A stretch of DNA of 64,000 nucleotides from Aquirufa aurantiipilula (GTDB lineage Bacteria > Bacteroidota > Bacteroidia > Cytophagales > Spirosomataceae): assembly GCF_019923745.1 (NCBI RefSeq), contig NZ_JAANOG010000002.1, positions 186,001-250,000 on the forward strand. Direction: 5' to 3'. Made by a program: the position numbers and the translations under genes. Positions 1 through 64,000 of the stretch are shown here, in pieces (the stretch's first letter is position 1; every line of letters begins with the position of its first letter). The notes below the pieces were generated by a model. That model worked only from the letters and a program-made list of their open reading frames with translations. It made no database searches and was not told the DNA's origin.

Positions 1-646
1 AACTTTTGAGAAATTGAGATTTCGCCTGAGGGCTCAATAGACAAAAACGAAGAATCAAAAACCTCCTTTGTACAAAGAAGCCTTTGGAAATAATTTAAGT
101 TTATTAGAACAAGGAGTAACCTGCTTTTAATCAAAAGAATTCCTGCTTTAGGTTTTCTTCGATGCAAAATAAGTATGATTTGTTGCCAAATTAAAATTGT
201 AACACATGTTTCGTGTTCTCTATTTCAAATGTAGGACAAAAAAAATGCCTGTGCGTTAATTATGGGCAAAGTAGAGAGAATTACCAGATTCGCTACTTTT
301 CGTATTGGCTTTGGAAAATACAATTTCAAGGAAGCTGGTGTGGAAAACAAGTAAAATTTAATATATGTAAAAAATAGTTTAAATTAAACATATCTTTACA
401 ATGTGTTAGTAATTATTGTAATATATTGATTATCAGTTAATTGTAAATTTAATTATTTGAATTGTTTTTAAATTTTGTCAAGATTAGTTTACATTTCATG
501 TTTATTCATATTTTCTCCTTTCCTCATGTTCACTTTGTCGCCGTTCATCCTATTTTATCCTAAAATAATGGAATTTTAACTTGCTAATTTAGAATATTAC
601 CTATATTGCCAGCAGTTCATTTTTTTTAAACCTATTTATAACAACC
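1..646. other. Intergenic region upstream of susC-like gene
   Basis: No convincing gene. Bases 2-40 form an open frame ending in TAG that could be the last codons of a gene entering from the left, but it is too short to assign. Bases 66-77 are a perfect 12-base palindrome (CTTTGTACAAAG). From about 360 onward the DNA is very AT-rich, as expected for the promoter region of the long SusC-type transcript. The role of the remaining sequence is unknown. Confidence 0.6.
581..608 (+). promoter_or_regulatory. Candidate Bacteroidota-type promoter for the susC-like gene
   Basis: TTG at 581-583 is followed after 18 bases by TATATTG at 602-608. This is one deviation from the TAnnTTTG -7 box known for Bacteroidota primary sigma factors. 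It lies about 40 bases before the ATG at 647. The match is imperfect, so this is a suggestion only. Confidence 0.3.
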
Positions 647-3600
647 ATGAAAGTAAACTTCACTCAACAAAAATTGAGGGGGTGGTTATTTTCCCTATGG
701 CTTTTTGCGTCTTGTAGTTCAAATTTATTAGCTCAAAACCAAATAGTTAGTGGAAAAATCAGCTCCAAGCAAGATGGTTCAGGTATCCCTGGTGCCAGTG
801 TCAGCCTAAAGGGCACTTCCCGTGGAAGTAGTTCCAATGAAGCTGGAAATTATTCCATCGAAGTATCAGGTCCCAATTCTGTATTGGTCTTTTCCTCAGT
901 AGGTTACGAGCCCCTGGAGATACGCGTAGGTAATCAAAAGAAAATCGACATCACTTTATCTCCTGCTACTTCCATGTTAAACGAGGTAGTAGTAACGGCA
1001 CTGGGTATTCGAAGGGAGGAAAAATCTTTGGGATATTCTGTCGCTAAAGTAGATGGTAAAGAGATGAACCGTGTGGCTCAAGAAAACGTACTAAATGCCA
1101 TGGCAGGTAAAATGGCCGGGGTTACCATCAGTTCCACAGGTGGAACAGGTTCTTCTGTTAGTATGGTAATCCGCGGAGCCAATTCCCTTAGCACTGATAA
1201 TCAGCCTCTGTTTGTTATTGATGGTGTGCCTCTAGCCAATACTCTAAATAATATTAGTCAGGTGGGTAATGATAATCGGGTTGACTTTGGAAATTCTATT
1301 TCTGGATTAAATCCTGAGGATATTGAAAATGTTTCCGTTTTAAAAGGTCCAAGTGCCGCAGCTTTATATGGTTCTAGAGCAGGGAATGGTGTAGTTTTAA
1401 TTACGACCAAGTCGGGTTCTAAATCAAAGAAAATGACGGTGAATATTACCTCCAATACAGTTTTTGATAATCCTTATAAGTATCTAAAGTGGCAAACAAA
1501 ATTTGGCCCAGGTCAGTTTTCAGCCATTCCTGTTTCCATCACCGGAAATCCTCTATCGAATGCCTTCGGAAAATTGATTCAAGAAGAAGTTGGTGCTACT
1601 TATGGAGCAGAATTAGATAAAGGTTATTCAGAAGTTCAATGGAATAGTCCTTTGGATGCCAATGGTAAGAAAATAGCCATGCCTTTAATTTCTCATAAAG
1701 ACAATGTGGCCAAGTTTGTCCAAACAGGTATTACTACTACCAATGGTATTTCTATTGCAAACAGTAATGATCAATTTAATTATCGATTGTCTTACTCCAA
1801 CATGCAGAATCGTGGCATTATCCCAAATTCTGATTTGTTCAGAAATACCTTGAATTTAAACACATCCATTAAAGTCAATAAGAAGCTGACCCTAAGCAAC
1901 AATTTGGATGTGAGTCGTTCTTCTTCCAATAACCGTCCAGCAGGTAACCGTGGTACCAATCCATTGGAATGGGCCTATAACGTTTCTCCCCATATCGACA
2001 TTTTGGAATTGAAAAACTATTGGATGCCTGGTCAGGAAGGTCTACAACAAAGAACTCAATACAATACCGTCTACAATAATCCTTATTTCTTAGCTAATGA
2101 AGTAAATAATGGATTTGTACGTGATCGTTTGTTTGGAAATATCCGTTTGGATTATCAAATCACCCCAGAGATTAGTTTGATGGGTCGCTATGCTTTAGAT
2201 ACCTATACCGAGCAGCGCGAGTTGAAAATTGCCAATAGTTATACCAATGACCCAAGAGGAGCTTATGGAAATATCAATTTGGCGAACTTTGAAAGTAACG
2301 CAGATTTCTTAGCTACCTACAAAAAGGACATTAAGGACTTTAGTTTATCTTTCTCTCTCGGTGGAAATGCACGTTACCAGCGTGGTTCAAACATCACCAA
2401 TGCGAGTAAAAGCGGAACGGGCCTAATCGTTCCGGGTGCTTTTAATGTACAAAACATTGCCCCTGCGAATTTGGATTATTATAGCACTTGGTTCCAACGT
2501 GCCATTTATAGTGGGTATGGTTTGGCCAATATCGGTTATAAAGACATGATCTTCTTGGATGTGACGGCTCGTAACGACTGGTCAAGTACTTTGCCGGCGG
2601 CTAATCGTTCTTATTTCTATCCATCTGCTTCATTGAGCGTCTTGTTTAATGAAATGTTCAACATGCCGAATCAGGTGGATTTATTCAAATTTCGTGGAGG
2701 GGTAGCCCAAGTGGGTAATGATGCTAATCCGTATCAATTGCTTGGAACACTAGGAAATGCAGGTACATGGGATGGTATTCCTCGTTTAAGTACTCCTGGA
2801 ACTTTATTGATTTCTGATTTGAAACCAGAGATTGTTACTTCCTATGAAACAGGTTTTGACTTGAGTTTGTACCGAAACAGATTACGTTTCTCTGGAACCT
2901 ATTATCAAGTAGAAAATAGGAATCAAATCTTGAGTACCAAATTGCCTCCATCTTCAGGTTATTCCTTGAAAAACGTTAATGCGGGTTTATTGGTAAGTAA
3001 AGGAGTAGAATTAACAATGGGCTATACCCCAGTTAAATCTTCCAATTGGAATTGGGATGTGAATGTAAACTGGACTCGTAATAGAACCAGAATCGTCGAA
3101 TTATCAGATGATCTTCCTTACTATACCTTATGGCAAGATGCCAAAGGAGGAGCATGGACTTATGTAGGTGAAGAAATTGGCGATATTTATGATGCCCAAA
3201 TCGTTACAGTTAAAGATAAAGCATCTCCTTATTTTGGTTATCCAATATTGGATAATACAGGTAAGTGGCAATCCATTGATGCTATCAATACGCGGAATAA
3301 AATAGGAAATTTCAATCCAGACTTTATTTTGGGAATGCAGACATCCATCTCTTACAAACGCTTGAGTTTGAATATGTCATTTGATTGGCGTAGTGGTGGT
3401 CAATTCGTTTCTCAAACCTACCGTTATGGAGAAGAGAATGGTCGTTCTCAATTGTTCTTAGACAAATTAATTAATCCCAACGGTCTGACAGGAGATGCAC
3501 TGAAAAGTTATTTAGTGGCTAATCAAGAGCGATTAATTAAGATTACGGGTAATTATTTCCCATTAGTTGGTGGACCTACACCAGAATATGGTCCCTATGG

Positions 3601-4057
3601 TTTTAAGTATGGTCCTTATAACTTCCCACATGGAGGTGTATTTATTCCTGGGGTGATTGCAACAGGATATGATACTTCGGGTAATCCTACAGGTTACAAG
3701 GAGAACTTAGGTAATGCGGGTACCACTACCTTGCCATTTGCTGGTTCTACAGCTTGGTCATTTACTCGTGCATTCTTGTACGATGCTGATTATGTGAAAT
3801 TGCGTGAAATTTCTTTAGGTATTGATTTACCTCAACAATGGCTCAAGAAAATTGGAGTTCAAAATGCCAATTTCTCCGTGTATAGTCGCAATATCATCCT
3901 TTGGACAAAAGCGAAAATAAACATTGATCCTGAAACAGCATTCCAACAAGAGGCTGGTGTTCAGGGAGGTGGAACTCAATTCAAGCAAGGAATTGAACGC
4001 TACAACGTAACCCCTTGGGTTATTCCTGTTGGTTTCAAATTAGGTTTAACTTTTTAA
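647..4057 (+). CDS. SusC/RagA-family TonB-dependent outer-membrane transporter
   Basis: Imports oligosaccharides or other large nutrients across the outer membrane with a SusD partner, using TonB energy. The 1136-residue protein has a signal peptide (about 1-29, ending near LLAQ), a carboxypeptidase-regulatory-like beta domain (about 33-108, with GIPGASVSLKGT), a plug domain (about 115-255, with LFVIDGVPL and AALYGSRAGNGVVLITTK) and a long beta-barrel ending in Phe (GLTF). Length and domain order are typical of the family. The next gene is its SusD partner, starting 23 bases after the stop. The substrate cannot be read from the sequence. The secreted hydrolase downstream suggests a carbohydrate or ester-bearing polymer, which is inference. 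Confidence 0.95.
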   Translation: MKVNFTQQKLRGWLFSLWLFASCSSNLLAQNQIVSGKISSKQDGSGIPGASVSLKGTSRGSSSNEAGNYSIEVSGPNSVLVFSSVGYEPLEIRVGNQKKIDITLSPATSMLNEVVVTALGIRREEKSLGYSVAKVDGKEMNRVAQENVLNAMAGKMAGVTISSTGGTGSSVSMVIRGANSLSTDNQPLFVIDGVPLANTLNNISQVGNDNRVDFGNSISGLNPEDIENVSVLKGPSAAALYGSRAGNGVVLITTKSGSKSKKMTVNITSNTVFDNPYKYLKWQTKFGPGQFSAIPVSITGNPLSNAFGKLIQEEVGATYGAELDKGYSEVQWNSPLDANGKKIAMPLISHKDNVAKFVQTGITTTNGISIANSNDQFNYRLSYSNMQNRGIIPNSDLFRNTLNLNTSIKVNKKLTLSNNLDVSRSSSNNRPAGNRGTNPLEWAYNVSPHIDILELKNYWMPGQEGLQQRTQYNTVYNNPYFLANEVNNGFVRDRLFGNIRLDYQITPEISLMGRYALDTYTEQRELKIANSYTNDPRGAYGNINLANFESNADFLATYKKDIKDFSLSFSLGGNARYQRGSNITNASKSGTGLIVPGAFNVQNIAPANLDYYSTWFQRAIYSGYGLANIGYKDMIFLDVTARNDWSSTLPAANRSYFYPSASLSVLFNEMFNMPNQVDLFKFRGGVAQVGNDANPYQLLGTLGNAGTWDGIPRLSTPGTLLISDLKPEIVTSYETGFDLSLYRNRLRFSGTYYQVENRNQILSTKLPPSSGYSLKNVNAGLLVSKGVELTMGYTPVKSSNWNWDVNVNWTRNRTRIVELSDDLPYYTLWQDAKGGAWTYVGEEIGDIYDAQIVTVKDKASPYFGYPILDNTGKWQSIDAINTRNKIGNFNPDFILGMQTSISYKRLSLNMSFDWRSGGQFVSQTYRYGEENGRSQLFLDKLINPNGLTGDALKSYLVANQERLIKITGNYFPLVGGPTPEYGPYGFKYGPYNFPHGGVFIPGVIATGYDTSGNPTGYKENLGNAGTTTLPFAGSTAWSFTRAFLYDADYVKLREISLGIDLPQQWLKKIGVQNANFSVYSRNIILWTKAKINIDPETAFQQEAGVQGGGTQFKQGIERYNVTPWVIPVGFKLGLTF

Positions 4058-4080
4058 TGAAATTTAGACAGCAAAAGATC

Positions 4081-5718
4081 ATGAAAAATACTTCATATAA
4101 AATCATAGCATTGGTGTTAGTCCTATCAGGGAGTTTATTCTCTTGTAAGGATTTAACCGTGCTGAATCAGAATCCCAATGGGATAAACCCAGAGACTGCT
4201 AATCCCAATTTAGTGATGTCTACGGTATTAACTGAAACCGGAAAGGCCTTTGTTAATTTAGGTTATCAGGATATTGCAGGAGTCATGCAACATACCCAAA
4301 AGGACGGTTGGTCTGGTGGTCATAATACCTATGAGTGGGGAGGAAGCCAGTCGTGGGCATCCTACTATGATATCCTACGCAATAATCAATACGTATATAA
4401 TCGTTCGGTAACCTTGAATTTGGAATTACATCAGGGTATAGCTTTGGTGACGAAATCCATGATGTTTGGTTTAATTACTGATTTATGGGGTGATGCTCCT
4501 TATACAGCCGCATTGAAAGGCGCAGAAGGTGGAGCTACCAATACTTTCCCAGCCTATGATACCCAAGAAACTATTTACACAGGAATTTTAGCAGATTTAG
4601 AAGCAGCTAATACCTTATTGTCCAAAGCTTCGTATCCAAGTACTCCAGGAACAGCCGATGTATTTTACCAAGGTAACGCGAGTAAATGGAGGAAGTTAGC
4701 TAATTCATTGGCCTTGCGTTATTACATGCGCATTTCATCTAAGAAGCCGGATGTAGCTAAAGCAGGAATTGAGAAAATACTTGCCAATGCGGCGCAATAC
4801 CCCATCATTACAGCCATTGCTGATGATGCGGCTATGCCATTTGCTGGAAATAGCGACAGTGATTCATGGCCTTCTAATGCAGTGTATGATGCGAGTGCAT
4901 CCAACTACCGTCGAATCAAAATGGCAGCGACTTTCGTGAATAAATTATTGGAATTGAAAGATCCTAGGATAGGTATTTGGGCCAATAAAGTTCAGATTCC
5001 ATTGGTGGTTGATGCAAATTTGCCCAAAGGTACCGATAGAATTGAAGGAGGTAAACGTTATTTGTCGCCAGATAAAGTGGTAGGAAGAGATGTCAATACT
5101 CATCCTGAATACGTGGGATTACCAACGGGTATCATTGGTGGGGCTTCTTATAATTTAAGCCCTACAGCAGAGCAGGGAGCCAATAACCCGCATGTTTCAT
5201 GGGTCAATGATATATACCGTCAAGCCAAAGGGCCATTGTTGAAATCCAGAATGATGTCGGCCGCTGAAGTACGTTTTATTTTAGCGGAAGCGGCCTTGAA
5301 AGGCTGGGCAGTTGGCGGTACAGCTAAAGCTCATTATGAAGCAGGCGTGAAAGCCTCTTTGGATACTTGGGGAGTAGGTGGAACTTATGCTAGCTACATA
5401 GCTAATCCGGGTGTAGCATTTGATGGCACTTTAAGCCAAATCATCGAACAGAAATGGATTTCTAGTTGGACTGCCGCTCAAGAAGCATGGTTTGATTACC
5501 GCAGAACAGGATTCCCTGTTTTAACGGCAGGACCAGCAGCTATTCGTAAGGTTTTGCCCGTTCGTTTTTACTACATGTTGGATGAAAGAAATTTAAACAA
5601 AGTAAATACGGAAGCGGCTATGAACAAGTTAGAAACAACTACTTATTCAGAGGCGGATGGGAAAAATAGCCCTTGGTCTAAACCCTGGGTAGTTCAAGGA
5701 ACAGGAAAGCCTTGGTAA
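4081..5718 (+). CDS. SusD/RagB-family nutrient-binding lipoprotein
   Basis: Surface lipoprotein that captures substrate and lids the SusC-type transporter encoded just upstream. I chose the ATG at 4081 because it gives a standard lipoprotein signal (MKNTSYK, hydrophobic stretch, LFSC with Cys22). An in-frame ATG at 4015 would lie inside the transporter gene and precede the signal with a meaningless extension. The mature part shows the SusD pattern: N-terminal NQNPNG, TPR-like helical region with SLALRYYMRIS, and a C-terminal half with RFILAEAALKG and IIEQKWISSW. At 545 residues it is a normal size, closest to the SusD-like_2 subgroup. Confidence 0.93.
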   Translation: MKNTSYKIIALVLVLSGSLFSCKDLTVLNQNPNGINPETANPNLVMSTVLTETGKAFVNLGYQDIAGVMQHTQKDGWSGGHNTYEWGGSQSWASYYDILRNNQYVYNRSVTLNLELHQGIALVTKSMMFGLITDLWGDAPYTAALKGAEGGATNTFPAYDTQETIYTGILADLEAANTLLSKASYPSTPGTADVFYQGNASKWRKLANSLALRYYMRISSKKPDVAKAGIEKILANAAQYPIITAIADDAAMPFAGNSDSDSWPSNAVYDASASNYRRIKMAATFVNKLLELKDPRIGIWANKVQIPLVVDANLPKGTDRIEGGKRYLSPDKVVGRDVNTHPEYVGLPTGIIGGASYNLSPTAEQGANNPHVSWVNDIYRQAKGPLLKSRMMSAAEVRFILAEAALKGWAVGGTAKAHYEAGVKASLDTWGVGGTYASYIANPGVAFDGTLSQIIEQKWISSWTAAQEAWFDYRRTGFPVLTAGPAAIRKVLPVRFYYMLDERNLNKVNTEAAMNKLETTTYSEADGKNSPWSKPWVVQGTGKPW

Positions 5719-5745
5719 TTAATTAACCTTTAAAAGATTCATTAT

Positions 5746-7095
5746 ATGTATTCAATTGTCAAAAAATTATTCTTGAGTATTGCTGCCATTTGCTTTTTGG
5801 CATTGTCAGGATTTGCCCAAAAAGTTACTCCCGAAACGGCCTTAAAAAGTTATATGGCCAATGGGGATAAGACTTATCAATGGGAATTAAAGGACTCAGT
5901 TTCTTTGGGTACTTCCAAAGGCTATAATGTACTTTTGACTTCTCAAAAGTGGCAAAATATTACTTGGAAGCACCAGTTGACCATCATTATTCCTGCCAAA
6001 GTAACTTATGAAGGAGCAATGCTTTTCATTACGGGAGGAAGTAATAAAGATGAACAGCCTAATTGGAGCAAAGAGGATAAAATGTGGACCTATTTATCCA
6101 TGGTAGCGGCTAAAAATCATGCTATTGTAGCCTTGATTAAGCAGGTACCCAATCAACCTTTGTATAGAGGTAAAACGGAAGATGAATTGATTTCTTATAC
6201 CTTACATCAATTTAGAGAAACGGGTGACCATTCTTGGCCATTGTTGTTTCCTATGGTGAAATCCGCAGTTAGGGGAATGGATGCCATTCAGGAGTTTGCT
6301 AAGAAGAAAGCCAATATTCAAATAAAGGATTTCGTGATTTCTGGAGCTTCTAAACGCGGTTGGACGACATGGTTGTCTAGTGCTATTGGCGATTCTCGTG
6401 TGAAGGCTATTGGACCCATGGTGATTGATATGTTGAATATGCCTGCGACCCTGAATTACCAGAAGGATACCTATGGTGAATACAGTGATCAAATAGAGGA
6501 TTATGTGAAATTGGGAATTCCTCAAGGCACGGGAACACCAGTAGGGAAGGCTATCAATAGTATGATAGATCCTTATTCTTATCGAGCTAATATGACAGTT
6601 CCTAAAATCATTTTCATTGGAACCAATGACCCTTATTGGACAGCAGATGCCATTAAGCATTATTTTGATCAGATTCCGGGTAAAAACTTAATTCATTACG
6701 TGCCTAATGCTGGCCATGATTTAGCGGGAGGAAAACAGGCGATTGAGGCATTAAGTGCCTTCTTTGGTTTATCTCTCCAAAATAAAGAAGTACCAGTTCC
6801 TACTTGGAATGTGGTGAAAGGTAAGGAAGGTTTTGAATTGACTGTGAATGCTAATCCTACAGATTTGGAAGATGCGGCCATTTGGGGTACCACCTCTGCC
6901 GATCGTGATTTTAGAAATAATTTATGGTTAACTCGTCGGGTGAAACCAGTTGGGAATACGGTTAAATACGTAATCCCTTATGTAAAAAAAGGATATCAGG
7001 CATTTTATATGGATTTGAAATACAAGGATCCAAATGGGGGTAGCTACACCATTAGTACCCGAATTTTTACTACCGATACAGATAAAGTATTGTAA
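5746..7095 (+). CDS. PhoPQ-activated pathogenicity-related (PqaA-type) secreted hydrolase
   Basis: A 449-residue exported alpha/beta-hydrolase-fold protein of the family named after Salmonella PqaA. The true substrates of that family are poorly known. Features seen are a signal peptide ending at GFAQ (about residue 24), the long family-specific N-terminal region (LLTSQKW, ITGGSNKDE), a nucleophile-elbow-like SGASKRGWTTW near residue 200, IGTNDPYW for the acid region and NAGHDLAGG carrying the probable catalytic His. It follows the susD-like gene by 27 bases and is probably co-transcribed. That placement suggests it acts on material handled by the transporter. A hairpin terminator follows. Confidence 0.88.
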   Translation: MYSIVKKLFLSIAAICFLALSGFAQKVTPETALKSYMANGDKTYQWELKDSVSLGTSKGYNVLLTSQKWQNITWKHQLTIIIPAKVTYEGAMLFITGGSNKDEQPNWSKEDKMWTYLSMVAAKNHAIVALIKQVPNQPLYRGKTEDELISYTLHQFRETGDHSWPLLFPMVKSAVRGMDAIQEFAKKKANIQIKDFVISGASKRGWTTWLSSAIGDSRVKAIGPMVIDMLNMPATLNYQKDTYGEYSDQIEDYVKLGIPQGTGTPVGKAINSMIDPYSYRANMTVPKIIFIGTNDPYWTADAIKHYFDQIPGKNLIHYVPNAGHDLAGGKQAIEALSAFFGLSLQNKEVPVPTWNVVKGKEGFELTVNANPTDLEDAAIWGTTSADRDFRNNLWLTRRVKPVGNTVKYVIPYVKKGYQAFYMDLKYKDPNGGSYTISTRIFTTDTDKVL

Positions 7096-7108
7096 TTTGA
7101 TTTCTTGC

Positions 7109-7143
7109 AAAAACACCCGATAGGCTCTGTCGGGTGTTTTTTT
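7109..7143. terminator. Bidirectional intrinsic terminator
   Basis: Inverted repeat CACCCGA (7114-7120) / TCGGGTG (7130-7136), extended by an A-tract on the left and a T-tract on the right. It sits between two convergent genes, so it can stop transcription in both directions. Confidence 0.85.
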
Positions 7144-7147
7144 ATGC

Positions 7148-8185
7148 CTATTTTTTTAATTCATAGACATAATCTAGTGGGAGTTCATTTCCCATTCTAG
7201 ATTCAGACATTTTACCAAATACTTCGATGGAATAGGGATCTAATAAGGTTCCATTGCTTTCCACCAAAATGGTCTTTGCCATAGGTTTTAATTTGGAAAA
7301 TTGCCTTGGCGAATCGAACTCCACGTTGATGATGCCCTTTAAATCAATAGCAAAAATATTAGGTTTATTCGTGGTGAAAAGAACTTCTTCCATCTTAAAT
7401 GGAGGAGGATTGCTGAGGCGATTTTCTTTATAATAAGTCACATAAAACCCTTCATCTGTCAGGGACTGATTCATTAATGCCAAAAGAAAATGCCTGATGG
7501 ATCCTTGAAAAGCATATTTTCTATTTTTCTCCCATTTTGCTTTCTCTTTGTTTGAAATGGGGTTTAATGCTTCAAAATAGCCACTAGATTTGAAATTTAA
7601 TTGTCTGGGTGCTTTCTCAAACCCGACCAAGAATCCATGGTAGAGATATCCTAGTTCTTTGTTCTCTATCAAAAGTGGCTCTTTTGAACTTGCTTTGAGC
7701 GTTTTTGTGCTTGGGTCAAACTCAAAATCAATGGCCTCTCTATTCAGGATTTTAACCAAATCTCTGTCTATGTCTCTACCTAAAAATTCATTTTCAAATT
7801 GACGGATTTGCCTTTCCCAAACACGGTCGCGTTGGCCTTGGACTTTTATTTCAACTAAGTCCGTGATGTTTTCCAACATGTCAAAATGCAAATTTTTGAT
7901 ATCCTGCATTACGGAAATGGGTACCGAAAGTGCTTGAAAACCCACCATGGAAATGAGGAATTGATAGTTTCCTGCAAGAACGTTTTTTAATGTAAAATTT
8001 CCTTTATCGTCGGCTTGCGTACCAAAAGAAGTGCCGTTTAGATACACATGAGCAAAGGAAACTCCTTCCTTTTTTTGCTTATCCAAAATGGTACCAGCGA
8101 GCGTATAGGTATGTTGAGCAACCCCATTCATAAAGCTGAAGATCAAAAGTAGGAATAGACAATACAGCTTGGTGAATGATTTCAT
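7148..8185 (-). CDS. Secreted protein with carboxypeptidase-regulatory-like domain
   Basis: A 345-residue exported protein. The signal peptide (MKSFTKLYCLFLLLIF) ends near GVAQ. Residues about 28-100 form a CarboxypepD_reg-like beta-sandwich (LAGTILDKQKKEGVSFAHVYLNG, with DDKGNFTLKNV), as at the N-terminus of SusC proteins, but no plug or barrel follows. The remaining about 240 residues are a charged region seen in many Bacteroidota hypothetical proteins and contain no catalytic motif I recognise. A structural or surface role is possible. It is monocistronic and divergent from the heparinase-like gene. Confidence 0.75.
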   Translation of the reverse strand: MKSFTKLYCLFLLLIFSFMNGVAQHTYTLAGTILDKQKKEGVSFAHVYLNGTSFGTQADDKGNFTLKNVLAGNYQFLISMVGFQALSVPISVMQDIKNLHFDMLENITDLVEIKVQGQRDRVWERQIRQFENEFLGRDIDRDLVKILNREAIDFEFDPSTKTLKASSKEPLLIENKELGYLYHGFLVGFEKAPRQLNFKSSGYFEALNPISNKEKAKWEKNRKYAFQGSIRHFLLALMNQSLTDEGFYVTYYKENRLSNPPPFKMEEVLFTTNKPNIFAIDLKGIINVEFDSPRQFSKLKPMAKTILVESNGTLLDPYSIEVFGKMSESRMGNELPLDYVYELKK

Positions 8186-8216
8186 ATATTTGGTTAGACC
8201 TTGACAGCATGTGTGT

Positions 8217-8244
8217 CAAATTTACAAAATGTTTGACAAGACAA
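8217..8244 (-). promoter_or_regulatory. Bacteroidota-type promoter for the regulatory-domain protein
   Basis: Read on the minus strand, TTG (8244-8242) and TAAATTTG (8224-8217) match the -33 TTG / -7 TAnnTTTG pattern with 17 bases between. The -7 box lies about 32 bases upstream of the ATG at 8185. This is a sequence match only. Confidence 0.5.
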
Positions 8245-8260
8245 AACCTATTAGAACAAG

Positions 8261-10069
8261 ATGAAAAAAGGATTCCTGATTTATTGGCTATTCGTAGCTC
8301 AAATTACTTTGGCTCAAGATTTTAATCGATTATTACCTGCCGCTCAAGGACATCCTCGTTTATTGTTTTTGAAATCAGATGAAGCCATCATTCATCGAAA
8401 TATTCAACAAGATTCACTTTGGGCTAATTTACATCAGCAGATTCTAAAAGAAGCTGATCTTTTACTTTCGAGACAGCCTTTGGAACGTAAACAAATTGGG
8501 CGTCGACTGCTTGGAGTTTCCCGTGAAATGCTGCGAAGGACTTTGTTTTGGTCTTATGCTTACCGAATGACACAGCAGCCTATCTATGCTCAGAGGGCTG
8601 AAAAAGAGCTATTGCAGATTTGTCAATTCACGGATTGGAATCCATCTCATTTTTTGGATGTGGCAGAAATGACTACTGCCGTGGCTATTGGTTACGATTG
8701 GTTGTTTGATGCTTTATCTCCAGAGTCTAAGAAATTGATTAAGTCGGCCATTTTATCCAAAGGAATAGAGCCTTCTTATGATGAGCGTTACACGAGTTGG
8801 TTGAAGGCTAGCCATAACTGGAATCAAGTTTGTAATGCGGGCATGAGTTTAGGGATTTTAGCTATTCAAGAAGATTATCCAGAAAAAGCCAAAGAGCTGC
8901 TGCAGCGTGCACAAAAATCCATTGTTTTACCCATGAAAGACTATGGCCCAGACGGAGCTTATCCGGAAGGATATGCTTATTGGGGCTATGGAACTTCATT
9001 TCAAGTTTTGTACAACGATGCCATTGAAAAAGCCTATGGATCCAGTTTTGGATTAAATGAATCCCCTGGTTTTTATGCCGGTGCTAATTACCTACTTCAT
9101 ATGGCAGGGCCTTCCGGAAAGAATTTTAATTATTCGGATTCTGGAGATGGGATTGATTTTCATCCAGCCATGTTTTGGTTTGCTGCCAAGACACAAAATA
9201 ATAGTCTATTATTTACGGAAGTCAATACCTTGAAAGTGGTTAAGAATTTGGTCACGGACCGATTGCTACCTCTGGTTATGGTTTGGGGAAAAGAGGCCTC
9301 ATTGGTACATCATGCAATCCCAGCAAAATTAAGTTATCTGGGGGCTGGCCCAAATCCTGTGGCTATGATGCGTTCTTCATGGACAGACCCCAATGCCTTG
9401 TATGTGGGAGTGAAGGGAGGTTCGCCTTCTGTGAACCATGGACATATGGATGTAGGTTCTTTTGTATTTGATGCACTGGGGGAGCGTTGGGCTATGGATT
9501 TTGGTATGCAGAATTACGAATCTTTAGAATCCAAAGGAGTAGGAATCTGGGGAAAAGAGCAAAATTCACAGCGTTGGGATGTTTTTAGATACCATAATAA
9601 ATCGCACAATACTTTGACGCTCAATAATCAATTGCAAGCGGTGAAAGGGAAAGCAGAATTACGGTGGAAGCTACAGAACAATAAAAGGACCGAGGTGAGT
9701 ATGGATTTGAGCTCGCTTTATGCTGATCAAGCAAAAGAGGTATCTCGTCAAGTGGCTTTAGTAAACAAAAGGAAGTTAGAGATTAGTGATCGAGTACAAT
9801 GGGGGAAGCAGGGTGGAGAACTGGTTTGGACCATGTTGACTGCAGCTGAATTTCATGCAGATGGCCCAGGTAAGGCACATTTAACCCAAAAAGGGAAGCG
9901 TTTAAACCTGCAGGTAAAAGGAGTGAAAGGGGAATGGGTGACCTGGTCAACAGAACCCAATCATGACTACGACGCACCTAATCCGGGAACCCGATTTGTG
10001 GGATTTAAATTAGCGACACAGCCTGATCAGAAGCTTCAGTATCAAGTGGTATTAAAGCCCGTTCACTAG
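8261..10069 (+). CDS. Heparinase II/III-like polysaccharide lyase-type protein
   Basis: A 602-residue secreted protein with a short signal peptide (to about TLAQ, residue 19). The N-terminal half is an (alpha/alpha) toroid-like helical region (PRLLFLKSDEA, AIGYDWLFDAL, SHNWNQVCNAG). The C-terminal half is the heparinase II/III beta-sandwich (VNHGHMDVGSFVFDALGERWAMDFG near residue 390-415, and HNTLTLNNQLQ). The conserved Asn/His/Tyr sites of the fold appear present (NHGH; NYES). Characterised members cleave uronic-acid-containing glycans. The substrate here is unknown. Its stop codon overlaps that of the convergent hydrolase gene (shared CTAG). Confidence 0.82.
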   Translation: MKKGFLIYWLFVAQITLAQDFNRLLPAAQGHPRLLFLKSDEAIIHRNIQQDSLWANLHQQILKEADLLLSRQPLERKQIGRRLLGVSREMLRRTLFWSYAYRMTQQPIYAQRAEKELLQICQFTDWNPSHFLDVAEMTTAVAIGYDWLFDALSPESKKLIKSAILSKGIEPSYDERYTSWLKASHNWNQVCNAGMSLGILAIQEDYPEKAKELLQRAQKSIVLPMKDYGPDGAYPEGYAYWGYGTSFQVLYNDAIEKAYGSSFGLNESPGFYAGANYLLHMAGPSGKNFNYSDSGDGIDFHPAMFWFAAKTQNNSLLFTEVNTLKVVKNLVTDRLLPLVMVWGKEASLVHHAIPAKLSYLGAGPNPVAMMRSSWTDPNALYVGVKGGSPSVNHGHMDVGSFVFDALGERWAMDFGMQNYESLESKGVGIWGKEQNSQRWDVFRYHNKSHNTLTLNNQLQAVKGKAELRWKLQNNKRTEVSMDLSSLYADQAKEVSRQVALVNKRKLEISDRVQWGKQGGELVWTMLTAAEFHADGPGKAHLTQKGKRLNLQVKGVKGEWVTWSTEPNHDYDAPNPGTRFVGFKLATQPDQKLQYQVVLKPVH

Positions 10070-10950
10070 TTTTTTACACCGCTTGGATATACTTGATCTA
10101 GCCAAGTGCCCATTTTTAGGAAAACACTGAAAAGGCTTTTACGCATTTCATGAGTTTCATTGGGATAAAGCTCAAGCTGAGTTTTTATACCCAACTGACT
10201 TAGTTTGGCATACAGATTCTTGGCTTGTTGTACATGCACTACTTCATCGTTTTCTCCATGAAAAATGATGGTTGGGACAGCACTAGCAGCGTTTACTCTC
10301 AATAGCGGACTTGATTCTTTGGCCAAAGGAGCATTGGGGTCTGAAACTCCCAAGAAATTGGTGATGGTTTTATCCGCTTCTAAGTTTTTACCTCGTACCA
10401 TTGGGTCGGTGAAGTCGGTGGGACCCACAATATCAATGACCGTTTTTATTTCTTTTTTTGGATCAGCTGTATAAGCATACATTAATGCCAAATATGCTCC
10501 GGCACTAGCACCTAACAAACCGAATTCCCCTTTTTTGTATCCGAGGCTATCAGCTTTAAGATTCAAGAAACGTAGGGCTTGTTGGATGTCATCCATCTGA
10601 ACTGGATAACGATTTTGATTATCTTTAACTAAACGGTAATTGATGGATGCTACCGCATAGCCTTTTTTACCAGCCAATATTTGGATTAGAGCTTTGGGTA
10701 ATTGGTTTTTACTTCCTTTCGTCCAATATCCTCCATGAATGAAGACCAGCATTTTGGTATTAGGATTAGGTGAATTAGGTAAAAATATATCCAATAAATT
10801 TCGTTCATCTGGGGCATTGCCGTAGGCTAGATTTAGCACAGCCTTATACGCAGATGAATCCGCTCCATTTTTTCCAAAAGAAGGCAAAGAAAGGAAAATG
10901 AAAAGCGGTAACAAGTAAATCCTGTAGGCAATAACGAAGCTTTTTTTCAT
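10066..10950 (-). CDS. Exported alpha/beta hydrolase, carboxylesterase (BD-FAE-like)
   Basis: About 294 residues starting at MKKSFVIAY. An ATG 12 bases upstream is less likely because it is formed by the heptad repeat array that fills the intergenic DNA. A signal sequence is followed by the esterase/lipase fold. Visible features are the HGGYW oxyanion motif, the nucleophile elbow LLGASAGAYLAL, the acid region FHGENDEVV and the C-terminal ETHEM His. Relatives remove acetyl or feruloyl groups from polysaccharides or hydrolyse small esters. It lies 86 bases downstream of the GMC oxidoreductase gene, with a repeat array between, so co-transcription is uncertain. Confidence 0.82.
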   Translation of the reverse strand: MKKSFVIAYRIYLLPLFIFLSLPSFGKNGADSSAYKAVLNLAYGNAPDERNLLDIFLPNSPNPNTKMLVFIHGGYWTKGSKNQLPKALIQILAGKKGYAVASINYRLVKDNQNRYPVQMDDIQQALRFLNLKADSLGYKKGEFGLLGASAGAYLALMYAYTADPKKEIKTVIDIVGPTDFTDPMVRGKNLEADKTITNFLGVSDPNAPLAKESSPLLRVNAASAVPTIIFHGENDEVVHVQQAKNLYAKLSQLGIKTQLELYPNETHEMRKSLFSVFLKMGTWLDQVYPSGVKN

Positions 10951-10960
10951 AACAACACTC

Positions 10961-11035
10961 ATTTACAATTTACCACTTACTATTCATGATTTTCTTCCCC
11001 TCATTCACCATTTACCATTCACCATTTACAATTAC
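10961..11035. repeat. Heptanucleotide tandem array A (ATTYACM type)
   Basis: Between the GMC gene stop and the hydrolase start, the plus strand reads as consecutive 7-base units such as ATTCACC, ATTTACC, ATTCACC, ATTTACA. The left part is more diverged. On the minus strand the array begins directly after the stop codon of the GMC oxidoreductase gene. It is one of several such arrays in the window. Confidence 0.75.
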
Positions 11036-11036
11036 C

Positions 11037-12755
11037 TTACAGGTTTTTCTTCTTCAACTCCGCCACCGCATAATTCGCAGCACGAGCAGTCAAGGCCATG
11101 TAAGTTAAGGAAGGATTCTGTGTAGAATTAGAAGTCATACTGGCTCCATCTGTCACAAATACATTTTTGCAATGATGTAATTGATTCCATTTATTTAATT
11201 GGGAAGTCTTAGGGTCATTCCCCATGATTACTCCGCCCATTTCATGGATATCTAATCCTGGATTCCAAGTCTTTTTCGGGTTGGCTTTGATGTTTTTAAA
11301 GCCTGCCAGAGTCAGCATCTCCGTCATTTGATCCTGATAATCTTGTTCCATTTTACGGTCATTATCGTCAAAATCTACGTTCAAACGCGCCAATGGTACA
11401 CCCCAGTCGTCTTTTTTACTAGCATCCAACTTGACATAATTGGAATGTTTTGGAATGGTTTCACCCATGAAGTGTGAGCCAACTATCCAATTGCCGTATT
11501 TCTTTTGGAATAAATGGTCTTTCAATTCTTGACCTATACCTTCCTGGTTGCTGATTATTGGTCGACGAGCACTGAAGCCTGCCGCATAACCACGCAAGAA
11601 GTCGGTTTCTTGTTTGAATACATTGCGGAAACGAGGTATATAGCTTCCATTGGGGCGAATACCCTCTGTCTTGCTTTCCAACATGCCTTCATATTCTGCC
11701 GACATTCCCGTATGGAAATTGTGGAAGTGAATGTAATGACCCATCAAGCCATTATCGTTGCCAAGTCCATTCGGGAAACGGTGCGATTTAGAATTTAAAA
11801 GAATCAAATTAGTATTGATGGTTGCCGCATTCAAGAAAATGATTTTGGCATAAAAATGTATTTCTTCTTTTGTTTTGCTGTCGATCACTTTAACCCCTGA
11901 GGCCTTTCCTGATTTTTCATCGTAGATAATGGAATGAACTACGGAATTGGGTCTAAGCGTTAAATTTCCTGTGTTTTGAGCCCAAGGTAGGGTGGAAGCA
12001 TTACTGGAGAAATAACCTCCATAAGGACAACCTCTTTGGCATAAATCCCGTTGCTGGCATTGTGCTCTACCTTGTTTGAAATGTATAGGCTGCGGATCTG
12101 TCAAGTGAGCACAGCGACCAATGATGACGGGTCTACTGCCTTTATAATGCTTTTTCATTTCAGCAGTAAAATGTTTTTCAACGCATGATTGCTCATGGGG
12201 TTTCAAGAATTCACCGTCTGGTAATTGCTCCAAACCATCTTTATTCCCACTAATACCCGCAAAAATTTCCACATGGCTATACCAAGGAGCTAAATCTTGA
12301 TAGGTGATAGGCCAGTGATTGTCAAAACCATCCCTTGCAGGACCTTCAAAGTCATATTTAGACCAGCGCTGAGTTCCACGGGCCCACAATAGGGATTTTC
12401 CTCCTACCTGGTATCCACGAATCCAGTCGAAAGGTTTCTCTTGTATGTAGGGATGCTCTTTATCTTTTACAAAAAAGTGAGACGAATCCTCGTTGAATGC
12501 ATAGCATTTAGTCGCAATGGGATTGGCATCTTTCATTTCTTTGGTCAAAGCCCCCAAATGATCAAATTCCCAAGGCTCTTTCAAGGTAGTTGGGTAATCC
12601 ACGATGTGTTTCACATCCCGGCCGCGCTCTAATACCAATGTTTTTAACCCATTGTCGCACAATTCTTTGGCAGCCCAGCCACCACTGATACCAGAACCTA
12701 CCACAATGGCATCAAAGGTTCTTTGTTTTTTGGAATCTATATTAAAATTAGACAT
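11037..12755 (-). CDS. GMC-family oxidoreductase (FAD-dependent sugar/alcohol dehydrogenase type)
   Basis: A 572-residue flavoprotein. The N-terminal dinucleotide-binding motif VGSGISGGWAAKEL with ERGRDV is followed by the GMC substrate domain and a C-terminal FAD/active-site block (MGGVIMGNDPKTS, VTDGASMTSNSTQNPSLT). A Cys-containing segment (CQQRDLCQRGCPYGG, near residue 230) is the one usually seen in the gluconate/pyranose-dehydrogenase-like branch. The gene has no signal peptide, but its partner 18 bases upstream carries a Tat-like signal. Export as a complex by hitchhiking is therefore plausible (inference). No cytochrome subunit gene is adjacent, so the electron acceptor is unknown. 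Confidence 0.9.
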   Translation of the reverse strand: MSNFNIDSKKQRTFDAIVVGSGISGGWAAKELCDNGLKTLVLERGRDVKHIVDYPTTLKEPWEFDHLGALTKEMKDANPIATKCYAFNEDSSHFFVKDKEHPYIQEKPFDWIRGYQVGGKSLLWARGTQRWSKYDFEGPARDGFDNHWPITYQDLAPWYSHVEIFAGISGNKDGLEQLPDGEFLKPHEQSCVEKHFTAEMKKHYKGSRPVIIGRCAHLTDPQPIHFKQGRAQCQQRDLCQRGCPYGGYFSSNASTLPWAQNTGNLTLRPNSVVHSIIYDEKSGKASGVKVIDSKTKEEIHFYAKIIFLNAATINTNLILLNSKSHRFPNGLGNDNGLMGHYIHFHNFHTGMSAEYEGMLESKTEGIRPNGSYIPRFRNVFKQETDFLRGYAAGFSARRPIISNQEGIGQELKDHLFQKKYGNWIVGSHFMGETIPKHSNYVKLDASKKDDWGVPLARLNVDFDDNDRKMEQDYQDQMTEMLTLAGFKNIKANPKKTWNPGLDIHEMGGVIMGNDPKTSQLNKWNQLHHCKNVFVTDGASMTSNSTQNPSLTYMALTARAANYAVAELKKKNL

Positions 12756-12773
12756 GTCTAGGAAGTATAAAGC

Positions 12774-13277
12774 TTATTGAACAGGAACGCAGCCATGGTA
12801 AAAACCAGGAGCGATGGTATAATTTCTATGTTGTGTTAAAAAGTATTCCGAACTCGTATAGGAGGCGATAGTTAAACCTTTTATCCGTTTGAAAAATTGA
12901 TTGTCTTCTGGCATGCTTGAATTTTGTAGGCCAGTTAACAGGTTGATTTGGTCTTGGCTGCTTAACTGCTGGAAAGTTTTTTGGTGGTTTTTCAAGGCTG
13001 AAGAAACCAATTTTTGTAATCCATTTTGGAATGCCTGTTGGTCTTCTTTGCTCATACAATCTTTTACCATTCGCTCGATGTATAAGTGAGCTCCGATGGT
13101 CTTGGCTCCAGGACTATCGGTTTCCGGAATGATGGCATTGACTACAGCACCTAATAATTCTGTATTAGGTCCTTGAGCTGCTGTAAAGGACTGAGTGTTC
13201 CACTGGTAGGCCCAGCTAGGTAAAGCGGTGGTACCCAAGACCATACTTAGGTTTTTTAAGGCGCTTCTTCTGTTCAT
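12774..13277 (-). CDS. Gluconate 2-dehydrogenase subunit 3-like protein
   Basis: A 167-residue small subunit that normally pairs with a GMC flavoprotein. The N-terminus MNRRSALKNLSMVLG is a twin-arginine-type signal. The mature part has the family pattern LLGAVVNAIIPETDSPGA near residue 40 and a helical remainder ending YHGCVPVQ. It is the first gene of a two-gene operon with the GMC oxidoreductase (18-base gap). In characterised gluconate dehydrogenases this subunit is needed for export and maturation of the catalytic subunit. That role is assumed here from family and context. Confidence 0.88.
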   Translation of the reverse strand: MNRRSALKNLSMVLGTTALPSWAYQWNTQSFTAAQGPNTELLGAVVNAIIPETDSPGAKTIGAHLYIERMVKDCMSKEDQQAFQNGLQKLVSSALKNHQKTFQQLSSQDQINLLTGLQNSSMPEDNQFFKRIKGLTIASYTSSEYFLTQHRNYTIAPGFYHGCVPVQ

Positions 13278-13377
13278 GTTGTGATAGGTAGAGTAAAGAA
13301 ATTACTGATTCTTTTTGTTCTAAAATAGTCAACAAAACTATTGAAATATTATGCAATTATCAACCTGACTTACCTGC

Positions 13378-14604
13378 TTATTGAGCCGCGCATTTACCTG
13401 CTATAAAACCCGTGGTCCATGCTGCTTGAAAGTTAAATCCACCAGTAATGCCATCGATGTCCATGATTTCTCCCGCAAAAAATAATCCGGGTACTTGTTT
13501 GCTTTCCATGCTTTGAACATGAATTTCAGAAAGGTCTACTCCACCGGCTGTGACAAACTCCTCTTTAAAGGTGGTTTTACCTTGTACTTGATATCGGTCG
13601 TTTAATAAAGTATTGACTAGTTTGTTGATTTGTTTGGGGTTTACTTCATTCCAACGAGAATTCAGGTTGATTTCATTTTTCGTGAGTAAAAAGTTCCAAA
13701 GTCGGGAAGGAATGGGAAAAGGACCATGGTTGGAAATCATTTTACCACCATGGATTTTTTTGGTGTTTTCAAGTTTTTCACGCAGCTCGGATTCTTTGGT
13801 TTCATCTAACCAATTCACTAAAATGGAGAATTGGTAATTGACCTCAGCCAACATGCGCGCGCCCCAAGCAGATAATTGCAAGATAGCTGGTCCACTCATT
13901 CCCCAATGCGTGATTAGCAAGGGACCTTTACCTAGCAGCTTTTGACCTTCAATGCGTACAGTTGCCTTTTCCACGACTAATCCCATAAATTCTTTGATGG
14001 GTTCATCGGGCATATTGAAGGTAAAAAGCGATGGGACAGGTGGGACGATCGGGTGGCCTAGCGCTTCTAACCAATGCAATCCTGTTAATTTAGGCTGGCC
14101 CCCTGTGGTCACGATTACTCGATCCGTGTTGATTGTTTTATCCTTGCTTCCTAATACAAATCCGCCTGATTCTTGCCTTGTAATGGATTCAATTCCATGG
14201 TGTAACAAAATCTCAATGTCGAGCTTTTTGGCTTCTCTCATAAAGCAATCTATGATGCTTTGTGAAGTATTGGAAAGAGGGAATACACAGCCATCTGGAT
14301 AGGTAGTTAGGGCAACTAGACGCTTTTCAAACCATTCCATGGTGGAGGCAGCATCAAACTGTTCAAAGGCCTTTTTCAGAAATTTCTCTCCTCGTGGATA
14401 ATGTTCTGCTAATTTTCTGTTGTTGAATTCTGCATGACAGACATTGCATCTTCCTCCGCCCGATATTTTCACTTTGGCTAAAACATGGGATGTTTTTTCA
14501 AGGATTTGTACGTGGGCATTGGGATTATGCTGCTTAGCAGAAATAGCGGCAAAAAAACCTGCTGCTCCTCCACCAATAATACTGATTCGTAATTCTTTTG
14601 ACAT
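13378..14604 (-). CDS. HI0933/YhiN-family NAD(P)/FAD-dependent flavoprotein
   Basis: A 408-residue cytosolic flavoprotein. GGGAAGFFAAISA at residues about 11-23 is the FAD-binding Rossmann motif. It is followed by the family signatures KVKISGGGRCNV, VVTTGGQPKLTG-like, GPLLITHWGMSGPAIL, and C-terminal VTAGGVDLSEI and FFAGEIMDIDGITGGFNFQAAW. The physiological reaction of this widespread family is not established. The length is normal. It follows the mgtC-like gene on the same strand by 52 bases, most of them a repeat array. Confidence 0.9.
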   Translation of the reverse strand: MSKELRISIIGGGAAGFFAAISAKQHNPNAHVQILEKTSHVLAKVKISGGGRCNVCHAEFNNRKLAEHYPRGEKFLKKAFEQFDAASTMEWFEKRLVALTTYPDGCVFPLSNTSQSIIDCFMREAKKLDIEILLHHGIESITRQESGGFVLGSKDKTINTDRVIVTTGGQPKLTGLHWLEALGHPIVPPVPSLFTFNMPDEPIKEFMGLVVEKATVRIEGQKLLGKGPLLITHWGMSGPAILQLSAWGARMLAEVNYQFSILVNWLDETKESELREKLENTKKIHGGKMISNHGPFPIPSRLWNFLLTKNEINLNSRWNEVNPKQINKLVNTLLNDRYQVQGKTTFKEEFVTAGGVDLSEIHVQSMESKQVPGLFFAGEIMDIDGITGGFNFQAAWTTGFIAGKCAAQ

Positions 14605-14628
14605 AATTTATAGCCTAACAAACGCCCC

Positions 14629-14659
14629 CTAATACCCAATAACTAATCACTCATAACTA
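14629..14659. repeat. Heptanucleotide array, AATAACT variant
   Basis: Plus-strand units AATACCC, AATAACT, AATCACT, CATAACT repeat every seven bases and run into the stop codon of the mgtC-like gene. On the sense strand of that gene the array begins at the stop codon, as with other arrays in the window. The unit differs from the ATTYACM type but keeps the 7-base period. Confidence 0.55.
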
Positions 14660-15283
14660 AAACTCCAGGTGTTTAATCTTATCATTTTTAAGCAATTGGC
14701 TTGCTATCATGTGATGGGCTTTTTCTGATCCTTGAACAGTTAGGTTAAAGGTAAAGTCTTTGCCTGATTTTATTTTCTGAGAATACAATATTTTCATTTT
14801 CAACTTCTTAAATAGAGCCTCCACATGTTTGTAGTCGAATGAGTCTGTATATTCAAATCTCAACGTATATACACGTACGTGATTTAATTTGCTGATGAAA
14901 TTTTGAACCAGGATAAATGCACTTAAAATGAGAATAACAATAGCTGAGGTAAAGCAAGCTAGTAATTCAAAACCAGCTCCTATGGTCATGCCTAGTGCCG
15001 AAACCACCCAAATGGTAGTTGCTGTCGTGATACCTGTCACTCGATCTTTTTCTCTAAATATGACCCCTGCGCCCAGAAAACCTATACCTGTTAGAACATT
15101 GGCAGCAATTCTATCCTGACTGCCTAATCCAATTTTATAAGAAAGTAGCGTGAATATGCAGGATCCTACACAAACCAAAATCATAGTTCTTAATCCAGCG
15201 GATTTGGAACGATACTCCCTTTCCAGGCCAATAACCGCTCCAATGAGGATGGAAAGTAGAATTCGTTCTAGATCAATATACAT
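14657..15283 (-). CDS. MgtC/SapB-family membrane protein
   Basis: A 208-residue inner-membrane protein. Residues about 1-130 carry four to five hydrophobic helices with MgtC hallmarks (GAVIGLEREYRSKSAGLRTM, GIGFLGAGVIFREKDRVTGITTATTIWVVSALG). The C-terminal about 75 residues are a soluble ACT-like alpha/beta domain. Family members are linked to magnesium limitation, ATP-synthase modulation or membrane potential control. The exact role here is unknown. It is monocistronic or leads into the flavoprotein gene. Confidence 0.9.
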   Translation of the reverse strand: MYIDLERILLSILIGAVIGLEREYRSKSAGLRTMILVCVGSCIFTLLSYKIGLGSQDRIAANVLTGIGFLGAGVIFREKDRVTGITTATTIWVVSALGMTIGAGFELLACFTSAIVILILSAFILVQNFISKLNHVRVYTLRFEYTDSFDYKHVEALFKKLKMKILYSQKIKSGKDFTFNLTVQGSEKAHHMIASQLLKNDKIKHLEF

Positions 15284-15605
15284 GCAAAAGTGGATTTTGA
15301 ATTTAAACGAAATTTAAGGCTAAATGTTGAATTTATGGCCATAAAAGAAAATCAACAAGAATCAATATATACTTGATTGGATTAATGGATTTTATGGGAT
15401 TAGGCTACTTTTGTCATATGTTTAAACATAATAAATCTTGGTGCTTAGTTCATATAGCCTCTTTTCGTATTTTTTATTTATTTGGTACTCATTTTCAAAT
15501 ATTTTATTAAACGGTTAGGTTTATATAGTATCAAATTGATAAATTTTAAGCAATATTGCATTCATATTCTACTCCCTTAATAATAATTGATTAAACTTTA
15601 AACTT
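15284..15605. other. Divergent intergenic region, 322 bases
   Basis: Lies between the mgtC-like gene and the DUF6526 gene, so it should hold two promoters. TACTTTTG at 15406-15413 on the plus strand matches the TAnnTTTG -7 box, but no well-spaced TTG precedes it. No gene, repeat or structured RNA was recognised. Confidence 0.5.
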
Positions 15606-16028
15606 ATGTATCAAGATTACGATAACCACACGCGGTATTATCATTTACATCATTTCATTATCATGCCGCTTTCCTTTTTCCTATTTATTTGGACAATTGA
15701 ATTGACTTTAGAGGATCCCGTCGACAATTGGTTGTATTTATTGGTTGGTGCCTTATTTATTTCCATTTCTTTTATTGCTCGTATTTATGCCAATAAAAAT
15801 CAGGATCGAATTATTCGATTGGAGATGAGATTACGGTATTATCAATTAACTCATTTGCCTTTCACGGAAAAGGAAAATTTATTAAGCATCAAACAAATAG
15901 TTGCCCTTCGTTTTGCCAGCGACCAGGAATTATTGGCATTGATTGATGAGGCTATTGCTAAAAACCTTAATCCTAAAGAAATCAAGAAGTCCATTCATGA
16001 TTGGCAAGGTGATTTTATGCGAGTTTAA
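15606..16028 (+). CDS. DUF6526-family small membrane protein
   Basis: A 140-residue protein resembling DUF6526 members of Bacteroidota. It has an N-terminal motif with repeated Tyr/His (YQDYDNHTRYYHLHH) and two hydrophobic helices (about 18-35 and 43-60). The soluble C-terminal part (about 70-140, RLEMRLRYYQLT and RFASDQELLALI) is rich in charged helices. No catalytic motif is apparent and the function is unknown. It is monocistronic and ends in a strong bidirectional hairpin. Confidence 0.8.
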   Translation: MYQDYDNHTRYYHLHHFIIMPLSFFLFIWTIELTLEDPVDNWLYLLVGALFISISFIARIYANKNQDRIIRLEMRLRYYQLTHLPFTEKENLLSIKQIVALRFASDQELLALIDEAIAKNLNPKEIKKSIHDWQGDFMRV

Positions 16029-16045
16029 TTTTTGCTGATTGATAA

Positions 16046-16090
16046 ATAACACAAAAGCTCAGGATTTAAAATCCTGAGCTTTTGTGTTAT
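16046..16090. terminator. Near-perfect 45-base palindromic bidirectional terminator
   Basis: Arms 16046-16067 and 16069-16090 are exact reverse complements around a single central base, with core AAGCTCAGGATTT / AAATCCTGAGCTT. It lies between convergent genes. The arms include T-rich ends, so it can act on either strand. Confidence 0.85.
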
Positions 16091-16137
16091 AAGATAAAAT
16101 CTGTGTATGATTTTTTAGATTTATTCTGTTTGAAAAT

Positions 16138-18789
16138 TTACTTCTTCTGTTCTGATAAGAAAGTGATTAAGGAAGCAAATTCTTCATAGGATAGTTCATT
16201 GGTTAAGCCATCCGGCATCATGGATGTTTCCATTTCTTTTCTTGAACGGATATCGGCCGTTTTGATGCTAGTGATTTGACCTGTAATGTCGCGCATCACA
16301 ATTCTATCAGGAGATTCTGCCGTCACAAAACCCATATGTTCTTTTTTATCTTTAGTAGTCACTAATACCGTAACGAATCCTTGAGAAATAGAGGCATTTG
16401 GTTTCAAGATAGATTCAGCGATTTGCTCACGACTCATAATGGCACCAATTTGCCCCATGAATGGTCCTTTCAAAGTCTCACCACTTTTTAAACTGTGACA
16501 AACCACACAACCTTGTTTGGTAAATAAGGCACGCCCAGTAGCAGGATTTCCTTTGATTTGAGCCATAGCTAACATGACATCTTCAATGGAGGCGTTACCG
16601 ATTTGTCCTTTTTTATTGCGAATAGAAGCCAAGTCAACTTTTGGTTCTTCTTTGGCAAGATTGTTCACGGCAGTTCCTAGTTCGGCAATCTCCATCTGAT
16701 TTTTTTCATTCAAATCTACGAAATAGGCTTTATCGGCGTCATTCGCTTTTTGGAATTCTGCTAATAAAAATTCCTTAATGATTGGGCTAGACTCCCAATC
16801 CACTGTTTTATAATAAGGGCCATGTCCATTTGGTTTGGTACTCCACCAATATTCACCTTCGTAAGGAGCTTCCATTTTGTATAATCGAGCTAGATTCGCT
16901 AACAATTGTTTTTTGAAACTAGGATTGCTGGATTTTTTATAGGCAGCTAATAATCCTTGTACTGCAGCTGGTTGATGCATATAACGCAATGCCCATAAAG
17001 CAATTGTGGAATTTGGACCAGAGATGGCCTTAACACAAGCGTTTACTGCATTCAGTTTTACCAATGCTTGCACTGCTACGTGGGCAGGAATGATGGCCGA
17101 ATTAGGAGTCGCATGCGGACCTTCTTGATCTTTTGGAGGTGCTACAAAGGAGGAAGGAACTTTTACTGCTAATAAGGCAGGAATAGCTTCTGGTTTCCCT
17201 AATCGTCCCAAAGCAATAGCAGCACTAACTTGAATTCTCGGAGAAGGATCTTTTAAGGCTTGAATGAATGGTTGAATTGGAACTAATTTATTTTTGGTTT
17301 TTCTATCCGCCAAGGCTCTAATGGCCAACTCTTTCACGTCTTTATCTGCTAGTAATTTCACCAATTCTAAAATACCCTGTTCATTTGCTGCTTGTGCGAA
17401 TGTGAAGATACCTGCCGAACGAGCATACAAAGGTGCTTTTTTGTCTGCCGCCAATTTCCATGAGATAGAAGCGGTCACTTTTAAGTCCCTATTTAACAAT
17501 TCTTGTTGGGCATTTAAACGTGCTACGGCACTGTTGGATTGTAATAATTTGCCTAATTCATCCGCCGACAAGCTACTAACTTGTGGGAAAGCTTTGTAGG
17601 TCCAGCCTTTAGGAACTGCGCGTACCACAAATCCCTTGTTGGGATTACCCGAATAACCAGCTCCATCCCAAGCGGCTAAATACAAACGGCCAGAGCCATC
17701 CACATCTAAATCAGTAATTTGTTTTAATTTAATGAATGTTTCATCTTTCTGCGTATAACTAGCACCGTCAGGTGTAACGCGATGAATGTATAAAATGCTA
17801 TTTCCCCAATCCGCCATCATGGGCACTTGGTTGTATTTTGCTGGCCATGTAGGTTCATCCATGAATAAAGACCCAGTACCAGATCCACCACCGACATCAA
17901 CCAAGGCAGGAAGAATCTCTTCGGTAAAATGCTTAAACAATAATGGGTAGCCATATTCTCCTGATTGGATATGGTGGCTAAAACGAATATTCCAACCAGC
18001 ACCATCATTGGTATTGTCGCGAGTGAAAATATTCATATAAGGATCAATGGCCACATCGTAAATATTTCTTGTCCCATGGGTATAAACTTCCATTTCGGTT
18101 CCATCTGGTCTTACACGAACAATTCCTCCCCCTAACATGGTTATTTTCTTTCCACTTCTATCGGTGGCATTGTGAAAACCAAAGTCTCCAGCAGCAATGT
18201 AAATCCATCCATCTATTCCCATTCTAATACCATTGGTGGCATGATCAGTCCCTCTGCTTTGTAAAAACTTAGGAGAACTGATATGTTGGATTAAGGGACT
18301 GGAAGGTCCGTCAGCCACGCCATCTTTATTTTTATCTTCAAAAACAACTAAATCCATACCAGTCGCTTTCTTGGTCTCAGGAGAAAATACCGTATGAAGT
18401 ACAAATACTTTGTCTCCTAAAGAAATGATACCTCGTGGATTATCGACCATGGCAAATTTGCTTTGCTGATCTACACGGCCATCATTGTTGGAATCTGTTA
18501 ATTTTAAGATATATCCTTTACCTGGAGTTTTACCCAAAGAACCAATTTGGTCAATACCAACAAATACTTCACCTGTGGCGGCTACGGCTATACAGGCTGG
18601 GCTAGGTGTGATATCTGCTGAAGCAAAATTACTTACTTGAATATCTTGTGTTGGCCACGCAGATGCGTTAGATAATGTATCGACGAGGGCGAACGATTTT
18701 GTACTTTTTTCAGAGAAATGGGGTTGAAAAAACTGAAATCCCCAAAAAAGTAAAAAGGAGTAAATCAAACTGAGTGATAATTTTAACAT
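16138..18789 (-). CDS. PVC-type heme-binding CxxCH / beta-propeller / HEAT-repeat protein
   Basis: About 883 residues from MLKLSLSL, which gives a proper signal peptide; a further ATG upstream would add 13 unlikely residues. Domains in order: signal helix; a six-bladed propeller resembling the planctomycete membrane-bound dehydrogenase domain (DNPRGI, DHATNGIRMGIDGWIYIAAGD, about 70-370); HEAT-like repeats (about 400-620); and a C-terminal c-type heme domain with CVVCH at about 761-765. This architecture is found in putative periplasmic sugar or alcohol dehydrogenases that pass electrons to heme. The substrate is unknown. No partner gene lies beside it. Confidence 0.88.
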   Translation of the reverse strand: MLKLSLSLIYSFLLFWGFQFFQPHFSEKSTKSFALVDTLSNASAWPTQDIQVSNFASADITPSPACIAVAATGEVFVGIDQIGSLGKTPGKGYILKLTDSNNDGRVDQQSKFAMVDNPRGIISLGDKVFVLHTVFSPETKKATGMDLVVFEDKNKDGVADGPSSPLIQHISSPKFLQSRGTDHATNGIRMGIDGWIYIAAGDFGFHNATDRSGKKITMLGGGIVRVRPDGTEMEVYTHGTRNIYDVAIDPYMNIFTRDNTNDGAGWNIRFSHHIQSGEYGYPLLFKHFTEEILPALVDVGGGSGTGSLFMDEPTWPAKYNQVPMMADWGNSILYIHRVTPDGASYTQKDETFIKLKQITDLDVDGSGRLYLAAWDGAGYSGNPNKGFVVRAVPKGWTYKAFPQVSSLSADELGKLLQSNSAVARLNAQQELLNRDLKVTASISWKLAADKKAPLYARSAGIFTFAQAANEQGILELVKLLADKDVKELAIRALADRKTKNKLVPIQPFIQALKDPSPRIQVSAAIALGRLGKPEAIPALLAVKVPSSFVAPPKDQEGPHATPNSAIIPAHVAVQALVKLNAVNACVKAISGPNSTIALWALRYMHQPAAVQGLLAAYKKSSNPSFKKQLLANLARLYKMEAPYEGEYWWSTKPNGHGPYYKTVDWESSPIIKEFLLAEFQKANDADKAYFVDLNEKNQMEIAELGTAVNNLAKEEPKVDLASIRNKKGQIGNASIEDVMLAMAQIKGNPATGRALFTKQGCVVCHSLKSGETLKGPFMGQIGAIMSREQIAESILKPNASISQGFVTVLVTTKDKKEHMGFVTAESPDRIVMRDITGQITSIKTADIRSRKEMETSMMPDGLTNELSYEEFASLITFLSEQKK

Positions 18790-19322
18790 AATTATATAGG
18801 TTGGTTTTTCTTGTATTAAGGTTAGCAAAAATAAGATTTTTCCTCATAAAACATTCAGGTCTTTGTAGGGTCTTACAAGTATTTATTTTTCGGCAAGGAA
18901 AGGGTATTTTTCAATATTGGGACAAAAACGATGGTGTTTTTAAATCAGATTTTGAGAGAACGCTAATTACTATATGATTGGAATAATATTTTATTATTAA
19001 ATTTTTTATTTCTCATTTTGAGATTGTATAGTCTAATCAAAATGAATGGTTTATCACTATTAATGTTATTTGAATGATATTTGACCTGTTTTTTTTGTAT
19101 CTGCCTACATGAAAATATTGTTAAAAATATTAGGCTGATTAAAAAATCAAATTACCTTTGCGTTTACCATTCTATAATAAAGTTTGAGCTGTTCTATAAT
19201 TCGTAATTCTCCAGTAATCTCATTTGAGAAGCGACAGAAAAGAAATCTGTTGACTCTCTCATTCATGGAGCGTATTCTATCCCAGCCATGCTAGTGTCAA
19301 ACCGAAATAATTGAATTAGAAA
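18790..19322. other. Divergent intergenic region, 533 bases
   Basis: Separates the c-heme protein from the AraC-type regulator. TACCTTTG at 19153-19160 is an exact TAnnTTTG match on the plus strand, but the nearest upstream TTG (19118-19120) is too far for a standard -33 box. The leader before the regulator would then be about 150 bases. No open frame with coding character was found. Confidence 0.5.
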
Positions 19323-20507
19323 ATGTTAATCTACATAGTCGCTTTCAAACTCATTATTTCATTGGTATTGGCCGTATTTAATTTTCGGGTAAACAAAAAT
19401 ACCATTTATTTAACAGGGTTTTTAGTGGCTATCGCCTTGTCAGGCCTTTTGCATTATTTTGCATTTATGGGGGATAATGAGTCCTTGATGGCGGTATTCA
19501 ATTACCACATTACTCCAACCTATTATTTATTTGGTCCGCTATTGTTTTTCTATGTTCGTGGGACATTAACAGACCGGAATAAATTGTCTCAAAAGGATTA
19601 CTTTCATTTCATCCCTGCTTTATTTTCTTTTTTATCCATATTCCCCTTTTATTTTAAAAATTGGGATTATAAGTTAGTGGTTGCACGCAAAATTATTGAT
19701 AATCCAGAGGTGCTAAAAGTATGGAATGAAGGGGTGCTTTATCCGAGTTATTTTAATGTGATTGGTCGGCCTTTGTTTTTTATGATTTATTTGGTGGCGA
19801 CCATTTCCTTGTTTCTTCGTTATAACCGTAGTTTAGCTAAATATTCCCCTGTTTCTGCTCAGAAAACGTTGATCAAGCGCTGGTTAGTTTGGTTGATTTC
19901 CTTGTCCACGCTGGCCTGTGTTAGTTATTTTACGGGAGCTATCTTGTTCATTTTTTCTGACGTAGTGAATAAGGAATTGGTTAATTCTTCACCACTGGGT
20001 TATTTGACAGGTGTATTTTTCTTAACTATTCCTTTACTGATTTTAGCTTTTCCTCCGATTTTATATGGTATTCCAATCCACAAAAAGGGAAAGAGAAAGA
20101 ACTTCGAGCATAAAGTAGATGCGAATGATGTATATTCTTTTGTAGGGAAATCGGATGATCCATTCCAACAGGATGCTAAATACATTTTAGATCATATTCA
20201 TGAAGGTAAATGGTATTTGGATCCTGATTTTAATGTAGATTTCCTGGCATTAAAACTCGATATTCCGAAACACCATATTTATTATTGTTTCAATTACATC
20301 ATCAAGTCCAAGTTTACCAAATTAAGGGCACAATTGCGTATTGCACATGCCAAGGCGCTTTTGAAAGATCAAAAATCCCAAAACTTAAGTCAAGAAGACA
20401 TGGAAGCAATCGCTTTGGCTTCCGGATTTGGTACCCTATACCGTTTCATCAGTGCCTTTCAAGAAGAAGAGGGCACTACTCCGATGGAATACTTGAAGAA
20501 AATGTAA
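19323..20507 (+). CDS. Membrane-anchored AraC-type transcriptional regulator
   Basis: A 394-residue protein. Residues about 1-250 contain roughly seven hydrophobic helices. The C-terminal about 100 residues form an AraC-type helix-turn-helix domain (DFLALKLDIPKHHIYYCFN, then IALASGFGTLYRFISAFQEEEGTTPMEYLK). This fusion of a 7TM sensor to an AraC DNA-binding domain is common in Bacteroidota. The signal sensed is unknown. The downstream sugar-catabolic operon is on the same strand about 350 bases away and is a natural candidate target (inference). A heptad array begins directly after the stop codon. Confidence 0.88.
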   Translation: MLIYIVAFKLIISLVLAVFNFRVNKNTIYLTGFLVAIALSGLLHYFAFMGDNESLMAVFNYHITPTYYLFGPLLFFYVRGTLTDRNKLSQKDYFHFIPALFSFLSIFPFYFKNWDYKLVVARKIIDNPEVLKVWNEGVLYPSYFNVIGRPLFFMIYLVATISLFLRYNRSLAKYSPVSAQKTLIKRWLVWLISLSTLACVSYFTGAILFIFSDVVNKELVNSSPLGYLTGVFFLTIPLLILAFPPILYGIPIHKKGKRKNFEHKVDANDVYSFVGKSDDPFQQDAKYILDHIHEGKWYLDPDFNVDFLALKLDIPKHHIYYCFNYIIKSKFTKLRAQLRIAHAKALLKDQKSQNLSQEDMEAIALASGFGTLYRFISAFQEEEGTTPMEYLKKM

Positions 20508-20540
20508 ATGATGAATTATAAATGATAAATGATAAATGGG
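20508..20540. repeat. Heptanucleotide array B1
   Basis: Starting at the stop of the AraC-type gene, the plus strand reads AATGATG, AATTATA, AATGATA, AATGATA, AATGGGG in 7-base steps. This is the reverse complement of the ATTTATC/ATTYACM unit. The orientation relative to the preceding gene is the same as in arrays A, D, E and F. Confidence 0.7.
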
Positions 20541-20560
20541 GATAGTTCTATTCTACATGT

Positions 20561-20616
20561 TAATTCCTAAATACTAATAATTATCCATTCTCCATTCTAC
20601 ATTCTCCATTCTACAT
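20561..20616. repeat. Heptanucleotide array B2 (AATACT then ATTCTMC units)
   Basis: AATTCCT, AAATACT, AATAATT lead into ATCCATT-phase units. These continue as ATTCTCC, ATTCTAC, ATTCTCC, ATTCTAC with exact 7-base spacing and a 14-base higher-order period. The orientation is opposite to B1. Confidence 0.7.
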
Positions 20617-20810
20617 TGAACGGTTAATCGGGAACATAGCAAAGGGAATTGTATATAATAAACGGGCCAAAGAAATTTGATATTGTTAAAATATATCAGT
20701 TGTTTTCAACAAACTGTCTAAGATTTTGAGAAAAATCATTCTAAATTTAGACGAAATAAGGATAGAGATCTCTGATTTTTCTACTAGCTTGATTCATTAA
20801 TATACCAATC

Positions 20811-20855
20811 CCTATTTACCATTTATAATCTATAATTTATAATTCATAATTTAAT
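20811..20855. repeat. Heptanucleotide array C
   Basis: Units ATTTACC, ATTTATA, ATCTATA, ATTTATA, ATTCATA, ATTTAAT run in register and end immediately before the ATG at 20857. The array therefore occupies the ribosome-loading region of the operon. It is inverted relative to B1 at the other end of the same gap. Confidence 0.7.
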
Positions 20856-20856
20856 T

Positions 20857-21801
20857 ATGCGCTACCGTCGTCTAGGCAAAACGAATTTAGAAGTATCCAT
20901 TTTAGGCTTTGGAGCCTCCCCATTAGGCAATGTTTTCGAGGAATGTGATGAAAAAGAGGGTATTGCTGCCGTTCATTATGCGATTGATCACGGAGTGAAT
21001 TTTGTCGATGTGGCTCCTTTTTACGGTATTACCTTAGCTGAAACACGATTGGGAAAGGCCTTGAAAGGGAAAAGAAATGAGGTTTATTTGGCTACTAAGG
21101 CGGGTCGATATGATTTGAGAGAATTTGACTTTTCTTATCAAAAAATTCTAAGTAGTATCGACGATTCCCTAAAGAGACTTCAAACGGACTTTGTGGATTT
21201 ATATCAATTGCATGATATCGAATTTGGCTCCCAAGAACAGGTGTTAAATGAAGCAATTCCAGCTATTGAAGCCGTAAAAAAATCAGGGAAAGCAAGATTT
21301 ATAGGGATTACAGGCTTACCTGTTAATTATTTAGCCGCCATAGCCCGTGAAGTAGAAATTGATACCGTCCTTTCTTGGGCTCATTATAATTTATTGCAAG
21401 ATGAAATTAATGCAGAACTTGTCCCAATGTCTAAAGAAATGGATTTTGGATTAATGAATGCTGCTCCCTTAATGCAACGAATACTTTCTGATGCAACATT
21501 GCCCTCTTGGCACAATGCCTCGGAGGAAGTGAAAGCTTTGCAACCTCGCTTATTAGCAGTTTGTCAAGCATACGATGTTCGCCTCAGCGATGTAGCTTTG
21601 CGTTATGCGATGGACCATCCAGATATAGCAACAACGATTGTTGGCATGTGCGACATGAAAACCATTCAGGAAAATGTGGCTGCAGTAGATTTTGTAATCC
21701 CTGATGGATTATTAGCCGCTTTAGAAGAAATCATAGCTCCCTTCAAAAACCGCATGTGGTATGAAGGAAGACCCGAAAATAACATGTCTAGAAAGCAATA
21801 A
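20857..21801 (+). CDS. Aldo/keto reductase, L-fucose/L-galactose dehydrogenase-like
   Basis: A 314-residue cytosolic TIM-barrel NAD(P)-dependent oxidoreductase. Catalytic-tetrad residues are visible: Asp and Tyr in VDVAPFYG, Lys in YLATKAGRY and His in DLYQLHDIEFG. Overall similarity is to the branch containing L-galactose dehydrogenase and D-threo-aldose (L-fucose) dehydrogenase, which oxidise the sugar to its lactone. It is the first of four tightly spaced genes (14 bases to the next) with a zinc dehydrogenase, an isomerase/epimerase and a fucose/rhamnose-type mutarotase. This supports a role in oxidative deoxysugar catabolism. Confidence 0.85.
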   Translation: MRYRRLGKTNLEVSILGFGASPLGNVFEECDEKEGIAAVHYAIDHGVNFVDVAPFYGITLAETRLGKALKGKRNEVYLATKAGRYDLREFDFSYQKILSSIDDSLKRLQTDFVDLYQLHDIEFGSQEQVLNEAIPAIEAVKKSGKARFIGITGLPVNYLAAIAREVEIDTVLSWAHYNLLQDEINAELVPMSKEMDFGLMNAAPLMQRILSDATLPSWHNASEEVKALQPRLLAVCQAYDVRLSDVALRYAMDHPDIATTIVGMCDMKTIQENVAAVDFVIPDGLLAALEEIIAPFKNRMWYEGRPENNMSRKQ

Positions 21802-21815
21802 ACCTACACAAAACG

Positions 21816-22835
21816 ATGAAAGCATTATTCTTAACCGAAGTCGGCCAAACCGAAATTAGGGAAATTGACAAGCCCATTCCCCAAGCAGGAGAAATATTAC
21901 TTCGCATTGGTATGGTGGGTTTTTGTGGAGGTGATTTGAATGGATTTAAAGGCTTATTTGAATTGCAGGAATATCCCAATGTATTAGGTCATGAGGTTGG
22001 TGCCACCATTGAAGAAATAGGAGAAGGTGTGCCGGCTGATTGGCAAATTGGTCAGCGTGTCACCATTTATCCTTACTTAAATTGTGGAACCTGTGTTTCT
22101 TGTCGGAAAGGTCGTAGAAATGCCTGCCAAGATAATAAAACCATGGGAGTAAGAAGACCTGGTGCCATGACGCGCTACATCACTATACCTTGGCAAGATG
22201 TCTATCTTTCACATACTTTATCCTTGAAAGAACTGGCCCTAGTTGAGCCTCTAACCGTGGGTTTTCATGCTGCAGCAAGAGGACGCGTGAATGCTTCTGA
22301 TATAGTAGCGGTCATTGGATGCGGTATTGTGGGAATGGGAGCTTTGGCATCTGCTGTAAATCGTGGGGCTCAAGTAATAGCTGTCGATATTGATGATGCT
22401 AAACTCGCAATTGCTCGGAAAATAGGCGTACAACATACCATTAATACCAGTCTGGAAGATTTTCATGAAGCTTTACAAAAGATTACCAACGGTGACGGGC
22501 CAGATGTTATTATCGAAGCCGTAGGTAGTCATATAACTTATCGAGCAGCAGTAGAAGAGGTTGCTTATACCGGTCGAGTAGTTTGTATAGGATATGCCAA
22601 AAAGCCGGTGGAATTTAATACCGGTGTATTTGTTAGAAAAGAAATAGAAATTTTAGGTTCCAGAAATTGCACGGATGAGTTTCCAGAGGTAATTGCTTAC
22701 TTGGAATCGGGTCAATTTCCTGTGGAAGAAGTGATTAGTCGAGTTGTGCCCATTGAAGAGGCTGGACAGGCCTTAGCTGATTGGGCACAAAATGCTCAAG
22801 GAATCGTGAAAATTATGGTGAATTTTGGAGAATAA
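21816..22835 (+). CDS. Zinc-dependent medium-chain alcohol dehydrogenase
   Basis: A 339-residue enzyme. The catalytic-zinc region appears as VGFCGGDL and LGHEVGATIEEIG. A structural-zinc Cys cluster is complete (C-x2-C-x2-C-x7-C in CGTCVSCRKGRRNAC), and the NAD-binding motif is VIGCGIVGMGA near residue 165. It resembles sugar-acid and polyol dehydrogenases such as those oxidising L-galactonate or L-fuconate-type acids. Second gene of the operon; its stop is one base from the next start codon. The substrate is inferred from context only. Confidence 0.87.
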   Translation: MKALFLTEVGQTEIREIDKPIPQAGEILLRIGMVGFCGGDLNGFKGLFELQEYPNVLGHEVGATIEEIGEGVPADWQIGQRVTIYPYLNCGTCVSCRKGRRNACQDNKTMGVRRPGAMTRYITIPWQDVYLSHTLSLKELALVEPLTVGFHAAARGRVNASDIVAVIGCGIVGMGALASAVNRGAQVIAVDIDDAKLAIARKIGVQHTINTSLEDFHEALQKITNGDGPDVIIEAVGSHITYRAAVEEVAYTGRVVCIGYAKKPVEFNTGVFVRKEIEILGSRNCTDEFPEVIAYLESGQFPVEEVISRVVPIEEAGQALADWAQNAQGIVKIMVNFGE

Positions 22836-22836
22836 A

Positions 22837-23649
22837 ATGATGCAATCTTGTGTAACTATTGCCCTAGTGCCTCAAATCAAGTCGGGTCCATGGATTTTTT
22901 GGGAGGATTTGGAAGCAAGTATGGCTCAAGCATCAGACTTGGGATTTGATGCCATTGAACTTTTTACTGAATCTGCGGATAGTATTGATAAGGGTCATTT
23001 AGAAAAGTTATTGTCAAAATATGCGCTAAAATTAGCAGCGGTAGGCAGTGGAGCAGGAAAAGTCATTCATGGTTTGACACTCACGGACCCCAATCCAGAA
23101 ACCAGAAAGAGGGCCATTCATTTTATCCAATCCATGATGGATTTTGGCGCGCATTTTGGTGCTGTAACCATCATAGGTTCTATGCAAGGAAATGCATTGC
23201 CTGATCAAAGAGAGGAATCTATAATGCATTTGAAAGATGCCTTGGAATATTTAGGGACACACGCAGAAAAGCTAGGAGTACCTTTAATCTATGAACCTTT
23301 GAATCGATATGAGACCAATCTCTTTAATACCTTGGGGGCTGGTCGAGCATTTTTAGAAGGACTTTCCACCCGCCATATTCGATTGTTGGCTGATTTGTTT
23401 CATATGAACATTGAAGAGGTAGATATTGCGCAAAGTATTCTTGAAAATGGACCTTGGATAGGACATGTGCATTTGGCAGATTCGAATCGTAGACCTATGG
23501 GCATGGGGCATACTTCCATGAAGGAAATAGCAGCAGCTTTGAAGCAAGTCGAATACCAAGGTGCCATTTCGGCGGAAGCATTTCCTTGGCCTAATCCTCT
23601 GAAAGCAGCCGAACAGACCATGTTATCGTATAAACAGTATTTCAAATAA
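22837..23649 (+). CDS. Sugar phosphate isomerase/epimerase-like TIM-barrel protein
   Basis: About 270 residues from the ATG at 22837. That start lies one base after the upstream stop and 6 bases after GGAG (22827-22830), a good Shine-Dalgarno. Xylose-isomerase-like TIM-barrel motifs are seen: FDAIELF near residue 34, PLIYEPLNRYETN near 150, LLADLFHMNIEEVD near 183 and GHVHLADSNRRPMGMGH near 205. These supply the metal-binding Glu/Asp/His set. Relatives include hydroxypyruvate isomerase, ketose epimerases and inosose-pathway enzymes. Third gene of the operon. Confidence 0.85.
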   Translation: MMQSCVTIALVPQIKSGPWIFWEDLEASMAQASDLGFDAIELFTESADSIDKGHLEKLLSKYALKLAAVGSGAGKVIHGLTLTDPNPETRKRAIHFIQSMMDFGAHFGAVTIIGSMQGNALPDQREESIMHLKDALEYLGTHAEKLGVPLIYEPLNRYETNLFNTLGAGRAFLEGLSTRHIRLLADLFHMNIEEVDIAQSILENGPWIGHVHLADSNRRPMGMGHTSMKEIAAALKQVEYQGAISAEAFPWPNPLKAAEQTMLSYKQYFK

Positions 23650-23663
23650 TAAAACTCAAACCC

Positions 23664-23999
23664 ATGCAACGATTTTGTTTGGCCTTAGATCTAGTAGATG
23701 ATCCTGAATTAATCAAGGAATATGAACAATACCATGCGCCAGGAAGTGCTTGGCCGGAAGTAACCCAGCATGACATCGACGCAGGTGTTACAAATATTGA
23801 AATTTTCCGTACGGGAAATCGTATGTTCATGATATTAGAGACCGATGATGCTTTTACTTTTGAGAAAAAAGCGGCCTTTGATACTACTAATCCTAAAATA
23901 GCTGCATGGGAGGAGCTCATGTGGAAATTCCAGAAGCCTTTACCTTGGGCTAAGCCAGGTCAAAAATGGATCTTGATGGATCGTATTTTTAAGTCATAA
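23664..23999 (+). CDS. L-rhamnose/L-fucose mutarotase-type protein (DUF718)
   Basis: A 111-residue protein of the dimeric alpha/beta-barrel family that interconverts sugar anomers. The family pattern is clear: N-terminal RFCLALDLVDDPELIKEYEQYH, central ITNIEIFRTGNRMFMILE-like strand with the conserved His/Tyr region, and PLPWAKPGQKW at the end. It follows the isomerase gene by 14 bases and closes the operon before a hairpin terminator. Anomer conversion would feed the dehydrogenase encoded first in the operon. L-fucose is the best guess over rhamnose because the partner dehydrogenase is of the fucose type. Confidence 0.88.
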   Translation: MQRFCLALDLVDDPELIKEYEQYHAPGSAWPEVTQHDIDAGVTNIEIFRTGNRMFMILETDDAFTFEKKAAFDTTNPKIAAWEELMWKFQKPLPWAKPGQKWILMDRIFKS

Positions 24000-24028
24000 A
24001 AAAAGGCCAGAATTAAATCTGGCCTTTT
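23998..24028. terminator. Bidirectional intrinsic terminator
   Basis: Stem AAAAGGCCAGA / TCTGGCCTTTT around ATTAAA. It follows the mutarotase gene and faces the convergent DUF3500 gene. T-rich sequence on both sides supports action in both directions. Confidence 0.85.
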
Positions 24029-24054
24029 ATTTATTTATTTATTTATTTATTTAT
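24026..24054. repeat. (TTTA)n tetranucleotide microsatellite
   Basis: About seven copies of TTTA immediately right of the terminator. The run overlaps the stop codon of the minus-strand DUF3500 gene, whose last codons are Lys-stop within the repeat. Length variation would change only the 3' end region, not the protein. Confidence 0.85.
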
Positions 24055-25081
24055 GCTGGTGGTGCTCTGCCGTCATATAATGCTCTTTCAATAAATCCGT
24101 GCCAAAATCACCTCGGAAATCTCTCCAAACAGTATGGATGTGGTTGGCATTATCTTGGGTATTATCAAATTCGACTAAGAATGATTTTCCTTGAATTCGG
24201 TAATAATGAGCCTTCTTACGTTCGGTAGTGCCAGCCCAAGCAAATTTGACCGAATTGAAATCTTCATTGGCAATATGTTTAAGGCGCATTTCTGCAATTT
24301 TAGGAGGCATGGCTGATAAATAGTGTATGATCAATTGATTTAAACTAGACTTTTGCTGGTTATTCAGGTCCTTTACCGAAATCCCTTCATCAGGCAATGG
24401 ACCTACATGAACGGAATTGGTAGTAACTACCTCATTGAAGGTAGTCATGCTAAAAATCGCTTTTGCTTTTTGTTTGTCAGATAAGGAATTGATTAAATCC
24501 AAGGCCATATCTTCTTCTTCCTTCATGAGGCGAGTTCCTTTTCTTTCTCCACTTTCTGCTTCTGCAGGATATACACCAAAGAAAAAGGGAGCATAAGAAA
24601 GCTTATCATCCACCACTGTGAAATTTAGTGCAATGTGATGCCCACCAAATTTCCATCCCCAAACTTTATCTTTACTCGGGTCGCCATAAAATGCTACGAA
24701 TTGATTCTCTGGAATTCGACTCGGATTTTTCGGTTGAATTTCTTTCAAATAATATTCAAAATCCATGATGTCGCGCGTTTTCTTGAAGCCTTTCTCGCTC
24801 AAATACACTTGCATGAAATCATAGAGTAATTGCTTTTGATTCGCATCCATATCTTTGACAACAGTGCCATGACGAGCGACCATCGTTGGAGGCAAGAAGT
24901 GCCAGTTGAATCGTGTAACTGCATCAAAGGAATACAATGCCCTACTTTTTTGAGCATCGCTCAGTGATTGAATGAAGGCCTTGGCTTTTTGCACCCCAAG
25001 ACTTTCTGCTTGTGCATTAACTACCAAGGGCAAGGCACCAAGTAGAAGACAAGTGATAAATAATGATACTTTTCTTTTCAT
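24047..25081 (-). CDS. DUF3500-family secreted protein
   Basis: A 344-residue exported protein with a signal peptide ending near VNAQA (residue 25). DUF3500 features include AFIQSLSDAQKSRALYSF, RFNWHFLPP, the two-lobe repetition of LSDAQK / LSDKQK (about residues 38 and 195), GGHHIALNFTVVDD and a C-terminal YYRIQGKSFLVEFDNTQDNANHIHTVWRD. His/Asp clusters could bind metal. The biochemical function of this family is not known to me. The C-terminal AEHHQHK tail is His-rich. It sits 29 bases from the Gfo/Idh/MocA gene on the same strand, so both are probably co-transcribed. Confidence 0.88.
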   Translation of the reverse strand: MKRKVSLFITCLLLGALPLVVNAQAESLGVQKAKAFIQSLSDAQKSRALYSFDAVTRFNWHFLPPTMVARHGTVVKDMDANQKQLLYDFMQVYLSEKGFKKTRDIMDFEYYLKEIQPKNPSRIPENQFVAFYGDPSKDKVWGWKFGGHHIALNFTVVDDKLSYAPFFFGVYPAEAESGERKGTRLMKEEEDMALDLINSLSDKQKAKAIFSMTTFNEVVTTNSVHVGPLPDEGISVKDLNNQQKSSLNQLIIHYLSAMPPKIAEMRLKHIANEDFNSVKFAWAGTTERKKAHYYRIQGKSFLVEFDNTQDNANHIHTVWRDFRGDFGTDLLKEHYMTAEHHQHK

Positions 25082-25110
25082 GTTAATGGTTGAAATAGGT
25101 TGTTTCGTAT

Positions 25111-26220
25111 TTATTTTAAACTTACTCTTTTGCCCGTTTTGACCGCTTCAAAAATGGCTTCGATGATTTTCATGTCCTTTAAGCCTTCTTCACCATCTAC
25201 AGGTATTTTGGGAACTTTGCCATCATGTAAAATAGCGGCAAATTCATCCATTTGAGTTGTTTGATGGGTAATGTGTGGATAGCTCAATTCCCCTTTATTG
25301 GTTTTGGCTTTGATGGGTCCATAACCCGTGGAAGGCATCATTTCGGCAAAACCTTTGGTGCCATTCAAGTAAAATTTATCTAGATTATTGAGTGCATAGG
25401 TAGAAAGGCAGGAAGCAACGGCACCACTGGGGAATCCCATTTGGAATTGTATGGTTTCATCAACCCCATCTTTGAATTTCTCAGGATCAGTTTTGGTTTC
25501 TTGGGCAGTCACCCAAATTGGTTCTTCACCAGTCATGTAGCGTGCACCGTTGATGGAATAGATACCAATATCCATCATCGAGCCTCCTCCCGCTAATTGT
25601 TTATTCAAACGCCATTGCTTGGGATCTCCAATAATAAAACCTGATAAACCTTGAAAGAATAAGATTTTGCCAAATTCACCGGCTTCTCTTCTTTTGATTA
25701 TTTCCAGGGTATTGGGTTCAAAGTGCATACGGTAACCCACCAATAATTTCACTCCTGCTTTTTTGCAAGCGTCAATCATACGCTGAGCATCTTTTACATT
25801 GGTGGCCATGGGTTTCTCACTAATCACATGCTTACCTAAATTGGCAACTTTGATGGCAAACTCAGGGTGACGTAGGTTGGGAGTCATGATGTACACGGCA
25901 TCGATGTCAGGATTATTTTTGATTTTATCCAATTCTTCATACGAAAAGCGATGGCTTTGGGGAACATTGTATTTATCTCCCCATTGATCTAATTTGCTAG
26001 GAGTGCCACTAATCAATGCAGTGATTTTGGCTCTTTTGCAGTTGACCATGGCCTTAGCCACAATATTGGCATATCCACCTAATCCCAATAAGGCTACTTT
26101 TAAGATTGGGCCATCTTCCAAGGCAATGCTATGTTCATGGATTGATTCTGCTGGAGAAAAAAATGGCATAGCGATTAAGGGCGCTGAAACCATTTGAATG
26201 AAATTACGACGAGAACTCAT
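25111..26220 (-). CDS. Gfo/Idh/MocA-family NAD(P)-dependent oxidoreductase, Tat-type signal
   Basis: A 369-residue protein. The N-terminus SSRRNFIQMVSAPLIAMPFF looks like a twin-arginine signal, common among Bacteroidota periplasmic members. The Rossmann domain begins KVALLGLGGYANIVAKAM (about 38-55), with the family EKPMATNV motif (about 140) and a C-terminal dimerisation domain containing GGGSMMDIGIYSINGARYM. Periplasmic members of this family usually carry tightly bound NAD and act on glycosides. The substrate is unknown. It leads an operon with the DUF3500 gene. Confidence 0.88.
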   Translation of the reverse strand: MSSRRNFIQMVSAPLIAMPFFSPAESIHEHSIALEDGPILKVALLGLGGYANIVAKAMVNCKRAKITALISGTPSKLDQWGDKYNVPQSHRFSYEELDKIKNNPDIDAVYIMTPNLRHPEFAIKVANLGKHVISEKPMATNVKDAQRMIDACKKAGVKLLVGYRMHFEPNTLEIIKRREAGEFGKILFFQGLSGFIIGDPKQWRLNKQLAGGGSMMDIGIYSINGARYMTGEEPIWVTAQETKTDPEKFKDGVDETIQFQMGFPSGAVASCLSTYALNNLDKFYLNGTKGFAEMMPSTGYGPIKAKTNKGELSYPHITHQTTQMDEFAAILHDGKVPKIPVDGEEGLKDMKIIEAIFEAVKTGKRVSLK

Positions 26221-26336
26221 GGTCTGTTCAAAATTTAAATAGGTGATTTTTAATGCCTTAAATCTAAAGAAATAAAAGATAAAATGAATGCAATTTTAAT
26301 TTATCCTGAATAATGCGCTTTCTAGGCAATATGAGC

Positions 26337-26344
26337 TATTTTTG
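26337..26344 (+). promoter_or_regulatory. Candidate -7 box of the glycerophosphodiesterase gene
   Basis: TATTTTTG matches TAnnTTTG and lies 33 bases upstream of the ATG at 26377. No clear TTG -33 box is seen at the proper spacing. Confidence 0.35.
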
Positions 26345-26376
26345 TTTTATTAATTATCTAAACCTTGCTTCATATT

Positions 26377-27234
26377 ATGAAAACCTCCTATTTCTTAGGC
26401 TTCTTCTTATGCCTAATTGTGACATCGCTAAACGCTCAAAAAAGCAGCGATTATTTTAAGAAAATTCAAAAATCATACCTTTCTACTCAAGATCCTTTAG
26501 TGATGATTGCAGCCCACCGGGGAGCTCATTTGGAAGAACCGGAAAATTCATTGGCAGCCTTGAAAAAAACCATAGAGCTGGGTGTCGACATCATGGAGTT
26601 GGATGTACGATTTACCAAAGATAGATATATGGTATTGATGCATGATAAGAAAGTGGATAGAACGACAAACGCCAAAGGCTTGGTGTCAGACTTTACTTTT
26701 GAGGAAATTAGAAAATTGCGTTTGAAGCATCATGAGCAAATAACAAATGAACAAATTCCAACTTTGGAAGAAGCATTTAAATTAGCCAAAGGAAAAGTTT
26801 TGATTGACCTTGATATTAAAGATGATGCTACATTGGACTCCATCATTGTTTTGGTGAATCGAATGAAAATGGAGAAAAATTGTTTCTTTTTTGTGTACGA
26901 ACCTGAAGAGGTTGTGATGTTACAAAAGAAGAATAAAAACTTCCAAATCATGATTCGTACAGAAAACGAGGAGGCAGTTAAGAAATTAGTAGCCTCAGGT
27001 GCTAAACCTCAAGCTGTTCATATTGATCCAAGTCATTATACTCCAGAAGTGGTAAAAGCCATTCAGCAAATTCCGGCTCGCGTATGGATAAATGCTTTAG
27101 GAGCGGTGGATTTTAAGGGAAGCCAGCAAGCTGCAGCCTTTGAGGAAGTATTGAAATTTGGTGCCAATATGATTCAAACAGATCAACCTGCCAAATTGAA
27201 GGAATATTTGAAAAGTCAAGGAAAATATAGGTAA
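26377..27234 (+). CDS. Secreted glycerophosphodiester phosphodiesterase
   Basis: About 285 residues from MKTSYFLGFF. A TTG four codons upstream is a poorer start. The signal peptide ends near SLNAQ (about 21). GDPD-family motifs are present: IAAHRGAHLEEPENSLAAL (catalytic His and Glu, near residue 47), DIMELDVRFTKD (metal-binding Glu/Asp), LMHDKKVDRTT (second His) and C-terminal MIQTDQPAKL. It hydrolyses glycerophosphodiesters to glycerol-3-phosphate plus alcohol, probably in the periplasm for phosphate or carbon scavenging. Monocistronic. Confidence 0.9.
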   Translation: MKTSYFLGFFLCLIVTSLNAQKSSDYFKKIQKSYLSTQDPLVMIAAHRGAHLEEPENSLAALKKTIELGVDIMELDVRFTKDRYMVLMHDKKVDRTTNAKGLVSDFTFEEIRKLRLKHHEQITNEQIPTLEEAFKLAKGKVLIDLDIKDDATLDSIIVLVNRMKMEKNCFFFVYEPEEVVMLQKKNKNFQIMIRTENEEAVKKLVASGAKPQAVHIDPSHYTPEVVKAIQQIPARVWINALGAVDFKGSQQAAAFEEVLKFGANMIQTDQPAKLKEYLKSQGKYR

Positions 27235-27441
27235 TAATAAGTTATTAGTTTTAAGGTTGAGGTATAGAGAAAAGAAATGAGAATTTGGGTTTTATATTCA
27301 AGTACAAAAGGATACTTGGCTTAATTATAGGTCCAATACCAAATTCTGTCATTATAATTTCCTACATTACTTATATCCTTATCATTGTTCATAGGATCTA
27401 ATACCAGTCCCTGAATATTAAACACGAATAATTTTCATTCC

Positions 27442-29925
27442 ATGGAAATGCGTCCAGGCTTATCTGATTCAGAAGTAGCACAGCGATTATCGCAATATGG
27501 ATTTAATGAGCTTCAAGGGGCAGATAAAAAAAACATTTGGGTCATTGTGCTGGAGGTAATCCGAGAGCCAATGTTTATCTTGTTGATTTTCAGTAGTTTG
27601 CTGTATATGCTTTTAGGGGATTATCGAGAAGGCTTAATGTTGTTGAGCTTTATCTTGGTCATCATTTTCATTACTTTCTACCAATATCAAAAGACAGAAA
27701 GGGCTTTGGAAAAACTGAAGAACCTTTCCTCGCCTAGGGCCAAGGTCATAAGGAACCAACAGCTTATTCGAATTCCCGGAAGGGAAGTCGTGCCTGGTGA
27801 TATTTTATCCTTATCTGAAGGAGACCGCGTTCCTGCAGATGCTCGTTTGTTGGAAATCAACAATTTGATGGTTGATGAATCCATGCTCACGGGTGAATCC
27901 ATCGCTGTGCAGAAAATGCTGAATACTACTGGAGATATTGGGAATATATTTAGTGGAACGATGGTTGTCCAGGGACGAGCTTTGGCTGAAGTTACTGAAA
28001 CGGGTCAATACACTCAATTGGGGAAAATTGGAGCTAGTTTAAGTAGTCTAAATTCTAGTGAAACGCGGCTTCAAGTTGAAATGAAGAAATTGATTCGTTC
28101 CTTATTATGGATAGGAGTAAGTATCAGCTTAGCCGTTTTTTTAGCATTTTATCTTACCCGAGGAGGCTTAGTCAAGTCGATTCTCAATGCATTATCAACT
28201 TCCATTGCTATTTTACCCGAAGAGTTTCCCGTGGTTTTTACGGTATTTTTAGCCATTGGTGCTTGGCGATTATCCAAAATACAGGTATTAACACGAAATC
28301 CTTCTGCCATTGAAACCTTGGGTTCTACCACGGTTTTATGTAGTGATAAAACTGGGACTATTACTCAGAATAGGATGCAAATAATGCAACTTTTTGTTCA
28401 GGGGGATTTGGTGGATGAATCGGATTTTGAACAAGAAAAAATTAGGCTCTTGCCATTAATCCAAGCGGCAGAATTAGCTTCACATGCCTCTTCTCTGGAT
28501 CCCATGGAAATGGCGATTTTCCAAACCAGACAGAAATTGGAAGGAGAGGCCTCACAGATTTTTCCTTTGTTAAAAGAATATCCACTGAGTACCGATTTAT
28601 TAGCGATGACGCAAGTGTATCATCTAGCAAATGGAAATCAGCAGTGCTTTTCAAAAGGGGCACCTGAGGCAATTTTTGGACTATGTCAATTGAATTCCAA
28701 TGAACGGGCTAAACTGGATGAAGTATTAGAAAATATGGCTTCCAAAGCACTTCGAGTAATAGCCGTTGCTAAAACAGATGAATGGAAGGGAGAATTGCCA
28801 GAGGAACAAAAAAATTTAACTTGTCATTTTTGGGGACTCATTGGTTTGCAAGATCCAATTCGTCCGGAGGTTCCATCAGCGATTCAAGAATGTTTTGATG
28901 CAGGGATTCAAGTAAAAATGATTACCGGAGATTACCCCAAAACAGCCAGTGCGATTGCCCAGCAGATAGGACTTAGTCATGCTAAGGAAGTGCTTTCCGG
29001 GGAAGAATTGCTTCAAATGAGTGATGAGGAGCTGAAACGTTGTATCGGGGATTATACGGTATTTGCTCGGATTAAGCCAGAGCAGAAATTACGTATCGTC
29101 AATGCATTGAAGCAAAACCATGAAGTAGTTGCCATGACTGGCGATGGTGTCAACGATGCCCCAGCCTTAAAAGCAGCTCATATAGGGATAGCCATGGGAA
29201 ATAAAGGGACAGATGTTGCGAGAGAAGCTTCCTCGCTTGTATTATTGGATGACAATTTTGCCTCCATTGTAGCGGCCATACGTTCGGGCAGAAGGATTTT
29301 TGATAACCTTCAAAAGGCCATGTCTTACATCATTTCCATCCATATTCCCATTATTGGATTAACCTTGCTACCGGCAATGTTTGAATTCATGCCCTTACTT
29401 TTGTTACCCTTACACATTGTGTTTTTGGAAATGATAATTGATCCTATCTGTTCCGTGGCATTTGAATCAGAAGTGGAAGAAAGAGCCATAATGTCTCGTC
29501 CACCCCGTGATGCACAAGCTACTTTTTTTGGCATAAATTTATTGTTTAGGTCCATTGCAAGAGGATTATTGTTGTTGATTATGGTCTTGCTTGTTTTCTG
29601 GTTTTCTTGGAAGGAGGGGCATAGCGATAATGAAATTAGAGCCATAAGTTTTTCAGCTCTGATTATAGGAAATATCTTTTTTATCTATTCTAGTTTATCT
29701 AATACTCGCAGTTTTCTCCATGTCTTTGTGGAACGAAACATCATGGCTCTTTTTGTGTCCATAACAGCTATTGTTGTCTTATTGCTGATTGTTTACGTTC
29801 CATATCTCCAAGTTTTATTCAGCTTTGAGTTTCCAGGTTTTGCCCATTTTAAATTAGTACTCTTAGCTTCTTGCAGCCTTTTGGCCATTTTAGAGGTGGT
29901 GAAATGGGGGAAGGGTAAATTGTGA
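27442..29925 (+). CDS. Cation-transporting P-type ATPase (P2-like, unusual M4/M6 motifs)
   Basis: An 827-residue inner-membrane pump. Seen are an N-terminal cation-ATPase domain (LSDSEVAQRLSQYGFNEL), actuator motif TGES at 150-153, phosphorylation motif DKTGT with Asp302, nucleotide-domain KGAPEAIF, hinge TGDGVNDAPALK and about ten membrane helices. M4 reads PEEFP (259-263) instead of the PEGLP/PEGLT of Ca pumps. M6 reads FLEMIIDP where Ca pumps have NLVTD. The transported ion therefore cannot be assigned by simple analogy. It belongs to the calcium/proton-type branch by overall layout. Monocistronic, with a heptad array at its stop. Confidence 0.9.
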   Translation: MEMRPGLSDSEVAQRLSQYGFNELQGADKKNIWVIVLEVIREPMFILLIFSSLLYMLLGDYREGLMLLSFILVIIFITFYQYQKTERALEKLKNLSSPRAKVIRNQQLIRIPGREVVPGDILSLSEGDRVPADARLLEINNLMVDESMLTGESIAVQKMLNTTGDIGNIFSGTMVVQGRALAEVTETGQYTQLGKIGASLSSLNSSETRLQVEMKKLIRSLLWIGVSISLAVFLAFYLTRGGLVKSILNALSTSIAILPEEFPVVFTVFLAIGAWRLSKIQVLTRNPSAIETLGSTTVLCSDKTGTITQNRMQIMQLFVQGDLVDESDFEQEKIRLLPLIQAAELASHASSLDPMEMAIFQTRQKLEGEASQIFPLLKEYPLSTDLLAMTQVYHLANGNQQCFSKGAPEAIFGLCQLNSNERAKLDEVLENMASKALRVIAVAKTDEWKGELPEEQKNLTCHFWGLIGLQDPIRPEVPSAIQECFDAGIQVKMITGDYPKTASAIAQQIGLSHAKEVLSGEELLQMSDEELKRCIGDYTVFARIKPEQKLRIVNALKQNHEVVAMTGDGVNDAPALKAAHIGIAMGNKGTDVAREASSLVLLDDNFASIVAAIRSGRRIFDNLQKAMSYIISIHIPIIGLTLLPAMFEFMPLLLLPLHIVFLEMIIDPICSVAFESEVEERAIMSRPPRDAQATFFGINLLFRSIARGLLLLIMVLLVFWFSWKEGHSDNEIRAISFSALIIGNIFFIYSSLSNTRSFLHVFVERNIMALFVSITAIVVLLLIVYVPYLQVLFSFEFPGFAHFKLVLLASCSLLAILEVVKWGKGKL

Positions 29926-29946
29926 ATTATAAATTGTAAATTATGG
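29922..29946. repeat. Heptanucleotide array D
   Basis: Beginning at the stop codon of the P-type ATPase gene, the plus strand reads TGTGAAT, TATAAAT, TGTAAAT, TATGGAT in 7-base steps. This is the same orientation relative to the upstream gene as array B1. It faces a diverged array at 30118-30163 across the gap. Confidence 0.6.
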
Positions 29947-30094
29947 ATGTCAGGTTTTGAATTTCAGTTGATACATGAATTGCTTGTTGGTTGAGTGTTA
30001 CATGTTTAGAGCTTACTAAATGTTTGGTAGAGCAAATGGATTCCTCGTTTGATATTATGTTGCCAAACCGAATTCTTTAGTTTTATTTACTTAA

Positions 30095-30117
30095 CTTAAA
30101 TTAAATTAAATTAAATT
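30095..30117. repeat. TTAAA pentanucleotide run
   Basis: Four consecutive TTAAA/TAAAT units in the leader upstream of the multicopper oxidase gene, next to a heptad-like stretch. A low-complexity leader with no other signal seen. Confidence 0.6.
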
Positions 30118-30163
30118 CTCAGTAACTTATACCTAAAAACTAACATTAACTGCTAATAACTGA
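30118..30163. repeat. Diverged heptad-like array before the multicopper oxidase gene
   Basis: Repeated CTAA/AACT words (ACTTATACCTAAAAACTAAC and AATAACTG) recur at about seven-base intervals up to the ATG at 30166. It resembles the AATAACT variant at 14629-14659 and faces array D. The register is less clean than in the other arrays. Confidence 0.4.
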
Positions 30164-30165
30164 AT

Positions 30166-31638
30166 ATGAAACATTCATTCTCTTTGCTGGGTCTTGCGCT
30201 ATTATTGGGTGCTTGTACCAAAGAAATCGCAACTACTCCGAGCACAAGTACCACAACAAGCCCTAATACCACCAGTACTAGCTACAATGATCTTTGGATT
30301 CCACCTACTTTAACAGGAACGACCTTTAATTTAAGTTTGGATAAATCAACTAAGCAGTTTTTTTCGGGAAGTGTGACAAATACCTATGGGTATAATGGGG
30401 CTAATTTTTGGGGTCCAACCTTGATCATGAACAAAGGAGATCAAGTTCAAATTAATGTGAAAAATAATTTAAGTGAAACCACCACCAGTCATTGGCATGG
30501 ATTTCATATTCCAGCTGAAATGGATGGAGGCCCTCACCAAGAGGTATTAGCAGGTACCACATGGAGTCCCAATTTTAAGGTCATGAATAATGCGGCTACT
30601 TATTGGTATCATCCTCATTTACATGAATTGACAGCAAAACAACTTTCCTTGGGCGCAGGAGGATTAATTATTATCAAAGATCCAGAGGAAGCAGCCTTGG
30701 CGCTTCCAAGAACTTATGGGGTAGATGATATTCCCCTTGTTTTGACGAGTAGGAAATTTACCAGTACCAATGTCATTGATTATTCTACAGCCTATGGAGA
30801 TTATTTATTGACCAATGGGACACTCAATGCCCAAATGAATCTTCCTAAACAAATGGTTCGTTTACGTATTTTAAATGCCGAAATAGAAAGAGGCTATAAC
30901 TTAGGTTTTTCTGATAATAGAACTTTTTACATCATTGCCAATGATGGGGGCCTATTGGAAACCCCTGTCCCAGTAACAAGAGTGAAATTGGTAGTGGGAG
31001 AACGCATCGAAATTTTATTGGATTTGAGTAAAGATGCAGCGGGTAGTTCACTGGATTTTAAAGCGTATAATTCCAATTTGCCAGCAGGTTTTGGAGGAAG
31101 TGAGCCCGCTCAAAGTGGACAATTTGGTAGTCTGCTCAACAATAAAGATTTTAACCTCTTGCGTATCAATGTAGCGGCTGCAAGCAGTAATCCAATAACA
31201 GCGGTCCCAAGCAGTTTGGTGAAACAAACTACATTGTCAGCTTCTGAAGTTACGAATAGTCGGATATTGATGGTGACAGGTGGTCAACCGAATGGACCCG
31301 CCTTTTCATTCAATAATGTAACATATGATCATCAAACCATTAACCAGACCATTAAGCTTAATGCGGTAGAGAAATGGACTATCATGAACAACAATATTTT
31401 TGGTCATTCATTTCATATCCATGATGTGCAATTTAAAATTATCTCTAGAAGTTCGGGAACCGTAGGGATTCATGAGAGTGGATGGAAAGATACCGTCTAT
31501 TTACCCGTGGGAGAATCTGTAACTTTCCTGGCTAAATTTGACGATTTCACCTCGACTAAACATCCATTCATGTACCATTGTCATTTTGCAAACCATGAAG
31601 ATGCAGGCATGATGGGGCAGTTTTTGGTTATACCTTAA
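30166..31638 (+). CDS. Multicopper oxidase lipoprotein (CueO/bilirubin-oxidase-like)
   Basis: A 490-residue lipoprotein. The lipobox LGAC has Cys17, followed by a Ser/Thr-rich linker (about 20-40). Three cupredoxin domains carry the copper ligands: HWHGFH (109-114), WYHPHLH (147-153), HSFHIHD (about residue 420) and H471-C472-H473 with H477 and Met482 as the likely axial type-1 ligand. All four copper motifs are intact. A Met axial ligand fits a copper-efflux/cuprous-oxidase or phenol-oxidase role on the cell surface. The substrate is not determined. No copper-efflux genes are adjacent. Monocistronic, flanked by repeat arrays on both sides. Confidence 0.92.
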   Translation: MKHSFSLLGLALLLGACTKEIATTPSTSTTTSPNTTSTSYNDLWIPPTLTGTTFNLSLDKSTKQFFSGSVTNTYGYNGANFWGPTLIMNKGDQVQINVKNNLSETTTSHWHGFHIPAEMDGGPHQEVLAGTTWSPNFKVMNNAATYWYHPHLHELTAKQLSLGAGGLIIIKDPEEAALALPRTYGVDDIPLVLTSRKFTSTNVIDYSTAYGDYLLTNGTLNAQMNLPKQMVRLRILNAEIERGYNLGFSDNRTFYIIANDGGLLETPVPVTRVKLVVGERIEILLDLSKDAAGSSLDFKAYNSNLPAGFGGSEPAQSGQFGSLLNNKDFNLLRINVAAASSNPITAVPSSLVKQTTLSASEVTNSRILMVTGGQPNGPAFSFNNVTYDHQTINQTIKLNAVEKWTIMNNNIFGHSFHIHDVQFKIISRSSGTVGIHESGWKDTVYLPVGESVTFLAKFDDFTSTKHPFMYHCHFANHEDAGMMGQFLVIP

Positions 31639-31640
31639 TT

Positions 31641-31698
31641 GAATTCTACATGATAGATTATAAATTATAAATGGTGAATTGTGAATGGTAAATAGATA
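31641..31698. repeat. Heptanucleotide array E
   Basis: Just after the multicopper oxidase stop, plus-strand units read AATTATA, AATGGTG, AATTGTG, AATGGTA, AATAGAT in 7-base steps. It forms an imperfect inverted pair with array F at 31736-31781, across a 37-base spacer. Confidence 0.75.
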
Positions 31699-31735
31699 GA
31701 GAAGTTTTGGTATTTTCAATCAGAAAATCTCATCT

Positions 31736-31781
31736 CATTCACAATCCACCATTTACAATTCATCATTCATAAATTGTAATT
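31736..31781. repeat. Heptanucleotide array F
   Basis: Units ATTCACA, ATCCACC, ATTTACA, ATTCATC, ATTCATA run up to the stop codon of the minus-strand kbl gene. On the sense strand of kbl the array starts right after the stop, in the same orientation as array E after the oxidase. Confidence 0.75.
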
Positions 31782-32969
31782 TTAAATTACTTTCAGCTCT
31801 TTCCCCACCTTGGTAAATGCGGCAATTGCTTTGTCTAGGTGAGATTTATCATGGGCCGCGGATAGCTGAACACGAATTCTAGCTTTTCCTTGGGCTACTA
31901 CAGGATAGAAGAAACCAACGACATAAATACCTTCTTCCAACATGCGCGCGGCAAAGGTCTGAGCGACTTTGGCATCGTATAACATCACCGGAACGATGGG
32001 GTGGAAGCCGGGTTTGATATCAAATCCGGCAGCCGTCATTTTTTCGCGGAAGTAAGCCGTGTTTTCTGCTAATTTGTCGCGCAGTGCTGTTGATTCAGTC
32101 AATAATTCTAAGACCTCAATAGAAGCTGCCGTAATAGCTGGGGCCAAGGTATTGGAAAATAAATAGGGTCTTGAACGCTGACGCAATAATTCAATAATCT
32201 CTTTTCTACCAGAAGTAAATCCTCCAGAAGCACCACCCAAAGCCTTTCCTAAGGTACCTGTAATGATATCAATGCGGCCCATTACATTAAAATGTTCATG
32301 CGTTCCTCTGCCTGTTTTACCAATAAATCCGCTGGCATGGCACTCGTCTATCATAACTAAAGCATGGTACTTATCAGCTAAATCACAAATTTTATCCAAG
32401 GGTGCCACAGATCCATCCATGGAAAAAGCGCCATCACTCACAATGATACGATGACGACATCCTTGTGTTGCGATCAATTGTTTTTCCAAATCTTCCATGT
32501 CAATATTCTTATAGCGAAAGCGCTGAGCTTTGCACAAACGTACCCCATCAATGATGGATGCATGGTTCAGTTCATCCGAAATAATAGCGTCTTCCGCAGA
32601 AAATAAAGGTTCGAAAACCCCACCGTTGGCATCAAAAGCTGCCGCATATAAAATGGTATCTTCCGTTCCTAAAAATTCAGAAATTTTCTGTTCCAATGTT
32701 TTGTGAATATCCTGAGTTCCGCAGATAAAACGGACTGATGATAAGCCAAATCCATGAGAATCAATACCTTTTTTAGCGGCTTCAATGACCCGAGGATGGG
32801 AGGATAAACCCAAATAATTATTAGCGCAAAAATTGATTACTTCTTGTCCTGTATTTAATTGTATATCAGCTCCTTGTGGGCTAGTAATGATGCGTTCTTG
32901 TTTGAATAATCCAGCGTCCTTGATGGATTGTATTTCTTCTTGTAGAGGTTTTTGTAAGGTTTGATACAT
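31782..32969 (-). CDS. kbl: Glycine C-acetyltransferase (2-amino-3-ketobutyrate CoA ligase)
   Basis: A 395-residue PLP enzyme of the alpha-oxoamine synthase family. It cleaves 2-amino-3-ketobutyrate with CoA to glycine and acetyl-CoA. Seen are [15 protein letters not shown] near residue 46, [12 protein letters not shown] near 136, [19 protein letters not shown] near 208 and the PLP-lysine motif [14 protein letters not shown] near 240. The length equals that of E. coli Kbl. It lies 13 bases downstream of the threonine dehydrogenase gene, giving the complete two-step threonine-to-glycine pathway and ruling out a biotin or heme synthase role. Confidence 0.95.
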
Positions 32970-32982
32970 AATCGTTGATGAA

Positions 32983-33927
32983 TTATTTTCTGAGGTTACT
33001 AATCATGTCTTGAGTCAATTTACTTAAATCAAATTCAGGTTTCCAACCCCAATCTTGGTGCGCACATTGATCATCTATGGAGGCTGGCCAAGAATCAGCT
33101 ATGGCTTGTCTTGGGTCATGAGATGCGTATTTTAAGTGGAAATGAGGAATGTGCTTTTTGATTTCATCAGCCAACATTTCAGGTGTAAAACTTAAACCAG
33201 CAAAATTATAACTGGATCGTATATGAATCTTATCAGCTGAGGCATCCATCAGTTCTATTGTTCCTCGAATGGCATCTTCCATATACATCATAGGCAACTC
33301 AGTTCCTTCAGACAAAAACGAGGAATATGAACCTTTTTTTAGCGCTTCGTGAAAGATATGAATGGCATAATCTGTTGTACCTCCACCAGGAGCTGCTTTC
33401 CATGAAATCAATCCTGGATAGCGGATACTGCGAACATCCAATTGGTACTTTTGATGGTAGTATTCACACCAGCGTTCTCCAGCTAATTTACTGATTCCAT
33501 ACACCGTGTTAGGGTCCATGGTGCAGAATTGAGGGGTTTGTTGCTTAGGAGAGTTTGGGCCAAAAACGGCAATGGAACTTGGCCAATATACTTTTGCTGT
33601 TTTATAAGCCAAAGAAAAGTCTAGGACATTCAATAAGCCGTTCATATTTAGATCCCAGGCCAATTTCGGGTTTTGTTCTCCCGTGGCGGAAAGTAAAGCG
33701 GCTAATAAATAGACTTGTGTTGGCTGGTATTTTTGATAAATATCCTTAAGCATGTCTTTGTCTAGGACATTGACAAATTCAAATGGGCCGGCATGTAAAG
33801 TTTCGTAATCAGGCCGACGGATATCGCAGGCCACGACATTGTCGTTATGGTAGGCTTTTCGTAAGGAATTGACAAGTTCAGTACCAATTTGACCATTGGA
33901 ACCCAGAACCAAAATTTTTTCTGGCAT
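32983..33927 (-). CDS. tdh: L-threonine 3-dehydrogenase, short-chain (epimerase-like) type
   Basis: A 314-residue NAD-dependent enzyme of the extended SDR family, unrelated to the zinc-dependent E. coli Tdh. It oxidises L-threonine to 2-amino-3-ketobutyrate, the substrate of the next gene. Features seen are the Rossmann motif [14 protein letters not shown] (about 6-19), [12 protein letters not shown] (about 76), the catalytic Tyr-Lys in [11 protein letters not shown] (about 142-152), [18 protein letters not shown] and [10 protein letters not shown]. These match short-chain threonine dehydrogenases described in Bacteroidota and animals. It is the first gene of the tdh-kbl operon. Confidence 0.92.
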
Positions 33928-34037
33928 AAGCTTATTGATGAGTAGATAGGCAAAGGTAAAAAAAATGTAAGTCCAATGTCTGTTTCTTAGTGGAAATACC
34001 TGAAGTGCTGTATTCTTATTTTTGAATTTTCTGATTA

Positions 34038-34079
34038 ATGCACAAAAAAACCTCCCATTGTGGATGAAAGGTGTTTTTG
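34038..34079. terminator. Possible imperfect hairpin terminator
   Basis: A-tract plus ACCTCCCAT and ATGAAAGGTGTTTTT can pair imperfectly around TGTGG, with a T-rich right end. It lies between the 35-residue protein gene and the tdh gene, both on the minus strand. Its strength is uncertain. Confidence 0.4.
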
Positions 34080-34125
34080 TTTTTCAAAAGCAAGCAAGTG
34101 TAAATGAATTCTTGTTGCCTCAGCA

Positions 34126-34233
34126 TTAGTAATTTGACTTGTTTTTTTTCTCTTTTTTAGCTTCCTTTTTTTCCTTAGGAGTCTTGGTAGCTTCTTTTTT
34201 CTCAGTTTTTTTGGAATTCATTCCCTTAGCCAT
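34126..34233 (-). CDS. Small lysine-rich protein, 35 residues
   Basis: Reading the minus strand from the ATG at 34233 gives a 35-residue protein. It begins MAKGMNSKKTEKKEATK, continues with further Lys/Glu-rich heptad-like sequence and ends KSNY-stop. More than 40% of residues are Lys and the chain is probably a charged helix or disordered. From memory, short MAKG-type Lys/Glu-rich proteins recur in Bacteroidota genomes as hypothetical proteins. I cannot confirm this by search. Nucleic-acid or ribosome binding is a guess from charge. No good Shine-Dalgarno is visible, as is usual in this phylum. Confidence 0.65.
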   Translation of the reverse strand: MAKGMNSKKTEKKEATKTPKEKKEAKKEKKNKSNY

Positions 34234-34374
34234 GTTGTAAAAGGTTAGATGGGTTCATATTTCCTGCAAGGACGTAAAAATATGATGGAATGCCAAGGTT
34301 AAGGGGATTTGTTCCTATGTACTGTTCAGATTATTAGCTATTTTTAAGGAATTTCTAAACCTTAATCAAACTTC

Positions 34375-34893
34375 ATGTTACATGTCATTATTCTGTTCAC
34401 CTGGTTCTTTGGTGGACTTCATTCACCCTTTTTTGAGTATTCCCTTCACTCTGGCAAACCAAAAAAAGATTTTCAAGCAAATCTGCCAGCCCGTATAGTA
34501 AAGGGCGCTCAAGGACAATACCATCTTACTGCCGCGAAAGGTAAAGCGATAGGTCCTGATATTAAATTCATGCCTGAATTTCAGGCTTTTGGTTGGTTTA
34601 CTTCCAAAGACCGTGTAGAATGGGAAGTAGATATACAGAAGGCAGGAGATTATCAGGTAGATATTATTTATTCAGTGGATAATGCCGAAGCCGGCAAAGA
34701 ATTTATTTTGTCGAGCCCAACCTCTCAATTGATAGGAAAGGTGCTTCCAAGTGGTAGTTGGGAAACTTATCGAACTTTAAAAGGAGGGAAGATACATCTA
34801 GCGGCCGGACTTCAAAAAATCGAATTTAAATCAAAGACTCAATTTAAAGCAGGCGGGGCTATTTTGGATTTGCGCGAAATTGTATTGAGATAA
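34375..34893 (+). CDS. Orphan carbohydrate-binding-module-like secreted protein
   Basis: A 172-residue protein with a hydrophobic N-terminus (MLHVIILFTWFFGGLHS) that may be a signal peptide. The rest resembles a CBM6/35- or DUF5077-like beta-sandwich usually attached to sulfatases or glycosidases. It has GPDIKFMPEFQAFGWFTSKDRVEWEV, KAGDYQVDIIYSVD, SGSWETYRTLKGGKI and a closing GGAILDLREIVL. No catalytic domain is attached. It may bind glycans on its own or be a remnant of a larger enzyme. Monocistronic with its own terminator. Confidence 0.7.
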   Translation: MLHVIILFTWFFGGLHSPFFEYSLHSGKPKKDFQANLPARIVKGAQGQYHLTAAKGKAIGPDIKFMPEFQAFGWFTSKDRVEWEVDIQKAGDYQVDIIYSVDNAEAGKEFILSSPTSQLIGKVLPSGSWETYRTLKGGKIHLAAGLQKIEFKSKTQFKAGGAILDLREIVLR

Positions 34894-34907
34894 TTTGAAG
34901 GGGTAAA

Positions 34908-34938
34908 AAAAACAGGTAAGGGAATCTATGCCTGTTTT
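34908..34938 (+). terminator. Intrinsic terminator after the CBM-like gene
   Basis: AAAAACAGG / CCTGTTTTT pair around a 14-base loop, with A-tract and T-tract flanks. It follows the CBM-like gene by about 15 bases and faces the convergent aldo/keto reductase gene. Confidence 0.6.
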
Positions 34939-34972
34939 TGATACCTTAAGCTACCTTGGAATTAATTTACCT

Positions 34973-36878
<1,906 letters not shown>

Positions 36879-36889
36879 GGTCAAAACTT

Positions 36890-37705
36890 CTACAAAGTTT
36901 TAAATTTCTTGTGAAACTGATAAACCAGTGCAATGTTCCACACAAAATCATTTCCTGGGATAGTCGAATTGATTTTTTGATTTAAAATGGAGCTGATGCT
37001 GATGGGAGAATGGGTATTTGTTAAGCTCAAAGACATGGTAGCATATGTTCCAGCCTGATTATCCATGATTAAATAAAATAGTTGGGGATTGAGTCTCAAG
37101 TAGGTGTTTTTTACAATAGGAATGGCCGAAATACTGCTATTGATGGTCATGAAATGTGTATTGTTGGTAGCGCCCTCTGTCATTCCATGAGAATATAAGT
37201 AATATGCACCTACACTAATCTTTTTTGACAGAATCCAATTGGGGGCAAATTCACTAGCTAAATACTGATGCGGAGTTAATAATTCCTTGGAATTACCTAC
37301 TCGATCATAAGTCACATAATTTCTGAATGCCACCGAAGGGTGCATTCCCATCGTCAATCTGAATTTTGATGTCTGGATTGCTTTATAGCGAAACCAAAAT
37401 AAGAAGGACCAAGGTTTCCCTTCAAGAGAAAAACGCAGTTGAGGTTCAAATGCAAACTTTTCACTGCCTACAGAAAGATCAAAAATGGTGGCAGGTTTCC
37501 CCAAAGTGAAGGTCGGAATCACCGAAATTCCTGTTTGAGTTACTAAGGCACTGCCTGAGATATGGTATATTGTTTTGGAGCTATCTGCTGGACTTTCCTC
37601 TGATTTTGAAGGCGTCGAAACACATAAAATGCTTAGCGCCATCAAGCCAATGATGGCCGACTTGACAGAAATATAGGATAAAGTAAAAAGATTCATATCA
37701 AACAT
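36890..37705 (-). CDS. Hypothetical outer-membrane beta-barrel-type protein
   Basis: About 271 residues from the ATG at 37705; a second ATG at 37696 is equally possible. A hydrophobic signal is followed by alternating strands rich in aromatic residues (FEPQLRFSLEGKPWSFLFWFRYKAI, LRLNPQLFYLIMD, VWNIALVYQFHKKF), as in small outer-membrane barrels. No family name is recognised. It is the first gene of the operon with the AraC regulator (11 bases to its start codon) and the aldo/keto reductase. Confidence 0.65.
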   Translation of the reverse strand: MFDMNLFTLSYISVKSAIIGLMALSILCVSTPSKSEESPADSSKTIYHISGSALVTQTGISVIPTFTLGKPATIFDLSVGSEKFAFEPQLRFSLEGKPWSFLFWFRYKAIQTSKFRLTMGMHPSVAFRNYVTYDRVGNSKELLTPHQYLASEFAPNWILSKKISVGAYYLYSHGMTEGATNNTHFMTINSSISAIPIVKNTYLRLNPQLFYLIMDNQAGTYATMSLSLTNTHSPISISSILNQKINSTIPGNDFVWNIALVYQFHKKFKTL

Positions 37706-37943
37706 GGATTTGTTTTTCAAATGCAAATTTCCTTTAATTTTTGCAATTAAACTCTATATAAATCAAATCGAAAATTATAAAAATCAAACAATTTTTCTGA
37801 CGGATAATTGGGGTCTAGTCCATGGATGTATTTCATTTTTATTTCCATGTGGGTAAATTTGAATTTTTCTTACTTTTACTAAATCTTACAAATGGAAGAA
37901 AGACTGTTTAGTTTTATCCATCAAAACCTAGTTACAAGCAACC

Positions 37944-38768
37944 ATGAAAAAACTATTTATCCTCTTTGCTATCCTGTTATTTCAAAGTTCATTTAGGCCT
38001 CAAAATATAACTTGGGTGGCCATTGGCGACTCCATTACTTATTTAAATGAACATCCTGATGAAACGGGTAATCGGATTACGAAAGGATATATGACGCGAG
38101 TAGTGGAAAAGTTACCAGCTTTTCATTATATCAATAAAGGATATAATGGCTGGACGGCAGTGAAGATTGCTACGGATATCGAGAAGCTAAATATTCCTTC
38201 GGCCGACGTCTATTCGATATTTCTAGGAACTAATGATTGGTGGGGTTCTAAGCCTTTGGGGACATTGTCCGATTATGAAAATAATACCGGTTTAGCTACG
38301 GTGAATGGCTCTTTTCGGGTGATTATGAATAAATTAAAAAGCTTAAATCCACAAGCCAAGATAGTTTTGATTACACCTTTACAACGAGTTGATTTTGTGT
38401 ATATCAATAATTTTAAGAATAATGCCTTTGGTTCATATAAAGAAAAAAACGGCCAGAAATTGGAGCAGTTTGCCGATGCCATTGTAGCCATAGCTAAGCT
38501 GGAAGGAATACCTGTGGTGGATTTATACCATAAAAAAGGGATGGATCATGCCAAATTAGTTCAGTTTAAATACTTGAAAGATCCGGCTACAGGTCAATAT
38601 AAAAAATTTACTTATCCTGAATTTGTGGATGTACCATTTAATCCTGCTAGCGACGAGTATCCTTATCCAGTGGAGGCATCCAATGTCACGTATGATGGCT
38701 TGCATCCATCCGACAAAGGCTATGAAATGATCACTAAGGAGCTGGTTAAGATCTTTAAAAAGTGGTAA
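37944..38768 (+). CDS. Secreted SGNH/GDSL-family hydrolase
   Basis: A 274-residue exported esterase. The signal peptide (MKKLFILFAILLFQSSF) is followed by SGNH blocks: VAIGDSITYLNE (block I nucleophile Ser about residue 31), NKGYNGWTA (block II Gly), FLGTNDWWG (block III Asn) and YDGLHPSDKGYEM (block V Asp/His). All catalytic residues are present. Members deacetylate glycans or hydrolyse lipids; the substrate here is unknown. Monocistronic, convergent with the SelW-like gene. Confidence 0.88.
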   Translation: MKKLFILFAILLFQSSFRPQNITWVAIGDSITYLNEHPDETGNRITKGYMTRVVEKLPAFHYINKGYNGWTAVKIATDIEKLNIPSADVYSIFLGTNDWWGSKPLGTLSDYENNTGLATVNGSFRVIMNKLKSLNPQAKIVLITPLQRVDFVYINNFKNNAFGSYKEKNGQKLEQFADAIVAIAKLEGIPVVDLYHKKGMDHAKLVQFKYLKDPATGQYKKFTYPEFVDVPFNPASDEYPYPVEASNVTYDGLHPSDKGYEMITKELVKIFKKW

Positions 38769-38789
38769 AAGCGAGAGTGAAATTAGCAA

Positions 38790-39065
38790 TCATCGATCGG
38801 AATGACCCAGGGCCTTTTCTGGGCAGATTTTATCTCGAAGTTTTTGCTTTAATTCTTTAATTTCCATAAAACCGCCATTTGTTTTACGGTCAAAAAAAAG
38901 TTCCTCATTGACATGCAAAGCAAATTCTCCTGAAATTTCACTAGGTTTTAGGGTTACAGCACCAAGTTCAGCCTCAAAGGTGGTCAACATTTCTTGAGCC
39001 ACATAAGCAGCTCGTAGCAGCCAATGGCATTTGGGGCAATAGGAAATGGTCAAGCTGGATTTCAT
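38790..39065 (-). CDS. SelT/SelW/SelH (Rdx)-family thioredoxin-like protein
   Basis: About 91 residues from MKSSLTISY; an upstream TTG would add 14 unlikely residues. The fold is recognised from the CPKC redox motif directly after the first strand (SYCPKCHWLLRAAYVAQEML), the central GEFALHVNEELFFDRK segment and the PEI-like LKQKLRDKICPEK end. In eukaryotes this family carries selenocysteine. Here both positions are Cys, as in most bacteria. The exact redox partner is unknown. Convergent with the SGNH gene. Confidence 0.87.
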   Translation of the reverse strand: MKSSLTISYCPKCHWLLRAAYVAQEMLTTFEAELGAVTLKPSEISGEFALHVNEELFFDRKTNGGFMEIKELKQKLRDKICPEKALGHSDR

Positions 39066-39181
39066 GGAATTATGGTCTAAAATTGCTGCATTAAAATTGC
39101 CAATCATACGGATAAATTTACCTAATTTATTGAAAAATTACCCCTTCTATTAATATTAGCCAACCTAAACCTATTGTATTG

Positions 39182-40078
39182 ATGAGATCTTCTGCTATCC
39201 TCTTAATCTTTTTATTCATTGGTATCACTTTTTCAGCTTCAGCTCAAGGGCCCAAAGTTTTAGTTGTGACGGCCCATCCAGACGATGAAACGGGTTTTTC
39301 TGTGAGCTTATTTAAGATTACGCATGAATTGAAGGGAATTGTGGATATGGCTGTGATGACGGATGGGGGAGGAGGTTTTGCGGATTCCCAACTAGGTGCG
39401 ATGTATTACGGATTAAACTTAACCGATTCTTTGGTGGCTAGAACACATTTGCCTCTGATTCGAAAGCAAGAGATTTTGGATGCCGCTAAAATCATGGGCT
39501 TGCGCAATATCTATTTCATGGAGCAACCAGATGATTGGTATACCCTAGATCCCAAACCTTATATTTCAGGTAAAAACTGGGATATTCCCTTTGTTGAAAA
39601 ACGTTTGGATTTAATCCTAGCCGAACGCCAATATGATTTTGTCATTACGATGTTGCCACATGCTGGTCAGCACGGTCATCATAAAACAGCTGTTTTACTG
39701 GCACTTCGGGCTGTACAGCGATTCAAAGGTCCACACAAACCCATCATCATCGCAGGAAGTCCATTGTCAGCAAATTCCAAGCCTGTCGATTTCAATATGT
39801 TGGAAGGATTTCCAGAAACGAAAATTAAAGAAAATGCCCCGACATTTACTTTGAATAGAGCCTTTAGATTCAAGGAAAATGATAAAGTGAGCTATAAAAT
39901 TGTGGCTGATTGGGTTATTGCAGCTTATAAATCTCAAGGCGCCATTCAAGAAAATGGTATCCACAAGACGGATTTTGAAGTGTATCGATATTTTGACATC
40001 AATGACACCCAAGGTATATCTCAGGTGCGCGATTTATTCCAACAATTGGCTACTAGTGGTTTTGCAGCACCCAAATAG
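39182..40078 (+). CDS. Secreted PIG-L (LmbE)-family deacetylase
   Basis: About 298 residues from the ATG at 39182; a TTG immediately upstream is in frame but unnecessary. The signal peptide ends near SASAQ (about 22). The zinc-binding AHPDDE motif is at residues 31-36, and the second metal/catalytic region reads HAGQHGHHKTAV near residue 160. The family removes acetyl groups from N-acetylglucosaminyl compounds. The secreted type probably acts on extracellular glycans. Monocistronic. Confidence 0.9.
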   Translation: MRSSAILLIFLFIGITFSASAQGPKVLVVTAHPDDETGFSVSLFKITHELKGIVDMAVMTDGGGGFADSQLGAMYYGLNLTDSLVARTHLPLIRKQEILDAAKIMGLRNIYFMEQPDDWYTLDPKPYISGKNWDIPFVEKRLDLILAERQYDFVITMLPHAGQHGHHKTAVLLALRAVQRFKGPHKPIIIAGSPLSANSKPVDFNMLEGFPETKIKENAPTFTLNRAFRFKENDKVSYKIVADWVIAAYKSQGAIQENGIHKTDFEVYRYFDINDTQGISQVRDLFQQLATSGFAAPK

Positions 40079-40398
40079 TCTTTTTCCACAAAATTTCTAG
40101 TTTTCTACAAGTTAGGGATAGATAAATAGCTATCTCCTTGCAATTCGCATGCTTTTACTTTCGTTAGGTATTCACTTGATGGACCTATGAAATTTCTTTG
40201 GTTTATGGGACTTCTCCATCCATTAAAATCAAGCTTTAGACTTGGAATGTGCCGTTTGTACTAATTTTTATTTATTAGAAAATTTTAAGACTTACTTTTT
40301 GCTTTTGTTCCTTTTCTACGTATTCAATCCACCTAAATAGCAATCAATCGTCATTTATTCGACGAAAAAAATCAACCTACATTTTTAATTAAATCATT
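40079..40398. other. Intergenic region, 320 bases
   Basis: Between the PIG-L deacetylase gene and the DUF4407 pair. It presumably contains the promoter of the pair, but no exact TAnnTTTG box with a spaced TTG was found. No gene, repeat or hairpin was recognised. Confidence 0.5.
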
Positions 40399-40956
40399 AT
40401 GGGAATTTGGAATTATGTATTTGGAGGGAATAAGCCCGAGGAAAGGGCTATTCCTGATGTTTCTTTGCAGGAGGAGGCTAGCAGAATTGACCAGCAACTG
40501 AACCCTAGTTTAGACCTGCGAAAGCCTCATTTTGCAGGAAGATCCGATTCTACTTGGCAGCGAATTTTTGATCGTATTCGACATGATTATGAGATGGAGG
40601 GCTATCAAGACGCTTTGACTACAGCCGATAATAAATACCGCGACGATAATATTTCCATCATCAAACTGGATTTACAAGCAGATATTCACGAGGCAGAAAT
40701 CGCTATTAAGGAATATCTCAAAGAAATAGATTTTCATATCAATTCTCGTAGAAAGGCCGATCTCCATGATTTAGTAGAAGAACTAGAGTCTAGAAGAGAC
40801 ATTTGTTTGGATCGACTAAAGACTATGGAAGAAATTAAGTTGGATGTAATCCAAGATACCGGTACTTCTACTCGCATAGTTTTAGCGTATAAGCGAGGAT
40901 TCAATAAAGGCTTGGCGGCTCTTTCTATGGCTAATATCATTCATCGTAACGTATAA
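40399..40956 (+). CDS. Soluble helical protein of unknown function paired with DUF4407
   Basis: A 185-residue protein of no family I recognise. It has no signal or membrane segment. An N-terminal MGIWNYVFGGNKPEE is followed by long charged helices (about 70-150: SIIKLDLQADIHEAEIAIKE, DLVEELESRRDICLDRLKTM) likely to form a coiled coil. The next gene begins 4 bases after its stop and encodes the DUF4407 membrane protein, so the two are almost certainly co-translated and may form a complex. Confidence 0.72.
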   Translation: MGIWNYVFGGNKPEERAIPDVSLQEEASRIDQQLNPSLDLRKPHFAGRSDSTWQRIFDRIRHDYEMEGYQDALTTADNKYRDDNISIIKLDLQADIHEAEIAIKEYLKEIDFHINSRRKADLHDLVEELESRRDICLDRLKTMEEIKLDVIQDTGTSTRIVLAYKRGFNKGLAALSMANIIHRNV

Positions 40957-40960
40957 AAAT

Positions 40961-42013
40961 ATGGAAAAGCAAGCACTCCCTAAAGACCTTTGGCTACGCT
41001 TCGGTTGTTTCTTATCGGGTCACAATTACCAGATTTTATCTGAATGCTCTGAAGCGAGTAAACGTGATCAAAAGAAAATCACTTCGGCATTAGTCATTAT
41101 CACACTCATTTGGTCCATCATTGGCTATATATTTTCCAATAAATACCTCAATTTTGGTCCTTGGTTATCTTTACTAGGTTCCGTTTTTATGGCGGTTTTG
41201 ATAGTTCAAATAGAGCGTCAGATTATTCTTTCTGCCAAGCTGAATAGCTGGGCCAAATTCTTTCGAGTTTTATTGGGTATTATTGTGGCAGTCATTGGTG
41301 CAAGTATCATCGATCAATATTTGTTTGCCAATGACATTCAAAAAATAGCTCAACAATCCGTAGAAGCCAAGGCTTTAAAAGAAAGTAATATTGCTAAAAA
41401 TGTCTATCAAACGGCTATTTCTCAACTGGATAGCACCATTACCGTTGAAAAAATCAATTTTCAAAAACTACAAACACAAGTTTTGAAATTGCCGGCTACT
41501 TTAGCAGGTGGGGGAGGTGGAAAGCGATATGATTCGGCGGGTAATTTAATTAGTGAACAACAAAGTAATCGAATCCCCAACCCTGAGATTGCTAATTTGC
41601 GGGCTTTTCAGGCATCGATTGCCTCCAAGATAAGTGTCTTGGAAAATGAGAAAATCCAGAAAGGGCAGGAATATGCGTCTGAAGTGAAGAACAAGGCCAA
41701 AGAAATTTTGAATCGTAAGCCTGGCTTTTTGGATGAATTGAACGCATTAATTAATTATTTACTGGAATTTGACCCTTATCCCACTGCTTTAATCTTCTAT
41801 TTAATCTGGTTTTTCTTTTTTCTCTTGATTGAATCCTTGGTTCTAATCATCAAAAGCAATCACCATGAAAATGATTATGAAAGGGTGGTCGACTACCAAC
41901 AAAATATTCGGATTCGCCGTTTGATGGCCTTGGAAGATAAGCGGAATGCAGCTTTAGGTTCTGATTCAATAATTAGCTCATCATCTAAATTAATTCAAGA
42001 TTTACCCAAATAG
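40961..42013 (+). CDS. DUF4407-family membrane protein
   Basis: A 350-residue inner-membrane protein. Two N-terminal helices (about 42-62 and 66-84) are followed by a third (about 102-122), a long periplasmic-type helical region (about 125-270, rich in Gln, Lys and Glu, with a GGGGGK linker) and a final hydrophobic helix (about 275-305, FYLIWFFFFLLIESLVLII), then a cytoplasmic tail. The layout and the N-terminal WLRFGCFLSGHNYQIL match DUF4407, whose function is unknown. Its tight linkage to the upstream soluble coiled-coil gene is the main clue. A perfect terminator follows. Confidence 0.85.
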   Translation: MEKQALPKDLWLRFGCFLSGHNYQILSECSEASKRDQKKITSALVIITLIWSIIGYIFSNKYLNFGPWLSLLGSVFMAVLIVQIERQIILSAKLNSWAKFFRVLLGIIVAVIGASIIDQYLFANDIQKIAQQSVEAKALKESNIAKNVYQTAISQLDSTITVEKINFQKLQTQVLKLPATLAGGGGGKRYDSAGNLISEQQSNRIPNPEIANLRAFQASIASKISVLENEKIQKGQEYASEVKNKAKEILNRKPGFLDELNALINYLLEFDPYPTALIFYLIWFFFFLLIESLVLIIKSNHHENDYERVVDYQQNIRIRRLMALEDKRNAALGSDSIISSSSKLIQDLPK

Positions 42014-42027
42014 ACTAGTTGATGCAT

Positions 42028-42061
42028 AAAAAAAACCTCCCAATTTCTGGGAGGTTTTTTT
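42028..42061. terminator. Strong bidirectional intrinsic terminator
   Basis: CCTCCCA (42036-42042) / TGGGAGG (42048-42054) around ATTTC, with an eight-base A-tract on the left and a seven-base T-tract on the right. It is placed between the convergent DUF4407 and metalloprotease genes. Confidence 0.92.
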
Positions 42062-42078
42062 GTGTTCTTTGTCCTAAA

Positions 42079-44658
42079 TTACTTTTTAGGATCTAATGCT
42101 TTATCAATTCGAGCAATTAAATCCAAGACATGTAATTTACTCAATCGGTCTGATGAACCTGCCGAGGCTGCTTTTAAACTGTCCTTCAGGCTTAACAATT
42201 GCCCTCTAGCAATCGATGGCAAATCGGTTTGATTTAGATTGACTACTCGAGTTTTGAAGCCATAAGTCACACCTACTGGTATGGCTCTCACTTGTGCATT
42301 ACCTGGATTCAATAAGGCTGCAACCTTATCAATGAATAGTTTTTGAAGGTTTCTTCTGAAAATATCGATCGAAGCTTGGCTCTTTAATTCAGAGAAAATA
42401 CCCAAACGCAAATCGGTCATTAATTCATCCACCGAATAATTGTTTTTGTTCAAGGAAGAACCTTCCATCAAACGTACCATGCGATCGCCTACCAAAAGAT
42501 TACTTAAGGTTGCATCTTGCATGGATTTAATGGATTCAACTCCATTTTCTGGATTGATTTTGCCTAAAATATTTTGGTCTAGTAACCAAGTAGGTGTGGC
42601 AAATAGTTGCTTATTTAAGAAAGAAACGGCATCTTTTTGAATGTTTTTTGGTACAATTTCAAATTGATTTCCCGCCATGTCATAGGTTTTAGGGTTGTCG
42701 TAAATACCTCCCACATTTTTTGTAACATGACCTAGGTATCTTCTAAATTGCCCGGTAACATTGCTATAAAGTTCATCTAATTCAGAATAGCTTTCGCCGT
42801 TTTCTTTGGTCCAATCAATTAGATTAGGTAGAATTCTTTGTAAGTTTTTAATACCATAATTTGAGGCAATCATGGCATTATCACCAATGTCTTCTGTTTG
42901 GTAACGTGGGTCATAGGGGCTAACTTCTGTTCCAAACCAAAGTCTACGGTTTTTGTAGGCTTCCTTGGTTAGATCATTCAAGATTGCTTTTTCCTCTTTC
43001 TCACTTTTGGCATCATCAAAGTATGAATAACCCCATTTGATAGCCCACTTATCATAATCACCAATTTTTGGGAATAAATGAGTTACTCCATCTTCTGGTT
43101 GAGCTACATAATTAAAACGAGCATAATCCATGATGGATGAGGTATGACCATTTTTTTCTTGGAATTCTTTATCACGTAGTTTTTCCACTGGTGTGGCCGA
43201 ACTCGCTCCCATGTTGTGACGTAAGCCTAAAGTATGGCCTACTTCATGAGAAGAGACAAATCGGATTAATTCACCCATTAAAGCATCATCAAATTGTTTT
43301 TTGCGCGCTTTAGGATCCACGGCTCCGGTTTGAACCATGTACCAATTTCTCAATAAAGACATGATGTTGTGGTACCAGCCAATATGACTTTCTAAGATTT
43401 CACCTGTTCTTGGGTCATGTACATTAGGACCGTAAGCATTTTGAATATCAGCTGCAAAATAGCGAACTACTGAAAAACGAGCATCTTCCAAACTCATGCT
43501 TGGGTCATTAGCTGGCCAATATTCTCCACGAATAGCGTTTTTCCAACCAGCATGCTCAAAAGCCACTTGCCAATCATCGATACCTGCTTTGATGTATTTT
43601 TTCCACTTATCTGGTGTTGCTGGATCGATGTAGTATACAATAGGTTTAGCGGGTTCAATCAATTGACCTTTTTTCTGTTTTTCTGCATCTTCCTTCGACT
43701 TAGGTTCTAAGCGCCATCTTACGGCAAAAACATCGGTATCCGCTTTATGAGATTCTTCTTCAAATACGCCATATTGATTCGCGAAAAAACCTACACGTGC
43801 ATCAAAGCTTCTTTTGCGCATCGGTTTTTTAGGAAGAGCAATCATGGAGGTATTTAATTCCAAGGTCAAAAGTCCAGCATCAGCTCCAGCTGGTAAAATG
43901 GCTCCAATTCTAGGCATTGGACTCAAAGAAAGCAGAGCAGGTACCGTAGAAAAAGTTTTTACTGTTCTAATTTCTGTATTGATAGGAAAGCTGCTGATTT
44001 TTTGAATGAAAGATTTATCCTTTTGAAAGGCTTGAATGCTAAGCATTTGTTTTCTAACCGGGTCCAAAGAAAATGTTTGAATGTCAGAATCAAAAGTGCT
44101 GGTCATGTCAATGACATAGGATAGTTCCTTTTTTCCAGTAGAATCTTTTTTAATAGCTAAAATGTCATAAATACCCACAATAGGATTAGCTGATGAGTTT
44201 TTAACTGCCTGAGCTAATGGTTTTCCTTCATCGGGCGACATGATAACATAGGTGATGGAACGTAACAATAAGTTATTGTTATTGCCTTTTTCAAATTGAA
44301 TTACTTGTCGGTTTACTTCCTCTCCTCCAAAAATTCCTCCACCAGCGGGCGTTTTGGAAAATCGGGTGATGGTCATGATTTCTTGATCAATAAGTGAAGC
44401 AGGTATTTCAAATAGGAATTTTTGATCCATTTTATGGACATCAATTAATCCTCTTTGAGTAACAGCCGTGCTATCTACTACCTTATTATAAGGTTTTGGG
44501 CCTTTTTTATTGGCATCTGGTTTAGCTGCTTCAACACTAGGAGCTGCTGCTTGGGGAGTTTTAGTGGGTTCTACTTTTTTATTGCCTTGGGCAAATGCTG
44601 CTGGAGATTGACTCATCAGCAGGACTGCCATGGCAAAGGTCAGTTGTAATTTTTTCAT
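42079..44658 (-). CDS. Zinc-dependent metalloprotease (DUF5117/DUF5118/DUF4953 type)
   Basis: About 859 residues from MKKLQLTF, which gives a signal peptide ending near AFAQ; the upstream TTG/ATG-type extension is unlikely. The N-terminal DUF5118/DUF5117 regions (about 50-330) are followed by the catalytic domain with HEVGHTLGLRH (His471, Glu472, His475, His481), an extended zinc-binding motif of metzincin type. The Met-turn could be SSIMDYARFNYV about 30-40 residues later. C-terminal helical DUF4953 part to the end. Secreted or periplasmic; substrates are unknown. Monocistronic between two terminators. Confidence 0.92.
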   Translation of the reverse strand: MKKLQLTFAMAVLLMSQSPAAFAQGNKKVEPTKTPQAAAPSVEAAKPDANKKGPKPYNKVVDSTAVTQRGLIDVHKMDQKFLFEIPASLIDQEIMTITRFSKTPAGGGIFGGEEVNRQVIQFEKGNNNNLLLRSITYVIMSPDEGKPLAQAVKNSSANPIVGIYDILAIKKDSTGKKELSYVIDMTSTFDSDIQTFSLDPVRKQMLSIQAFQKDKSFIQKISSFPINTEIRTVKTFSTVPALLSLSPMPRIGAILPAGADAGLLTLELNTSMIALPKKPMRKRSFDARVGFFANQYGVFEEESHKADTDVFAVRWRLEPKSKEDAEKQKKGQLIEPAKPIVYYIDPATPDKWKKYIKAGIDDWQVAFEHAGWKNAIRGEYWPANDPSMSLEDARFSVVRYFAADIQNAYGPNVHDPRTGEILESHIGWYHNIMSLLRNWYMVQTGAVDPKARKKQFDDALMGELIRFVSSHEVGHTLGLRHNMGASSATPVEKLRDKEFQEKNGHTSSIMDYARFNYVAQPEDGVTHLFPKIGDYDKWAIKWGYSYFDDAKSEKEEKAILNDLTKEAYKNRRLWFGTEVSPYDPRYQTEDIGDNAMIASNYGIKNLQRILPNLIDWTKENGESYSELDELYSNVTGQFRRYLGHVTKNVGGIYDNPKTYDMAGNQFEIVPKNIQKDAVSFLNKQLFATPTWLLDQNILGKINPENGVESIKSMQDATLSNLLVGDRMVRLMEGSSLNKNNYSVDELMTDLRLGIFSELKSQASIDIFRRNLQKLFIDKVAALLNPGNAQVRAIPVGVTYGFKTRVVNLNQTDLPSIARGQLLSLKDSLKAASAGSSDRLSKLHVLDLIARIDKALDPKK

Positions 44659-44805
44659 GTATTTTTTAGTTTGATTACAAGGATTTCGCACTTCGACGAT
44701 ACTCCTAAAGTGGATTTAAGAGGGAATTTAATCAGGGACTTTATACTTTACAAACCACTGGTCATTTTTCCCATGAATATTTTTATGAGTAGTAGATAGA
44801 GAAAA

Positions 44806-44834
44806 CAAAAAGCCTCTCTATGAAAAGAGAGGCC
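44806..44834 (-). terminator. Intrinsic terminator of the subtilase gene
   Basis: GCCTCTC / GAGAGGC stem around TATGAAAA. On the minus strand it is followed by TTTTTG, as expected about 30 bases after the subtilase stop. Confidence 0.85.
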
Positions 44835-44865
44835 TTTAAAACACGGATATGCTTTGTGTAAAATA

Positions 44866-46266
44866 CTAGTAGAAGCCTACAACTCCTACGTTTAATCGGC
44901 CACCTGTTATTGTCTTTCCATTCAATGAAGGAGTGGCAATGGTGTTATTGATAATGGCTTTTTTAATGATTTGGGAAGCAGCTTGACTAGTACTAGTTGG
45001 ATAGTTTTTAGCTGCATAAAGTGCAACTGCTGCAGTAACGTGTGGGGTTGCCATGGATGTACCACTGTAAGCAGCATAGCCTACTCCATTGGGACCTGGA
45101 ACTGTAGAAATAATGTTGGCACCTGGGGCACCTAATGCTACAGTTTTAACTCCATAGTTTGACCAAGATGTAATTAAACCATTGACATCAATTGCTGAAA
45201 CAGCAATGATATTGGGTGAAACATAACTTGCAGGATAGGATTTGGTCAAATCAATGTTTGTTCCAGCATTTCCAGCTGCAGCAATGAAAAGTATCCCTGC
45301 TTTGTCGGCACGTTGAATAGCAGCCAATAATAATTTAGAATAGCCTCCGCCACCCCATGAGTTATTGCTAGCTACAATATTGATGTTTTTACTTTTCTTC
45401 AAATTGGTCAAGTAATCAATTGCTTTGATGGCATTGGCAGTAGAACCACCAGTAGTACCTAAAAATTTAGCGGGGATGATTTTGACATTCCAATTCATTC
45501 CGACAATACCGATGGAATTATTTCCTACTCCACCAATTGTTCCTGATACGTGTGTACCATGTGCATCTACGTCATTAGTAGAAACTCCATCATAAACGGA
45601 AGCATCGTTGTTGGCAAAATCCCAACCACGAACATCGTCGATGTAGCCGTTTCTATCATTATCCAAACCATCCACTATTTCATTTGGGTTGGTCCACATG
45701 TTATTGGCTAAATCTGGGTGGTTAAACATAACGCCCTCATCTAGGATACCTACATATATTGTGGATGAACCCATATTGTTATTGTTCCAAGCCACATTGG
45801 CATTACTTCCATAAGTACCATTTAAGCCCCAAAGTTGACCAGTACCATAATATAAATCGTCTGGAGTAACACTTGTTTGTTGATGGGTATATATTTGGTT
45901 GGGTTCCGCAACTTCAATTAATGAATTACCAGCAGCACGATTGATGGCTTCGATGGCATTGATATTCGTTTTCACTACATAGAATCCCTCATCGCCACCT
46001 TCTTTCATTTCTTGTGTGATGATTTGTTCTTGAATAGTTCCCGAAATAGCCTTAAGCGCATTTAGTTTTCCTGATTCAGAAATTCCACTTTTGAATTTAA
46101 TTAATACTTCGTTTGAGATAATACTTCCAGAATTTGAATTTTGAGATAAACCTGGAGTAGATGAATTGCCGTTGTTGTTGTTAGGAGATAAGGCTAATTC
46201 ATCTAGTTGCATCTGGCAAGAAAAGGTAATAGCTGCCAGAAGAACGATTGCAATTTTCGATTTCAT
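44866..46266 (-). CDS. Subtilisin-like serine protease lipoprotein (S8)
   Basis: A 466-residue protein with a lipoprotein-type signal (TFSC, Cys17) and an Asn/Ser-rich linker (about 28-48). An inhibitor-like propeptide follows (about 50-125, VLIKFKSGISESG, FYVVKTNI). The S8 catalytic domain has Asp176 in ILDEGVMFNHPDL, His236 in DAHGTHVSGTI, oxyanion Asn333 in AAAGNAG and Ser404 in SGTSMATPH. The triad is complete. The DEG rather than DTG after the Asp is a variant. No type-9 sorting domain is present, so it is probably tethered to a membrane by lipid. Monocistronic. Confidence 0.93.
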   Translation of the reverse strand: MKSKIAIVLLAAITFSCQMQLDELALSPNNNNGNSSTPGLSQNSNSGSIISNEVLIKFKSGISESGKLNALKAISGTIQEQIITQEMKEGGDEGFYVVKTNINAIEAINRAAGNSLIEVAEPNQIYTHQQTSVTPDDLYYGTGQLWGLNGTYGSNANVAWNNNNMGSSTIYVGILDEGVMFNHPDLANNMWTNPNEIVDGLDNDRNGYIDDVRGWDFANNDASVYDGVSTNDVDAHGTHVSGTIGGVGNNSIGIVGMNWNVKIIPAKFLGTTGGSTANAIKAIDYLTNLKKSKNINIVASNNSWGGGGYSKLLLAAIQRADKAGILFIAAAGNAGTNIDLTKSYPASYVSPNIIAVSAIDVNGLITSWSNYGVKTVALGAPGANIISTVPGPNGVGYAAYSGTSMATPHVTAAVALYAAKNYPTSTSQAASQIIKKAIINNTIATPSLNGKTITGGRLNVGVVGFY

Positions 46267-46657
46267 TATTCGATTTTTTAAGGTTAGAAAGTTTCATTTT
46301 TAATCTAGAACACATCTTAAATAAATTCGAACACGTGGTAAATGTAATAATACATTTGGATTATTTTAAAATACAAATCTATTTTATCTTAATTTTTTAC
46401 AATTTTTTGACTTAAATGGTGGTAAAATTGACATTTATCATCAAATTAATTCAAACAATCACCTATTTTTTTTCTGTCAGGTACTCGAATTAATTTAGAT
46501 TTATGCCTAAATATCTAAGCGAATTTGTTCAATGTTTATATGTTTAGCTAAGAATTTATGAGATTTTATTTTGGACTTCGATTCCCAACATGATAATAAA
46601 ATAAAAGCCCTTCATGATGTTCATGAGGGGCTTCCTTTTTTGGCTTTCGATGATGAA
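46267..46657. other. Intergenic region, 391 bases
   Basis: Contains the promoter region of the subtilase gene (left, minus strand) and the terminator of the esterase gene (46600-46632). The rest is AT-rich with no gene, repeat or box I can support. Confidence 0.55.
46600..46632 (-). terminator. Intrinsic terminator of the EstA-type esterase gene
   Basis: On the minus strand AGCCCCTCATGA and TCATGAAGGGCT pair with one bulge, followed by TTTATTTTAT. It begins about 25 bases after the esterase stop codon. Confidence 0.8.
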
Positions 46658-47935
46658 TTATTTCCCCTTTTTCTGAGCGGCCATCCACTCCATGATACTC
46701 ACTGGTTTTCCATTTACTTTTACCAAGGATCCATCAAGGTCTGTTCTTGGTAAATTTTCGTGCAAGTAAACCCATGACCAGTGTCCATTGTATTGAAATC
46801 CTTTACCACCATAGAAGTTGGTAATATCATTCACATGCTCATAATAGGTAAAATGAACGTTTTTAGCTCCGGCAGCCACTAATCTTTTGTGAACGGGTAC
46901 TACCGTTAAGTCAGGGATGGTGGTGGCATCATCTTTGGAATGTACAAACCAAATGGGCACAGCTTTGATTTTTTGAATGTCAGCATCAGCAATGTATTCC
47001 GAGCGATAGGCCAAGGCAGAGATGTATCCTGCTGCAAAATAGTCTGGATAAAGTAAAATTAGTTTCAAGGCCATATAGCCTCCATTGGAGCAGCCTCCCA
47101 CATAGATTCGGTTTGGGTCAATATTGGAGTTAGACTTGACATAATCTTTGATCAAGGCCATTAAACCTTCATTGTAAACATCATTCTCTTTACCTTGAGT
47201 ACTAACTTTTTGGGCATTGTGCATCCATGCTCCAGGGCACTGTGGAGATAATACATAAGCTCCTTCGAAAATGGATTGAATAGCTTCTGAGGCATAATTG
47301 GCTGCTTTATTACCTAACAATGGAATAGTCGGATCAAATCCTCCTTCACCACCTCCATGTAACCAAATGATTAGTGGGGCTTTATCTTTTTTGACAGTCG
47401 GACTGAAAGTAGCGTAGGACATGGTTAATTGATCATTGAATTTATATTTTCCCGTCAGGTCAAATTGGTCAATTAAAGGCATGATTTTCCCAGTATTGTT
47501 ATCCCAAACTTGTTGAGTTTTTGCATGAATGATGGTTAATTGATAGTCGACCCAAACATTTCCTTTGCTTCTAAAATATTGAATGGGTGAACTGATGGCT
47601 AATTGGGGCCCAACGGATAATACCAAAGTAATGTTTTTACCCGTTTTCACTCGATTTCCTGTTGCATCGGAGACGTAGGCTCCTACAATTTCTCGTTTAC
47701 CTGTAGATTGATCATCAGGAATAGGGCCTGCGTAGGATTTCCGAGAGGCAAAAACAGAGAACTCGCTTGCTGAAACAATAGAAGTCGTATCAGATAATGT
47801 TAAAATCACCTTATTTACCCCTGCTCCCCAGTCAAATCCTTCCACTACTAGTTTGTAGGATCCAGTGGGTTTAGCATTACTAGTAAATGAAATCATGGCT
47901 AATAGGAGCGCAAAAATATACAGGCTTTTCTTCAT
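46658..47935 (-). CDS. Secreted EstA-type esterase (Ig-like domain plus PHB-depolymerase-like hydrolase)
   Basis: About 425 residues from MKKSLYIF; an earlier start eight codons upstream is less suitable. The signal peptide ends near SNAK. An N-terminal Ig-like domain (about 25-155, YKLVVEGFDWGAGVNKVIL) resembles that of EstA feruloyl/carboxyl esterases. The hydrolase domain has LIIWLHGGGEGG (about 185), VGGCSNGGYMAL (nucleophile Ser, about 280), VHSKDDATTIP (acid) and a C-terminal NGHWSWVYL His. Probably releases ester groups from plant-type polysaccharides. Monocistronic. Confidence 0.87.
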   Translation of the reverse strand: MKKSLYIFALLLAMISFTSNAKPTGSYKLVVEGFDWGAGVNKVILTLSDTTSIVSASEFSVFASRKSYAGPIPDDQSTGKREIVGAYVSDATGNRVKTGKNITLVLSVGPQLAISSPIQYFRSKGNVWVDYQLTIIHAKTQQVWDNNTGKIMPLIDQFDLTGKYKFNDQLTMSYATFSPTVKKDKAPLIIWLHGGGEGGFDPTIPLLGNKAANYASEAIQSIFEGAYVLSPQCPGAWMHNAQKVSTQGKENDVYNEGLMALIKDYVKSNSNIDPNRIYVGGCSNGGYMALKLILLYPDYFAAGYISALAYRSEYIADADIQKIKAVPIWFVHSKDDATTIPDLTVVPVHKRLVAAGAKNVHFTYYEHVNDITNFYGGKGFQYNGHWSWVYLHENLPRTDLDGSLVKVNGKPVSIMEWMAAQKKGK

Positions 47936-48127
47936 CTTTTGAGGTGTTTTTTTTGTCAATGTAGCTAATATTTGGAAAAAAATGGGCTTGCAAATCGTAT
48001 TAAAATATGATTTTATCCATTTTTTTGATTGATTTTGAGGTTCGAAGGGGAGATTACTTAGTCTGTAATCTGATATTCATTTATCTTGAAAACATATTTA
48101 CATTTGAAATCTTATATTGATTTACAT

Positions 48128-48574
48128 ATGAAAAAGCTCATTCAGATTATAGGCTATAGCTTCATTAGTTTACTGCTTGGAAAGTCGGATTTATTGGCAC
48201 AAGCTCCAGTGGATAGTCTTCATCAACCCATCATTCGGTTTTTTGATGGTTTTTCCCAGTTAAATACTGCTTTATTTCGAGAGAATACAACTCCTGATTT
48301 TGTACTCTTAGAAGCGGGTATGATTTGGACGAATGACACCTTGGTTAGTAAGGTTAAACCCAATCCTAATATGCTCTATGAAAGGAAAAATAGCTTTACC
48401 TTTTTGACCACAGAACAAAAAGGAGATATGGCATGGGTAAGCTATTGGAACCAAGCAGTAATTCGTCGGGGTGATCAAATCCGCAATGCTCGCTGGCTGG
48501 AAAGTGTCGTTTTGGTGAATCAATCCGGTCGTTGGAAAATCCGAATGATGCATTCCACTCCTATGAATAAATGA
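48128..48574 (+). CDS. Secreted SnoaL/DUF4440-like protein
   Basis: About 148 residues from MKKLIQIIGYS; an upstream start would add a polar 14-residue extension before the signal. The signal peptide ends near LLAQ (about 25). The remainder has the cone-shaped NTF2-like pattern: helix with FFDGFSQLNTALFRENTTPDFVLLEAG, then strands GDMAWVSYWNQAVI and ARWLESVVLVNQSGRWKIRMMHST. This is a common fold with no certain function. Monocistronic. Confidence 0.75.
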   Translation: MKKLIQIIGYSFISLLLGKSDLLAQAPVDSLHQPIIRFFDGFSQLNTALFRENTTPDFVLLEAGMIWTNDTLVSKVKPNPNMLYERKNSFTFLTTEQKGDMAWVSYWNQAVIRRGDQIRNARWLESVVLVNQSGRWKIRMMHSTPMNK

Positions 48575-48579
48575 TAAAG

Positions 48580-48601
48580 GCATTAATCATTGTATTAATG
48601 C
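48580..48601. terminator. Possible AT-rich hairpin
   Basis: GCATTAAT / ATTAATGC around CATTGT, 5 bases after the SnoaL-like gene stop. It lacks a proper T-tract, so termination is uncertain. Confidence 0.35.
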
Positions 48602-48690
48602 ATTTAATAGATGAAAATTTAAACCTTTTCTCTTGGCTCTAGTTTGGTCTTTGATTCATTTATTATTAGTTCAATTCTCGTGACTAGTTT

Positions 48691-48828
48691 ATGCAAGGAA
48701 TTAAAAAACAGCATTTACCCTTTAAAACTTGTCCTGTTTGTTCCAGACCATTTTCTTGGCGTAAAAAATGGGAACGAGATTGGGATAAAATCATCTATTG
48801 CAGTGAAAAGTGTCGAAGAAATAAATAA
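48691..48828 (+). CDS. DUF2256 zinc-ribbon-like mini-protein
   Basis: A 45-residue protein from the ATG at 48691 ([17 protein letters not shown], then [14 protein letters not shown], ending [10 protein letters not shown]). The Cys pairs C14-x2-C17 and C37-x3-C41 and the [10 protein letters not shown] core match the DUF2256 family, which often neighbours photolyase/cryptochrome genes. Its 3' end overlaps the next gene by 26 bases in a different frame. A longer open frame runs through the same DNA in another phase, but its N-terminal part shows no family features. The role is unknown; zinc binding is inferred from the Cys pattern. Confidence 0.88.
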
Positions 48829-49096
48829 GCTAACAGAAGAAGATAAGGACCGAATCATACAAATGGCTTGGGAAGATCGTACGCCATTTGAAGCCATTGA
48901 GTTTCAGTTTGGGCTAAAAGAAAAAGCAGTCATTGAATTCATGCGAATGAATAGTAAAAAATCGAGCTTTCAAATGTGGCGCAAAAGAATGTCTGGAAGA
49001 AACACCAAACATCTGTTAAAAAGAGTGAGCTTAGATCCTCGTTTTAAGTGTAATCTACAGCGCAGCATCAGCCTGAATAAAATCAGCAAACGTTAA
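48803..49096 (+). CDS. TIGR03643-family protein
   Basis: About 97 residues. The family core is [20 protein letters not shown], then [12 protein letters not shown] and [17 protein letters not shown], a helix-turn-helix-like arrangement. I place the start at GTG 48803 because no ATG lies before the core and this gives [15 protein letters not shown], close to the family's usual N-terminus. The start overlaps the end of the DUF2256 gene by 26 bases. Its stop TAA overlaps the ATG of the following photolyase-like gene by one base (TAATG), so the three genes are translationally coupled. The function is unknown. Confidence 0.82.
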
Positions 49097-50178
49097 TGGA
49101 ATTCCCAAGAAGTCTAGAAGCTGTATATCAACGAATCGACAGCTTTGATCCACTGCATTATGCTCGCAGCAGGAATTTTGTGGACGGAGGTGTTTCTTAC
49201 CTCTCTCCTTATTTATCTCGTGGATTTATTACGCTTCCAGATGTCATTGCTCGATTGAAAAACCGAGGCTTTAGCTTTTCTGAAATGGAGAAATTCATTC
49301 AAGAATTAGCTTGGCGCGAGTATTATACCAAAACCTGGTTTCGACTCGGTGATGGTATTTTTCAAGATATCCGACAACCTCAACAAGAAGTAGTGCACCA
49401 TGGAATTCCTGAGGCTATTTTTCATGCCCAAACAGGAATTGATGCCATCGACGAGCATTTGACTTCTTTTTTCTCTTCTGGTTATTTACACAACCACCTT
49501 CGGATGTATATCGCTTCTCTTGCTTGCAACGTGGCTCATTATCATTGGTCAGGTCCTGCTGCTTGGCTGTACTATCATTTGTTGGATGGTGATTTGGCTA
49601 GTAATGCACTTAGTTGGCAATGGTGCGCAGCTACTTTTAGTAATAAGCCCTATTTTGCTAATCAAGAAAACATCAATCATTATACCCATAGTGAACAAAG
49701 AAATACCTTGTTAGATTGTAGTTATGAGGAGCTACCTCATTTATCTGTTCCCGACAGATTTAAAGAGCAGATTGACTTTACCCCACCTGAACCGAATATC
49801 CCATTTGAAGTTCCTCGAATACATACAGATCTACCAACATTCGTGTTTTCACATTATACCTTAGATCCACATTTTCATGCAGGGGAGGTGGGAAATCGAA
49901 TTTTGGTTATGGAGCCTTCTCATTTCAAGCGCTTCCCGATGTCGCCGCATTCTATCCAATTCATACTAGATTTAGCAAGTCAGATTCCTAATTTGCAGGT
50001 ATTTTATGGTGAATATGCTGATTTAGGCTGTCGAGGTATTTTTCGAGATCATCCTATTCTTTCGCATTGGGAAGGTACTAGAGAAGCTTATCCTTTCCTT
50101 GCTCCTGATTTAATAGGTGATTTTCCTAGCTTTTTTTCCTACTGGAATCCTCTCAAGAAACGCTTGGAAAAAGAGTAG
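49096..50178 (+). CDS. Photolyase/cryptochrome-like FAD protein with permuted domain order
   Basis: A 360-residue protein. Residues 1 to about 225 are the FAD-binding helical domain of the photolyase family, normally C-terminal: SYLSPYLSRGFIT, FIQELAWREYY, HNHLRMYIAS (132-141) and DGDLASNALSWQWCAAT (164-180). Residues about 245-345 resemble the N-terminal Rossmann/antenna domain, with VGNRILVMEPSHFKRFPMSP, a helix and LQVFYGEYADL. The domain order is therefore reversed compared with classical photolyases. Third gene of the coupled trio. DNA repair or light sensing is possible. Its 3' end overlaps the convergent photolyase-related gene by 26 bases. Confidence 0.85.
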   Translation: MEFPRSLEAVYQRIDSFDPLHYARSRNFVDGGVSYLSPYLSRGFITLPDVIARLKNRGFSFSEMEKFIQELAWREYYTKTWFRLGDGIFQDIRQPQQEVVHHGIPEAIFHAQTGIDAIDEHLTSFFSSGYLHNHLRMYIASLACNVAHYHWSGPAAWLYYHLLDGDLASNALSWQWCAATFSNKPYFANQENINHYTHSEQRNTLLDCSYEELPHLSVPDRFKEQIDFTPPEPNIPFEVPRIHTDLPTFVFSHYTLDPHFHAGEVGNRILVMEPSHFKRFPMSPHSIQFILDLASQIPNLQVFYGEYADLGCRGIFRDHPILSHWEGTREAYPFLAPDLIGDFPSFFSYWNPLKKRLEKE

Positions 50179-51622
50179 CTAGGTAATTCTCTGCATGTAG
50201 CAAATGTGATTCTTTCTTGTCGGAAGGCATTTTGTCCCAAGTACTTATAAGCATGGCCCATCTAGGGTTTTTGGAAAAAGTGGCTCGCTGCTTATCTAGA
50301 AAACGCCAAAATAATCCATCCCAAACGGCTTGCCAAGGTCCTTTTTTATAATCGCTCATTTTTAAAATATAATTAGAGCCACAGATATAGGGTTTGGTAG
50401 TCATTAAGCCCCCATCGCTGAATTGAGACATGCCATAAACATTGGGAACCATGACCCAATCGTAGGCATCTATGTACATTTCCATGAACCATTGATATAC
50501 AGCATTAGGTTTAATTTCACAAAGCAGCATGAAATTCCCCAGAATCATCAAGCGTTCAATATGGTGTGAATAACCTGTTTTTAGTAGTTTTCGAATGGTC
50601 ATATCTACGGGTTCAATTCCCGTAGAGGCGGTGTAAAATGCTTCCGGCATCTCCTTGGTAAATTGCCAATAATTCGAAGTTCTCTGTTGTGTACCAATTT
50701 TTTGATAAAGCAATTGAACAAATTCTCGCCAACCTATGATTTGTCGGATAAAACCTTCTAAACTATTCAAAGGTGCCTGTGCTTGAGCAATTTTTGAAAT
50801 GATTTTAGCAGGGTTCAATAACCCTACGTTGATCAATGGACTTAGTACACTGTGAAACAAGGTAGATTCTTGTGCTATGATGGCATCTTCATAAGCACCA
50901 AAATGAGTAAGTCGGTCATGTATAAATTGGTCCAAGGCCATTTCAGCATCGGCATGTGTGCATGGATAATAGCTTCCTGGAAAAGGTTTCTCTAAGGTTC
51001 CTGGGTTATTAGGATAATGGGTTTGTACATATCGACTAGCCTCTTCCATGTATTGATTTCCTGTAAGATCAGGGAATGGTTGGGGAATGAAGGTGTTTTT
51101 GGGTATTTTTTTTCGGTTTTCAGTATCAAATGACCATTGACCACCCAAGGGGTTTTGTTGATCATCTATCAGAATGTGAAGATTTTTTCTTTGTTGAATA
51201 TAAAAAGCTGTTTGAAAATAGGTTTTTTTGTTGCCCAAAATTTGAATATCGTGATTTAAGAAATTTGGACTTGGAATTTTGTTCTTGGGAACTCGGCAGA
51301 CACGTTGTATTCTTCTTTCTAGCAAATAATCATGGGTATCAAAATAGCTTAGTTCGCTTAAGCCTTCCTGTTGCAAGGATGATATAAGCTCAATAACATC
51401 AGATTTTGGATCTTGAGCTTCAATATAACATACCTGGAAACCTTGTTGAGTTAATACATTAGCAAAATACTGGAGGCTAGCCCGGTGGAATAAAAGCTTT
51501 TGTTTATGGAAATTGTATTGTTTAAAATATAAATCTGACTCAATCAGGTAACATGTTTGATCTTTGGGTAGATCCAAAGCTTCTTCAAATAATTGATGGG
51601 GAAAAATGAGGAATGCTTTCAT
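50153..51622 (-). CDS. DPRP/cryptochrome-photolyase family protein lacking most FeS-cluster cysteines
   Basis: A 489-residue protein of the deoxyribodipyrimidine photolyase-related (FeS-BCP/PhrB-like) family. N-terminal Rossmann domain (FLIFPHQLFEE), helical FAD domain with GWREFVQLLY, HHIERLMILGNFMLLCEI and VPNVYGMSQFSDGGLMTTKPYICG. Characterised (6-4) photolyases of this family hold a [4Fe-4S] cluster through four Cys. Only the first (LLCEI) is kept here. The CxxC after the KMSDY segment is KKGP and the later CPFN is replaced by WDGL. Its stop region overlaps the permuted photolyase gene on the other strand. Confidence 0.88.
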   Translation of the reverse strand: MKAFLIFPHQLFEEALDLPKDQTCYLIESDLYFKQYNFHKQKLLFHRASLQYFANVLTQQGFQVCYIEAQDPKSDVIELISSLQQEGLSELSYFDTHDYLLERRIQRVCRVPKNKIPSPNFLNHDIQILGNKKTYFQTAFYIQQRKNLHILIDDQQNPLGGQWSFDTENRKKIPKNTFIPQPFPDLTGNQYMEEASRYVQTHYPNNPGTLEKPFPGSYYPCTHADAEMALDQFIHDRLTHFGAYEDAIIAQESTLFHSVLSPLINVGLLNPAKIISKIAQAQAPLNSLEGFIRQIIGWREFVQLLYQKIGTQQRTSNYWQFTKEMPEAFYTASTGIEPVDMTIRKLLKTGYSHHIERLMILGNFMLLCEIKPNAVYQWFMEMYIDAYDWVMVPNVYGMSQFSDGGLMTTKPYICGSNYILKMSDYKKGPWQAVWDGLFWRFLDKQRATFSKNPRWAMLISTWDKMPSDKKESHLLHAENYLATLFPSVS

Positions 51623-51729
51623 GTATATTGATATCTCTTTGGATTAACTACCTGTGAATGTATATGTTTTAGCAAGTCGATAGAAAGGTATATGATTTGG
51701 TCTTTTTCAAAACAGTCGTGCTAAATAAA

Positions 51730-51754
51730 AAACCCCATCAGTAAGATGGGGTTT
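51730..51754 (-). terminator. Intrinsic terminator of the small secreted-protein operon
   Basis: AAACCCCATC / GATGGGGTTT around AGTAA. On the minus strand TTTTATTTAG follows. It is located 30 bases after the stop of the 241-residue protein gene. Confidence 0.88.
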
Positions 51755-51783
51755 GGATTAAAAATAGAACAGGGAGTAGAAGA

Positions 51784-52509
51784 TTATTTAGAGGATAGAT
51801 CAGGTTGTAAAGTCATGAATACCGTTTCATTTTCAACCACATAATTTCGCATGATGGCAATGTCTTTTTCATAGGCACCTTTTCCATAAATCTCATCATA
51901 AGCATTTTTTAATTTAGGGGCTTCATCTAATTCCTTCCATCCATTGGGGAATCGGCGGGAGAAAATCAAACGATTAATACCAGAGGTTTGGTAAGTAGCT
52001 ACTTTGATACCAGCCTTATCCCAGGCTTTAGGTAAGCGCTTAATGACATCCCAAAATTCTTGTGCAGGAGCATATTTTAAAGTCAAGATATTGGATCGGA
52101 TTTTGGAGGAACGTTCGCTGGGGCTTGAATTACTGTAGTCTGCTTGATAGCTAATGATTTCACCACCTGTTACTCCCACTAAGTAGGGAGAAACATTTAA
52201 ATAAAAATCATTGGAAGCCTCTGTGTTGCTTGGTAAATTACTCAACTCATCTCGTTGAGCCCAGGATGTTCCAATATTGTACAATGCCATTACTTCATTG
52301 TGGTGGCTGCCACCTATCAAATTGAATACCGCCCAAGCATAAGGTGTCCCTAACTTGCGAAATTTGGCTACGTGGTTTTTTAAAGCTTCATTGAATGCAG
52401 CTCGTTGTCCAGGCTTAACTTTGTAATACATGATATTGGCAGTGCTGGCTTGCCCTAATAAGCCTGTGTTCATCAAACAAAGGACCAGCAATAGTAGGAT
52501 CTTCTTCAT
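51784..52509 (-). CDS. Secreted protein of unknown function, dimeric alpha/beta-barrel-like
   Basis: A 241-residue exported protein with a signal peptide ending near LLGQ (residue 20). Two halves each look like a ferredoxin-type alpha/beta module: NIMYYKVKPGQRAAFNEALKN (about 25-45) and NILTLKYAPAQEFWDVIKRL (about 139-160). This suggests a duplicated stress-response/NIPSNAP-like barrel. No active-site motif is recognised. It lies 19 bases downstream of the SnoaL-like lipoprotein gene, forming an operon next to the divergent AraC-type regulator. Confidence 0.7.
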   Translation of the reverse strand: MKKILLLLVLCLMNTGLLGQASTANIMYYKVKPGQRAAFNEALKNHVAKFRKLGTPYAWAVFNLIGGSHHNEVMALYNIGTSWAQRDELSNLPSNTEASNDFYLNVSPYLVGVTGGEIISYQADYSNSSPSERSSKIRSNILTLKYAPAQEFWDVIKRLPKAWDKAGIKVATYQTSGINRLIFSRRFPNGWKELDEAPKLKNAYDEIYGKGAYEKDIAIMRNYVVENETVFMTLQPDLSSK

Positions 52510-52528
52510 TTTTTTATTTGTTTTTGTT

Positions 52529-53044
52529 TTATTTCGCTTTCATTAATTCTTCAAAAGGTTTGGTATCATAGACATCCCATTCCTCCACAATTTTTCCATC
52601 CTTGATGGCACAAACTTGTTGTAAAAGCACATCTTTTGATTCCTTTCCATTGTTAAGATTCATGATGATATAAGCAATCACAAAGTTCTTGACCCCTTTC
52701 GGATTCGGTTCATCGTTGATGGTTTCCCATAATGCCCCATATTTTTTAATGGTCGGTTTAATGTGAGCAGCATTCAGTTGGGCTAGATTTTGTAAGCTTT
52801 GTCCTACCGTTAATTTCATCAAGTTGTCATTAATGGTATCCTTTGGACTGGAATACATGGCTCTCATGGCTGCAGTATCAAAGGCAATGGCTAAATCATT
52901 GAATTTCTTTACCATGTCAATGTTTTCTGACGTAATCACCGTGTAGCCATTTTGGTTAGGCATTTTAGGAGAATTTGCTTCTTCTTTTTTAGCGCATGCC
53001 AGTAGAATGGATGAAGCCAAGAGGAGATAAATAATTTTATTCAT
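52529..53044 (-). CDS. SnoaL/NTF2-like lipoprotein
   Basis: A 171-residue lipoprotein with lipobox LLAC (Cys17). The mature part resembles NTF2/SnoaL-like folds: VKKFNDLAIAFDTAAMRAMYS, then GYT-rich strands and QVCAIKDGKIVEEWDVYDTKPFEELM at the end. That closing motif is frequent in ketosteroid-isomerase-like proteins of Bacteroidota. The ligand is unknown. First gene of a two-gene operon; the start is 140 bases from the divergent AraC-type regulator, which may control it. Confidence 0.78.
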   Translation of the reverse strand: MNKIIYLLLASSILLACAKKEEANSPKMPNQNGYTVITSENIDMVKKFNDLAIAFDTAAMRAMYSSPKDTINDNLMKLTVGQSLQNLAQLNAAHIKPTIKKYGALWETINDEPNPKGVKNFVIAYIIMNLNNGKESKDVLLQQVCAIKDGKIVEEWDVYDTKPFEELMKAK

Positions 53045-53184
53045 AGGTATATAGTGTTTGGTTGACAGTTGAAAATTAGGATACCGAATTGGGTATTAAT
53101 AAAAAAACAGCATAGATTTTGTCTTGTTTTATCTATTTTTTGTCCATATTTATACATCAATCGTTTTATTCGAGCCCTAGTGAT

Positions 53185-54351
53185 ATGTTTGACTTTGTCC
53201 CCTATTTGTCATTTTTGACAAGCGGAATAGGTGTATTATTTTCGGTTTATTTGTTTTTGCGCTTTAGAACTTATCCCAAGGTCTATTGGCTCATTTTGCT
53301 TATTTTCTCCTTAGTTTTTTTGGAGTTTTATATTTTCGCTCTGACATCCAAGCAAATTTATCAGATGCTTTTCTTGTTACGTGTACCCAATATCGTTAGG
53401 GCATTTGTGCCCACGTTGCTGTACTTTTATGTTTGGACTATGTTACATCCAAAGCAAAAATGGAAGTCCTATCAATACCTACATTTTTTATTTCCTTTGG
53501 TTATTTTGATAGGGGTTATGCCAGACATTTTGATGTCGGCTTCCGAGAAAAGGGCTATAATTGATGGGTATTATGAGCACAATAATTTCCTTCTGAAAAA
53601 GCCCGCTGGCTGGATTCCTCCAGGGATGGTACAACCAGTTTCCATATTGTTTGGTATCAGTTATGGCATTTACTGTTTGTGGATGATTTATCAATCAAAA
53701 AAGAGATATGCATCACCATTTGCGTTCATTAATAAGCAATCCTTGATATGGTTACAATTGCTTTCAGCTGCAGTAATGCTGTATTTTTTACTGCAATTTT
53801 ATCAATATCTCACGCTAGTATTGGGCTATTCATTTGATCCTCCATCTCAAATTTTCAAATGTACTATTGCCATTTCGCTTTTTACTTATTTCATGAGTTC
53901 GCCCAATGTGCAAGAAAACATGGATGGCTGCATCATTCCGAATAAGCATGAAAACGAAACGATAGTCCCTCCAATGGAAAAAATTTGTCCTCAAATTTTG
54001 CCCAATTACCAGCAGGATGAAACAATCCAGCAAACGGATCGGCTGATGAAGGAGTCGTATTGTTATTTAAACCCTGAATGTGACTTGACCAAGATGGCAA
54101 AAATGGTGGATCAGAATCCACTGAAATTTTCTAAGTACATTAAAACGTATTATGGAATCAGTTTTGTGGAGTTTTTGAATCGACTAAAGATCCATTATTT
54201 TTTAACGCATGTTGACCATGTGGATCAGTTTACCTTAGAAACGTATATATACCAGAGTGGTTTTGCGAATCGCTCCACTTTTTATGTTGCCTTTAAAAAA
54301 TATGTCGGCGTAAATCCCAGCTTTTACTTGAAAGAATTAAAAGGAAAATAA
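53185..54351 (+). CDS. Membrane-anchored AraC-type transcriptional regulator
   Basis: About 388 residues from MFDFVPYLSF; a TTG 22 codons upstream is an unlikely start. Roughly seven membrane helices (about 1-240) precede a linker and a C-terminal AraC helix-turn-helix domain (about 285-388: LTKMAKMVDQNPLKFSKYIK, then TYIYQSGFANRSTFYVAFKKYVGVNPSFYLK). It has the same architecture as the regulator at 19.3-20.5 kb but a different sequence. Divergent from the two-gene secreted-protein operon, which is a candidate target. Confidence 0.88.
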   Translation: MFDFVPYLSFLTSGIGVLFSVYLFLRFRTYPKVYWLILLIFSLVFLEFYIFALTSKQIYQMLFLLRVPNIVRAFVPTLLYFYVWTMLHPKQKWKSYQYLHFLFPLVILIGVMPDILMSASEKRAIIDGYYEHNNFLLKKPAGWIPPGMVQPVSILFGISYGIYCLWMIYQSKKRYASPFAFINKQSLIWLQLLSAAVMLYFLLQFYQYLTLVLGYSFDPPSQIFKCTIAISLFTYFMSSPNVQENMDGCIIPNKHENETIVPPMEKICPQILPNYQQDETIQQTDRLMKESYCYLNPECDLTKMAKMVDQNPLKFSKYIKTYYGISFVEFLNRLKIHYFLTHVDHVDQFTLETYIYQSGFANRSTFYVAFKKYVGVNPSFYLKELKGK

Positions 54352-54375
54352 AGGTAAAAAAATTAGAAGTCTGAA

Positions 54376-54579
54376 TCATTTAAAGCGAACAGAGTCAATC
54401 ATCAAACACAAACCTGCTTGAAATACGACTAAAGCTCCAGTTCCATACCAAAACCATTCACCACCCTGCATTTTACAAATTCCTGCATCAATGGCCATGG
54501 ACAGTCCCGAACCTGTTAGTAGGAGCCCTGAAACGGATTGTATGAGCCACCTAAATATTGATTTTTTGCTGCTATTCAT
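54376..54579 (-). CDS. Small two-helix membrane protein
   Basis: A 67-residue protein with a basic N-terminus (MNSSKKSIFRW) and two hydrophobic helices (about 12-30 and 43-60) around a short GICKMQGGEWFWYG loop. It is not a shadow of another gene: it stands alone between the regulator and the xylanase, whose stop lies 17 bases upstream on the same strand. It is probably co-transcribed with the xylanase. No family is recognised and the function is unknown. Confidence 0.6.
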   Translation of the reverse strand: MNSSKKSIFRWLIQSVSGLLLTGSGLSMAIDAGICKMQGGEWFWYGTGALVVFQAGLCLMIDSVRFK

Positions 54580-54596
54580 CTGTTACCTGTAAGTTT

Positions 54597-55634
54597 TTAT
54601 TTCTTTGTTAGCCTTTGGTACAATTCCTGATAGGCCGACTTCCTTTGGTAGTTCTCGTCAAAAAGCAAAGGATATTCCTTAGGCCTTTTGAAATAACCTC
54701 GTAGCCAAGAATCTTTATCGCCTACATTCCAAAAGGTAATGCCATATTGTTGTTTACGAGGAATAGCTCCAAAAGAAGAAAATAACCATTGGAATTTGTC
54801 GAATTGTGTTTGTAAGATTGTATCATCCAAGACAAAATCTGGATTATTTTTCGGATTCACAGCAATGTCAACTTCAGAAAAATGGATACGTAATCCAGTA
54901 GCAGTCGACTGCTCGATTATTTGCTTGATTTCTTCGTTTTTAGATTGGATGGAAATGTGCATTTGTAAGCCAAGACCATCAATGGGGATTTGGCGTTTTT
55001 TGAAATCTTGAACCATGTTCAAAATAGCCTCCATTTTTTTGGGTTTTCCATCTTGTCCATAGTCATTATAAAAAAGCAAAACTTGAGGGTCCGCTTCATG
55101 TGCCCAAACAAAGCATTTGGCAAGGTAATCAGGAATGTGATCTGCCCAAATGCTTGGTCTCAAGCTTCCATCATCTAAAAAGGCTTCATTCACAACATCC
55201 CATCCGACTATTTGTCCTTGATAATGTTTAACAATTGTTTGAATATGGTTTTTTAATAGATTTTCCCAAGCTTGTTGATCTCCTTGAAAATCCTTCATCC
55301 ATTGTGCTGTTTGGTTGTGCCATACCAAGGTATGTCCATGTACTCGACTTTTATTTTTCTTGGCAAAAGCTACGATTTCATCTCCTTTAGTAAAGTCAAA
55401 ATGATGAGACTCGGGATGAATCAGGGCCATTTTCATGTGATTTTCAGCTGTAAGGCTGGAGAATTCTGATTCGACCACCCCGCGGTAAATTGTATTTTCT
55501 CCAAGTAAACGGGGATTTACTGATGCGCCCACAGGAAAGGGGAGAATTTGTTTTAAATATTTACTTGAATCAAATGTCTGTGCTTGAAGTAAAGGAGAAA
55601 AGCCTAAAATAAGTAAGGTGAAGATTCTTTTCAT
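54597..55634 (-). CDS. Endo-1,4-beta-xylanase, glycoside hydrolase family 10
   Basis: About 345 residues from MKRIFTLLIL; a GTG six codons upstream is less likely. The signal peptide ends near LLQAQ (about 19). The GH10 TIM barrel has LTAENHMKMALIHP (60s), RVHGHTLVWHNQTAQWM (about 97-113), acid/base Glu150 in GWDVVNEAFLDDG and nucleophile Glu254 in IHFSEVDIAV. Both catalytic residues and the His226 region (LGLQMHIS) are intact. It has no binding module, so this is a compact single-domain enzyme acting on xylan or xylo-oligosaccharides outside the cytoplasm. Confidence 0.95.
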   Translation of the reverse strand: MKRIFTLLILGFSPLLQAQTFDSSKYLKQILPFPVGASVNPRLLGENTIYRGVVESEFSSLTAENHMKMALIHPESHHFDFTKGDEIVAFAKKNKSRVHGHTLVWHNQTAQWMKDFQGDQQAWENLLKNHIQTIVKHYQGQIVGWDVVNEAFLDDGSLRPSIWADHIPDYLAKCFVWAHEADPQVLLFYNDYGQDGKPKKMEAILNMVQDFKKRQIPIDGLGLQMHISIQSKNEEIKQIIEQSTATGLRIHFSEVDIAVNPKNNPDFVLDDTILQTQFDKFQWLFSSFGAIPRKQQYGITFWNVGDKDSWLRGYFKRPKEYPLLFDENYQRKSAYQELYQRLTKK

Positions 55635-55802
55635 GGTCAATAGGTTTTGCACAAGGTAGGAATTTTGGGGAAAATGATTCCATAAGAAGTTTGATAATTT
55701 TTCATTCCCAACATATTAATTGATAAAATAATGAAAAAAATAAAGCGTGTTTTTTAGCAGATGCCTATCTTGTTATTCATTATGAAATGAATTGATATAG
55801 CC

Positions 55803-56525
55803 ATGTGGAAAAAGCTTGAACAACATATTTCAAACAGTAGATCGAATCGATGGTATCGGTATTTTGCCATTTTTTGTCGAATTAGTTTAGCTGTAGCATT
55901 CGCTATTTCAGGTTGGGTGAAAATCAGCGGAGAACGATTTGCCGCTGGCTTGCCTTCAAATCACCCTTTAGGGCATTATTTTGATGCTTTACTGGATACA
56001 GGCTTTTATTATACCTTCATTGGAATAGGTCAAGTGGTGGTGGCTATTTTATTAATATTCCCTAGGACCACTTTATTAGGGGCTATAGCTGCTTTTCCAA
56101 TTATGATCAATATTTTCGTGTTAACTTATTCGGTTCGTTTTGAAGGGACTAGAATAGTGACTTTCATGCTATTAGCTAATTTTTTTCTGCTTGTTTGGGA
56201 TTTACAACGACTCAAAGCTATCGTATCTAATAAAGAGCTGCATGCTAAACCAGAACATTCCCCTACAAATAAATTTCCCTACATATTCTTTTCATTGGTG
56301 CTATTAACCTTAGCCACGGTCATAGGGGTCAATCAAATCATGTATGACATTAGACCGGGTAATTCCATGGAAGAATGTACAAATGGCTGTCTTGACAGTG
56401 CTACACCCCAAGCATCCAAGCAATTTTGTGATTGTATTTATAAGCGAGGCTATAATTTGCGGACCTGTTTGGATCAATTTGAAAAAGCAAAAGCAATCGA
56501 ATTGGGGGTTGAAGGAGTAAAGTAG
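55803..56525 (+). CDS. DoxX-like membrane protein with Cys-rich C-terminal tail
   Basis: A 240-residue protein. Four to five membrane helices (about 22-185) carry DoxX-like features (FRISLAVAFAISGWVKISG-like, GIGQVVVAILLIFPRTTLLGA, NIFVLTYSV). A C-terminal tail of about 45 residues is unusual: it contains five to six Cys in the pattern C-x3-C ... FCDC ... C (SMEECTNGCLDS, SKQFCDCIYKRG, LRTCLDQF). A similar C-x3-C/FCxC motif occurs in small Bacteroidota lipoproteins. The family function is linked to redox or sulfur stress in a few species. It is monocistronic and convergent with a photolyase gene. Confidence 0.75.
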   Translation: MWKKLEQHISNSRSNRWYRYFAIFCRISLAVAFAISGWVKISGERFAAGLPSNHPLGHYFDALLDTGFYYTFIGIGQVVVAILLIFPRTTLLGAIAAFPIMINIFVLTYSVRFEGTRIVTFMLLANFFLLVWDLQRLKAIVSNKELHAKPEHSPTNKFPYIFFSLVLLTLATVIGVNQIMYDIRPGNSMEECTNGCLDSATPQASKQFCDCIYKRGYNLRTCLDQFEKAKAIELGVEGVK

Positions 56526-56599
56526 CTGATGCCGTTCGGGTTAAAATGGAATGAATTTTCTTTCTATCTAATTCATTCGATTTATATTTTACCTGTCGC

Positions 56600-58081
56600 C
56601 TATACTTTTCTATTTTTAGGATTATTGACATGCTTTTGGAGAATTCTGGCACCCTCTTGTCTGGCGACTTTGGTTTTCCTAATCGCCCAAACTTGATCTG
56701 AGGCTACTTTACGTGAAATTTCTACATCAACGATGGGTAATGGGTAATCATGCCCTATGCTTACTTGATACATTTTCTGCTCCATTTCACTCATTTTCCA
56801 AGGTTCATGAATGATACTTGGAGGAACATGTTGTAATTCAGGTACCCATTTTTTAATGAACACACCATCGGGATCATGTTCCATGGAATTTTTAATGGGA
56901 TTGTAAATTCGTATGGTATTGACACCTGTGATACCAGCTTGCATTTGAATTTGCGGATAGTGAATCCCTGGTTCATAGTCGAGGAATTGTCGAGCCAGAA
57001 AATGAGCCAAGTCCCGCCAATCTTGCCAAAGGTTAAATACAAAAAAGGATACTACCATAGCACGCATCCGGAAATTGATATAGCCCGTTTCTACTAAACA
57101 GCGCATACAGGCATCTACCAAAGGAATGCCCGTTTGTCCCCGTTCCCATGTTTTTATTAGTTCATTATCTCGCTTTTTTACTAAGGATTGGTAAGCTAAA
57201 TTGATGGCTTCAAATTCCATCCGACATTCGTCCTCAAATTTTTGAATAAAATGACAATGCCAATTAAGTCTTGACATGAAATTTTGTAATGACCGGCGAT
57301 TTGATGATTGGGAATAATGTTGTTTGGTAAAGGTGTACACCATTCGCATACTTAGGTTTCCGTAGCTCAAATAGGGTGAAATACGGCTACATGCCCTACG
57401 GCTTGCTTCTGGTTTACTAATGGATTTACTGTAATGTATGTGACGAGTTTGTACAAAACTCTGTAAGTATTTCCAAGCCCAGTATTCACCACCTTCTTGA
57501 AATTTGGTATTCCGAATGGTAAATTCATGGGGGATTTCTTCCCCTTTTAATGAATGGTAAAGCTGATTGGGTAATTGCACGAGGTTCCAGTTGTGCTCAC
57601 GAACTAAATAGGGAGGATGATTCATGATTTGTTCCCATCTTTTCTGCCAATTTTTTCGTGAATCTAGCTTCCGAATAACCCCATTGCTGGGAGTTTCTTT
57701 CCATTGAATTTGATGTAAATCACAATAGACCTGAACGTCTTTATCTCGCTGGAAACTTAGGTTATTGCCAATTTCTTCATGAGAAAAAATGCTTTGAATG
57801 CTGTAGTGCTCATTTAATGCATTCAATACGGGCAATACCTCTTGATGAAAAATATACAATGTTCCATTTCGATCCTCCAATCGACCTTGCATTTCGGTTA
57901 AAGACTCATACACAAAACGCCAATGCCTTACATCGCTATCTGGATATTGGATCAAAGAAGGCTCAAAAAAATAGACCAATAATACAGGAATATCTTGTTC
58001 TAGGGCACGGTAAAGGGGCTCATGGTCGGTAAACCGTAGATCGCGTTTAAACCAAACTAAATTTATGGGCGCTTTACTCAA
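56600..58081 (-). CDS. Photolyase/cryptochrome-family protein with altered FAD/Trp-triad segment, TTG start
   Basis: A 493-residue protein. The N-terminal antenna/Rossmann domain is NLVWFKRDLRFTDHEPL. The FAD domain has SRISPYLSYGNLS (232-244), FMSRLNWHCHFIQKFED (268-284), TGIPLVDACMRCL (317-329) and NFRMRAMVVSFF. Where E. coli photolyase has DGDLAANNGGWQW this protein has DYEPGIHYPQIQM (368-380). So Asn378 becomes His and Trp382 becomes Ile, while the middle Trp (QDWRD) remains. The first in-frame codon after the upstream stop able to start is TTG at 58081; there is no ATG before residue 64. Monocistronic. Confidence 0.87.
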   Translation of the reverse strand: MSKAPINLVWFKRDLRFTDHEPLYRALEQDIPVLLVYFFEPSLIQYPDSDVRHWRFVYESLTEMQGRLEDRNGTLYIFHQEVLPVLNALNEHYSIQSIFSHEEIGNNLSFQRDKDVQVYCDLHQIQWKETPSNGVIRKLDSRKNWQKRWEQIMNHPPYLVREHNWNLVQLPNQLYHSLKGEEIPHEFTIRNTKFQEGGEYWAWKYLQSFVQTRHIHYSKSISKPEASRRACSRISPYLSYGNLSMRMVYTFTKQHYSQSSNRRSLQNFMSRLNWHCHFIQKFEDECRMEFEAINLAYQSLVKKRDNELIKTWERGQTGIPLVDACMRCLVETGYINFRMRAMVVSFFVFNLWQDWRDLAHFLARQFLDYEPGIHYPQIQMQAGITGVNTIRIYNPIKNSMEHDPDGVFIKKWVPELQHVPPSIIHEPWKMSEMEQKMYQVSIGHDYPLPIVDVEISRKVASDQVWAIRKTKVARQEGARILQKHVNNPKNRKV

Positions 58082-58283
58082 GGGGATTTGTTTACTTGAT
58101 TAACTAGATGAGGAAAATATTGTTTTTAAGGACTTCGTAATATTCTAGCTAGCACTTGACAAGAAATTTAATTACAAACTGGTATGAATTATATTTTTAA
58201 AATTGTTTGAGGCAATATGATTTTTATTATCAATAGTATTAGGAGTAATTATCAGTTTTTTGAGTCGATAGGATACAAAAGGT

Positions 58284-58871
58284 ATGTATTTTGATTCGAT
58301 GGAAAAGTATTTATATATCATTGCAGGATGTAATGGTGCGGGTAAGACAACAGCTTCCAATACGATATTACCTGAAATTTTAGATTGTAAAGAGTTCGTC
58401 AATGCAGATGAAATTGCTAATGCCTTATCTCCATCTAAACCAGAGAAAGTTGCATTTAAGTCGGGAAGAATGATGCTTACAAAAATTGATGAGTTATTGT
58501 TGGAAGGAGAGTCATTTTCATTTGAGACTACTTTATCTGCCAAAACGTATCAACATTTGATTATAGAAGCTCAGAATAATGGATTTATTGTGATTCTATT
58601 GTTTTTTTGGCTCCGTACAATTGAACTTGCAAAAGAAAGGGTTGTTACTCGAGTAAAAGAAGGAGGTCATCATATACCTGAAAATGTAATAGAAAGACGT
58701 TATAAAGCAGGAATTACCAATTTGTTTCATATATATTTGCCATTAGTTGATGCATGGCTAATTTATGATAATTCAGATTCAGAACCTGATTACATGGCAT
58801 CTAAAGATCAAGACGGAATTTGCAAAATTAAAAATATTGAAAAATGGCAGCAACTAAATCAAGCTCTCTAA
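58284..58871 (+). CDS. Zeta-toxin-like P-loop kinase
   Basis: Up to 195 residues; the ATG at 58299 (MEKYLYIIAGCNGAGKTT) is an equally good start. The Walker A motif GCNGAGKT comes directly after the first strand. FVNADEIA and FSFETTLSAKTY correspond to substrate-binding and catalytic regions of zeta/PezT-type UDP-N-acetylglucosamine kinases. RVKEGGHHIPENVIERRY is the helical region with conserved His/Arg. Unlike PezT, no antitoxin-like gene precedes it. A 54-codon gene overlaps its 3' end. A toxin role is likely by family but not proven; non-toxic kinases of this fold exist. Confidence 0.82.
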   Translation: MYFDSMEKYLYIIAGCNGAGKTTASNTILPEILDCKEFVNADEIANALSPSKPEKVAFKSGRMMLTKIDELLLEGESFSFETTLSAKTYQHLIIEAQNNGFIVILLFFWLRTIELAKERVVTRVKEGGHHIPENVIERRYKAGITNLFHIYLPLVDAWLIYDNSDSEPDYMASKDQDGICKIKNIEKWQQLNQAL

Positions 58872-59008
58872 AGAATACTTCATTAATAATGGAGAAGATT
58901 GAGTTGGGTATGTCCAAAGTCAAAGAGGACTTAATTGCATATAAAAAAGCAAAAAAATCTGATTTAGTTGTTCTTAAGGGAGATAAGGTCGTGCATGTTA
59001 AACCATAA
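58844..59008 (+). CDS. Small protein overlapping the zeta-toxin-like gene, candidate antitoxin
   Basis: A 54-residue protein from the ATG at 58844 (MAATKSSSLKNTSLIMEKI) to the TAA at 59008, ending KGDKVVHVKP. It overlaps the kinase gene by 28 bases in another frame. This suggests translational coupling. An amphipathic helix (MEKIELGMSKVKEDLIAYKK) is followed by a short basic strand-like end (LVVLKGDKVVHVKP). I have a memory of similar short proteins ending in a strand beside zeta-like genes but cannot confirm it. A partner or antitoxin role is inferred from the arrangement. Confidence 0.68.
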   Translation: MAATKSSSLKNTSLIMEKIELGMSKVKEDLIAYKKAKKSDLVVLKGDKVVHVKP

Positions 59009-59110
59009 GTTATCTTTATTCCATATTAGAAACTTCTAAGGTTATAAGATTGGGAGTTGCGACCTATTCATGGCTGATCAAAGCTTTTTCTGTTGTATTC
59101 TATTATCCTG

Positions 59111-60574
59111 ATGAAAAAAATATTACTCTTATTCTATTGCATAATTGGTAATATCGTCCTTTTAGCACAAGCTCCCAAGAAGCCCAATATTATTACCTTT
59201 ATTGTGGATGATATGGGCTGGACAGATGCCTTTAATCCCAATTACCATACGCCCAATATGGCTAAATTGGCCAAGCAAGGAGTGAAATTCAATCAAGCCT
59301 ATGCTACGCCAGTTTGTACTCCTACACGAACCAGTTTTATATCGGGGATGAATGCCGCTCATCACGGGGTGACCAATTGGACATCACCCTTGAAGGATAA
59401 AAACAGTGATGCAGAAGATCAGCAATTCAGTCCTAGTTCTTGGAAAATCAATGGTTTGAGCCCTCAAATATATACTCCTTATCCACAATTGCTGAAACAA
59501 GCTGGTTATTTTACCATACATGTAGGTAAGGCACATTGGGGAGCAGCGGGTACACCGCAAGCCAATCCTTATAATTTAGGTTTTCAGGTGAACATAGCTG
59601 GCCACGCGGCCGGTCATCCACAGAGTTATTATGGGAAAGATAATTATGGCAATTTACCTAGCAAGGTGACTTACCAATCTGTTCCTGACCTGGAAGAATA
59701 CCATGGTTCAGATATTTTTTTGACAGAAGCTTTAACCTTGGAGGCCATGAAAACATTGGAGTCTCCAATACAAAGAAAACAGCCATTTTATTTGAATCTA
59801 GCACATTATGGAGTTCACACCCCCATTCAGCCTGATGCTCGTTTCTTTCAGAAGTACTTGTCGGCCGGTCTAGATTCTACAGAGGCAAAATATGCTAGTT
59901 TGGTGGAAGGGGTCGACAAGAGTTTAGGAGATATCATGGCTTATTTACAAGAAAAAAAGGTAGCAGAAAATACCATCATTCTTTTCATGAGTGATAATGG
60001 AGGCTTGAGTTTAGCTCCGGCAAGAGGAAAGAAAGCACATGTGCAAAACCTACCTTTAAGGGCTGGGAAGGGCTCTGTCTATGAAGGAGGAATTCGAATT
60101 CCTATGTTGGTTAAATGGCCAGGTATAGCTCAAGCCAATCAGGTGGCCGAACAATACGTCATGGCGGAGGATTTATTTCCGACAATCTTACAAATGGCAA
60201 AGCTGACGGGGACAAAGCCACTTCAGAATATAGATGGCAAAAGTATGGTTCCCTATTTAAAGGACACCAAGTTAAAGGATGCTGAGCGGGTTTTGGTTTG
60301 GCATTATCCCAACAAATGGATTGATCAGGATGGGCCAGGTATTAATTATAAATCGGCCATTCGACAAGGCAATTTTAAATTGGTATATGATTTACGTACA
60401 GGCCAAAAGGAGTTGTATGATCTTTCCCAAGATATGGAGGAGAAATTTGATTTAGCGGCTAAATTCCCTGGTCAATGTCAACAACTCTCACAATTATTAA
60501 AATCTTATTTAATTCAGCATCAAGCCCCTATGCCAGTAGATAAAAAAACAGGGATGGTGGTGGAAATACGGTAA
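59111..60574 (+). CDS. Secreted sulfatase (type I, Cys-type)
   Basis: About 487 residues from MKKILLLFYC; an ATG six codons upstream is less fitting. The signal peptide ends near LLAQ. Calcium-binding Asp33-Asp34 (IVDDMGW) and the formylglycine motif C69-T-P-T-R73 are intact. Further sites are HVGKAHWG (about 137), FMSDNGG (about 295) and GSVYEGGIRIPMLVKWPG (about 325). The Cys must be converted to formylglycine by a maturation enzyme not seen in this window. Probably desulfates glycans. Monocistronic. Confidence 0.93.
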   Translation: MKKILLLFYCIIGNIVLLAQAPKKPNIITFIVDDMGWTDAFNPNYHTPNMAKLAKQGVKFNQAYATPVCTPTRTSFISGMNAAHHGVTNWTSPLKDKNSDAEDQQFSPSSWKINGLSPQIYTPYPQLLKQAGYFTIHVGKAHWGAAGTPQANPYNLGFQVNIAGHAAGHPQSYYGKDNYGNLPSKVTYQSVPDLEEYHGSDIFLTEALTLEAMKTLESPIQRKQPFYLNLAHYGVHTPIQPDARFFQKYLSAGLDSTEAKYASLVEGVDKSLGDIMAYLQEKKVAENTIILFMSDNGGLSLAPARGKKAHVQNLPLRAGKGSVYEGGIRIPMLVKWPGIAQANQVAEQYVMAEDLFPTILQMAKLTGTKPLQNIDGKSMVPYLKDTKLKDAERVLVWHYPNKWIDQDGPGINYKSAIRQGNFKLVYDLRTGQKELYDLSQDMEEKFDLAAKFPGQCQQLSQLLKSYLIQHQAPMPVDKKTGMVVEIR

Positions 60575-60651
60575 TTTGAGATTGATAATTAGCATGGCTA
60601 CTTTCTGTTATTTGAATATTACCATAGCATGTCATTAGCTTAAAATGGTAG

Positions 60652-61545
60652 CTATTCTTTGATAGAAACAGAGCTATGTTTCACTAAATCGTCATCTACG
60701 TAATTATACGTAAGTTTTATCACTTCATTGGGCATTATTTCAAAGTACAGCGTTGCGTACATTCCTTTTGGCATAGCTGGATATTCAAAAGTATTATTGC
60801 CAACGTATTCAAAATTTTCCCCAAATACTTCGTTCTTCATCCAAAGGCATTTGTTCTTTTGAAAGAGTTCAATTTTCTTGGATTTGTCTTTTTCATCGAC
60901 ATAAATACCTGTCAATTTATCTATAGTTGCGGCTTCAGCTGCTAAGGTTTTGGACATACTGACATGATACAACACTTTTTTTGTTCCATCCGATAAGGTT
61001 TCAGTGTCCAATATTCTGTTTTTTGCTTCAGATGAAGAGGCGTACATATCTTTAGGGATATGACTATCACCAGAGAAATACAATTGTGTTACTAATGGCT
61101 GATAGCCTTCTGCAGTAATCATTAAGTGAAAATGTGCAGGTCTTATATGTCCACCTCCTGCATCATAAGCCACGGGTAAAATAGTCTTAAATGAATATTT
61201 TCCATGTTCATCTGAATAGCTTGTTCCTCGATAACGGTACTCATTAGATGAATTGTCATAAACACCCTTGTTGTCACAATGCCACAACTCTATTTTCGCT
61301 TTTTTGTAAGGAGTTATACAATCTTTGTGTCGGATAATACCACTTAATTCAATTGGATTTCCAGTTTGACCTTTCACGATTAGGTTATTTCGAAGGGGGC
61401 TGTAAGGTCGATAATAGGGTCCCAATATATCGCTTGTAGTTGCACAATCACCTATAAACTGTTTGCCATCAAAGTGGATAAAACCATTGGTACTTACCGC
61501 CGCCGCAAATAAAGTGGAGTTTTTAATAAATGTTCTTCTTTGCAT
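60652..61545 (-). CDS. Intradiol ring-cleavage dioxygenase-type protein with C-terminal extension
   Basis: A 297-residue exported protein. The N-terminus MQRRTFIKNSTLFAAAV is a Tat-like signal. The intradiol dioxygenase core (about 35-200) shows ILGPYYRPYSP and the non-heme iron ligands Tyr96 (GVYDN), Tyr127 (PVAYD), His138 and His140 (RPAHFH). All four ligands are present. An extra about 85 residues follow (GIYVDEKDKSKKIELF to the end), forming a beta-rich domain not found in protocatechuate dioxygenases. Function could be oxidation of extracellular catechol-type compounds. No other aromatic-catabolic genes are near. Confidence 0.87.
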   Translation of the reverse strand: MQRRTFIKNSTLFAAAVSTNGFIHFDGKQFIGDCATTSDILGPYYRPYSPLRNNLIVKGQTGNPIELSGIIRHKDCITPYKKAKIELWHCDNKGVYDNSSNEYRYRGTSYSDEHGKYSFKTILPVAYDAGGGHIRPAHFHLMITAEGYQPLVTQLYFSGDSHIPKDMYASSSEAKNRILDTETLSDGTKKVLYHVSMSKTLAAEAATIDKLTGIYVDEKDKSKKIELFQKNKCLWMKNEVFGENFEYVGNNTFEYPAMPKGMYATLYFEIMPNEVIKLTYNYVDDDLVKHSSVSIKE

Positions 61546-61775
61546 GATTTTTCTTTTTTAAAGGATATGAAATAGGCCCATGAATTTCCTTTATTTATTT
61601 TGGCTTTTAGCTTAGCTTCTAAACTGCTTTTTGAATATAAAAGCCTCTTATTTTACTTGAGAACTAATTTTAATCGATTTTTTGCGTTTACTGAGTTTTA
61701 TTTTTTCCATGCATTTGGGGTCTGAAATGTGTTTTTGGATTAATTATTTCATGTACTATTTTCAGGAGAGTTGTC

Positions 61776-62510
61776 TCAAAGAGCCAAGAACCAGTCACCG
61801 AATTTAGCCCAAAATGCAAATTTGTAAAAGTTTAAAACCGAAAGGTGGTATCCCACTAAAAGTAAGAGGACAAAGGGGAAAACGTTCCAGCGCTTATGCG
61901 ATCTAAAGTCCCAGATACATAAAAAAAGTAACAAAATATCTACGATGGCAAAGCTATATATGGGGACTAATGGGTAACCTTCTAAGGTAGGAAGGTATTT
62001 TAACAAATATGGAAAATTAGAGGCAATGATGCGGTCAGTGATGGGTGGAATCATGGGGAAAGCCGTGCAAAGCATGTACCTGGCATGAATGGTTCCTTTA
62101 TTTTTATGGTAAATGGCTAGGGCATATAGTATGACAAAAACTAGCAGGGCATTCAGTACAAGTGCTGTAGCAAAGTTTAAATAGGGGCTCATCTGTTTTA
62201 CATCCGATAACCTGAATTTTAACAGGTCGGTGGTTGAAAACAGAAGTATTGGTACGAGCAAATAAGAAAAAAGCCCCACCTTTTTATGGAGGGCAACTTT
62301 TTTTGATCGGATCAGCCATGGCTGCACGATCAACATCAAGCACCATAAAATTAAGGTGATACCATGGAAGTGTAAACGATAATTTCCCTGCTCGCCCAAT
62401 TTGGAAAAATAGGTAAACCAAAAGCCCCAAATCATGAACATAAAAAATACAATAAAGTAGAGGTAACCCTTTTGGTAAAGTGTTTTTTCTAGTTTCAAAT
62501 TCGTTCCCAT
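61776..62510 (-). CDS. Multi-helix membrane protein with conserved-looking His motifs
   Basis: A 244-residue membrane protein with about seven helices. His residues are placed at helix ends: RLHFHGITLILW (about 46-57), VALHKKVGLFSY (about 72-83) and TIHARYMLC (about 140-148). This His-G...LHxxxG...HARYM spacing resembles that of heme-binding cytochrome b561/DUF2306-like proteins, but I cannot assign the family. It lies 230 bases upstream of the dioxygenase on the same strand. Co-regulation is possible but not shown. Confidence 0.68.
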   Translation of the reverse strand: MGTNLKLEKTLYQKGYLYFIVFFMFMIWGFWFTYFSKLGEQGNYRLHFHGITLILWCLMLIVQPWLIRSKKVALHKKVGLFSYLLVPILLFSTTDLLKFRLSDVKQMSPYLNFATALVLNALLVFVILYALAIYHKNKGTIHARYMLCTAFPMIPPITDRIIASNFPYLLKYLPTLEGYPLVPIYSFAIVDILLLFLCIWDFRSHKRWNVFPFVLLLLVGYHLSVLNFYKFAFWAKFGDWFLAL

Positions 62511-62857
62511 AGTTTTAAGTTTTATAGGTTATTAATTCATCCTAAGTCGTTCATTTTGTGGCAATTAATATACGTGTATATACAATAGTATAAAAAGAAG
62601 TATATATATCAAATTTTTGATAAAACAGATAAGGCTATCAACTAGATTAAAATAAGTATTTGTGATACTTATTTTACCATAATCATGTAATTCTTGAATT
62701 TATTAGGAAGGAATTTTATGACCTCCATGTTTGGATTTTAGCTCATTTTCTTCCCTTATCTTGGTTTTCAACTTTGCCATTTGAGAGAAAATAGGAAGTC
62801 TTAATTTTTGAAAAAAACGTGGTGAATAGTCTACATAAATTGCAATATTTTTTAAAG
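62511..62857. other. Intergenic region, 347 bases
   Basis: Between the membrane-protein gene start and the sulfatase stop, both on the minus strand. It holds a 9-base perfect hairpin (AATAAGTAT / ATACTTATT, 62651-62673) and a small inverted element ATATAC-GT-GTATAT near 62570. One could be a regulatory site for the membrane-protein gene. An 84-codon open frame reaching into the sulfatase gene is out of frame with it and looks non-coding. Confidence 0.5.
62651..62673. promoter_or_regulatory. AT-rich inverted repeat, possible operator
   Basis: AATAAGTAT (62651-62659) and ATACTTATT (62665-62673) around TTGTG. The stem is AT-only except for two G-C pairs. It could be a regulator-binding site upstream of the membrane-protein gene or a weak terminator of the sulfatase gene. 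Confidence 0.35.
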
Positions 62858-64000
62858 TTATTTAACCTGCATTTTACTAGCCCATTCCTCATATTTAGCC
62901 AAGAGATAGTTGAATTTATCTGGGTTTGATTTGGCCAAATTCGTCGTCTCAATTCTGTCTTTTCGGACATTGTACAATTCCCATGCTTTAATTTCATTGT
63001 CCCAAACTAGCTTCCAATCACCCTCTCTGATGGCTCTATTTCCCAAATGCTCCCAAGCGATGAAGGGTTGAGTATCCCTTTTACTACGACTAAAAATGGG
63101 TACTAAGCTTTTGCCTTCAACGGGTTTGGAAGACTTGCTTTGTGTTAACTCCATGATGGTTGGGAAAATATCCATGATATGTCCCACTTGGTCAGTTTGT
63201 ATGTGTTGTTTGATTGCCTTAGGGTAAGAAACTAGTAATGGAGTTGAAATTCCGCCTTCATGCATCCAATGTTTATACATGCGGAAAGGAGTATTGCTGG
63301 CATAAGCCCATTCTTTTCCATAGGTGGTATAGCTTCCTGGTGCACCTATTTTTGCGCTTAATGAAGCATTGAACTTTTCTTGACCTAGGTCTTTGGAAGA
63401 ACGATCATCCAAAGTTTCATGGCAGGCCCCATTATCAGAAAGGAAGAAAATGACTGTATTATCAAATGTGCCATTGGCTTTTAATTCCTGGATAATTTTA
63501 CCTATTCCTTGATCCATTTTATCCATCATGGCGGCGTATGTTGCCATTTTTTCAATCCAAGTATTTTTATCAGTTTCTTTTTCAAATGACGCTAGCTTAG
63601 GGTCAGAAGGAGGTAAAGAATTTCCGCTCACCTGTAGCCCTAATCTCTGTTGTTGTTCAAATCGTTGTTTTCGCAAAGCTTCCCAACCTTGGGTGTATTT
63701 GGATTTATAGGAATTTATCAAATCTTGTGGTGCATGAATAGGCCAATGAGGTGCCGTATATGCTACATATAGAAAGAAAGGTTTTCCAGCGGATTTGTTT
63801 TTTTGTAGGTAGGATACTGATTTATCTGAAATAGCGTCCGTAAAATAGTAATTTCCTTGAGGAGAAAAGGGTTCATTATCTTCTATTAGCTGTCTTTTTG
63901 GCAATAATTCATAATAACTATTGGCCCCCGAAATCAAGCCATAAAAATGGTCAAAACCCCTTTGATTTGGCCAATCTGGCTTTTTTTCGCCAACATGCCA
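62858..64000 (-). CDS. Sulfatase, 5' end cut by the window edge
   Basis: The last about 380 residues of a secreted-type sulfatase. The frame stays open to base 64000 through WHVGEKKPDWPNQRGFDHFYG, so the start and the formylglycine Cys motif lie outside. Visible sites are the substrate-region Lys/His motif WHVG, FFLYVAYTAPHWPIHAP, IFFLSDNGAC and FRMYKHWMHEGGISTPLLVSYP. It ends with ELYNVRKDRIETTNLAKSNPDKF, typical of arylsulfatase A-like S1 enzymes. It is the second sulfatase within 5 kb. Confidence 0.92.
   Translation of the reverse strand, partial: WHVGEKKPDWPNQRGFDHFYGLISGANSYYELLPKRQLIEDNEPFSPQGNYYFTDAISDKSVSYLQKNKSAGKPFFLYVAYTAPHWPIHAPQDLINSYKSKYTQGWEALRKQRFEQQQRLGLQVSGNSLPPSDPKLASFEKETDKNTWIEKMATYAAMMDKMDQGIGKIIQELKANGTFDNTVIFFLSDNGACHETLDDRSSKDLGQEKFNASLSAKIGAPGSYTTYGKEWAYASNTPFRMYKHWMHEGGISTPLLVSYPKAIKQHIQTDQVGHIMDIFPTIMELTQSKSSKPVEGKSLVPIFSRSKRDTQPFIAWEHLGNRAIREGDWKLVWDNEIKAWELYNVRKDRIETTNLAKSNPDKFNYLLAKYEEWASKMQVK

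Follow-up and report, generated by a model that had tools for sequence, protein, structure and literature searches.

Heptamer arrays of several unit families with a shared strand polarity at gene ends in Aquirufa aurantiipilula

Heptamer repeats in other bacteria and in Aquirufa

The STRR sequences of filamentous cyanobacteria are short tandem heptamers lying between genes, as are the arrays described here. Quadruplex-forming heptamers (GGGAATC and GGGGA(C/T)T) were reported from Xanthomonas and Nostoc by Rehm et al. 2015 (PMC4692102); comparisons with this and the other papers cited refer to the available parts of each. The G-rich strand of these repeats lies mostly within 50 bp after stop codons, on the coding strand, or before start codons, on the non-coding strand, and some stop codons are overlapped. 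Four units are preferred, and close inverted pairs number 70 and 75 in two Xanthomonas genomes, with few in Nostoc (PMC4692102). TAACTGA direct repeats occur in Beggiatoaceae, cyanobacteria and five Bacteroidetes (MacGregor 2015, PMC4679880). They are intergenic, mostly just upstream of starts with some across stops, and 7-base indels distinguish close Cyanothece strains. Finally, the P6b stem-loop of the Nostoc tRNA-Leu intron is built on the 7-base motif TDNGATT or NNTGAGT; its stem has repeatedly been swapped to the other motif class, and some length changes equal one 7-base repeat (Kaasalainen et al. 2015, PMC4476775). This is a single intron stem, whereas the Aquirufa arrays are dispersed and intergenic.

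We analysed a window of 64,000 nucleotides of Aquirufa aurantiipilula (NZ_JAANOG010000002.1, positions 186,001 to 250,000), further contigs of the same genome and genomes of relatives. A sequence-only reading of the window had taken its arrays to have no matching description. This has to be corrected, given the placement rule published for Xanthomonas and Nostoc (PMC4692102) and the TAACTGA heptamers of Bacteroidetes (PMC4679880). The Aquirufa arrays share with the former the 7-base period, mostly intergenic position, placement of the G-strand and low frequency between divergent ORFs. They differ in having at least three degenerate unit families, compared with one quadruplex unit there, and four GGG tracts in only 2 of 61 arrays at gene boundaries. 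Furthermore, the Xanthomonas and Nostoc repeats lie mostly between aligned ORFs without a preferred chromosomal region, whereas those of Aquirufa are unevenly spread, with their highest density in convergent gaps (PMC4692102). One Aquirufa family (CTAATAA) is close in sequence to TAACTGA, but the TAACTGA unit is exact, related heptamers are rarely repeated, and eight sampled Microcystis sets between stops share one orientation with no mirror rule (available part of PMC4679880). Rather than exact TAACTGA just upstream of starts, we found other heptamers, with 49 of the 61 boundary arrays at stops. The placement rule is already known from other bacteria, and the Aquirufa arrays differ in their unit families.

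Arrays and unit families in the window

The observation of 7-base arrays at gene ends is solid. Nine segments had been claimed as arrays, and eight have a best local lag-7 score far above dinucleotide shuffles (Table 1). The segment 30118-30163 is not established as an array, because 156 of 2000 shuffles reach its score; it does contain TAACTG motifs. The arrays fall into at least three degenerate families, KRTRAAT (complement ATTYAYM), GWAGAAT (ATTCTNC) and TTAGKKW (CTAATNN), below called first, second and third, so the statement that the period stays constant while the unit varies is upheld. Some individual assignments changed: among seven stretches read as ATTYAYM, 20561-20616 is of the second family, and of two supposed AATAACT variants, 14629-14659 is an array, although of the third family, while 30118-30163 falls away. 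The orientation claimed holds for five arrays found at the stop codons of the GMC, AraC-type, P-type ATPase, multicopper oxidase and kbl-like genes, with lag-7 onset from -20 to +8 bases of the stop-codon end. Gene types were assigned by Pfam; "kbl" is the earlier name for a gene that Pfam classes as a class I/II aminotransferase.

Table 1. Segments of the window read as heptamer arrays, with the number of dinucleotide shuffles reaching their lag-7 score.
Feature	Coordinates	Strand	Shuffles	Remarks
ATTYAYM array filling the gap between BD-FAE-type esterase start and GMC oxidoreductase stop	10961..11035	-	0/2000	G-form on - strand, pointing off the GMC gene; best stretch 11002-11033
Third-family array (CTAATNN on +, TTAGKKW-type on -)	14629..14659	-	2/2000	directly 3' of the stop of the MgtC-family gene 14657-15283
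Left arm, KRTRAAT array from stop codon of AraC-type (HTH_18) gene	20508..20540	+	0/2000
Inner array, second family (ATTCTNC on +, GWAGAAT on -)	20561..20616	-	0/2000	in gap 20508-20856
Right arm, ATTYAYM array	20811..20855	-	0/2000	at most 5 bases from aldo/keto reductase start; same family as left arm 20508..20540
KRTRAAT array across P-type ATPase stop	29906..29946	+	0/2000 (29922-29946)	TGA in phase inside array
Claimed AATAACT array upstream of multicopper oxidase start	30118..30163	-	156/2000	not above shuffles
Left arm, KRTRAAT array 3' of multicopper oxidase stop	31641..31698	+	0/2000	pairs with right arm
Right arm, ATTYAYM array up to stop of kbl-like gene	31736..31788	-	5/2000 (31736-31781)

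The esterase/GMC gap (10963-11036) shows a single form throughout, without an opposite arm; its orthologue contains an array in relative G024 and none in G016 or G005. At the gap of 14629..14659 the G016 orthologue carries a long CTAATCC array. Rfam gave no match at gathering score between 10000 and 33000 of the window.

The genome-wide check of lag and orientation covered 1.19 of 3.08 Mb. On contig C24 (390 kb; 273 intergenic stretches, tested where at least 30 bases long), lag-7 autocorrelation exceeded shuffled controls as predicted, with 12 strong windows, whereas ten shuffles averaged 0.0 and coding DNA had 0. Apart from lag 7, only lags 14 (6 windows) and 21 (4 windows) were raised there. 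Masking the arrays left no clear lag-7 signal elsewhere, and a pervasive weak signal was rejected.

Strand polarity and matched arms of intergenic gaps

Gene calls come from a custom ORF finder (minimum length 80 aa, first start codon, longest first) rather than from an annotation, which makes start distances rough. We retained 77 intergenic arrays, compared with 7 mostly within ORFs. Boundary counts exclude arrays that contain N, are less than 40% intergenic or are not flanked on both sides by called genes, as well as one array whose G and C counts are equal. The 61 boundary arrays have 3.6 to 18.1 units, a range whose lower end is set by a detection floor that hides shorter arrays. In 59 of the 61, the strand richer in G than in C runs away from the gene towards the gap interior, at either gap end and regardless of gene direction (48/49 at stops, 11/12 at starts). 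By manual tally, 9 of 10 additional boundary arrays from other loci of this genome (L001-L030) keep this polarity. Relative to the genes, the G-form thus follows stops and the C-form precedes starts. The earlier claim of a fixed orientation to stop codons is correct at stops but too narrow, as the rule acts at the level of the gap and extends to starts in the opposite sense, giving gaps with inverted-repeat ends. The gene-side edge of the arrays is sharp and stops at the coding sequence. Among the boundary arrays, 46 contain no GGG, and 45 of these obey the polarity; hence quadruplexes cannot be its general cause.

The fixed sense relative to genes would also suit binding sites, with one protein (cold-shock, S1-like or another OB-fold) reading the heptad register in 3' or 5' untranslated regions, an idea put forward by MacGregor for TAACTGA; Csp-like proteins have been suggested to bind heptamer repeats (available part of PMC4679880). 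We consider this improbable: the unit sequence differs within the genome, between some orthologous gaps and in other Bacteroidota, which is hard to fit with a sequence-specific binder.

A stop codon lies in phase inside 21 of the 49 stop-side arrays. Taking the family of each array as the best of three, a poor fit for some (down to 0.52), in-phase stops occur in 7/12 third-family, 10/23 first-family and 4/14 second-family arrays, and TAG ends 13 of 26 genes terminating in the second or third family, compared with 405 of 2307 overall. C-termini are mostly kept: by manual count, 33 of 40 distinct orthologue pairs are identical at 7 or more of the final 10 residues, and some of the remaining 7 pairs have been rewritten by the array. 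Supply of stop codons was rejected as the cause of orientation, since the polarity also holds at starts, and is kept as a contributing filter only; on our own reading, the Xanthomonas GGGAATC unit, placed alike, contains no stop in any frame (PMC4692102, available part).

In all 11 gaps where both arms are clear, the arms belong to the same family (3.9 on average under permutation; 1 of 10000 permutations reached 11), a count in which three gaps are orthologous copies of one and a permutation that ignores species dialects. Similarly, as with the inverted pairs of Xanthomonas (PMC4692102), the opposite gap end carries a complementary arm of the same family for 27 of 47 arms, where 0.19 would be expected, and an arm of another family for 3; no partner was detected for 20, and some short gaps have one form throughout. 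Within a family, pairing was not clearly better for matched than for mismatched arms (p 0.078), so direct copying from arm to arm is not proven. In gap 31639-31781 the two arms are predicted to pair as a long hairpin (-42.6 kcal/mol, z -6.0). Across 18 gaps with both forms the median folding z is -4.8, compared with -1.5 for 80 array-free gaps, but the 20 convergent gaps among these 80 reach -4.7, and an unusual folding energy of array gaps was therefore rejected.

Elements of the REP/BIME type have a conserved palindromic core and are mobilised by a RAYT transposase. Their extragenic position, abundance in convergent gaps, inverted pairing and presence in some genomes but not others recall the arrays, which might accordingly be transposase-mobilised elements placed at gene 3' ends. 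We nevertheless judge such an origin very unlikely, as the compared gaps reveal by eye no common core outside the heptamers, and the arrays lie hard against the stop.

Array density is highest in convergent gaps, at 0.87 per kb, compared with 0.14 in divergent gaps. Contigs C34 and C41 (400 kb) hold no arrays, with about 11.6 expected from their gap content, a deficit made less extreme by the pairing of arrays. A replication-position effect was considered and dropped, there being no simple gradient: in the closed genome G007, 29 pattern hits are scattered with a gap at about 1.11-1.85 Mb, and dnaA is on C11 here.

Turnover between relatives, terminators and a possible mechanism

Arrays occur in some genomes and are missing from others, and unit usage differs by species in the manner of dialects, with other compositions in other Bacteroidota. 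Reversed-pattern controls, counted like all patterns as overlapping matches rather than arrays, gave 0 for the first and second families and 12 for the third in this genome; third-family controls reached 16 (G024), 12 (G020) and 12 (G016), and first-family controls were non-zero in some other genomes, perhaps reflecting yet other heptamers. By manual reading, where both species have an array at an orthologous stop, the family is retained in 9 of 11 cases. A clean double switch was seen in one gap only, C24:79253-79464, where both ends are third-family here and second-family in G016. The gap C24:260975-261055 shows a third-family trace here and the second family at both ends in G033.

Several of these comparisons count gaps orthologous between species separately. 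The sister-strain test for expansion and contraction, proposed from the sequence, gave a divided answer. Pooled, 7-base indels were weakly enriched (19 of 225 indels in array gaps, 80 of 1558 in others), and the test was split by relative after this result. Indels in multiples of 7 were in excess against G020, the relative of highest median identity (8 of 24 indels in array gaps compared with 17 of 207 in others, p 0.0014, an excess carried by six array gaps), but not against G024 (5/44 and 21/296), G033 (0/24 and 18/211) or G016 (4/64 and 40/412).

Because the G-form strand enters the gap from both sides, one could imagine break-repair scars, in which 3' ends at both sides of a break gain G-form heptamers and are then joined, the arrays marking rearrangement joints. 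Indeed, among the relatives sampled the oxidase stands beside kbl only in G000 and G005, with the ATPase gene in that place in G033. Yet array gaps are only slightly commoner at unconserved adjacencies (11 of 102 gap-by-relative comparisons, and 23 of 314 at conserved ones), leaving little support for rearrangement joints; inside gap 20508-20856 a stretch judged similar by eye recurs in species with and without arrays, and such Xanthomonas loci are reported to be more stable (available part of PMC4692102). We regard an origin by break repair as highly improbable.

Terminator-like hairpins are scarce in array gaps. They were found in 4 of 22 convergent gaps with arrays (three of these four being one gap in three species) and 75 of 131 without (p 0.0009), using a finder loosened once after a first version (1/22 and 23/131) missed visible terminators. 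Restricting array-free gaps to four contigs (38/65), with all 22 array gaps kept, gave p 0.0012, and in tandem gaps the counts were 0/20 and 80/392. Between 14000 and 33900 of the window a terminator tool returned 13 matches (17.7 expected from shuffles), none in an array gap. Array gaps mostly lack the GC-rich stem followed by a U-run that defines intrinsic terminators, and no U-run was seen at the array hairpins inspected. This scarcity could merely reflect unconstrained gaps. The available part of PMC4692102 does not mention agreement in family between arms, a change of family between orthologues of a gap, or terminator scarcity.

Alternatively, the arrays may be a functionless mutational by-product, made by 7-base slippage and fold-back copying, filling gaps free of promoters and terminators and being erased where useful sequence lies. 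The discreteness of the arrays with no residual lag-7 signal elsewhere, their turnover and dialects, the sharp halt at coding edges, the low density in divergent gaps and the rewritten last codons of some genes are all consistent with this. We still hold it to be somewhat unlikely. The uniform polarity at nearly all edges needs a cause, and the empty 400 kb of C34 and C41 are hard to accommodate, less so given that arrays come in pairs. Furthermore, the kbl/oxidase gene pair in G005 is separated by a GC-rich hairpin followed by TTTT, without arrays, where arrays and no such hairpin are found here; such a loss would be costly unless the arrays replace the terminator.

Period, polarity, arm-family agreement, family change at some sister-species gaps and terminator scarcity are direct observations, from which we infer mechanism and function. 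Tentatively, we favour the arrays being arms of extragenic inverted repeats, formed by slippage in 7-base steps and by template switching between arms, with coding sequence as the barrier, and substituting for 3'-end hairpins. Each arm would consist of one family of degenerate 7-base units, hard against coding sequence at the gap edges, the two forming potential hairpins. Slippage by 7 bases would lengthen and shorten the arms, and template switching across the hairpin during replication may copy one arm onto the other. Template switching is a published maker of hairpins (PMC8794818, available part) and is reported to homogenise inverted-repeat arms (PMC8604942, available part). Outward growth into genes would be checked only by selection on coding sequence, which could explain the sharp gene-side edge and the frequent in-phase stop codon. 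The hairpins may persist chiefly at 3' ends, taking the place of an intrinsic terminator or 3'-protecting hairpin. A point against this is the tandem gap 20508-20856, whose arms flank sequence that is similar between species and presumably contains the promoter, which would put the two arms on different transcripts. The strand polarity is left unaccounted for by slippage and template switching. A broader and fairly unlikely possibility is that one strand-polarised period-7 process, indifferent to unit sequence, is common to Bacteroidota, Xanthomonas and cyanobacteria; it would keep building and rewriting hairpin arms from the gap interior to the last gene base tolerated, its products replacing intrinsic terminators, with G-quadruplexes and stop codons being consequences of particular units rather than causes.

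Bacterial heptamer repeats have so far been explained unit by unit, by quadruplexes, a binding protein or polymerase slippage. The presence of at least three mostly non-quadruplex families under one placement and polarity makes the general rule separable from any special unit, with no need for quadruplexes. Where sister Aquirufa species carry different families at a shared gene end, they provide natural experiments on how arms form, and the scarcity of terminators offers a direct test of array function.

Period-7 arrays and their unit families

The sequence-only reading had claimed nine segments of 7-base tandem units within the window, all of which were inspected base by base and scored against 2000 dinucleotide shuffles. 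The lag-7 signal held in eight (the observed score being reached by at most 5 of 2000 shuffles) and failed in 30118-30163 (156 of 2000). Across 390 kb of the window's contig, 12 strong intergenic lag-7 windows were found against a mean of 0.0 over ten shuffles; coding DNA contained none, and only lags 14 and 21 were raised besides lag 7. Three consecutive exact ATTYAYM units were matched 66 times in the own genome (3.08 Mb, 70 contigs; overlapping matches included), and the reversed pattern was not matched there.

Arrays in the own genome comprise three degenerate families, F1 (ATTYAYM/KRTRAAT), F2 (ATTCTNC/GWAGAAT) and F3 (CTAATNN/TTAGKKW), together with more variants; reversed-pattern controls gave 0, 0 and 12 matches, respectively. 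The families differ by species, forming dialects. A three-unit pattern search found F1, F2 and F3 all absent from many other genomes of the genus. Among the 38 genus genomes searched (own included), five close relatives stand out, with 93-97% identity in the kbl-like protein, a class I/II aminotransferase by Pfam whose best named match is Aquirufa nivalisilvae 59G-WUEMPEL (96% identity). We take the genus as Aquirufa, order Cytophagales.

Unit matches and the gap 3' of the kbl-like gene in the own genome (G000) and five relatives (overlapping matches to three units in a row; gaps assessed by eye)
Genome	F1/F2/F3 matches	Gap locus	Gap content
G000	66/46/46	L048	F1 arms
G024	40/5/38	L049	weak F3-like array
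G016	2/208/78	L050	hairpin and CTAATCC arm
G033	42/198/8	L051	F2 array with F3-like units
G020	86/67/41	L052	F3 arms
G005	48/0/0	L053	plain terminator-like hairpin

More widely, F1 was matched in 61 of 296 genomes sampled across the phylum. In 80 named-record loci (542 kb), 19 intergenic arrays were found at lag 7, compared to 2, 0, 6, 2 and 3 at lags 5, 6, 8, 9 and 10. Base composition is quite different in some of the 19; period-7 arrays of this sort from Sphingobacterium alkalisoli, a Cytophagales MAG and Fulvivirga imtechensis (L207, L237 and L251) suggest that period 7 outlasts composition changes. Long, homogeneous TTAGGGA arrays in three species contrast with the degenerate arrays elsewhere. 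The homogeneous AAGAATC array of the own genome is possibly a fresh expansion, judging from the orthologous gaps: G020 displays a degenerate trace, and the unit was not seen in G024 or G033.

Coordinates of individual repeats and of gaps compared between species (C, contig; C24, the window's contig)
Location	Feature	Remark
G000:C70:23460-23557	TTAGGGA array	~14-17 units
G024:C25:300359-300477	TTAGGGA array	~14-17 units
G020:C17:755274-755371	TTAGGGA array	~14-17 units
G000:C24:291231-291275	AAGAATC array	~6 units
G000:C24:79253-79464	F3 at both ends	F2 at both ends in G016
G000:C24:260975-261055	F3 trace	F2 at both ends in G033
window 24026-24054	TTTA x7	adjoins terminator-like hairpin
window 30091-30117	TTAAA x5	upstream of multicopper oxidase gene

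Polarity and placement within gaps

Polarity was scored by the G-form, the strand on which G outnumbers C, in a 2.79 Mb sample consisting of the own genome (1.19 Mb), the five close relatives and a further genome, G010, whose share contained no arrays. The G-form points from gene to gap in 59 of the 61 boundary arrays, defined as lying no more than 30 bases from a called gene, and in 67/76 scored arrays when any distance is allowed. A hand tally of own-genome loci L001-L030 found the polarity obeyed in 9 of 10 boundary arrays outside the earlier count. The fixed orientation to stop codons proposed from sequence alone is thus real (48/49 at stops) but too narrowly drawn, as the G-form also points into the gap at starts (11/12). 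It forms part of a rule that acts at the level of the gap and tends to make both gap ends mirror images.

Array density per kb of gap is 0.87 in convergent, 0.31 and 0.39 in tandem, and 0.14 in divergent gaps, and on the gene side the arrays have a sharp edge (-7 to +3 bases, interquartile range). The spread is uneven: C24 and C11 yielded 37 arrays over 790 kb, and there were none in the sampled 400 kb of C34 (1-240000) and C41 (1-160000), against 11.6 predicted from gap content; pattern matches are present on both latter contigs outside the sampled 400 kb.

Paired arms, terminators and gene ends

When each gap end was required to carry at least 3 in-register units, the same family occupied both ends in 11/11 gaps (permutation mean 3.9), although three of the eleven represent a single gap seen in orthologous form, and species dialects are not accounted for in the permutation. 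Starting from boundary arms with a clear family, a same-family partner of at least 2 in-register complementary units was found at the opposite end for 27/47 arms (0.19 expected from array-free gaps), and a different family for 3/47. The pairing of matched arms was not significantly stronger than that of mismatched same-family arms (p 0.078), hence the agreement is one of family, not exact sequence. Arms remain at the same gene ends in sister species, and where both species have an orthologous stop-side array, the family is kept in 9 of 11 by our own reading.

Of the convergent gaps 60-450 bases long, 75/131 without arrays and 4/22 with arrays have a terminator-like hairpin (Fisher p 0.0009); restricting the array-free set to four array-rich contigs gives 38/65 (p 0.0012). 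The corresponding values are 80/392 and 0/20 for tandem gaps, and 10/274 and 0/6 for divergent gaps. In G005, the gap between the kbl-like and oxidase genes is free of arrays and has a GC-rich hairpin with TTTT after it, while the F1 arms in the window are predicted to fold into a long hairpin (-42.6 kcal/mol, z -6.0). This scarcity and swap fit replacement of terminators by arms, and also fit arrays becoming established only in gaps that are free of a terminator's constraint. Across the six genomes tabulated, the kbl-like gene neighbours the oxidase gene in G000 and G005 only, and the P-type ATPase gene in G033.

C-termini are mostly unchanged with or without a following array: 7 or more of the final 10 residues are kept in 33/40 distinct orthologue pairs (41/51 rows, 11 rows being the same pair reversed). 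The last codons are rewritten differently between two species in a few genes. The stop codon lies in phase within the array in 21/49 cases, and TAG terminates 13/26 genes ending in F2 or F3, compared to 405/2307 overall. Our reading is that the arrays extend as far as the coding sequence, encroaching on it slightly, before selection halts them.

Comparison with known repeats and a proposed mechanism

Heptamer repeats are described elsewhere. For Xanthomonas and Nostoc, Rehm et al. 2015 (PMC4692102) describe heptamers with this placement, emphasise quadruplexes and report that transcripts begin or stop more often at quadruplex-forming repeats. GGG is absent from 46/61 boundary arrays in our sample, 45 of which follow the polarity rule, and four GGG tracts occur in only 2/61. 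TAACTGA repeats are described by MacGregor 2015 (PMC4679880), where the number 7 is linked to a cited polymerase-slippage idea, and 7-base arm classes are swapped as a whole in the Nostoc tRNA-Leu intron stem (PMC4476775). A search of a literature library on Aquirufa intergenic repeats and on the repeat-unit strings found no paper. We judge the Aquirufa arrays to be a variant of these published heptamer repeats.

Relative to G020, the relative of highest median protein identity (94.8%), indels in multiples of 7 make up 8/24 in six array gaps and 17/207 in 60 other gaps (p 0.0014); no such excess was seen in array gaps against G024, G033 or G016, where these gaps are hard to align. Hairpin formation by template switching has been published (PMC8794818), and homogenisation of inverted-repeat arms by this route is stated in an abstract (PMC8604942). 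The reading we consider most likely, if tentatively, is that 7-base slippage, together with switching of template from one arm to the other, would make and renew the hairpins during replication, that coding sequence would set the bounds of these arms, and that at 3' ends the hairpins may be retained instead of terminators.
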